Origin: Candidatus Bathyarchaeota archaeon | Lineage (GTDB): Archaea > Thermoproteota > Bathyarchaeia > RBG-16-48-13 > GCA-020355125 | Assembly (NCBI GenBank): GCA_026014905.1 | Contig: JAOZHK010000144.1 | Location: forward strand, 1 to 24,856 | Direction of reading: 5' to 3' | DNA: 24,856 nucleotides | Part shown: one piece after another, positions 1 through 24,856 of the stretch | Layout: each line of letters starts with the position of its first letter | How positions within the stretch are numbered: the first letter of the stretch is position 1 | Notes under the pieces: generated by a model | The model's input: the letters and a program-made list of their open reading frames with translations, nothing else | Told to the model about the DNA's origin: nothing | Database searches by the model: none | Made by a program: the position numbers and the translations under genes

Positions 1-249
1 GACTTTTCAGTATCTATCGGAGCCCCCGGTGAAGGCTTGAGAAATAGAATCGTTATGGATGGTTTACTGAAGACGATCGCCGCTGCAGAGCGTCATCAGA
101 AACATGTTTGTTTAGGAGTCGGGTATCCTTGGATCGAAAACGCGCAAAAATATATCGAACTAGGAGTGACTATGATCGAGCTAGGCCATGATGTCTCAAT
201 ACTGCGGACGACGTGGCAAAAACTTCGAGGAGAGTTAGATAAAAAATAA
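1..249 (+). CDS. HpcH/HpaI-type aldolase, C-terminal part
   Basis: The reading frame is open from the first base, so only the last 82 residues are present. The segment SIGAPGE near the start resembles the conserved DLSxSxGxPG stretch of HpcH/HpaI (class II 2-oxo-acid) aldolases. The end, with GVTMIELGHDVSIL and a final helix, matches how these TIM barrels finish. Members cleave or form 2-keto-3-deoxy acids with a divalent metal; the substrate cannot be read from this part. The gene ends in TAA, and a CGCGCGC tract begins at the very next base. The family call is moderate because the metal-binding and arginine motifs lie upstream of the window. Confidence 0.65.
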   Translation, partial: DFSVSIGAPGEGLRNRIVMDGLLKTIAAAERHQKHVCLGVGYPWIENAQKYIELGVTMIELGHDVSILRTTWQKLRGELDKK

Positions 250-256
250 CGCGCGC
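250..256. repeat. (CG)n tract
   Basis: Seven alternating C/G bases directly abut the aldolase stop codon. This is the first member of the dispersed family described in the findings. Confidence 0.8.
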
Positions 257-310
257 ATGTATCGAAGCATCCGCTAAGTCACACGCGATGTGGTATAGAG
301 TGAGGGATGG

Positions 311-319
311 TTAGCTAGT
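311..319. repeat. GCTAG word between genes
   Basis: TTAGCTAGT lies about ten bases past the stop of the leftward ribbon-helix-helix gene. It belongs to the dispersed CTAG-type word family. Confidence 0.5.
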
Positions 320-327
320 ACGATATA

Positions 328-471
328 TTATTTTCGCAGATAATCTCGTAAAGCTTCTCGGACAACCTCAGAAATAGAGACATAGTGACCATTAGATTGT
401 TCCACAAATTTCTCTAGTTCGAGATACAGCCCTTCCGGAATTGTTAAGCTTTTAAATCCATTTCTTGACAT
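328..471 (-). CDS. Ribbon-helix-helix DNA-binding protein (copy 1), 47 aa
   Basis: This short gene encodes a 47-residue protein, MSRNGFKSLTIPEGLYLE at the start and EVVREALRDYLRK at the end. The layout of a short beta strand (KSLTIPEGL), a first helix, then SISEVVREALRDYL as the second helix is that of a MetJ/Arc/CopG ribbon-helix-helix regulator, which binds DNA as a dimer. A near-identical paralogue lies at 20491-20646, differing at about nine of the 47 shared positions. A TATA-like sequence sits about 27 bases before the ATG, so the mRNA is probably leaderless. It has no obvious toxin partner and could be a free-standing repressor. Confidence 0.85.
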   Translation of the reverse strand: MSRNGFKSLTIPEGLYLELEKFVEQSNGHYVSISEVVREALRDYLRK

Positions 472-492
472 GGCTCAATCAGGCTGGTTGCT

Positions 493-504
493 GTATTAAT
501 AAAC
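493..504 (-). promoter_or_regulatory. TATA box of the RHH gene
   Basis: On the minus strand this reads GTTTATTAATAC, centred about 27 bases before the ATG at 471. That is the spacing expected for an archaeal TATA box with a leaderless or nearly leaderless transcript. Confidence 0.5.
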
Positions 505-646
505 ATTTCTCTTTTTTCTATTAATATTGGTATTTATGCTGTATTGGATACAGATAATGAGTGGATTTTTCAATAGGTCTTAAGGTATGAATAAGGAGTG
601 TTTCGAGGAATGTGTGAATAGACGGGTTATAAACATAATACGTGTG

Positions 647-1477
647 TTACACTGAAAATGTGAGAGCGGCCCGGATATCTGCAATTTGCTGAGTAATTTT
701 CTTTAATTCTTGTGCATATGATTGAACAGCTTTGTTGTGTGTTTGCTCAAGTTTATCGATGAGTTGATGTTCTTCGTAATCTGGATCTATGACAGAGTGA
801 TTGGTAACGGTGTCTTTGATTATACCGTCCTGCATTTGAAAGACGCGAGTAGCCATTTTTGCAACATTTGGATCGTGTGTAACAAGAATGACGGTTACAT
901 TTTCTTGCTTTGAGGATTCAAGTAGGTATCTCATGACTTCACTGGCGGTTTTAGTATCTAGATCACCGGTAGGCTCATCTGCGAGAAGTATTGATGGAGC
1001 ATTTGCTAAGGCTCTAATGATGGCGACTCGTTGTTGTTCTCCACCACTCAACTCATCGGGGCGATGATGGGCACGATCAGTCAATCCCACCATCTCGAGG
1101 AGATGCTCGATTCGAGGCTTCATACCTTTTTTTGGTTTACCGGCAATGACCATGGGCAATTCTACATTTTCATATGCGGTTAAAACAGGAATGAGGTTAT
1201 AAAATTGGAAAATAAATCCAATTTTATTTCTTCGAAGTTGAGTGCGTTCGCGTTCACTGACTTCCGAGATATCGATTTCATCGACATAGACTTTTCCTTC
1301 AGTTGGTTGGTCAAGTGTGCCGATGAGGTTGAGGAGACTAGACTTGCCTGATCCTGACGGACCCATTATCGCAACGACTTCTCCTTCGTTAATTTTCATG
1401 TTCACTCCGCGGAGGGCATTAACGGATATTTTTCCAATACGATAAACTTTTTTTACGTCTTCGACTCGTACCGCCAT
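647..1477 (-). CDS. ABC transporter ATP-binding protein, LolD/MacB type
   Basis: ATPase subunit of a membrane ABC system of the LolD/MacB/FtsE class, which pairs with FtsX/MacB-type permeases. Visible motifs are Walker A GPSGSGKSS (residues 39-47), Q-loop Q91, signature LSGGEQ (143-148), Walker B ILLADEP with catalytic E168, and switch His 201. The core ends near residue 222 and is followed by about 50 extra residues with a charged, coiled-coil-like helix, longer than a plain LolD. GAGGT lies eight bases before the ATG, supporting the start. No permease gene is adjacent within the window, so the partner must lie elsewhere. Function is inferred from family only. Confidence 0.92.
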   Translation of the reverse strand: MAVRVEDVKKVYRIGKISVNALRGVNMKINEGEVVAIMGPSGSGKSSLLNLIGTLDQPTEGKVYVDEIDISEVSERERTQLRRNKIGFIFQFYNLIPVLTAYENVELPMVIAGKPKKGMKPRIEHLLEMVGLTDRAHHRPDELSGGEQQRVAIIRALANAPSILLADEPTGDLDTKTASEVMRYLLESSKQENVTVILVTHDPNVAKMATRVFQMQDGIIKDTVTNHSVIDPDYEEHQLIDKLEQTHNKAVQSYAQELKKITQQIADIRAALTFSV

Positions 1478-1651
1478 TTCGAACGACCTCGTAGTTCCCG
1501 TGTTTCTTAATGTGGAGAAGTATGTTAAAGGAGATAGGTTCTCATTTAATCTTTCTTTTGTTAGGTTTTCTATTTTTTAAAGAATATGATAAGAATGAGT
1601 AGAAGTCTCCTATAGTGAGTTATAGAAATGATATAGATAATAGGTGACTTA

Positions 1652-2125
1652 CTATTTGATGCGTTGGCGTTCACGTTGATTTTCAAGCCATTTCTGCATG
1701 ATCTGCTGAAGTTTTGTAGGGTTTTGTTGAAAGTTGAGTACATACTGTCGGAGAGTATTTTGAAGTTCTAAGATTGGTCGACGGAGATATTTCGTTACGG
1801 AAGGTGGTGGTTGGAACCAGCCATCTTTCGATAATTCGTAAAGTAGCCCAGTTAAATCTGGAATGACTGCACATGCTATCGTTGGTTGCCCGGATTCTAA
1901 TTGAGCAAAGAATCGGTGATGACCATCAATAACGGCGTAAAGTGTGATGTATGGATGTTTTACGACAACGATAGGACGTAGTGATTGTCCGGCTTGTAGC
2001 TGAGTTTTATAGCGGGCAACCCCATTTACGTCGACTTTTGGATCGGCTACGATCTGATCTGTCGGAAGGTCTTCACGATACTTTTCGGGGTAGAGTAAAG
2101 CTTCGAGGAGGTTGGGTCGCTTCAT
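1652..2125 (-). CDS. ParB/sulfiredoxin-like domain protein
   Basis: This 157-residue protein contains LRPIVVVKHP followed by YAVIDGHHRFFAQLESG (about residues 49-80). These are the box I and box II signatures of the ParB/Srx fold, where the DGHHR segment binds nucleotide. It lacks the helix-turn-helix and dimer domains of chromosome-partitioning ParB, so a stand-alone nucleotide-binding or phosphotransfer protein (as in SerK-like or Srx-like members) is more likely than a partition factor. The C-terminal 50 residues are helical and rich in Gln and Arg. It starts 14 bases after the phosphatase-family gene on the same strand with a GGAAA-type ribosome site between, so the two are probably co-transcribed. 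Confidence 0.75.
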   Translation of the reverse strand: MKRPNLLEALLYPEKYREDLPTDQIVADPKVDVNGVARYKTQLQAGQSLRPIVVVKHPYITLYAVIDGHHRFFAQLESGQPTIACAVIPDLTGLLYELSKDGWFQPPPSVTKYLRRPILELQNTLRQYVLNFQQNPTKLQQIMQKWLENQRERQRIK

Positions 2126-2139
2126 TTCAGTTTCCTAAG

Positions 2140-4155
2140 TTATGTTCTGTGAAGTGGACCCTCAAAGAAGTCATACACGACTTTCCCATCAGCTTGGCGT
2201 GGCGGTGAGATGCCCAGCGCATAGCAGAGAGTTGGCGCGACATCAATTTGCCAGATAGGGCTAGCGCGTCGGTATCCCTGTTTGATTCCAGGTCCTTGCA
2301 TTAGAAATATAGCACGATTCCACATCGATGGGATCTGTGTGGTTGGAAGAAAATTGTGGTGAGCGATGATTTCAGTGGATGGTTGAACCGCGGGTAATCG
2401 CTGGAGTTCTTGAACCGAAAGGTTCAAGGCGTTATCTCGATCAAGATCAACATCAGTATAACCGGGTTTAAGATAAAAGAGAACATCTCCGAAGCGGTCG
2501 CCCCATTGCCCGTACGCTTCCGCATCTTCTTTCTTGACAACGAGGGCAATTGGACAGGTGTTGGTCTCGGTATCACGCATGGAGTAAATGGCTTGAAGGA
2601 TTTGGTTCCTAACTGCATCATATTCTTCGATCGGGACGATGCCTTCGGGGTCGCGTCCTTGTAGATTGACATAGACGAAGGTCCGCCACGGATACGCTTT
2701 GGTGTGTTTCCAATCAACTTGTGTTTTCCCTGAGATAGGATCTGTCTGATAGGTTAGTAGCCCATGTTGTATCAGCGGGATACCTACCCAGGCGACTTTG
2801 TATACTGGGATACAGCCATGATCACTGACAACAGTGATGATACTATCCTCTGTGCTGCAGGTATCGATGACTGCGCCTATCAAGTGATCCACATCTTCAT
2901 AGGTACGTGCAAAGCGTTCCCAGCTTAAAGCTGCTTCATGTTCATCATACTGTGGGTTCATGGGATCAATCGATCGTCCTAGCTGATGGTTTATTCCATC
3001 CTGAGTATGGATTTGCACTAAGAGGAGATCAGGATGATAGTGAGTATTCAAGTACTCCGCAGCGCGTATTTGCCAATCTACTTGCATGTCGATACATTCA
3101 AAATAGGTCTCCCAGTCACCTCGGGGAACAGTTGCTCCTGGAAGCTCAAGGCCTTCAATAAACGGTCCGACGTGCTGAAGCAACTCCTCTGCCATACCAT
3201 CGGGAAACGCCCAGCCGGAAGCCATCCAGATATCGGTCCGATAAAGATTTACAGTTTTTCCGTCAGGAGAGAGGTCCGTCAATTTATATTTAAAATAACT
3301 GCGGACAAAGCCTTCGGGGATGTCACGGAAATTGAAACGCTTGAGTGCTGGTGGCATTCGTTTCTCCAATATTTCAAAAACCCAGTCGCTCCATTGACCT
3401 CGTGTTAACCGTGCTATCGGATGAGCGGCATCTTTCTCTCGTGAAAGGAGGAGGGTATCGTATCCATTTCCGCTGGAATCCAGGAGCAGTAAATGATGGT
3501 TGATAGGTGTTGTCGGTTGAGAGTTGGTGTCGGTGCTTATGATCTCCATCCCTCGTTCTGTCCAGATCATAGCCATTAGCGAATTGGATATAGAGACTGT
3601 CGCTTCAAGCAGTGACGAATGTGAGGAGGGAGGATGTGCCCAATCCTGTGCGTCAACTATATGAAGAGGTAAGTCACCACGATGACGGTACCCGGCAGGC
3701 TGAGGATTAGTCGTGTATAGAGCATCATAATCGATGCGCCAATGAGGATCTCGTGGTCCTGTTCCATCAATGAAAATCCCAGTGCGACAGGTGGGAGGGA
3801 ATGAAAGAGGCCACATAATTGAGACCGTTTTTAGTCCTGCTCGTTCTGCAGCATCCCACAGAAACTCCGCATTGGACCAATAGCTTCGGACTGAAAAATG
3901 AACTTTATTGAGGGGTTCTCCGGGCAGATGAATGTGAAAACTCGTTATACCATGAGTGCCTGGCCACGCTCCAGTTGCTAAAGTACACCAATTTGTTGGG
4001 GTATCGCAGGGTAGAGCTGGTAATGATTCGGAATACACTCCATTACGTAGTAGTGAAGCAAAATGGGGTAACCGCCCTTCATTCATAAAACGTTCGAGAA
4101 AGGGCCAATTACCACCATCAAAGCCAATTACAACGAGCTTAGCCAAAGTCTTCAA
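2140..4155 (-). CDS. Alkaline-phosphatase-superfamily phosphodiesterase/pyrophosphatase
   Basis: A 671-residue member of the type I phosphodiesterase/nucleotide pyrophosphatase branch. Expected metal-site and catalytic features are visible: D13 in VIGFDGGNW, the likely nucleophile T52 in the DTPTNWCTLATG segment, a following PGTHGI, then HTQDGINH (D386, H390), VVSDHG (D445, H446) and a late HHN. Such enzymes hydrolyse phosphate mono- or diesters with two metal ions, often zinc. The substrate is not readable. There is no signal peptide, so the protein is probably cytoplasmic. It is the first gene of a likely two-gene unit with the downstream ParB-like gene. Other archaeal members are annotated as predicted AP-superfamily hydrolases. 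Confidence 0.85.
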   Translation of the reverse strand: MKTLAKLVVIGFDGGNWPFLERFMNEGRLPHFASLLRNGVYSESLPALPCDTPTNWCTLATGAWPGTHGITSFHIHLPGEPLNKVHFSVRSYWSNAEFLWDAAERAGLKTVSIMWPLSFPPTCRTGIFIDGTGPRDPHWRIDYDALYTTNPQPAGYRHRGDLPLHIVDAQDWAHPPSSHSSLLEATVSISNSLMAMIWTERGMEIISTDTNSQPTTPINHHLLLLDSSGNGYDTLLLSREKDAAHPIARLTRGQWSDWVFEILEKRMPPALKRFNFRDIPEGFVRSYFKYKLTDLSPDGKTVNLYRTDIWMASGWAFPDGMAEELLQHVGPFIEGLELPGATVPRGDWETYFECIDMQVDWQIRAAEYLNTHYHPDLLLVQIHTQDGINHQLGRSIDPMNPQYDEHEAALSWERFARTYEDVDHLIGAVIDTCSTEDSIITVVSDHGCIPVYKVAWVGIPLIQHGLLTYQTDPISGKTQVDWKHTKAYPWRTFVYVNLQGRDPEGIVPIEEYDAVRNQILQAIYSMRDTETNTCPIALVVKKEDAEAYGQWGDRFGDVLFYLKPGYTDVDLDRDNALNLSVQELQRLPAVQPSTEIIAHHNFLPTTQIPSMWNRAIFLMQGPGIKQGYRRASPIWQIDVAPTLCYALGISPPRQADGKVVYDFFEGPLHRT

Positions 4156-4259
4156 TTCCAGAGGATATATTTTTTGAAAAAGAAATTGATATCAAGTATT
4201 GTTTGCTGGATAAAAAACTTTAAGATATGAATGAGTCCACAGTCATAAAGGGGCGTGAG

Positions 4260-4583
4260 ATGTTCGGAATCGTTATGGTAACCTGTCCGCTTGATTTCGT
4301 GGAAATTATTACTACTTCATTGTTGAAGAAGCGATTAGCCGCAGCGATTAATATCCTTCCAACTATTCATAGCTGGTATTGGTGGGAGAATTCTATCCAC
4401 TCTACTAAAGAGGCCCTGTTACTTGTGAAAACATTAACGTCTGAATTTCCGAAACTTGAACAGACTGTGAGAGAGTTACACCCATATCAAGTTCCAAGCA
4501 TAGTCATGCTTCCTATCGTCGCCAGCTCAGATGATTATGCCAATTGGATCTCTCAGGAAGTGAATGCTAGCCCGAAGACATAA
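4260..4583 (+). CDS. cutA: Divalent-cation tolerance protein CutA
   Basis: The 107-residue product has the CutA pattern: an N-terminal strand GIVMVTCP, KKRLAAAINILPTIHSWYWW, a helix, then RELHPYQVPSIVMLPI and a final DYANWI helix. CutA forms a trimer with a ferredoxin-like fold and is linked to copper and other divalent-metal tolerance, though its biochemical role is unclear. An earlier in-frame ATG at 4227 exists, but a TTTAAG-type TATA element just before it would put the transcript start near 4244. The ATG at 4260 follows a G-rich stretch and matches where the family begins. The end overlaps the convergent DUF99 gene by 17 bases. Confidence 0.9.
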   Translation: MFGIVMVTCPLDFVEIITTSLLKKRLAAAINILPTIHSWYWWENSIHSTKEALLLVKTLTSEFPKLEQTVRELHPYQVPSIVMLPIVASSDDYANWISQEVNASPKT

Positions 4584-5181
4584 GCTCCTTCAAACTTTGT
4601 TGATAATGTTTCAAGAGAGTACGGGCTAAAAGACGGGCGACTCGAATCGGTTCAGGAACTGCGCCAAAAATAGTGAACTTATTCACCACGCCTTTGACCT
4701 GATCGAGTGATAGTCCAAAGTATCGTGTGAATATAATTTTTCCAGTCTTGAGCGTAACGGGGATACGCTTTCCATTCTGCCGATATGTATTAAGCCGTTG
4801 TTGCCAAGTAGTTGGAAAAAGCTCATGAAAATATTGATCTAGCCCTTCAGAGGCATTATATGTAACGCAGATAAGAGGGATGGAGCTTGCCTCGTAAACT
4901 TGCTGTAAATCAATAACATTAAACCAGCTGATGACACAGCCATTTAATATTATAACATTGATATCTTGGCGACGCAGTTTTTCAATCAAAGCAAGAACTT
5001 GTTCAGTCGCATCCACGCCGCCAACAGTTACTAATGAATGGGAAAAACCATCAACAATTCGATCAGCACGCATGACAACTCCAGCGAGAAAAGATTTCTG
5101 AGATATGCCTTTCACGAAACTTTCAGCAATACCTAGTGCGCGAATTCCTGTTTTGTGCACGTGGAAAGGCATTGGTGTCAC
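4567..5181 (-). CDS. DUF99 (UPF0215) family protein
   Basis: The opening KTGIRALGIAESF is the hallmark of DUF99, an archaeal family with an RNase H-like core related to endonuclease V. Further matches are DRIVDGF, TEQVLALI, VIILNGCVISWFNVID and the end region GAVPEPIRVARLLA. The family has no established activity; a nucleic-acid function is suggested by the fold. The start may be GTG at 5181 or the ATG at 5172, which has GTGA five bases before it. It follows the alkyltransferase gene by 14 bases on the same strand, so the two may form a small DNA-repair unit. Confidence 0.88.
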   Translation of the reverse strand: MTPMPFHVHKTGIRALGIAESFVKGISQKSFLAGVVMRADRIVDGFSHSLVTVGGVDATEQVLALIEKLRRQDINVIILNGCVISWFNVIDLQQVYEASSIPLICVTYNASEGLDQYFHELFPTTWQQRLNTYRQNGKRIPVTLKTGKIIFTRYFGLSLDQVKGVVNKFTIFGAVPEPIRVARLLARTLLKHYQQSLKELMSSG

Positions 5182-5195
5182 ATATCATCGATAGG

Positions 5196-5549
5196 TCAAT
5201 GGAACTCAAAAAGCACATGGACGAAATTCAGAATCTTCGCGTTCTTATCTTCTCCCTTTATCTGAATGCCTTCTTGACGTAATAGTTTGATTTTCTCTGG
5301 TGTTCCTCCTCCAAATTTCCCCACCGATCCATCGGTTTTAACTACACGATGGCAAGGGACGATTGGTGCATAGGGATTGGCCCCTACAGCGTTACCGACG
5401 GCTCGATAAGCACGGCAATTGAGGGCATGGGCGAGAAATTTATAGGTTGTCACTTTTCCGATAGGGATTAGTTTCATGAGCTCAATGATTTTAGTGTGAA
5501 ATGTCGAATCAACTTCTCGAATCTTTTGGACTTGCTCAAGGACGGTCAT
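5196..5549 (-). CDS. ogt: Methylated-DNA--protein-cysteine methyltransferase (short form)
   Basis: Suicide repair protein that moves the alkyl group from O6-alkylguanine in DNA to its own cysteine. The active site IVPCHRVV is intact (C66). It is preceded by the helix-turn-helix segment GKVTTYKFLAHAL and the recognition helix YRAVGNAVGANP, with the Asn hinge at residue 53. Only the C-terminal catalytic domain is present: 117 residues, without the N-terminal RNase H-like domain of Ogt/Ada. Because Cys rather than Trp or Ala is at the active site, it is a true transferase rather than an alkyltransferase-like protein. It is the upstream member of a probable pair with the DUF99 gene. Confidence 0.93.
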   Translation of the reverse strand: MTVLEQVQKIREVDSTFHTKIIELMKLIPIGKVTTYKFLAHALNCRAYRAVGNAVGANPYAPIVPCHRVVKTDGSVGKFGGGTPEKIKLLRQEGIQIKGEDKNAKILNFVHVLFEFH

Positions 5550-5636
5550 AGGAGATCATCTCATTCGTTTTCCATCATGTTGATGGTATCTTAAGTATTA
5601 AATGATTGGTGAATTTATTATTGTTTCGGGATATAA

Positions 5637-5654
5637 CGCGCGCACGTCAACTAG
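5637..5654. repeat. (CG)n tract next to a CTAG word
   Basis: CGCGCGC at 5637-5643 is followed a few bases later by ACTAGT. The pair lies between the end of the transglutaminase-like gene and the start of the alkyltransferase gene. Confidence 0.7.
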
Positions 5655-5712
5655 TCGGACCAATATTCAAATGTCTGTCTCATCTTTCGTGCTCGAGTAC
5701 TGTCTATAGTTG

Positions 5713-6783
5713 CTATAAGATAATGAAAATGATGATTAAAGCGGCAATTATCACAAGAATTTCTATTGAATGGGAAAAGATATCGGGGAATTGAAAACTT
5801 TCATCTTCTTCACTAATTTGATACATGAATGTATCCGTGTTTTTTTCATTACCATTCTGATCTTGTGCGCGGATCCAGTATTCCACTTGAGTCCCTTGCG
5901 CGTGGGGGGGAATTGTAGCCTGAAAGATCGATCCTTCAATATTCGCCAGGTCAATTGTAGTGGTTACATCATTTTGGGTATATAAAAGCGAGACATCTTC
6001 AAGTGCCGAAATAGTGTGAAAGACGTTTACCGTGATCGTGACATCCGTGGTCTCACTTGGGTGACTTGGTTCTTGTTGGATATCGGATATATATAATGAA
6101 CCGGTAACAAAAGCCTCCCAATTCCCATCGCGGTACTCATCAGGGGTCCATCCTAACGGATTATTTTCTCCGGTAGATTCAACCCAGATCCAACCATAGT
6201 CTCGGCCATCATCAAGCAGATCCCATTTGATAACATTCGGATAGTCAGGCAGCCAAATGAGAAGAGCAGCATGGTCACTTGTCAATACCATTGCAGTGTC
6301 ATAGCCGGCACCTTCATAGATTGCGGAACAAAGAAATGCAAGGTCTTCGCAATCGCCAATTGCCACTGTATTTGTATCAAAATTAATTCCTGCGGCCATA
6401 TCGTCTGCGTTCCATGCCCATTCAATTTGAGCCGAACCTCCCATGCGAACATTATCTTCATCATACCCATATTCAGTCCATTGCTGTACAAAACGAAGAA
6501 TCGCTTCGGCTCGAGTAACCGTATTGGGATAGTATTCAATGAACTCCTTTCCCCACTCAAACGCTTGATCTTGCCATTCTCCTATGGCCTCATATGCTAA
6601 ATTTGGCATAAAACCAGCGGTTCCCAAAGCGTAATCGCGGGTATAGTCCCAGGCATCATACCAAAACCCATCCTTGTTAACGAAAGCCGATGGTTGAGGA
6701 CTCGTGAACACCACAGGAACTCCTATTAAAAGAAGAGTTCCGCATACTATGAGCAAACTGGCTAGACCAGAGTTGATCCTCAT
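5713..6783 (-). CDS. Membrane-anchored transglutaminase-like protease-fold protein
   Basis: The 356-residue protein has an N-terminal hydrophobic segment (about residues 7-27, signal anchor or signal peptide) and a transglutaminase-like domain with the triad C145 (in GDCEDLAF), H171 (in TSDHAALL) and probably E202 (in WVEST). An Ig/fibronectin-like beta domain follows (about 235-325), with a C-terminal hydrophobic helix (338-356). The catalytic face should lie outside the cell. Such proteins cleave or cross-link peptides or glycoproteins; the substrate is unknown. It starts nine bases after the stop of the DUF350-like gene, so the two form an operon. The domain call is firm, the precise activity is not. 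Confidence 0.85.
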   Translation of the reverse strand: MRINSGLASLLIVCGTLLLIGVPVVFTSPQPSAFVNKDGFWYDAWDYTRDYALGTAGFMPNLAYEAIGEWQDQAFEWGKEFIEYYPNTVTRAEAILRFVQQWTEYGYDEDNVRMGGSAQIEWAWNADDMAAGINFDTNTVAIGDCEDLAFLCSAIYEGAGYDTAMVLTSDHAALLIWLPDYPNVIKWDLLDDGRDYGWIWVESTGENNPLGWTPDEYRDGNWEAFVTGSLYISDIQQEPSHPSETTDVTITVNVFHTISALEDVSLLYTQNDVTTTIDLANIEGSIFQATIPPHAQGTQVEYWIRAQDQNGNEKNTDTFMYQISEEDESFQFPDIFSHSIEILVIIAALIIIFIIL

Positions 6784-6792
6784 GGCATCAGC

Positions 6793-7275
6793 TCAAAGGG
6801 GTAATGATAGGCTCGCATGAACGATAAGACCAATGAAAATCTGATAACAGAACAGGAATATCCCAACAGCTTGAGGGGACTGGTTGATCTCATCTAAATC
6901 AACCCCAAAAAGCTCCACCTTTGCAAATAGCTTATAAAATAACCAGCCAATCGCGAGACTCACACCAAAAGCTACTAGGACAACGAGAAATCGTGATACA
7001 TTGATGAAGGAAGCCGCCGAAGCAACATTGCCCTGAAAAATTGGATTAAGCGATGACCCATGAATGATTAATCCTGTAAAAACTATAAATCCGCTGACGA
7101 ATAGAGAGATAGCAGTCCCATCTCCACGAATTCGATCAAATTCCCTGATTTCCGTCGTGACATGAACCATTGCTTTGATACTGACGAGCCCCACTAAGAG
7201 ACAAACTAGACTTGTACCCACGATTCCAAGAGTCCAATAGAGGATTCCTAACAACGTTGAAGTTGGCATTGCCAT
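6793..7275 (-). CDS. DUF350-like four-helix membrane protein
   Basis: This 160-residue protein has four predicted membrane helices (roughly 8-33, 55-73, 89-113 and 135-156). It looks like an internal duplication: each half has an acidic stretch followed by a helix ending in a similar motif, FIVFTGLIIHGSS in the first half and YQIFIGLIVHASL in the second. That arrangement resembles DUF350 proteins, which have two such repeats and no assigned function. It is transcribed just ahead of the transglutaminase-like gene (nine bases apart), so the two may act together at the membrane. The family assignment is from pattern only. Confidence 0.65.
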   Translation of the reverse strand: MAMPTSTLLGILYWTLGIVGTSLVCLLVGLVSIKAMVHVTTEIREFDRIRGDGTAISLFVSGFIVFTGLIIHGSSLNPIFQGNVASAASFINVSRFLVVLVAFGVSLAIGWLFYKLFAKVELFGVDLDEINQSPQAVGIFLFCYQIFIGLIVHASLSLPL

Positions 7276-7568
7276 GATTAATCACGTGTTTAATAGCTGA
7301 GGGTATAGACCTAGATCACCTCATGATCCTGATATCAGAAAGATATCTTGTCGACCCCAATTTTCTCTCTATGTTATTTGAACAATCCATTTAAACTCAT
7401 TGTATCAAGCAGATAACGCTGGCTAAATGAGATCATGAATGAACGGGGAGTCGAATTAACATCCATGTGGCAAAGGTTCTCCAAGTCTCGCGTACGCAAA
7501 ATACATGTACGCATAATGAAAAACATTTTAGTAATAATGACAGATATATCGACAGTTGGTGAAGAAAT
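7276..7568. promoter_or_regulatory. Divergent intergenic region
   Basis: This region separates the leftward DUF350-like operon from the rightward small gene at 7569. It holds two GATATC words five bases apart near 7332-7348 and an alternating purine-pyrimidine stretch with TCGCGTACGC and ATACATGTACGC (about 7483-7516). An AGATATATC sequence near 7542-7550 could be a TATA box for the rightward gene. I see no gene here. Confidence 0.4.
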
Positions 7569-7790
7569 TTGAACACATATCTAATGATTTGGTTCAACAG
7601 CGAAGGAGCTGAACCTCAAGAAGTCGTAGATAAATTGCGTGGAATAGGATTTCAACCTATGAGAGGTCCCTACGACCATGTCTATGAGTGGACAAAAGAT
7701 ACTGATCTTGAAAAAATTTTACAATTGGGAACTACGGTTCACCAAACGCTCAAAGGCCTGAAGGTGTTATATAAGTTAGAAACTGTGTGA
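7569..7790 (+). CDS. Small hypothetical alpha/beta protein, 73 aa
   Basis: I do not recognise a named family. The product begins MNTYLMIWFNSEGAEP, then has an amphipathic helix, GFQPMRGPYDHVYEW, another helix, and LKGLKVLYKLETV as a final strand. The strand-helix-strand-helix-strand order would suit a small ferredoxin-like fold. The start is TTG, chosen because GGTGA lies six bases upstream; an internal ATG at 7584 is the alternative. Codon use and the regular alternation of secondary structure support a real gene. After the TGA the same frame stays open to about 7982, which is noted separately. Confidence 0.55.
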   Translation: MNTYLMIWFNSEGAEPQEVVDKLRGIGFQPMRGPYDHVYEWTKDTDLEKILQLGTTVHQTLKGLKVLYKLETV

Positions 7791-8216
7791 CCCTGTTTTA
7801 TCACTTCAGTTCTACCAATAGCTATTGCAGAAAGAGTGACTTCAGAATGTGATGATGCAAGAAAAACGCGTGCAGTAAATTTAATGATGCTGACTATTCC
7901 TTTCGTTGCTTCGTCGCTCGCTTGGCGTTCCAGATATGATATTGTAAACAACAGATATAGTAGACACGACGGATTGTTAGCCAAAGCGATGTGAACAGAG
8001 ACATAACGTATCCCTTTAGTGCTGAGCAATAGCGTAAAACGAAATATCATATAAGCGAATGAAATACCTTCTGCATGAATAATGAAGTTTCAAAATATAG
8101 AATGTGGATCTAGAACCACACACAAACGAACATGCATACATACACTCAAGCTATCTAATTAAAACTACAATAACAGGGAAGAACTAATATGAACGATCTA
8201 TTATTGTTACTTTTAA
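7791..8216. other. Region without a confident gene
   Basis: After the TGA at 7788-7790 the plus-strand frame stays open to 7982 and has a G- and A-rich first-codon-position pattern, as if coding. A minus-strand open frame (7739-8050) is its mirror. Neither resembles a family I know, and neither has a convincing start. A decayed gene is possible. From 8051 to 8216 I see only AT-rich sequence. Confidence 0.3.
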
Positions 8217-8456
8217 GTGTCGAGTATGGTGACAGAAATTAGAGAGCAATATTTAGATCAGAGCTATCGAGAAACATCCTGGGGCGATGTCGCTCAGGCG
8301 CCAATTTGGGCAATAAATGGTGTGAGTAGAAAAGACGGAGAGTACTTGAAACGCGCATTTTATATTGAGACTATCCAAGATCTTGCGGAGAATAAGTTTG
8401 TCAGAATAGCGCAGACCATTGTTTCTTTAGCCCAAATCGAAGACATCGGAGGGTAA
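8217..8456 (+). CDS. Small helix-hairpin-helix-like protein
   Basis: The 79-residue product (GTG start; an ATG three codons later is equally possible) contains IWAINGVSRKDGEYLKRAF followed by IETIQDLAENKFVRIAQ. This resembles the pattern in which a hairpin 'I-x-G-V/I-x3-x3-LK' and then 'TI-x-DLA' mark a helix-hairpin-helix or DUF4332-type unit, often nucleic-acid binding. The reading frame resumes immediately after the TAA with a SHOCT-domain segment, so the two may be one tandem unit. No ribosome site is evident. The call rests on motif shape. Confidence 0.6.
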   Translation: MSSMVTEIREQYLDQSYRETSWGDVAQAPIWAINGVSRKDGEYLKRAFYIETIQDLAENKFVRIAQTIVSLAQIEDIGG

Positions 8457-8468
8457 TGTCAACCAAAC

Positions 8469-8618
8469 GTGCGCGTAGATCTCAGTAAAAAAGGCGTGAA
8501 GAAGGTTAAAAAGGCTGTTAGCTCAGAAATCGATCCGCTCACAATAGCGAGGATCCGCTACGCGAAAGGTGAAATCAGTCAACAAGAATATGAAGAAATG
8601 AAAAAAAACTTCAAGTAG
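8469..8618 (+). CDS. SHOCT-domain small protein, 49 aa
   Basis: This short open frame ends with EIDPLTIARIRYAKGEISQQ then EYEEMKKNF, which is the SHOCT (short C-terminal) domain: D-P-L, a helix with R-Y-A-x-G-E-I, then E-Y. SHOCT usually sits at the end of longer proteins and mediates oligomer contacts. The proposed start is GTG 12 bases after the TAA of the helix-hairpin-helix-like gene and in the same frame. No better start is visible, so either the GTG is used or this is the C-terminal end of a gene split by a stop codon. The GTGCGCGTA at its start is itself a CG-rich alternating stretch. Confidence 0.6.
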   Translation: MRVDLSKKGVKKVKKAVSSEIDPLTIARIRYAKGEISQQEYEEMKKNFK

Positions 8619-8664
8619 CTAGTTAGTCTGTTTACACGCGCGTACGCGTAACGCGATTGCGCGT
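8619..8664. repeat. CTAG word plus complex CG-rich alternating stretch
   Basis: TAGCTAGTTAG overlaps the SHOCT stop codon. It is followed by ACACGCGCGTACGCGTAACGCG and then TTGCGCGTC, the densest CG-rich alternating stretch in the window. Confidence 0.65.
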
Positions 8665-8782
8665 CAGCGGAGTCATGACGAAATCGAATTCGTTGTATGT
8701 GCATCTGGTGTCAATAGCTTTCCTGTCGATCGAAAATGCTCACAGTTCCAATTTGAAGAGGGCATGATCGAATAGATCTATA

Positions 8783-8789
8783 GCGCGCG
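8783..8789. repeat. (CG)n tract
   Basis: GCGCGCG lies 18 bases beyond the stop of the leftward HAD gene. It mirrors the tract beyond the convergent SHOCT gene. Confidence 0.7.
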
Positions 8790-8807
8790 TGTCGTAAACA
8801 GAAGAAA

Positions 8808-9482
8808 CTACGTACGCACTCGTAGATACTCATTCAACTGTTCAATTAAATCCGAATACCCATTTTTAACATAAATAGCTCCTTCGTTTATCAGTAAATC
8901 TTTTTGGAAAGTTCCTGGAAAGCCAGCCACTTGCATTCCTGCGTTTGTTGCTGCACGTACTCCATTAATGGAATCCTCAATTACTAGACAGGAAGAGGGT
9001 TTAACATTTAACTTGTGAGCAGCTAGGAAAAACAGATCGGGTGCAGGTTTACCATGTTTCACCTCCAAAGCTGATGTTACTATGCTAAAATATTTACTCA
9101 GGTTGACTGCATCTAAAGAAAACCGAATTTTGTTCAGACTACCAGAAGATGCTACACTGATTAGATAGTCATTTTGAAGGAGTAAACGAATAAATTCTTC
9201 ACAGTTTGGAAAAGAGGTTAGTCTTTTTTTCGCCATTTCATAATATGCAGTCTCCTTTAAATCTGCGAGATGTTGAATATTTGTTGTAGATAATTGAAAT
9301 TTATTGAGGTAGTATTGTAAACTGAATTTTAGACTTGTTCCGATAATATTGGAATAATTAGTTCCAATATCGATACCAAATTCATTCTGGAAGACAATAT
9401 TCAAAGCATAACAACTCATTGCTTCACTATCAACAAGCACACCATCGCAATCAAAAATTACAGCTTGGATACCAGTAAACAT
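8808..9482 (-). CDS. HAD-superfamily phosphatase / beta-phosphoglucomutase-like
   Basis: A 224-residue HAD subfamily IA enzyme. Motif I is AVIFDCDGVLVDSE (nucleophile D11, acid/base D13, counted from the chosen start), motif II is SVASSGS, motif III Lys is in KHGKPAPDLFF, and motif IV is CLVIEDSINGV. A helical cap lies between motifs I and II. Relatives dephosphorylate or isomerise sugar phosphates; the substrate is not readable. The frame is open upstream to 9602, but I place the start at 9482: the family begins there, AGGTGTG lies just before it, and a CG tract (9586-9591) falls in the unneeded extension. A TATA-like ATTTATTA lies further upstream. Confidence 0.9.
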   Translation of the reverse strand: MFTGIQAVIFDCDGVLVDSEAMSCYALNIVFQNEFGIDIGTNYSNIIGTSLKFSLQYYLNKFQLSTTNIQHLADLKETAYYEMAKKRLTSFPNCEEFIRLLLQNDYLISVASSGSLNKIRFSLDAVNLSKYFSIVTSALEVKHGKPAPDLFFLAAHKLNVKPSSCLVIEDSINGVRAATNAGMQVAGFPGTFQKDLLINEGAIYVKNGYSDLIEQLNEYLRVRT

Positions 9483-9585
9483 GCCCACACCTAACTCATT
9501 AAATTGATGTATTGATTTTGATAATAAATGTGAGGATTGTAAAACGCGCAGGTGAATATTAGTGGTGTGTTGGATAGGACATTCA

Positions 9586-9591
9586 CGCGCG
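9586..9591. repeat. (CG)n tract
   Basis: CGCGCG upstream of the HAD gene. Confidence 0.6.
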
Positions 9592-9615
9592 AATACTAAC
9601 AACAGAAAAATTCTG

Positions 9616-9667
9616 CCAATACGCGCGCGCGTTATTGTGAGGAGGTTTAGTATTACGCGCGTATTGG
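9616..9667. repeat. Inverted pair of CG tracts
   Basis: CCAATACGCGCG at 9616-9627 is matched exactly by its reverse complement CGCGCGTATTGG at 9656-9667, 28 bases apart. The left tract is itself part of the palindrome ACGCGCGCGCGT. The pair lies just past the stop of the small zinc-ribbon gene at 9699. Confidence 0.75.
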
Positions 9668-9698
9668 ACGAGCTGGCTTCAAGTAGTACGTATTTACA

Positions 9699-9851
9699 TT
9701 ATTTACGTTTTTTATAAAATTCTACTAAACGCTGATAATCCTTTGATGATAGTTGTTCACGACTTTCACATGGTCCTGCATGGATACCATAAACTCGTTC
9801 AAAATTTATATCCGTGGTACCCAGTGGACGTCCGCACACTTTGCATTTCAT
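9699..9851 (-). CDS. Small CxxC protein, 50 aa
   Basis: This short gene encodes MKCKVCGRPLGTTD at the start, then VYGIHAGPCES and a charged C-terminal helix ending YKKRK. The CxxC followed by a third Cys about 23 residues later looks like a small zinc-binding protein, although the usual fourth ligand would have to be a His (H24) or come from a partner. Start and stop are clean, and the composition (basic, Lys/Arg-rich end) suits a nucleic-acid-associated protein. It lies downstream of the S30e group on the same strand. I cannot name a family. Confidence 0.6.
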   Translation of the reverse strand: MKCKVCGRPLGTTDINFERVYGIHAGPCESREQLSSKDYQRLVEFYKKRK

Positions 9852-9893
9852 TGCACTACTACTCAAGCAATTGTACGAGTATTAAATCTATAG

Positions 9894-10061
9894 TTAATGA
9901 GCAATCTGTTCTTTGATATGATCTTCTAGTAAGTCAAGGTTTGTGCTTAGGATGATTGTGTTGTTCCTAAAGACTATTACATCCTTTTTTTTAATAGCTA
10001 TTTTATCAGCAACAATATGATTAAACCGTTTACCCAGTTTTACATTGTATATGAATTTCAA
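9894..10061 (-). CDS. Small hypothetical protein, 55 aa
   Basis: Unrecognised. From the TTG at 10061 the product begins MKFIYNVKLGKRFNHIVADK, continues with a lysine-rich IAIKKKDVIVFR, then NNTIILST, and ends with an acidic helix. The frame stays open upstream to 10139. I prefer the TTG because AGGTGA lies about ten bases before it and because the upstream part overlaps a better-looking frame in a different phase. The mostly beta-strand pattern with a C-terminal helix is compact and protein-like. It follows the Cys-rich small gene by 26 bases, so it may be the third gene of the S30e unit. Confidence 0.5.
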   Translation of the reverse strand: MKFIYNVKLGKRFNHIVADKIAIKKKDVIVFRNNTIILSTNLDLLEDHIKEQIAH

Positions 10062-10087
10062 TGTCGGGATTTCACCTAACTGATGTG

Positions 10088-10219
10088 CTAGACTTTGACT
10101 GGTTCGCAGTCGTGCTGATACTGGCGACATATCCACCAGTCAATCCGTTTGCACTGAAGTTGCTTGGGATCATAAGGGCATTTGAAGCGATCTGCAAGAA
10201 GAAAGTTGCCACAGGACAC
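10088..10219 (-). CDS. Small cysteine-rich protein, 43 aa
   Basis: A short frame beginning with GTG 11 bases after the S30e stop. It contains FKCPYDPKQLQCKRIDWWIC then RQYQHDCEPVKV. Cysteines at residues 14, 23, 31 and 38, plus one at 3, and the paired Trp suggest a small metal-binding fold. The spacing of the cysteines, the clean stop and the position between S30e and another small gene argue for a real gene, but there is no strong ribosome site and no family I can name. Two other frames across the same bases look much less protein-like. Confidence 0.5.
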   Translation of the reverse strand: MSCGNFLLADRFKCPYDPKQLQCKRIDWWICRQYQHDCEPVKV

Positions 10220-10230
10220 GGATGGTATGG

Positions 10231-10416
10231 TTATCGTCGCCTCCGCCGTCGTCCTCGTCGGTTTCGACCATTATTAAAGCGGTCGTCTGCGAGCATTTGA
10301 TGATAATTGCGTCGGTTGCGTTGCTGAGGACTCCGCTTTTTCCGTTTAATTGAGGCAATTTGTGGGGTTTGATTCCGGACTTTCCCAGCTTTAGTTAATG
10401 AGCCATGGGTTGGCAT
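10231..10416 (-). CDS. rps30e: Small ribosomal subunit protein eS30 (S30e)
   Basis: A 61-residue basic protein beginning MPTHGSLTKAGKVRNQTPQI, the characteristic start of archaeal/eukaryotic S30e, followed by KRKKRSPQQRNRRNYHQ as in archaeal members. It is part of the small ribosomal subunit near the decoding region. AGAGGA lies about seven bases before the ATG. The C-terminal part (LADDRFNNGR and then a run of Arg and Gly) is longer and more arginine-rich than the usual RRNY-ending tail. Eukaryotic S30 is made as a ubiquitin-like fusion; here it is free. It is the first gene of a run of very small leftward genes. Confidence 0.88.
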   Translation of the reverse strand: MPTHGSLTKAGKVRNQTPQIASIKRKKRSPQQRNRRNYHQMLADDRFNNGRNRRGRRRRRR

Positions 10417-10489
10417 ATCTTATTCCTCTTGGAGACTACACAGTACACTGTTTACTACGAGAATGCCCACCACAGAAAGATGGAATCCG

Positions 10490-10501
10490 ACGCGCGCGCG
10501 T
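10490..10501. repeat. (CG)n palindrome
   Basis: ACGCGCGCGCGT, a perfect 12-base palindrome, lies about 75 bases upstream of the S30e start. Confidence 0.8.
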
Positions 10502-10573
10502 ACTAACCGTTCTATAATCCACACTTAATGGGTTTACATTACACGTGAGTGTCTAATACAAGCTCGTAGATCC

Positions 10574-10582
10574 TATATAAAG
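10574..10582 (+). promoter_or_regulatory. TATA box upstream of the OB-fold gene
   Basis: TATATAAAG is a strong archaeal TATA match. It predicts a transcript start near 10605 and so a leader of about 130 bases before the OB-fold gene. Confidence 0.5.
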
Positions 10583-10647
10583 ATGTATAAAATAAGTTAG
10601 CGAGCAGAAAACGATATTGTTCTCATGTACGTAAGCGTATTTAGTTA

Positions 10648-10715
10648 GAAGCCACAATGGGGTTTATTAAGGGATGCACCTTCTAGGTACAGAACCGTGG
10701 CTTCATTTGCGTTTT
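10648..10715 (+). terminator. Leader hairpin followed by a T-run
   Basis: GAAGCCAC (10648-10655) and GTGGCTTC (10697-10704) are exact reverse complements enclosing 41 bases, and GCGTTTTTCC follows shortly after. The structure sits in the predicted leader of the OB-fold gene. It could be a small RNA with its own terminator, or an attenuator. It is too short and lacks the T-arm for a tRNA. Confidence 0.4.
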
Positions 10716-10738
10716 TCCTATGAACCATGAGGTGGTTG

Positions 10739-11362
10739 ATGTTGGGTAGACAGGGGTCGAGTGAATTACGAGTGCGCGACTCAATCTTACGTTTAGCTCA
10801 CCGATATCGACTTGATCCCAATGATCTTTTGGATAGCTTTATTGAAGCCTGGAAACACGGATCGATGGAACAAGCAACATACACCATTGCATGCAGGCAT
10901 AGTAATACACAGTCTGGAATGTTCCAAATAACTCACAACCAAGTAATCTCACAATTCCCCATCGACCTAGCAGTATTACTGAATCCTGACAATTTTCGCC
11001 ACTATTTCCAAGACTTCCAACTCGAAGACATAGAAAACCCTCAACAGGTATACCTCATGATCAATGAATTACGATTTCGATCTCGCGATGTCAATCTGAA
11101 AGCCACAGTCGCAGAAATACCCTTAAGACGATATGTCACAACACGATGGGGCGCACCGGCATCCGTCTCAAATGTCAAAATCACAGACAATACTGGATCA
11201 ATACGCTTGAGTTTATGGAATCACCAAATTGATACTGTAAATGTTGGCGATGAGATTGATATTCGCGGAGGGCATGTAGGCAAGCACATGGGGAATTTAC
11301 AGTTACGCCTTGGAAAGAAAGGGACATTGTCAATTAACCATGGTCCAGTAAAGAGTTACTGA
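10739..11362 (+). CDS. OB-fold single-stranded nucleic-acid-binding protein (RPA/SOSS-B-like)
   Basis: The C-terminal half is an OB fold of the archaeal single-stranded DNA-binding type: VNLKATVAEIPLRRYVTTRW, then VSNVKITDNTGSIRLSLW, VGDEIDIRGGHVG and NLQLRLGKKGTL. The core D-x-T-G-x-I-x-L-x-L-W signature matches RPA70/SOSS-B relatives. The N-terminal 100 residues are helical and unassigned, with RVRDSILRLAHRYRLDPNDL near the start. GAGGTG lies four bases before the ATG at 10739 and overlaps an earlier ATG at 10727, so I prefer 10739. The role is probably binding ssDNA or RNA in repair, replication or transcription. Its long leader carries a hairpin. Confidence 0.8.
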   Translation: MLGRQGSSELRVRDSILRLAHRYRLDPNDLLDSFIEAWKHGSMEQATYTIACRHSNTQSGMFQITHNQVISQFPIDLAVLLNPDNFRHYFQDFQLEDIENPQQVYLMINELRFRSRDVNLKATVAEIPLRRYVTTRWGAPASVSNVKITDNTGSIRLSLWNHQIDTVNVGDEIDIRGGHVGKHMGNLQLRLGKKGTLSINHGPVKSY

Positions 11363-11367
11363 TCTCA

Positions 11368-11373
11368 GCGCGC
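11368..11373. repeat. (CG)n tract
   Basis: GCGCGC starts six bases past the OB-fold stop codon. Confidence 0.45.
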
Positions 11374-11456
11374 CTGCTAAAAGACTACTATAGTCGACAA
11401 TGAGTCTTGAGCAATGAAAACGAGAACGTGATCCATGAATCTATCGCTCTTTCGAG

Positions 11457-11486
11457 GCATTACCTTATGCGATTAAGAGGTAATGC
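11457..11486. terminator. Hairpin between convergent genes
   Basis: GCATTACCT (11457-11465) pairs exactly with AGGTAATGC (11478-11486) around a 12-base loop. It sits between the convergent OB-fold and flavodoxin genes, so it may stop transcription from both sides. It lacks a strong T-run. Confidence 0.45.
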
Positions 11487-11524
11487 ACTACGCGCATTCA
11501 CGTAGAAGGTCGGAATTTATTAAA

Positions 11525-11533
11525 CGCGCGCGC
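11525..11533. repeat. (CG)n tract
   Basis: CGCGCGCGC lies 45 bases beyond the flavodoxin stop codon. Confidence 0.75.
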
Positions 11534-11578
11534 TATCGTTTAAACGTTTTATCACATGCGCTCATGTTATCTGTAAAG

Positions 11579-12061
11579 TCAATTAGTAGCTAAATTTTGC
11601 TTCAGGTTCTGAGCAAAGGCTTTGGCTTGTTGGAGGTCTTCCGGATTTGGTCGTCCTTTGTTGATTCCCCCAAAGAGTTTAAGAAAACTATTGGTGTTGA
11701 ACCCTCGACAACTGAATTCATCGATAATGATGTAACCTTTCGATTGCAGTATTTCTCGAAGAGCTGAGTGATTTTGTTCTACGAATTCTTCTCCAACGAT
11801 GCTTGGAGCTCCATGAGTTGAGAAAATGAAGGCGTGCTTATTAGTGACGGGCGGGAGATTCTCGGCTAGGTTAAGCAGGGTTTTGTGGTGTTTTTCACCA
11901 TATATTCCTGAGCCAAAGCCGATGAGATTATACACGTGAAGCTCATCAGGGTTGATGTGCTGGGGCGTTTTGATTGAGGCATCAAGAACTGTGGCGAAGA
12001 CGCGTGCGAGTTTTTCCGTATTCTTGTGGTGATAGGAAACCACAATCATGAGAGATTTCAT
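11579..12061 (-). CDS. Flavodoxin-family protein
   Basis: A 160-residue protein that starts MKSLMIVVSYHHKNTEKLAR. The strand is followed by the phosphate-binding loop SYHHKNTEK, where flavodoxins bind FMN. Next come VYNLIGFGSGIYGEKHHKTL, HAFIFSTHGAP and EFSCRGFNT, which match the later FMN-contact loops. It is probably a small electron carrier or FMN-dependent reductase. The frame is open to 12247, but the added 62 residues are unlike any family and contain a CG tract, so I place the start at 12061. ACAATATAC about 20 bases upstream is a plausible TATA box, giving a nearly leaderless transcript. Confidence 0.85.
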   Translation of the reverse strand: MKSLMIVVSYHHKNTEKLARVFATVLDASIKTPQHINPDELHVYNLIGFGSGIYGEKHHKTLLNLAENLPPVTNKHAFIFSTHGAPSIVGEEFVEQNHSALREILQSKGYIIIDEFSCRGFNTNSFLKLFGGINKGRPNPEDLQQAKAFAQNLKQNLATN

Positions 12062-12400
12062 TGGTAAGACATCATGCTTGTATATTGTGTTGTAATAATA
12101 AGAGTAGCGCGTGTAAGTACCCGATGCACTCTCGTTTAAAAGGAAAATCATTGCTAGGTTAAAACCATAATGCAAACCGGTCGAATCCTTCAAACATTCA
12201 CGGCGCGCGCGCGTACCTACAGAATACACAGCCCAGCATGGTTGCACGCGTAGTGGAAAGATTTTGATATTGCTTTAGTGGAGATTGAGCATTGCAATGC
12301 CTATGTACGTCGAGTTAAGAAAGAGGGAGTTGGGTTATAAACAGCTATATCTTAATGTCTGGATTCAATAATTTATCTATCAAATGGAGCAAATAACGAT
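12062..12400. other. Divergent intergenic region with a CG tract
   Basis: Separates the flavodoxin and ADP-ribosylglycohydrolase genes. It holds an 11-base GCGCGCGCGCG tract at 12203-12213, a GCACGCGTAG word near 12241, the flavodoxin TATA-like sequence, and AT-rich sequence before 12401. I see no gene in it. Confidence 0.5.
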
Positions 12401-13432
12401 ATGACAAGCGATTTACAGTCTACGGTTCTATATAAAAAAACGTTAGGATGCCTCCTTGGAGGACTTATCGGAGATGCTATGGGAAGTCCCACGGAGGGGA
12501 AAAATTACGAGTATATTGAAGACAATTTCGGTTGGGTTGACGATTTCAGTTGTGATGGCACCGATGATACGGTAATGAAAAATCTCCTTTCGGAGGCTCT
12601 GATATACACTGATGGATACGCAACACTAGACGATTGGGCGAAGGTATGGATTGAGAGACCGGATGCTTTTCTGGGAGAGAAAAGGAACAAATTCTTCATC
12701 TCCGTTCAGCATACTTTTAGTAAATTGGCGAGAGGTTCGATTATCCCTCGAATGGCTGCTCTGGGTAATATGCCGAGTTCCAGTTCGGCGATGTGCATAT
12801 CTCCTATAGGAATAGTTAACGCCTGCAACCCCAGACAGGCAGCCCTTCAAGCCTATAATGTGGCTAGCCTCATACACATCCATGATGTAGCTTTTTGCCA
12901 GGATGGAGCAGCGGCAATGGCTGCAGCAGTAGCGGAGGCTTTTAAACCCGATGCAACAGTCGATTCAATAGTTAACGCGGCAATTGAGGCAATAATTCCC
13001 ATTAGTGGAGGTGAGATATTAGAATTATTAAAAAGGGTTTTAGACGTAGCTCGTTCTAGAGGGGATTTTAGAATGTTCAGAGAAGAGATGTACGAAAACA
13101 AAGACAAATACTTCCGCCCCATCACCTGCGACTCCAGGGAAACGATACCTCTTACAATTGCACTCTTCTATTTAGCTGACGGTGATTTTGAAAAAAGCAT
13201 AAGTTACGGGTCAAATTTCGGCCGGGATGCCGATACAATTGCTTCTATGGCGGGGGCTATTGCCGGAGCGTTTTGTGGTGTCGAAATAATAAAGAAAGAT
13301 TGGCTCGAAAAAGTAAACCAATATTCAAGTTTGAATCAAGAAGAACTTGCTTTCAAGTTAGTTAACACCACACTCAAAAAGATGGAAATACAAAAACAGG
13401 TTCAAAATACTTTAAAAAAAATATCCGGTTAA
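12401..13432 (+). CDS. ADP-ribosylglycohydrolase family protein
   Basis: A 343-residue DraG/ARH-type hydrolase that removes ADP-ribose from proteins or nucleic acids using two Mg ions. The signature features are present: LGCLLGGLIGDAMGSPTEG near the start, GTDDT (residues 53-57) as the first metal motif, and FGRDADTIASMAGAIAGAF from about 273, where D276, D278 and T279 complete the metal site. Length is typical. The target (Arg, Ser or other ADP-ribose links) cannot be read. No ADP-ribosyltransferase lies nearby. It stands alone, flanked by intergenic regions with CG tracts, and has only a weak ribosome site (GGAGC), so the ATG start is moderate. Confidence 0.93.
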   Translation: MTSDLQSTVLYKKTLGCLLGGLIGDAMGSPTEGKNYEYIEDNFGWVDDFSCDGTDDTVMKNLLSEALIYTDGYATLDDWAKVWIERPDAFLGEKRNKFFISVQHTFSKLARGSIIPRMAALGNMPSSSSAMCISPIGIVNACNPRQAALQAYNVASLIHIHDVAFCQDGAAAMAAAVAEAFKPDATVDSIVNAAIEAIIPISGGEILELLKRVLDVARSRGDFRMFREEMYENKDKYFRPITCDSRETIPLTIALFYLADGDFEKSISYGSNFGRDADTIASMAGAIAGAFCGVEIIKKDWLEKVNQYSSLNQEELAFKLVNTTLKKMEIQKQVQNTLKKISG

Positions 13433-13610
13433 AGGTGGAAATGATGAGTGAAGTTCAGTGGTCAACCACCTGATACCCTTCGAGACAGGAAATGACAAGT
13501 AAGCGTGCACATGGTTTAATTCTCGATGAGGTCGTCGTTTGTTAGTCTTGAGTTTTATTTGCACCGTTTATACAACGCATATGTAGAACAGATAACTGCC
13601 CATATACACA

Positions 13611-13616
13611 CGCGCG
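13611..13616. repeat. (CG)n palindrome
   Basis: CGCGCG inside the palindrome CACGCGCGTG, between the convergent ADP-ribosylglycohydrolase and medium-chain reductase genes. A shorter TGCGCGT lies at about 13664. Confidence 0.65.
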
Positions 13617-13677
13617 TGGGATGCGTCTCATGATTAAGTGTTGTCTTTGTTGATTATTTGTACATGCGCGTTTGGGA

Positions 13678-14679
13678 TTAGCTAGCCAGCTCATGGTCTA
13701 TTGTGATGACGACATGTCCTATTTTATGCCCTGTTTCGACATAATGGTGGGCTGCGGGGATTTGTTCTAACGGGTAGGTTCTATCGATGACCGATTGAAT
13801 CTTTCCCGCTTCAATCAGCTCTTTGAGACAGAATAAATCTTTCGTTGTACCGCTTGCTGCGCCAACTATCACATTCTTATTGCTTATTCTTGAGGTCCAT
13901 AACGCTCGCATCATCTGTACTAGCCCAGGATTAGCTAACAGATAGTACCCATATGGCTTGAGTGAGTGTACACTCCGTGAAAATGAACTCTTGCCAACCA
14001 CGTCAAAGATAACATTATAGGTCTCACCTCTTTCTGTAAAATCCTCTTGTGTGTAATCGATGACATGGTCTACGCCGATGGACCATAGCATATCTAATTT
14101 TCCCGTGCTGTCCACACCCGTCACGTCAGCTCCAAAGTACTTAGCTAACTGGACAGCAAACGTTCCAATCGTTCCACCCGCACCATTAATCAGTACTTTC
14201 TGGCCACGCTGGATATTCGCTTGTCGTAGAAAATGCAAAGCCTCAAGCCCGCCAACAGGGACCGGGGCAGCTTCCTCAAAGGTCATATTAGTTGGTTTCT
14301 TGGCGAGTGCCCCTTCATCAGGATCTTCAGGCAGACAGATGTATTCGGTATACGTACCCATATCGGCAAATCCAGTCGCGGCAAACACATCGTCACCGAC
14401 CTGAAATCGGGTGACTGCTTTACCGATGGCTTCAATCTCTCCAGCAAGTTCCATTCCCAAAATCGTGATTCGCTTGGGTCGCAAGAGACCCACGTATACT
14501 CGCATGGGGAGCGCAAGCCAGAAGGGTAATTTGAGATTGCGCTGTTCACAATCACCTGTTGTTACTGTGGTTGCACGTATTCGTATCAGTACTTCATTGT
14601 CTTTGGGGGTCGGTGTTTCTATCTCTTGGAGCTGTAGCACCTCTGAAGGCCCGTATGCCGTCCACATAATTGCTCTCAT
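13678..14679 (-). CDS. Medium-chain NAD(P)-dependent reductase (quinone-oxidoreductase-like), copy 1
   Basis: A 333-residue member of the MDR superfamily. It starts MRAIMWTAYGPSEVLQL, has a GroES-like N-domain with ILGMELAGEIEAIG, then a Rossmann domain with VLINGAGGTIGTFAVQLAK (GxGGxxG) and GADVTGVDSTGKLDML. The catalytic-zinc Cys/His set of alcohol dehydrogenases is not visible, so a zinc-free quinone or enone reductase activity is more likely. An upstream ATG 13 codons earlier exists, but family alignment favours 14679. A close paralogue lies at 15384-16373, with a zinc-ribbon membrane protein between them. It is the last gene of a leftward redox group. GCTAGC overlaps the stop region. Confidence 0.88.
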   Translation of the reverse strand: MRAIMWTAYGPSEVLQLQEIETPTPKDNEVLIRIRATTVTTGDCEQRNLKLPFWLALPMRVYVGLLRPKRITILGMELAGEIEAIGKAVTRFQVGDDVFAATGFADMGTYTEYICLPEDPDEGALAKKPTNMTFEEAAPVPVGGLEALHFLRQANIQRGQKVLINGAGGTIGTFAVQLAKYFGADVTGVDSTGKLDMLWSIGVDHVIDYTQEDFTERGETYNVIFDVVGKSSFSRSVHSLKPYGYYLLANPGLVQMMRALWTSRISNKNVIVGAASGTTKDLFCLKELIEAGKIQSVIDRTYPLEQIPAAHHYVETGHKIGHVVITIDHELAS

Positions 14680-14743
14680 ATTTTTCCACGAAGCTTGTGT
14701 GACGTATTGTTTGGGCACAATGCATGTTTAGGCACGCCCGTAA

Positions 14744-15331
14744 TTATTGATAGTAGGCTTTGATATGCGACCGTGTAAGATAATAGAGGATCACAATGTT
14801 GATGAGGATGCTGATCAGGCTTCCCGGGAGATTAAAAATCCCCGTGACGACGCCAATCACAGCGAGGATCATCGTGATGATGCGCGCCCACCACTTCCCG
14901 GACCACAACCCCCATGTCATAATAAATCCAAGTACCGCAACGATCAGTAATACCAGACCAATACCTGCTAAGAACGCGGTCGTGAGGGCAAAGAATTGGA
15001 CACTGGTGAACGTGGATGCCCAGGGAATCTGCTGAAACGCGTCTGCTAACTCTTCCTCAGGAATAAGATCCCAGCCACCCGCAGCAAAAAACGCACTCAA
15101 CAACAGTAAAGCAACACTACCTAACAACGTGAAAAAACTGGTGATGCCTTGTAAGATCGCTAAAAGCGTAACACCGCCAGGACGTGATCTGCCTTGAACA
15201 GGAGGTACGGAAGGCCTCACCGGTATCGAGCGAGTTGAAGGCATGACGGGAGCTCCACATGAAGGACAAAACGCACTCGCTGCCGGTAACACGACACCAC
15301 ATTTCTCACAAGAGGACACGTATTCCACCAA
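14744..15331 (-). CDS. Zinc-ribbon membrane protein, four helices
   Basis: The N-terminus carries a zinc ribbon, CEKCGVVLPAASAFCPSCG (two CxxC pairs), then a proline-rich linker (PSTRSIPVRPSVPPVQ). RPGGVTLLAILQ follows, which opens a four-helix membrane region resembling DUF2127-type proteins. Function is unknown; the ribbon should face the cytoplasm. The start is TTG (15331) or GTG (15328). A TATA box (TTTATATGC, minus strand) centred about 25 bases upstream suggests a leaderless transcript from here. It lies between two medium-chain reductases. A single six-base GCGCGC (14882-14887) occurs within this intact gene and encodes Ala-Arg, so it is probably unrelated to the intergenic tracts. Confidence 0.78.
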   Translation of the reverse strand: MVEYVSSCEKCGVVLPAASAFCPSCGAPVMPSTRSIPVRPSVPPVQGRSRPGGVTLLAILQGITSFFTLLGSVALLLLSAFFAAGGWDLIPEEELADAFQQIPWASTFTSVQFFALTTAFLAGIGLVLLIVAVLGFIMTWGLWSGKWWARIITMILAVIGVVTGIFNLPGSLISILINIVILYYLTRSHIKAYYQ

Positions 15332-15351
15332 TATTGATTATTCGTGAATGA

Positions 15352-15368
15352 GCATATAAAAATTGCTA
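15352..15368 (-). promoter_or_regulatory. TATA box with adjacent GCTAGC
   Basis: On the minus strand GCTAGC is followed directly by AATTTTTATATGC, with the TATA centre 25 bases before the TTG/GTG start. It is a clear example of the CTAG word placed just upstream of a promoter. Confidence 0.5.
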
Positions 15369-15383
15369 GCCAGCGCACCCGTA

Positions 15384-16373
15384 CTAAAGAGAAAGACTAT
15401 CTGATTCTATTGATATTACGACTTTGCCTAGGGCGAGTCCTTCCTCAAGATACCTCAGCGCGTCAGGAACTTTCATCAATGAGTAACATCTGTCAATAAC
15501 CGGTACTACATCGCCCGCTTCAAATAACTCCTCCAAGAAATCCATATCCTCTTTGTTATATGGTTCACTCCACAGATTAAGACCTAAGTGTTTGTCTCCA
15601 TCCCGTGAATATAGCGGTCCTAGGAATGCTGCCTGAAAAATCGCCGATCGAGACCCTCCAACCATTACAAACAGTCCTCCAGGATTTAAAACCCTCTTGT
15701 ACGAAGATAGTGACCGCCTAGCCACCGTATCAACGATAATGTCGTAATATTCCCCACGTTTTGTAAAATCTTCCTGCTGATAATCTATCACGTGATCCGC
15801 TCCAATGGACCGCATCATGTCTAATTTTCGTGCACTGTCCACACCCGTCACGTCCGCTCCATAATACTTGGCAATTTGAATCCCAAATGTGCCCATACCT
15901 CCACCTCCACCATTGATGAGCACTTTATGCCCTGACTCAATCTGTTTTTTGCCACGGAGCGCTTGTAACGCGATGATCGCTGCTTGGGGATAAGTCGCCG
16001 CCTCCTCAAACGACATGTGTGCGGATTTCCGTGTGAACGCTGTTTCCGGAGCACACACATACTCCGCGAAGGCGCCATGACCATACATGAACAAGTCCCC
16101 CACAACGTTATCACCGGACTGAAACTCTGTTACGTCCTCTCCAACTGCTTCTACCTGACCAGTAACATCAGATCCTGGTATCTTATGCTTGGGTCTGAGA
16201 GGACTCAGGAATCGAGCGCTCCACGCGCCTCGTAAAATCTCAAAGTCAGCTGCATTCAGGGAGGCTGCACGGACGTTTACGAGAACTTCATTGGGTTTAG
16301 GTGATGGGGTTTCTATATCTCGTAACTTAAGAACTTCTGGACCCCCGTATTTTGGAGCAATGATTGCTTTCAT
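15384..16373 (-). CDS. Medium-chain NAD(P)-dependent reductase, copy 2
   Basis: A 329-residue MDR-family enzyme starting MKAIIAPKYGGPEVLKLRDI. It has IPGSDVTGQVEAVGEDV in the catalytic domain and VLINGGGGGMGTFGIQIAK plus YGADVTGVDSARKLDMMRSI in the Rossmann domain. It shares long matching stretches with copy 1 (for example GVDHVIDYTQEDF there, GADHVIDYQQEDF here), so the two arose by duplication. No zinc-ligand set is seen, which favours a quinone or alkenal reductase. The start at 16373 has GAGATGAT five bases upstream, and that site overlaps an earlier ATG at 16382. TCAATATATTG just upstream is a plausible TATA box. Confidence 0.9.
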   Translation of the reverse strand: MKAIIAPKYGGPEVLKLRDIETPSPKPNEVLVNVRAASLNAADFEILRGAWSARFLSPLRPKHKIPGSDVTGQVEAVGEDVTEFQSGDNVVGDLFMYGHGAFAEYVCAPETAFTRKSAHMSFEEAATYPQAAIIALQALRGKKQIESGHKVLINGGGGGMGTFGIQIAKYYGADVTGVDSARKLDMMRSIGADHVIDYQQEDFTKRGEYYDIIVDTVARRSLSSYKRVLNPGGLFVMVGGSRSAIFQAAFLGPLYSRDGDKHLGLNLWSEPYNKEDMDFLEELFEAGDVVPVIDRCYSLMKVPDALRYLEEGLALGKVVISIESDSLSL

Positions 16374-16415
16374 AATTATCATCTCTCAATATATTGACTG
16401 CAATGAAGTTGGTTT

Positions 16416-16474
16416 AATAGCTAGCTAGCTTTGGTATGCATGGAATTGGATCTACATAGGTATGGAAGCGCGCG
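16416..16474. repeat. CTAGCTAG word and (CG)n tract
   Basis: ATAGCTAGCTAGCTTT (about 16419-16434), nearly three units of CTAG, lies upstream of the reductase TATA box. GCGCGCG at 16468-16474 lies 12 bases past the nitroreductase stop codon. Confidence 0.65.
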
Positions 16475-16485
16475 TTTTATGCCTG

Positions 16486-17100
16486 CTAAATCCATTTAAT
16501 CGTAGGCTCGACGTATGTGTGATGCTGGTCCATAAAGCGCACTTTCGGGTCATTTCTTGGATACCCAAGCAGGATAGGGCCGTAGATTCGTTCACCTTCT
16601 GTAAGCTCAAGCGCTTGCACGACTTCAGCGTTGCTTTTGACCATCATTCCGAATCCCACGTAACAGGTGCCCAAGCCGAGTGAGGTTGCGGCAAGCATGA
16701 TGTTCTCGCATGCGAGAGCGCAACTCACAGCGTAACTCGGAGGGCCGATGACAAAGATGATGACCGGAGCATAATGGTACACCAAGTCTTTGGGTTCGGG
16801 CAGTGCGTCGTAGAGCGTCGTGATATTTTTATAGAGTTGAGGATGTGTCTCCTTCATGCTGTCGATCATCTGTTTCCAGAAGGGCATCGTGGTCTCAACG
16901 AGTTGTTGCCTGAACACAGCGTCCTCAACAACGACAAATCGCCATGGTTGAAACTTAAAGCTGTCATTCACTTCACGTCCTTGTGATGGTGCTTGATTGC
17001 CCGCCTCGATGATCGTGTTGATGATGTCCTTTGGAACGGGCTTCGGCTCATAGGCTCTGATCGATCGTCGCTTATTGATAACTTCAATTACTGGGTTCAT
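16486..17100 (-). CDS. Nitroreductase-family FMN protein
   Basis: A 204-residue nitroreductase. The start MNPVIEVINKRRSIRAYEP is the standard opening with the R-R-S-I-R FMN-phosphate motif. GNQAPSQGREVN and FQPWRFVVVED form the N-Q-P-W-type motif, and LACENIMLAATSLGLGTCYVG is the central helix pair. These enzymes reduce nitro groups, quinones, flavins or similar acceptors with NAD(P)H; the substrate is unknown. The frame extends 12 codons upstream, but a TATA-like TTTTATG sits just before it, so transcription would start close to the ATG at 17100. It leads the leftward redox group with the two medium-chain reductases. Confidence 0.9.
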   Translation of the reverse strand: MNPVIEVINKRRSIRAYEPKPVPKDIINTIIEAGNQAPSQGREVNDSFKFQPWRFVVVEDAVFRQQLVETTMPFWKQMIDSMKETHPQLYKNITTLYDALPEPKDLVYHYAPVIIFVIGPPSYAVSCALACENIMLAATSLGLGTCYVGFGMMVKSNAEVVQALELTEGERIYGPILLGYPRNDPKVRFMDQHHTYVEPTIKWI

Positions 17101-17367
17101 CGTTTCATTCACTTGTTGAAAATTATGGCCTGACAAACATAAAAGGATTCAGCGTGGGTAGCTAGATAGATATATTGGAAGAAACCGCGCGTACGTATTC
17201 TTCTTCCCTAGCCATTTAAATGAGGTAGTCAGCTACTGACTTTTGGGAGTTGAGCATGACGCGCGCGCGCAGGAAACATGGCGCACCATTGCTCTTGATC
17301 GTGCTCATTCTGACTAAATAGTAACTATTAGTTGAAAGATATTGAAAGTACTGTTTACGCTCTGCCA
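17101..17367. other. Intergenic region with two CG tracts and CTAG words
   Basis: Holds GTAGCTAGATAG (about 17160), CGCGCG (17186-17191, running on to TACGTA), CCCTAGCC (about 17206) and an 11-base CGCGCGCGCGC (17260-17270). An open frame on the minus strand at 17314-17499 has no family resemblance and I do not call it a gene. Confidence 0.55.
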
Positions 17368-17448
17368 ATGGCGGCGACATATCCCATCCATCCCCTTTTT
17401 TTCTATTACATCAATTTTGTTACCTGGAGGATTCAAATAACTAGCTAG
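17368..17448. repeat. Imperfect repeat, left copy
   Basis: Begins ATGGCGGCGACATATCCC, then CATCCATCCCC, seven T's and CTATTACATCA, later TGGAGGA, and ends with AACTAGCTAG. It matches 17807-17880 across its length, and the two flank the TIGR04076 gene. The pyrimidine run could act as a terminator, with GGAGGA and CTAG words on its downstream side. Confidence 0.6.
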
Positions 17449-17449
17449 A

Positions 17450-17484
17450 TTTAAATAAATTTGATTAGATACGTTATGAGGTGA
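17450..17484 (+). promoter_or_regulatory. TATA box and Shine-Dalgarno of the TIGR04076 gene
   Basis: TTTAAATAAATTT (17450-17462) is a good TATA match. GAGGTGA at 17478-17484 lies five bases before the ATG at 17490 and decides that start over the GTG at 17481, which is inside the ribosome site. Confidence 0.55.
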
Positions 17485-17489
17485 ATTGT

Positions 17490-17792
17490 ATGCCACCATC
17501 TACTGTGAAAATCACCGTATTGAAACGACTAGTCCTTAGCGATCTCGATAAGTATAAGAACGAACCATCTATCGCTTGTGCCCTCTTTAAAGACGGACAA
17601 GAATTCGTCAGTGAAGCTATTCAGATGCCTGAGGGATTCTGTAGCTGGGCTTGGGCGGATATTCAACGGGACGTGGCAGTTCTCGCGTTGAATGGCAACT
17701 TTGTCTGGGTCAAGGATGAAGGGATCGGAATCTCCTGCTGTACAGATGGATTCAGACCAGTGGTCTTTAAGCTAGAAAGAATAGGAAAGTAA
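17490..17792 (+). CDS. TIGR04076 family protein, 100 aa
   Basis: The product begins MPPSTVKITVLKRLVLSDLD, continues through KDGQEFVSE, MPEGFCSWAWADIQRDVAVL and GISCCTDGFRPVVFKLERI. These are the conserved blocks of TIGR04076, a family of about 90-100 residues found in bacteria and archaea, often near redox or metal-linked genes, with no assigned function. Conserved Cys residues (in FCSW and SCCTDG) suggest a metal or redox role. It stands alone between two copies of an imperfect repeat and has a strong ribosome site. Family assignment is firm, function unknown. Confidence 0.88.
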   Translation: MPPSTVKITVLKRLVLSDLDKYKNEPSIACALFKDGQEFVSEAIQMPEGFCSWAWADIQRDVAVLALNGNFVWVKDEGIGISCCTDGFRPVVFKLERIGK

Positions 17793-17806
17793 GTTAGCTC
17801 CCATCG

Positions 17807-17880
17807 ATGGCGATATCTCCCGCAACACCCCCCTTTTTTTCTATAGCTTCAGTTGTGGTAGTCCGGAGGAGACTAGCTTG
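17807..17880. repeat. Imperfect repeat, right copy
   Basis: Begins ATGGCGATATCTCCC, then CACCCCCC with seven T's and CTATAGCTTCA, later CGGAGGAG, and ends ACTAGCTTG. It corresponds to 17368-17448 with small gaps. The T-run 40 bases past the TIGR04076 stop could be its terminator. Confidence 0.6.
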
Positions 17881-17904
17881 CTACCCAACTATTTGATCCC
17901 GCCT

Positions 17905-17930
17905 GCGCGCGCGTTTCTAACTTATATCTA
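17905..17930 (+). promoter_or_regulatory. (CG)n tract and TATA box of the luciferase-like gene
   Basis: GCGCGCGCG (17905-17913) is followed by TTTCTAACTTATATCTA, whose TATA core is about 25 bases before the ATG at 17951. This implies a leaderless mRNA with the CG tract just upstream of the promoter. Confidence 0.55.
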
Positions 17931-17950
17931 TCCACTTCTAATGTTTTCAC

Positions 17951-18853
17951 ATGAAGATTGATTATGGAGTACAGATAGAACCTCAGTTTGGGTATACCTA
18001 CCATCATATTCGTAAGGTTGCCAAAGCAGCAGAAAAACATGGTTTTGAGAGCCTCTGGACTAGCGATCATTTTCTCATCAGACCTGAAGCAGTAGACGTA
18101 AATTGCCTCGAATGCTGGACAACCCTTAGCGCCTTAGCAACTGAGACCACGACCCTTAAACTTGGGAACATGGTGGCAAGCCAGAGTTACCGGAATCCTG
18201 CTCTACATGCGAACATTGCTGCAAGTCTCGACCATATCTCAGAAGGAAGGGTCTACTTTGGTATAGGTGCTGGATGGAAAGAGGTAGAGTACAAAGCATA
18301 TAATATGCAATTCCCCAAGCCAGGGGTGCGGCTTCAACAGTTGGAGGAGGCTATTGAGATCGCAACAAGAATGTGGAGTGATCCAGTAGCAAAGTACGAC
18401 GGCAAACATTACAGCGCCAACACAGTCTCGATGCCCAAGCCAGAAAAGAAACACATACCCATTGTGATTGGAGGCATGGGCACTCAGCTACTTAAAATTA
18501 CAGCTAAACACGCTGATGTATCGAACTTTGCTTGGAACACGCCTCTTGACACCTACGAGAAAAAACTCGATGTGCTGAAGAAACACTGCAGACGCTATAA
18601 TAGAGACTATGAGGACATAAGGAAGAGCGCGGGGCTACATCTTGCCCTCGCTACCGCTGAAGCACCCGCAAAAGCACCGTACGAGAAGTATAGTGGCACT
18701 CGGAACTGGGATTATAAATCACCAGAGGATGCAGCTGATTTCATAGGCGGCTACAAGGATCTAGGGGCAACCCACTTCGTAATAGTGTTCCCCTTTGGCG
18801 CTGAATCTGAATCCATCAAAATATTGATGGAAAAGGTGGCTCCACTAATATAA
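17951..18853 (+). CDS. Luciferase-like (probably F420-dependent) oxidoreductase
   Basis: A 300-residue TIM-barrel protein of the LLM class. It opens MKIDYGVQIEPQFGYTYHHI and has KHGFESLWTSDHF, a conserved block of F420-dependent members. Also visible are LKLGNMVASQSYRNPALHA, DHISEGRVYFGIGAGWKEVE, IPIVIGGMGTQLLKITAKHAD and a C-terminal segment GYKDLGATHFVIVF. In archaea such enzymes usually use coenzyme F420, as in methylene-tetrahydromethanopterin reductase relatives; FMN use is the alternative. The substrate is unknown. It is a single gene with a leaderless-type promoter and a T-rich end signal downstream. Confidence 0.9.
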   Translation: MKIDYGVQIEPQFGYTYHHIRKVAKAAEKHGFESLWTSDHFLIRPEAVDVNCLECWTTLSALATETTTLKLGNMVASQSYRNPALHANIAASLDHISEGRVYFGIGAGWKEVEYKAYNMQFPKPGVRLQQLEEAIEIATRMWSDPVAKYDGKHYSANTVSMPKPEKKHIPIVIGGMGTQLLKITAKHADVSNFAWNTPLDTYEKKLDVLKKHCRRYNRDYEDIRKSAGLHLALATAEAPAKAPYEKYSGTRNWDYKSPEDAADFIGGYKDLGATHFVIVFPFGAESESIKILMEKVAPLI

Positions 18854-18875
18854 TCCTCCTGTTTGGTCATGTTTT

Positions 18876-18937
18876 CCTCCTTTTTTCACGTAGGCGCGCG
18901 CGACGCTGCAGGATTCTGCAACCCGATGCAAGGAGGA
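18876..18937. terminator. T-rich end signal with a CG tract inside an inverted repeat
   Basis: TCCTCCTT (18875-18882), running into TTTTTT, is the exact reverse complement of AAGGAGGA (18930-18937). The enclosed 47 bases include the GCGCGCGCG tract at 18894-18902. It starts about 20 bases past the luciferase-like gene, so it may act as its terminator. Confidence 0.45.
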
Positions 18938-18940
18938 GGG

Positions 18941-18948
18941 ATATATAC
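18941..18948 (+). promoter_or_regulatory. TATA box
   Basis: ATATATAC lies about 30 bases before the ATG at 18977, consistent with a promoter for the small frame there. Confidence 0.4.
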
Positions 18949-18976
18949 AGCGATACGATCTGCTTAATTAGCTGCA

Positions 18977-19099
18977 ATGACGATCAATAACGTATTCCAA
19001 GAGGAACAATTGATCACGTATTATGAGCAGCTATGGAAAAAGGACATTGGACGAGATATGAGCGAACGTGTACTTGGATTGAGAAAAAGATTGTATTGA
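18977..19099 (+). CDS. Possible small protein, 40 aa
   Basis: Encodes MTINNVFQEEQLITYYEQLW then KKDIGRDMSERVLGLRKRLY and a TGA. It is helical and charged, with an archaeal TATA box at a suitable distance. After the TGA the frame stays open for another 51 codons (to 19255), including a second ATGACGATCA start-like word at 19115. It could be a short gene, or a longer one interrupted by the TGA. I do not recognise a family. Confidence 0.35.
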   Translation: MTINNVFQEEQLITYYEQLWKKDIGRDMSERVLGLRKRLY

Positions 19100-19323
19100 C
19101 ATAAGGAAAAGGTAATGACGATCATGTATAAAGACCAGTGGTGTAACTCATTTCTTGGACAGATAATCAGGACAGATTGGTCCCGGAGAAATGTTTTCTT
19201 CGAAATATCTTATAAAGCTTATTTCACGACCGCGGCTTCTTCAAATTTTAACTAGCTAAAATTAATTCTCTCCTTATAAATCCCAAAGTAATTAATTAAT
19301 GCGTTCTTTGTAATAATTTTATC
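19100..19323. other. Upstream region of the radical SAM gene
   Basis: Contains the open continuation of the preceding frame, an AACTAGCTA word (about 19250), and CTTATAAAT at 19273-19281, which is a good TATA box for the gene at 19324 with a leader of about 20 bases. Confidence 0.4.
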
Positions 19324-20208
19324 ATGAAAACACTTGCTCATGCATTGTTTTATCTTGTTTGGCTTGAGTTAAAGAAAGTCTTATTGGGTGTAAAATATTC
19401 TGCTGAAGTTGACGTAACAGATAACTGTAATCTTCGGTGCAATCATTGCTATCATTTTCACGGTAAAGACGATTTTAATACGCGAGAATTGTCCATTCAG
19501 GTGTGGGAAAACAGATTCGATGAACTCCACAAGTCCGGAATCAGGCACATTCTCTTAGTTGGTGGTGAACCCGCACTGAGAATCGATGTTCTAATGCTTG
19601 CCGACAAGGTATTTCCCTTTGTTTATGTTATTACGAACGGTACGATCAAGATACCAGAAGAATTCAATCATCGATTGTATGTTTCCATAGATGGATCTCC
19701 AACAACAAACGATGCACTCAGAGGAAAAGGTGTTTTTTCAAGCGTATTGAGGAATTTTTCAGGAGACAAACGTGTCGTCATAAACATGACGATCACAAGA
19801 AACAATTTCTACGAGCTTGAGGCCGTGGTAAAACACGCAATAGAAAATGGTTTCACTGGTGTTGTGTGTAATATATGCGCAGGTGGAACTGACGTAAATG
19901 TCCCCTTGGTCGTAAGTCGAGAAGAAAGAGTGAATATTATAAGGGAACTGAAACGAGTGAAGTCATTATACCCAGAAGCTTTTTTGTTGAGCAAAGCAAT
20001 GATAAGATGGTTTGAATACCCAGACCACAGGGATTCATGTTACTGGCGTGATGAAGTATTACATTATGATGTTTCATGGAACAGAAGAATGTGTTTTGGA
20101 AACAATGCAGACTGCTCCAATTGCGGTTGTGGGGCAGGTTCTTTTCAAAGCCCTTTAAGTATGTTGCGGTATCCACGAGAGATGATAAAACTACTTGTCT
20201 GTTCATAA
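19324..20208 (+). CDS. Radical SAM protein with C-terminal cysteine-rich region
   Basis: A 294-residue radical SAM enzyme. The cluster motif is DNCNLRCNHC (C35, C39, C42), followed by the SAM-binding GGEP (80-83) and LYVSIDGSPTTNDALRG, which is typical of the HpnH/SPASM branch. The C-terminal end has further cysteines (RDSCYW, RRMCFG, DCSNCGCGAG) that could hold an auxiliary iron-sulfur cluster. These enzymes start radical chemistry by cleaving S-adenosylmethionine; the substrate is not evident. The N-terminal 25 residues are hydrophobic with basic residues and may contact the membrane, as in lipid-modifying relatives. No peptide substrate gene is seen nearby. Confidence 0.88.
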   Translation: MKTLAHALFYLVWLELKKVLLGVKYSAEVDVTDNCNLRCNHCYHFHGKDDFNTRELSIQVWENRFDELHKSGIRHILLVGGEPALRIDVLMLADKVFPFVYVITNGTIKIPEEFNHRLYVSIDGSPTTNDALRGKGVFSSVLRNFSGDKRVVINMTITRNNFYELEAVVKHAIENGFTGVVCNICAGGTDVNVPLVVSREERVNIIRELKRVKSLYPEAFLLSKAMIRWFEYPDHRDSCYWRDEVLHYDVSWNRRMCFGNNADCSNCGCGAGSFQSPLSMLRYPREMIKLLVCS

Positions 20209-20260
20209 ACTAGCTAACTAGTACGTTAGAATATTTTCTCAGTTATTGTATGAACAAACA
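20209..20260. repeat. CTAG words after the radical SAM gene
   Basis: AAACTAGCTAACTAGTACG starts at the stop codon, giving two CTAG units nine bases apart. Confidence 0.5.
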
Positions 20261-20286
20261 TATAACGAAGACCCACCCACTCACCC
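20254..20286 (+). promoter_or_regulatory. Repeated promoter-like element, copy 1
   Basis: ACAAACATATAACGAAGAC followed by CCACCCACTCACCC. It matches the elements at 23171 and 23783 (shared core ATATAACTAAGACYC, with G for T here). The ATATAA part would be a TATA box, and the C-rich part its initiator region. Confidence 0.5.
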
Positions 20287-20311
20287 GCCCACACTATACA
20301 GAACGTATTGA

Positions 20312-20452
20312 AGGGTATTAGTTCTGACTGTCAAATGTATCAAATGTAAGAAACAAGGTTCACTGAGTCTGAATCATTATAAGACAAATGGACATCGTTA
20401 TCAGTACTTTGTGAGCACGCGCGTATGTATCAACCAGGTGTTGATTTTCTAA
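20312..20452 (+). pseudogene. Zinc-finger-like gene remnant
   Basis: The open frame contains KCIKCKKQGSLSLNHYKTNG then HRYQYFVS, resembling small archaeal zinc-finger proteins of the type CPKCGKKGxLxxxxYKxxGKxYxYFVV. No ATG, GTG or TTG precedes the conserved part, and the resemblance stops exactly at the ACGCGCGT tract (20417-20424). The second zinc-binding pair is missing. I read it as a decayed or interrupted gene downstream of a promoter-like element; a genuine tiny gene with a non-standard start is less likely. Confidence 0.35.
20418..20423. repeat. (CG)n tract
   Basis: CGCGCG inside the palindrome ACGCGCGT, at the end of the zinc-finger-like remnant. Confidence 0.6.
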
Positions 20453-20490
20453 ACGTTATATTTATAATGACATAACGAATCTAACTCGCC

Positions 20491-20646
20491 ATGTCTCGCA
20501 AAGATTATCGAAGCTTAACCCTCTCAGAAGGTTTGTACCTCGAACTAGAGAAATTTGTAGCACAATCCAATGGTTACTATGTATCAATCTCCGAAGTGGT
20601 CCGTGAAGCATTACGGGACTATCTGAAAAAACAGTCTGAAGAATAA
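20491..20646 (+). CDS. Ribbon-helix-helix DNA-binding protein (copy 2), 51 aa
   Basis: A 51-residue protein opening MSRKDYRSLTLSEGLYLELE and ending YLKKQSEE. It is a paralogue of the protein at 328-471: 38 of 47 shared positions are the same, and the second helix (SISEVVREALRDYL) is identical. It should bind DNA as a ribbon-helix-helix dimer. The first strand differs at several positions (KDYRSLTLS against NGFKSLTIP), so the two may read related but different operators. TTATATTTATA about 29 bases before the ATG gives a leaderless or nearly leaderless mRNA. Confidence 0.87.
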   Translation: MSRKDYRSLTLSEGLYLELEKFVAQSNGYYVSISEVVREALRDYLKKQSEE

Positions 20647-20675
20647 GACTGATTGTAACTTTTTAAAATCGAGTT

Positions 20676-20691
20676 CATACGCGCGCGTATG
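20676..20691. repeat. 16-base CG palindrome
   Basis: CATACGCGCGCGTATG is a perfect palindrome 29 bases past the stop of the RHH gene. Flanking GTTC and GAAC extend the symmetry with a two-base offset. Confidence 0.8.
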
Positions 20692-20699
20692 CGAACACA

Positions 20700-20735
20700 A
20701 AACTAGCATAAATCCCCTTTCTCAATTTTTGCTAG
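20700..20735. repeat. CTAG words
   Basis: AACTAGCATA and TTTGCTAGTTAAC lie in the short interval before the PHP remnant. Confidence 0.45.
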
Positions 20736-20798
20736 TTAACCTTCATGAACAATCGGACAGTAAATAATATCATAACGGTAGCTCGTACTGAATGAATA

Positions 20799-20995
20799 AT
20801 GTCTCTAAATCAAATTGATTATCATATTCACTCAAACCATTCGTGTGATGGTAACGACTCAATTATAGACTTGTGTAAAAGAGCTCTGAAGATCGGAATT
20901 GAAGAAATTGGGTTTTCTGAACACATAGATTTTGATCCACGAGATTGGGGGTACGGGCGCGCGCGTATTTTCTTTACGATAGGTTATGCGAATAA
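20799..20995 (+). pseudogene. PHP-domain phosphatase, N-terminal remnant interrupted by a CG tract
   Basis: The start encodes a clear PHP (histidinol-phosphatase-type) N-terminus: IDYHIHSNHSCDGNDSIIDL with the HxH metal motif, then KIGIEEIGFSEHIDFDPRDW and GYG. At 20958-20965 eight bases, CGCGCGCG, follow the GGG codon. If they are skipped, the frame continues YFLYDRLCE, which fits the family's GYxYFDYERYxE block, then stops at 20993-20995. With the tract present, translation runs out of family similarity and stops at 21017. The other 200 or so residues of a PHP enzyme are absent. The gene is therefore both interrupted and truncated. Confidence 0.75.
20957..20965. repeat. (CG)n tract inside the PHP remnant
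   Basis: GCGCGCGCG; an eight-base insertion explains the shift in the PHP reading frame. Confidence 0.7.
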
Positions 20996-21049
20996 GGATC
21001 AATGGAAACCCACGTAATAGCATGAAATAACATTATTTGGTAATGTAAA

Positions 21050-21307
21050 ATGGCCGCAGCAACAACGGCAGCAACCACAGCAGTAATAGCTGCACAACAT
21101 ACCAGTTCGTATCGTGTGAAATATCGACGACGAGAATTCTTAGAACTCGTGCAAATAGCCAAACCGAAACTCATCTATCATAAAGGACGGATGCACTTCT
21201 TTGCGTATGATGGTTTTGTCATGTACACGTTTGAGTGTGAAGATCGAGACTTCTCACAACAAGTGATGCAAGCCATCGAATTCTCCAACTATCAATGGAG
21301 CGAATAG
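21050..21307 (+). CDS. Small hypothetical protein, 85 aa
   Basis: Unrecognised. After a low-complexity Ala/Thr start (MAAATTAATTAVIAAQ) comes a basic strand YRVKYRRREFLELVQIAK, then LIYHKGRMHFFAYDGFVMYT, FECEDRDFSQQVMQAIEF and a final NYQWSE. The aromatic, beta-rich middle and amphipathic end look like a compact soluble domain. The true start might be later than the Ala/Thr stretch, but no in-frame ATG follows until the middle of the domain. The DUF4177-like gene begins 47 bases downstream on the same strand, so they may be co-transcribed. Confidence 0.6.
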   Translation: MAAATTAATTAVIAAQHTSSYRVKYRRREFLELVQIAKPKLIYHKGRMHFFAYDGFVMYTFECEDRDFSQQVMQAIEFSNYQWSE

Positions 21308-21354
21308 CTTGCCAGTTGGTTTTAACTCATAGCATTTTTGGAGGTGAATTTCCG

Positions 21355-21507
21355 GTGAAACAATATGAATGTGTGCAAGTAGGGCACCATAAGAACATCA
21401 GTAAAACAATTCAGGAATGGCAACTCAATGGATGGCGACTTCATACGTACCAAGCACAAGGATCGCCAACTATGGTCAATCATTACTTGCTGTTTGAAAA
21501 AGACTAA
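21355..21507 (+). CDS. DUF4177-like small protein, 50 aa
   Basis: From the GTG at 21355 the product begins MKQYECVQVGHHKNISKTIQ, then EWQLNGWRLHTYQAQG and ends NHYLLFEKD. The pattern of a strand, a helix, 'LNxxGWxLxxY' and a final strand is that of DUF4177. GGAGGTGA eight bases before the GTG is the best ribosome site in the window and decides this start over the ATG 20 codons upstream. Function is unknown for the family. Confidence 0.72.
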   Translation: MKQYECVQVGHHKNISKTIQEWQLNGWRLHTYQAQGSPTMVNHYLLFEKD

Positions 21508-21560
21508 TTTGTTTTCTAATTTATAAAATGTAATTTCTTTATAATTTCTATTTAGTTTGA

Positions 21561-21584
21561 GATTTAGCGCGCTAGCACTAAATC
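21561..21584. terminator. Hairpin with a CG/CTAG loop between convergent genes
   Basis: GATTTAG (21561-21567) and CTAAATC (21578-21584) pair exactly around the ten-base loop CGCGCTAGCA, which combines the two dispersed words. It lies between the DUF4177-like gene and the convergent lumazine-binding-like gene and may end both transcripts. The AT-rich sequence to its left resembles that at 24370-24410. Confidence 0.5.
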
Positions 21585-21614
21585 AGAAATTATTGTTGTA
21601 ATCGTGCTAATCGT

Positions 21615-22013
21615 TTATTGTACCTCTTTAGTTTCAGTGACATAGTATAGTTTCTGAGAAATTTTCCATATCTCATCTCTTTTAACTAAGTTAATTAAGT
21701 CAGACCCATAATGAATTTTGTCACCTATTTCTAACATAAAATCGATCCTAACATTTGCAATCGTACCAATATATGTAATGTCGATATTTTGTGGAGTCTC
21801 TTGTGATTTTAATCCATCTTTAAGACGTGTTTTTATTCGCTCAGCAAAAGCATCAATAAGCATAATAGATTTTTCAGGATCATTCTCATTTCCATTGATA
21901 ACGGCTGCATTATCATAAAATGCTCGATTGAAGTATTGTTCTTCTCCCGTCTTAATGGCATTGAGATAAGCATCGATCGCTTCTTGAATTGTGACTTCTT
22001 CATTTGAATTCAT
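21615..22013 (-). CDS. Lumazine-binding-like (NTF2 fold) protein
   Basis: A 132-residue cone-shaped NTF2-like protein. The start EEVTIQEAIDAYLNAIKTGE then YFNRAFYDNAAVING matches the first helices of the putative lumazine-binding/SnoaL-like group. YIGTIANVRIDFML, GSDLINLVKRDEIWKISQKL and a last strand complete it. Such proteins bind small molecules or act as dehydratases; no catalytic set can be assigned. AGGTG lies six bases before the ATG and forms part of a CTAGCTAGGTG word, with TATTATA upstream, so the CTAG word here overlaps the ribosome site. Confidence 0.78.
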   Translation of the reverse strand: MNSNEEVTIQEAIDAYLNAIKTGEEQYFNRAFYDNAAVINGNENDPEKSIMLIDAFAERIKTRLKDGLKSQETPQNIDITYIGTIANVRIDFMLEIGDKIHYGSDLINLVKRDEIWKISQKLYYVTETKEVQ

Positions 22014-22108
22014 GTAAACACCTAGCTAGCTATAATATGATTAAATGTTATAAGTATTAATTTCACGCTCGCGTAATCTGGTGCACATTTTAGGAGAAAG
22101 GATATCAG
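22014..22108 (-). promoter_or_regulatory. CTAGCTAGC word within the 5' region of the lumazine-binding-like gene
   Basis: CCTAGCTAGCTATAATATG (plus strand, from 22021). Read on the minus strand it is a TATA-like sequence, the CTAG word, then AGGTG and the ATG. Confidence 0.5.
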
Positions 22109-22332
22109 CGTGAATGAACCTTTGGAGCACGCCGATTCGACATGCCCGTATCCCTCTAAAACTGAGAGCTATAGTGGCTATTTATCATATCCTGTTTTGT
22201 TTATGCCACATGGCTTACAAAAATATTGAAGCGTGTTTCAGAGCTGTTGTAACGGACGATGACACTTACTGCAATGTCGAGTTTGTTTCCTCTTTACCCT
22301 ATACATTGATGTTCTCCAACCTCACACAATGA
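22109..22332 (+). pseudogene. Possible frameshifted small gene
   Basis: A GTG at 22109 with AGGAGAAAGGA upstream opens a frame encoding MNEPLEHADSTCPYPSKTES then YSGYLSYPVLFMPHGLQKY and a TGA. Immediately after, another frame reads EACFRAVVTDDDTYCNVEFV up to a TGA at 22330-22332. Each half looks more protein-like than its alternative frame, which suggests one gene with a shift near 22225. I know no family for it, so this is weak. Confidence 0.25.
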
Positions 22333-22527
22333 TTAATCAACGTAATGGACTTATTCTTTATATAAGTATACATTAATATGTACTGATAATATTTATATTT
22401 TGTCTATATATTATATATAGAAACAATATCAACAGTTTTAGCTCAACATGAACCAACACGCGCGTAAGCGTACAAGTAGACAACACTCTTAAATGCTAAT
22501 GAGAGAATCACAGAGACGTGATGATAA
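22333..22527. other. AT-rich upstream region with a CG tract
   Basis: Strongly AT-rich with several TATA-like words between 22355 and 22425. CGCGCG (22459-22464) is followed by TAAGCGTACAAG and then AGACAACACTCTTAAA, which also occurs upstream of the second SnoaL copy (about 23833). GTGATGAT before the ATG is the likely ribosome site. Confidence 0.45.
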
Positions 22528-22962
22528 ATGTCATTAGAAGAGAATAAAGCACTTGTTCGCAGATTTGTCGAAGCCTATAATAATCGAAACCTGGATGTAT
22601 TTGACGAGTTATTAGCACCAAATTATTTTGATCACACCAGTCAAGTCGATAGAGAAGGCCTCAAACAATTAATGAATATGGCGTTCACAGCTTTCCCCGA
22701 TTTTCAGGAAGCAATTCACGATATCATTGCGGAAGGCGATGAAGTGTGGGCTCGAATTACTTTTACAGGAACCCATAGAGGCGAATGGATGGGTATAGCT
22801 CCTACAGGCAAGACCGTAACCACGGAGATGGTTGACATCTTTCGCATTGAAAATGGTAAACTCGCAGAATATCGGGACGTCAATAACAATGTTGATTTCC
22901 TTAAAAAATTAGGGCTCATCGAATACACCGAACAGGGCAAACAACTGTTACCACAAGAATAG
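22528..22962 (+). CDS. SnoaL-like (ester-cyclase-type) protein, copy 1
   Basis: A 144-residue NTF2-fold protein of the SnoaL/polyketide-cyclase group. Typical blocks are MSLEENKALVRRFVEAYNNR, YFDHTSQVDREGLKQLM, AFPDFQEAIHDIIAEGDEVW, FTGTHRGEWMGIAPTGKTV and DIFRIENGKLAEYRDVNNN. The conserved DH and the GTH-x-G-E/x-x-x-G-I-A-P-T-G-K region are intact. Related proteins are aldol cyclases or hydrolases of unknown substrate. It has a tandem paralogue at 23880 that carries two frameshifts, and the upstream bases are also similar, so the unit was duplicated with part of its control region. Confidence 0.87.
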   Translation: MSLEENKALVRRFVEAYNNRNLDVFDELLAPNYFDHTSQVDREGLKQLMNMAFTAFPDFQEAIHDIIAEGDEVWARITFTGTHRGEWMGIAPTGKTVTTEMVDIFRIENGKLAEYRDVNNNVDFLKKLGLIEYTEQGKQLLPQE

Positions 22963-22970
22963 ATGTACGT

Positions 22971-22977
22971 GCGCGCG
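22971..22977. repeat. (CG)n tract
   Basis: GCGCGCG starts nine bases past the stop of SnoaL copy 1. Confidence 0.7.
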
Positions 22978-23170
22978 TAGATTAAGTTCATTGAGTAAAT
23001 CTGTGAGATCGCCTACCATCGTGTACTCGTTCCTTAATTCACAAAGTATTTGCCAGCAAATGATTATTGCACATTTTTAATTACACAATAAGTACTTTTC
23101 CATTCACTAACAGAATGTACGAAGCAATTTGTACATACAAGAATAGCATTCAGAGTTTTTAGTGCTATGA

Positions 23171-23202
23171 CCAAATATATAACTAAGACCCCCCAGCTAG
23201 CA
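23171..23202 (+). promoter_or_regulatory. Repeated promoter-like element, copy 2
   Basis: CCAAATATATAACTAAGACC, then CCCCAGCTAGCATCTAGG. The TATA part is about 40 bases before the nitroreductase ATG, and the CTAG words sit between them. Confidence 0.55.
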
Positions 23203-23216
23203 TCTAGGAAAGTAAA

Positions 23217-23719
23217 ATGAGTTGTATCCAACAAGTATTAACCCGCAGGAGTGTCAGAAAATACAAGCCTGAACCGGTAAGCGAGGAAGTGCTGAAGAAC
23301 ATTTTAGAAGCGAGGAGACTTGCGACTTCAACTACGAATCGTCAACGCGCGCGCGGCATTTTTTTGTCGTAAGAGATAAGGTAGAAAAAGACGCCTGTGA
23401 CTATCAGGGATTTAATCGATGGGTCAATGGAGCAGCTTTTGTTGTTGTAGGTTTTTACCGGCAATCGGAAGTCATGATTGAAAAACTGAGCTTGATGGAT
23501 GTCACGATTGCCCTGCAAAACATGGTTATCGCAGGTTGGATGCAAGGAGTGAGTTCATGTTGGATGGGCGCTTTTAATGAACCAAAACTTAAAGAAACAC
23601 TCAACCTGCCAGTCGACGCAAGGCTAGTAGGAGCCATAGCTTTTGGAATACCCGATGAAAAACCAAGACAACCTCCAAAGAAACCGATAGACGAAATTAT
23701 TCATTTTGATAAATGGTAA
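23217..23719 (+). pseudogene. Nitroreductase interrupted by an 11-base CG tract
   Basis: The first frame (23217-23345) encodes a standard nitroreductase start: MSCIQQVLTRRSVRKYKPEP, then LEARRLATSTTNRQ. Eleven bases, CGCGCGCGCGG (23346-23356), follow, and the protein resumes in another frame with HFFVVRDKVEK and continues without a break through IALQNMVIAGWMQGVSSCWM and LVGAIAFGIPDEKP to a stop at 23717-23719. In intact relatives the join reads N-R/Q-Q-P-W-H-F, which needs six bases there. The tract therefore replaces PW and adds five bases, shifting the frame. The rest of the gene shows no decay. Confidence 0.85.
23346..23356. repeat. (CG)n tract inside the nitroreductase gene
   Basis: CGCGCGCGCGG between the CAA and CAT codons of an otherwise conserved NQPWHF block. 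Confidence 0.85.
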
Positions 23720-23782
23720 ATGTGGTATTTCGGGGATAATACAGTGAGCTGGCTAGGTGTTAAGCCAGCATTGACAAGTCAA

Positions 23783-23810
23783 CAAATATATAACTAAGAC
23801 TCACCCTACC
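23783..23810 (+). promoter_or_regulatory. Repeated promoter-like element, copy 3
   Basis: CAAATATATAACTAAGACTC followed by ACCCTACC, nearly identical to the element at 23171 over 18 bases. It lies about 90 bases before SnoaL copy 2. Confidence 0.55.
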
Positions 23811-23879
23811 AAGCAACGGTCAAGATCTCTCTAGACAACACGCTTAAAGGTTAACCAGAGAGTTAAAGAAATGATGATC

Positions 23880-24312
23880 ATGTCATTAGAAGAGAATAAA
23901 GAAATTGTTCGTAATTTAAGTGAAGCGTTTAATAACAAAGACTTAGTCGCAATAGGTGAATTCATAGCCCTCGACTTTGTGGACCATGACATAAACATTG
24001 AAGGGGGGAAAATTACAAACAATTCATTAATAGATTTTTCATAGGATTTCTGATGTGTATCAGACGCTATTAGACATGATTGCTGAAGAGAATAGGGTTG
24101 TTATGTATTTCACGTTTACTGGAACACATACAGGTGTATTCATGGGAGTGGCTCCTACTGGCAAGAAGATTACATTACGTGCAATTGTGACATGGCGTAT
24201 CGTTGATGGTAAGATTGTCGAAAAAGCATCACAGGTGTGGGACTTTATCGATATATACAAGCAACTGGGTATCATCGAGTACACGGAATATGGCAAGAAA
24301 CTCTTTCAGTAA
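23880..24312 (+). pseudogene. SnoaL-like protein, copy 2, with two frameshifts
   Basis: A paralogue of the gene at 22528, starting with the same MSLEENK. The frame changes twice: at the G-run 24003-24008, where one extra G would restore GENYKQFINRF, and near 24050, where TTTCTGAT would read FPD with one more C. The last part, MIAEENRVVMYFTFTGTH to IIEYTEYGKKLFQ, is well conserved. Adding the two missing bases gives 144 residues, exactly the length of copy 1. Only two single-base losses, one in a homopolymer, mean either very recent inactivation or sequencing/assembly errors. Confidence 0.8.
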
Positions 24313-24378
24313 GAAGAGGTGTATGAACGATAACTAGCCAGGAGTAAACGATCATAGAATAATTTCTCTGAATTTTCT

Positions 24379-24416
24379 AATTTCTAAAATACAATTTGTT
24401 TAGAAATTTCGCGCGC
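24379..24416. terminator. AT-rich hairpin abutting a (CG)n tract
   Basis: AATTTCTAAA (24379-24388) pairs exactly with TTTAGAAATT (24399-24408) around a ten-base loop, and CGCGCGC (24410-24416) follows two bases later. It lies about 65 bases past the SnoaL copy 2 stop. Its left part resembles the sequence at 21510-21555, after the DUF4177-like gene. Confidence 0.5.
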
Positions 24417-24512
24417 ACGTAGAAAATAGAAATTTAGTGTTCTCATTTAGAATATTTTATATTAACTTATATTGAATTGAAGTCGAATGTAGTCCAAACC
24501 CAAATAGTCCAA

Positions 24513-24555
24513 GATTATAAACTATAGAGAAATATATGAGACTAACTAGCTTGCT
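24513..24555 (+). promoter_or_regulatory. Promoter region of the last gene
   Basis: GATTATAAAC (24513-24522) and AAATATATGAG (24530-24540) are both TATA candidates; the second fits a short leader. ACTAACTAGCTTGCT follows, resembling ACTAGCTTGCT at 17872 upstream of the luciferase-like gene. Confidence 0.45.
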
Positions 24556-24570
24556 TCAGAGAGAATATTG

Positions 24571-24856
24571 ATGAAAGCTCTGTTCATTGAACCACCTAAA
24601 GATGTATGGTTTGTTATGGGCGAGTATCTGCCACCGCCTTACGGTATTATCCAACTTGCAGCTTACCTTGAAAGAAAAGTCAACAACGTAGAAATTAAGG
24701 TGTTGGACTGCAACGCTCAACAGCTTGATTGGAAGGACATGGAACAACAGATTAAATACTTCAATCCCGACGTTGTAGCTTGCAGTGCATTGGCAACATG
24801 CAACACATACTTGGTTCTGAGAACATTGGAGACTGCAAAAAGGGTCAATTCAAATG
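24571..24856 (+). CDS. B12-binding radical SAM protein, N-terminal part
   Basis: The gene runs off the window. The visible 95 residues open MKALFIEPPKDVWFVMGEYL, then PPPYGIIQLAAYLERK, VEIKVLDCNAQQLDWKDM and FNPDVVACSALATCNTYL. This is the cobalamin-binding domain that precedes the radical SAM core in class B methyltransferases and related enzymes: a PP-x-G-I-x-x-LAAYLE start and the D-C-x-A and P-D-V-V-x-x-S elements. The canonical B12 DxHxxG histidine is not seen in this part, as in many members of the group. The downstream CxxxCxxC motif would lie outside the window. Confidence 0.82.
   Translation, partial: MKALFIEPPKDVWFVMGEYLPPPYGIIQLAAYLERKVNNVEIKVLDCNAQQLDWKDMEQQIKYFNPDVVACSALATCNTYLVLRTLETAKRVNSN

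Follow-up and report, generated by a model that had tools for sequence, protein, structure and literature searches.

Self-complementary (CG)n tracts in the spacers of a bathyarchaeal contig: candidate scars of DNA end joining

The window, by which we mean the whole 24,856-nt stretch of DNA analysed here, carries 26 runs of alternating C and G, each 6-11 bases long, together with a second self-complementary class of tract, (AGCT)n, and two gene remnants (Table 1). The gene set of the main count is a hand list of 23 open reading frames (ORFs), which divides the window into 15,620 bp of genes and 9,236 bp of spacers, the latter with a GC content of 0.392. The flavodoxin-like gene at 11579-12055 has a Pfam match below the cut-off. 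The nearest named relatives of the window are Bathyarchaeota.

An earlier note on this DNA had listed 25 of these runs, and all 25 were found in place with lengths of 6-11 bases; the GCGCGC at 21567-21572 had been overlooked. The block from 650 to 5550, which the note described as free of such runs, indeed contains none, with no run between 256 and 5637. The label "intergenic" is sound for 25 runs in that they lie outside the listed genes, but it is loose for those at 20957 and 23346, which lie in or at gene remnants (2 of the 26 runs). Our recount against the listed genes also agrees that the run at 14882 is the single one in an intact gene. Four homologous stretches align across this run without gaps, and it is probably ordinary coding sequence.

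Table 1. Positions of the self-complementary tracts and gene remnants in the window
Feature	Position	Strand	Remark
(CG)n, 7 bp	250-256	.	spacer
(CG)n, 7 bp	5637-5643	.	spacer
(CG)n, 6 bp	8637-8642	.	within 18-bp alternating purine-pyrimidine stretch 8633-8650
(GC)n, 7 bp	8783-8789	.	
(CG)n, 6 bp	9586-9591	.	first of three in 76 bp
(CG)n, 10 bp, A(CG)5T	9622-9631	.	
(CG)n, 6 bp, TA(CG)3TA	9656-9661	.	
(CG)n, 10 bp, A(CG)5T	10491-10500	.	
(GC)n, 6 bp	11368-11373	.	
(CG)n, 9 bp	11525-11533	.	flanks flavodoxin-like gene 11579-12055 on one side
alternating C/G run	12203-12213	.	
(CG)n, 6 bp	13611-13616	.	within 18-bp alternating stretch 13601-13618
GCGCGC	14882-14887	.	in intact ORF 14744-15331
(GC)n, 7 bp	16468-16474	.	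homology begins 5 bp (G001) and 12 bp (G216) beyond
(CG)n, 6 bp	17186-17191	.	
(CG)n, 11 bp	17260-17270	.	
(GC)n, 9 bp	17905-17913	.	
(GC)n, 9 bp	18894-18902	.	
(CG)n, 6 bp	20418-20423	.	
(CG)n, 8 bp	20680-20687	.	middle of 16-bp palindrome
(GC)n, 9 bp	20957-20965	.	PHP-domain gene fragment ends there
GCGCGC	21567-21572	.	
(CG)n, 6 bp	22459-22464	.	
(GC)n, 7 bp	22971-22977	.	SnoaL-like gene homology (22529-22958, G219) stops 12 bp before it
(CG)n, 10 bp	23346-23355	.	within nitroreductase gene remnant; frame differs either side
(CG)n, 7 bp	24410-24416	.	
(AGCT)n	16418-16430	.	
(AGCT)n	17441-17448	.	
(AGCT)n, short	19252-19258	.	20 bp ahead of radical-SAM homology block
(AGCT)n, short	20210-20216	.	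81% homology to G220 stops 1 bp ahead
(AGCT)n	22022-22032	.	
(AGCT)n, short	23195-23201	.	15 bp ahead of nitroreductase remnant
PHP-domain gene remnant, N-terminal	20814-20956	+	PF02811, E 3.2e-9; G217 homology stops at tract
nitroreductase gene remnant, two frames, tract-split	23217-23719	+	both pieces match PF00881

The spacers hold far more runs than expected from 300 dinucleotide-preserving shuffles: 25 of at least six bases against 2.27 (shuffle maximum 8), 16 of at least seven against 0.53, and nine of at least nine against 0.05. The genes hold one run of at least six bases against 2.42. A synonymous-codon shuffle of 21 ORFs (15,132 bases, 300 shuffles) likewise gave one run against 2.25, with a maximum of 6, so the genes show no clear depletion and the enrichment belongs to the spacers. 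When a mechanical ORF caller was used instead, 23 runs fell in 7,473 bp of spacer (2.2 expected) and three in ORFs (2.6 expected). The excess over chance asserted by the earlier note is therefore borne out, and neither outcome that it named as refuting, a spacer count no higher than the shuffle or an equal density in genes, was seen in the window. Counts for this genome come from the window alone, and genome-wide counts come from relatives only. In the window, T comes directly after 29 of the 34 spacer cores that end in G. The C/G run is often one piece of a longer alternating purine-pyrimidine stretch, and the window has 17 such stretches of at least 12 bp in spacers and one in genes. For (AGCT)n the window count, a small number, is 3 against 0.3 expected.

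The same spacer excess appears in three of six sampled genomes of one family. Spacer runs of at least eight bases number 71 against 0.9 expected in G216 and nine against 0.1 in G001; G002, G214 and G211, for which the samples were small, have none. Two members of the same family, G218 and G219, have 1 and 3 CGCGCGCG. In G216, runs of at least eight bases also exceed the null in mechanically called ORFs (16 against 1.3). By repeat class, the excess in this genome centers on self-complementary units, with CG at 71 against 0.6 and AGCT at 49 against 4.0; the pooled non-self-complementary period-4 repeats reach 259 against 213, although ACGC (17 against 2.2) and AAAG (40 against 18) are also raised. 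Aperiodic palindromes of at least 10 bp are near expectation in G216 (100 against 88).

Tract phase differs between lineages: A(CG)nT is strongly preferred in the window and A(GC)nT in three relatives. The A(GC)nT counts of G001 are 11 at n=2 (20 expected), 2 at n=3 (0.9), 21 at n=4 (0.04), 10 at n=5 (0.002) and one at n=6. Run lengths in G001 and G215 gather at 8-10 bases with few at 5-6, and the distribution in G001 is bimodal; no such cluster is seen in G216, where 6-10 are about level, or in the window, where 6 and 7 are commonest. The tracts have unique surroundings. Common in-register sequence was found in 0 of 46 CG flanks in the window, 0 of 181 in G216, 0 of 154 in G001 and 0 of 35 in G215, and in 0 of 6, 0 of 96, 2 of 352 and 6 of 130 AGCT flanks, respectively. 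One small repeat family in G001 and G215 has (AGCT)n at its termini. Termini of MITEs or other repeat elements were rejected as an identity for the tracts, whose flanks, apart from this small AGCT-ended family, share no sequence with other copies. REP/ERIC-type extragenic palindromes, which are repeated sequences of tens of bases with a hairpin, were also rejected; here the core is 6-11 bp and the flanks are unshared.

Two of the tracts break genes. In the nitroreductase remnant, about 11 bases at 23346 stand in place of about six and the reading frame changes, in what is a single case; six of nine distinct homologues matched on both sides have exactly two residues at the site of the tract and frame change. 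The PHP-domain gene is represented by one homologue, a G217 reading frame about 260 residues long, which lacks a tract at the position corresponding to 20957. Because homologues are at best about 70% identical, the before-state at both sites is approximate. A protein-level test for cut genes gave no clearly positive result: the rate was 3.0% at tract flanks (36 of 1,193) and 1.9% at control flanks (46 of 2,436), and many of the 36 are tracts within ORFs that look intact.

Breakpoints were examined in one pair of genomes, G001 and G215, which are 87% identical and yield 46 homology ends at 43 distinct places. A tract was scored as lying at an end if it started no more than 12 bp beyond it or overlapped it by no more than 14 bp. 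In G001, 15 of the 46 ends carry a tract, against 3.34 at matched positions. Split by class, the G001 ends give CG 4 against 0.98 and AGCT 11 against 2.41, and the G215 ends CG 0 against 0.51 and AGCT 9 against 2.46; on these counts, the breakpoint support from CG tracts alone is thin. Two of the four CG ends of G001 lie at one 310-bp segment, and a third borders a dispersed repeat. Other period-4 repeats are not enriched at the ends (5 against 4.9 in G001, 6 against 4.75 in G215). Among ends without colinear continuation, 13 of 24 have a tract, and in 12 of these 13 it is present in one genome only; 25 of the 46 ends have no tract nearby in either genome. The alignment runs across seven G001 spacer tracts of the (AGCT)n class, and three tracts are identical in both genomes. 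Among the aligned (AGCT)n spacer tracts, 3 of 9 are identical between G001 and G215, compared with 16% of 10-column spacer windows.

Taken from sequence alone, these observations lead us to favor, at roughly even chances, the reading that the tracts are palindromic filler scars of Ku-independent DNA end joining. It is supported by the excess, the focus on self-complementary units, the phase, the unique flanks, the breakpoints of one genome pair and the two gene breaks in the window. Counting against it are the restriction of the breakpoint comparison to that pair, the ends with no tract nearby, the small CG-only signal, the result for cut genes, the long runs in G216 ORFs, the raised non-self-complementary repeats, the lack of length clustering in G216 and the window, the (AGCT)n tracts spanned by alignment or identical in both genomes, the small AGCT-ended repeat family, the small share of window runs in gene remnants and the single PHP homologue. 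When broken ends are joined, a short self-complementary filler would stay at the joint, mostly A(CG)3-5T here and A(GC)4-5T or (AGCT)2-3 in relatives. We infer a tail-and-anneal step and an enzyme for it: a template-independent polymerase would put an identical short GC-rich tail on any 3' end, two tailed ends could anneal only if the tail is self-complementary, and fill-in and ligation would leave a single copy of the palindrome. Such scars would persist chiefly where nothing essential was broken and later decay by substitution, which would explain their accumulation in spacers and dead genes. PriSL, the replicative primase, is by analogy the first candidate enzyme. Ku-based joining is unlikely; none of the six genomes in which a spacer excess was sampled, and whose completeness is unstated, gave a Ku (PF02735) match, and 54 of 256 genomes overall carry PF02735. 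More tentatively, some Bathyarchaeia may possess a Ku-free "universal sticky end" form of joining, in which every 3' end receives the same self-complementary tail, any pair of ends can anneal and a palindrome typical of the lineage stays at each joint, A(CG)nT here and A(GC)nT or (AGCT)n in relatives, whereby the genome would record its own breaks.

Double-strand break repair in archaea has been called unclear (PMC12019639). In Saccharolobus islandicus, PriSL is described as combining terminal transfer with strand annealing over 2-4 GC pairs, and about 85% of end-joining indels there are 1-2 bp (PMC12019639). That system resembles the one proposed here in being archaeal, in having no known Ku homologue, and in joining by tailing and annealing with small insertions (PMC12019639); in contrast, the scars proposed here are self-complementary and some 8-12 bp long, and a PriSL role in these genomes is putative. 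Two 3' self-complementary overhangs also anneal to join in the structure of the LigD PolDom of bacterial NHEJ, but that is a Ku/LigD polymerase, and no Ku turned up in the six relatives that show the spacer excess; moreover, the overhang described is part of the crystallised substrate and not a tailing product (PMC3898472). DRT3b, which makes protein-templated poly(dCdA), offers a precedent that a polymerase can synthesize alternating dinucleotides with no nucleic acid as template, although it is described as a defence reverse transcriptase whose product is neither self-complementary nor placed at DNA joints (PMC13174585). If the end-joining reading is true, joint palindromes would make an archaeal repair route testable from sequence, rearrangements in uncultured archaea could be counted and dated, and a new polymerase activity would be indicated. 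Even without it, a phase-preferring, lineage-specific spacer palindrome is unexplained by the repeat classes tested here.

A recombinase that cuts and pastes gene-sized segments at short palindromic tracts, as the integron acts at attC sites, is an unlikely source. It would suit the 310-bp segment of G001 (L159, 7047-7358), which lies between two 9-bp tracts with 94% G215 homology ending at both, as well as a SnoaL-like stretch of the same genome (L081, about 11015-11495) with AGCTAGC on either side and the radical-SAM block of the window between two short AGCT tracts. However, the 310-bp segment has on its left side a GC tract in G001 and an AGCT tract in G215, and the cassette "site" is therefore not a single sequence. 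Both halves of the nitroreductase remnant, moreover, have kept their places, and a short stretch between them has been replaced.

Sites for a chromosome-organising or regulatory protein, or for methylation, could be kept in spacers by selection, much as HIP1 of cyanobacteria is an over-represented palindrome. We consider this quite unlikely, although the tracts are palindromic, prefer a phase and are limited in size to 8-10 bp in G001 and G215, and three of the nine aligned (AGCT)n tracts are the same in both. In G216, G001 and G215, the 25 bp ahead of start codons have the lowest tract density or close to it, and CG density in these genomes is about twice as high in convergent as in divergent spacers (counts 23 against 20, 27 against 16 and 4 against 3, over unequal lengths). 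The phase in the window is unlike that in relatives, and G218 and G219 have few runs. A transcription-factor or promoter element was rejected as a candidate; the relatives show no preference for promoter positions, and the window tracts are too few to show one either way. Of the three roles that the earlier note had offered, protein-binding sites are disfavored by this promoter result, by the opposite phase in relatives and by the aligned (AGCT)n spacer tracts, of which three of nine are identical in two relatives. A local insertion process is the role favored, by the breakpoint tests, the nitroreductase frame change and the comparison with homologues.

The third role, Z-DNA boundary marks, is upheld in so far as some tracts lie at segment boundaries, but (AGCT)n does not alternate purine and pyrimidine, and the A before GC, the commonest flank in relatives, interrupts the alternation. 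Z-DNA causes mutations both in yeast and in human cells (PMC6957503), and the window tracts run on into alternating stretches; a pre-existing (CG)n could adopt Z-DNA or another structure and break, placing breakpoints at the tracts. This is improbable given the unbroken, tract-free homologues at both gene-breaking sites of the window, the one-genome tracts at 12 of 13 tract-bearing break ends and, again, the non-alternating (AGCT)n. A survey of Z-DNA patterns in prokaryotes likewise compared alternating purine-pyrimidine runs with a segment-wise null and reported an excess in a few genomes, the archaeon Thermofilum pendens included, but its section 3.6 describes no link to breakpoints or self-complementary units (PMC4060949).

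Slippage of CG microsatellites tolerated in spacers only has little chance of being the cause: the tracts repeat a dinucleotide in tandem, come in odd and even lengths and are concentrated in spacers, with no gap below 8 in G216 and the window, but the monotone length decay and growth from the commonest seed expected of simple repeats are not seen in G001 and G215, G001 being bimodal in length and having 31 A(GC)4-5T although A(CG)2T is commoner (42) and A(CG)n with n of at least 3 between A and T occurs once, and dinucleotide runs other than CG (123 against 18) are near the null in G216 (AT 89 against 80, AC 33 against 25, AG 65 against 45). AT, AC and AG runs barely exceed expectation in G001 either. 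AC and AG runs are raised about twofold in G182 and AC runs threefold in G232, in small numbers.

All 25 alternating C/G runs of at least six bases listed in the earlier note are present in the window, and a 26th was found at 21567. The excess in spacers, which that note had put beyond chance, was borne out against a dinucleotide-preserving shuffle. Spacers, delimited with a hand list of 23 ORFs, total 9,236 bp and contain 25 runs of at least six bases, compared with 2.27 expected (maximum 8), and nine runs of at least nine bases, compared with 0.05 expected (300 shuffles). Genes hold one run of at least six bases, against 2.42 expected from 300 dinucleotide-preserving shuffles and 2.25 from a synonymous-codon shuffle of 21 ORFs, indicating that the spacers are enriched while the genes show no clear depletion. 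Alternating purine-pyrimidine stretches of at least 12 bp, often extensions of the runs, number 17 in spacers and one in genes, and CGCGCGCG occurs 15 times in the window (about 600 per Mb).

With respect to relatives, two Bathyarchaeota MAGs carry matches to the gene at 2140-4155, at 69% (G001) and 61%, and the closest copy of the protein encoded at 5713-6783 among 256 genomes of the class is in G216 (55%). The window thus probably derives from a Bathyarchaeia relative. G001 and G216 are members of one family, represented by seven genomes. G216 has the highest CGCGCGCG count of the 256 (339 in 2.0 Mb), all such genome-wide counts being raw and uncorrected for composition. In a 400-kb sample of its 1.98 Mb, spacers hold 71 runs of at least eight bases against 0.9 expected. 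Some excess exists in ORFs too, those called mechanically having 16 such runs against 1.3. Sampled spacers of G001, G182, G055, G232 and G215 also show the excess. Those of G002, G214 and G211 contain no runs of at least six bases, and those of G068 and G236 a single one each. The 12.1 kb of spacers sampled from G217 hold no run of at least eight bases, nor do the very small samples from G219 (2.3 kb) and G220 (3.2 kb); G217 nevertheless carries 42 CGCGCGCG genome-wide (raw count). Three other genomes, G204, G213 and G063, have AGCTAGCT far above TCGATCGA (203/0, 180/18 and 157/7; raw counts) and few CGCGCGCG (0, 5 and 14). In small samples of G204 and G213, AGCTAGCT is located in ORFs, and its cause is therefore probably different from that of the spacer tracts.

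The enriched spacer repeats are a class of self-complementary tandem repeats of period 2 or 4. In G216 spacers, the CG class numbers 71 against 0.6 expected and the AGCT class 49 against 4.0; the G001 values are 38 against 0.4 and 126 against 3.3. Pooled non-self-complementary period-4 repeats reach 1.1 to 1.6 times expectation in the window, G216 and G001, with individual classes standing out in G216 (ACGC, 17 against 2.2; AAAG, 40 against 18). Little or no excess of (AT)n, (AC)n and (AG)n is seen in G216 and G001; some of them are two- to threefold enriched in G182 and G232, in small numbers. Alongside the CG class, G182 and G055 are enriched in the self-complementary repeat (ATGC)n rather than in (AGCT)n (4 against 0.6 and 4 against 0.3). 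A general enrichment of palindromes, as by hairpin-templated mutation, was rejected: aperiodic palindromes are close to expectation in G216, G001 and G215, the window being higher (16 of at least 10 bp against 6.3 expected).

The tracts fit joints of broken DNA that retain self-complementary filler. A tail pairing with an identical tail would have to be self-complementary and would require enough GC pairs to hold, and the resulting joints would persist where nothing gets broken. The earlier state is readable for only two window tracts, through homologues that are about 70% identical at best. In the nitroreductase remnant, homologues align with the upstream piece as far as a conserved glutamine, and the downstream piece continues in another frame. 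The gap between the pieces is exactly two residues in six of the nine distinct homologues matched on both sides; in the remaining three, the pieces match further apart. Accordingly, about eleven bases at the tract stand in place of about six. The sole homologue found for the PHP-domain fragment, an ORF of G217, continues to about 260 residues. Additionally, the homology of a radical-SAM block to G220 (81%) stops 1 bp ahead of a short AGCT tract. Filled-in restriction ends were weighed as a source, since filling in would duplicate a palindromic overhang. They are not favoured for CG tracts, as neither GCGC nor CGCG occurs at the unbroken counterparts of 20957 and 23346 in homologues. A 5.3-kb insertion in G001 sits at CTAG, which makes such ends possible for some (AGCT)n tracts.

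Positions of genes, remnants and segment edges in the window
Feature	Position	Observation
Nitroreductase gene remnant	23217-23719	Split by tract 23346-23355; both pieces match PF00881
PHP-domain fragment	20814-20956	Stops at tract 20957
Intact nitroreductase	16486-17136	Homology starts 5 bp after CG tract
SnoaL-like gene or remnant	21615-22013	Similar by eye to the PF07366 matches
SnoaL-like gene or remnant	22528-22962	Matches PF07366
SnoaL-like gene or remnant	23880-24312	Split, with no tract at the split point; fragment 24055-24312 matches PF07366
Putative gene remnant or small gene	7548-7790	
Putative gene remnant or small gene	8247-8432	
Putative gene remnant or small gene	21337-21462	
ADP-ribosylglycohydrolase	12401-13432	
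Transglutaminase-like protein (by eye)	5713-6783	No Pfam match
DUF350 protein	6793-7275	Adjoins protein 5713-6783 in the window, G216, G217 and G219

Homology breakpoints were compared between G001 and G215, which share 87% identity over the 51 kb that align, of 563 kb and 212 kb, respectively. Their aligned spacers contain nine (AGCT)n tracts and no CG tracts. BLAST searches with the flanks of 99 G001 tracts found homology to G215 stopping at tracts. In the clearest case, two GC tracts enclose a 310-bp segment of G001 (contig L159, 7047-7358) that is 94% identical to G215; its homology stops at both, and G215 carries an AGCT tract at the same left edge. The count left out matches below 82% identity or shorter than 150 bp, discarded 48 of 85 matches for overlap, and required at least 60 remaining bases at an end in both sequences. 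A tract was present in G001 at 15 of 46 homology ends, compared with 3.34 expected at positions matched for gene distance, in G215 at nine and in either genome at 21, one tract near L045 13980 being counted for two of the 46. Tract-bearing ends comprise 13 of 24 without colinear continuation, 5 of 17 colinear ends and 3 of 5 with too little sequence. AGCT tracts account for 11 ends against 2.41 expected in G001 and 9 against 2.46 in G215, CG tracts for 4 against 0.98 and 0 against 0.51, and control repeats for 5 against 4.9 and 6 against 4.75; the test rests on a single genome pair, and the CG-only signal is small. Kept alignments span none of the CG spacer tracts of G001 and end at four, while they span seven AGCT spacer tracts and end at six. 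The protein-level search for genes cut off at tracts gave a result that was not clean (36 of 1,193 tract flanks, 3.0%, against 46 of 2,436 control flanks, 1.9%). Cassette recombination, which survives best among the rival explanations of the tracts, is unlikely.

No Ku was found in any of the six genomes that show a sampled spacer excess (genome completeness not given), and G217, which has Ku, holds no runs of at least eight bases in its sampled spacers. Ku-type joining was rejected, as Ku occurs in 2 of 16 genomes with at least 100 CGCGCGCG (raw count) and in 52 of 240 others, showing no positive association. A Ku-free archaeal route that combines terminal transfer with annealing over 2-4 GC pairs is described in Saccharolobus (PMC12019639). 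Its reported indels are mostly 1-2 bp, so that end joining in these genomes would be a variant of that route. A literature search, judged from titles and abstract openings, found no such tracts described.

Tract positions relative to genes are better accounted for by tolerance outside promoters than by a role in promoters. CG density in G216 is 0.15 per kb within 25 bp upstream of start codons, about 3 per kb at 50-100 bp upstream, and 3.3 per kb over the 25 bp that follow stop codons; the excess directly past stop codons is weak in G001 and not seen in G215. Convergent spacers are denser than divergent ones in G216 (2.05 against 1.05 per kb), G001 (1.52 against 0.67) and G215 (0.67 against 0.29); window tracts are too few to reveal such trends. 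A promoter or terminator role was rejected, as relatives show no promoter preference, and recognition by a binding protein, taken together with methylation sites, appears slightly less probable than cassette recombination. Mobile-element termini were also rejected: CG flanks are unique, in a test whose G216 and G001 control rows run too high because random positions overlap, and an (AGCT)n-ended repeat family accounts for few tracts. Several modules of a dispersed repeat (contig L077, 13177-13846, with copies in G001 and G215; about 120-670 bp) start or end at (AGCT)n.

Fragile sites are improbable and microsatellite slippage equally so; phase and repeat-type specificity tell against slippage, as does run length in the case of G001 and G215. 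Runs of 4 and 5 bases in the spacers of G001 are fewer than expected (201 against 246 and 43 against 55), those of 6 match expectation (14 against 12), those of 8, 9 and 10 are far over it (30, 17 and 15 against 0.6, 0.2 and 0), and runs of at least 11 are nearly absent (2). G215 is similar, in small numbers. G216 is roughly level from 6 to 10 (31, 21, 26, 22 and 17), falling to 3 at 11, and in the window lengths 6 and 7 are most frequent and the longest run is 11. One repeat phase is strongly preferred in each of G001, G216 and the window. A(GC)4T and A(GC)5T number 21 and 10 in G001 and 14 and 11 in G216, whereas the window has the opposite phase (A(CG)3T five, A(CG)4T one and A(CG)5T two, against one A(GC)3T). 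Growth from the most frequent short seed does not predict the phase and lengths seen in G001. In a decay test, one-transition neighbours of tracts were in excess and transversion neighbours likewise, partly because counted windows overlap tract edges.

The SnoaL-like genes or remnants of the window are clustered. The three putative gene remnants or small genes, either of which they may be, show protein-level similarity to relatives (up to 79%) and coincide with no listed gene. Among the best 120 of 1,766 matches to the ADP-ribosylglycohydrolase, named relatives are mostly Chloroflexota/Anaerolineae (about 60-66%), with 91-94% copies in metagenome sources, and horizontal transfer is possible.
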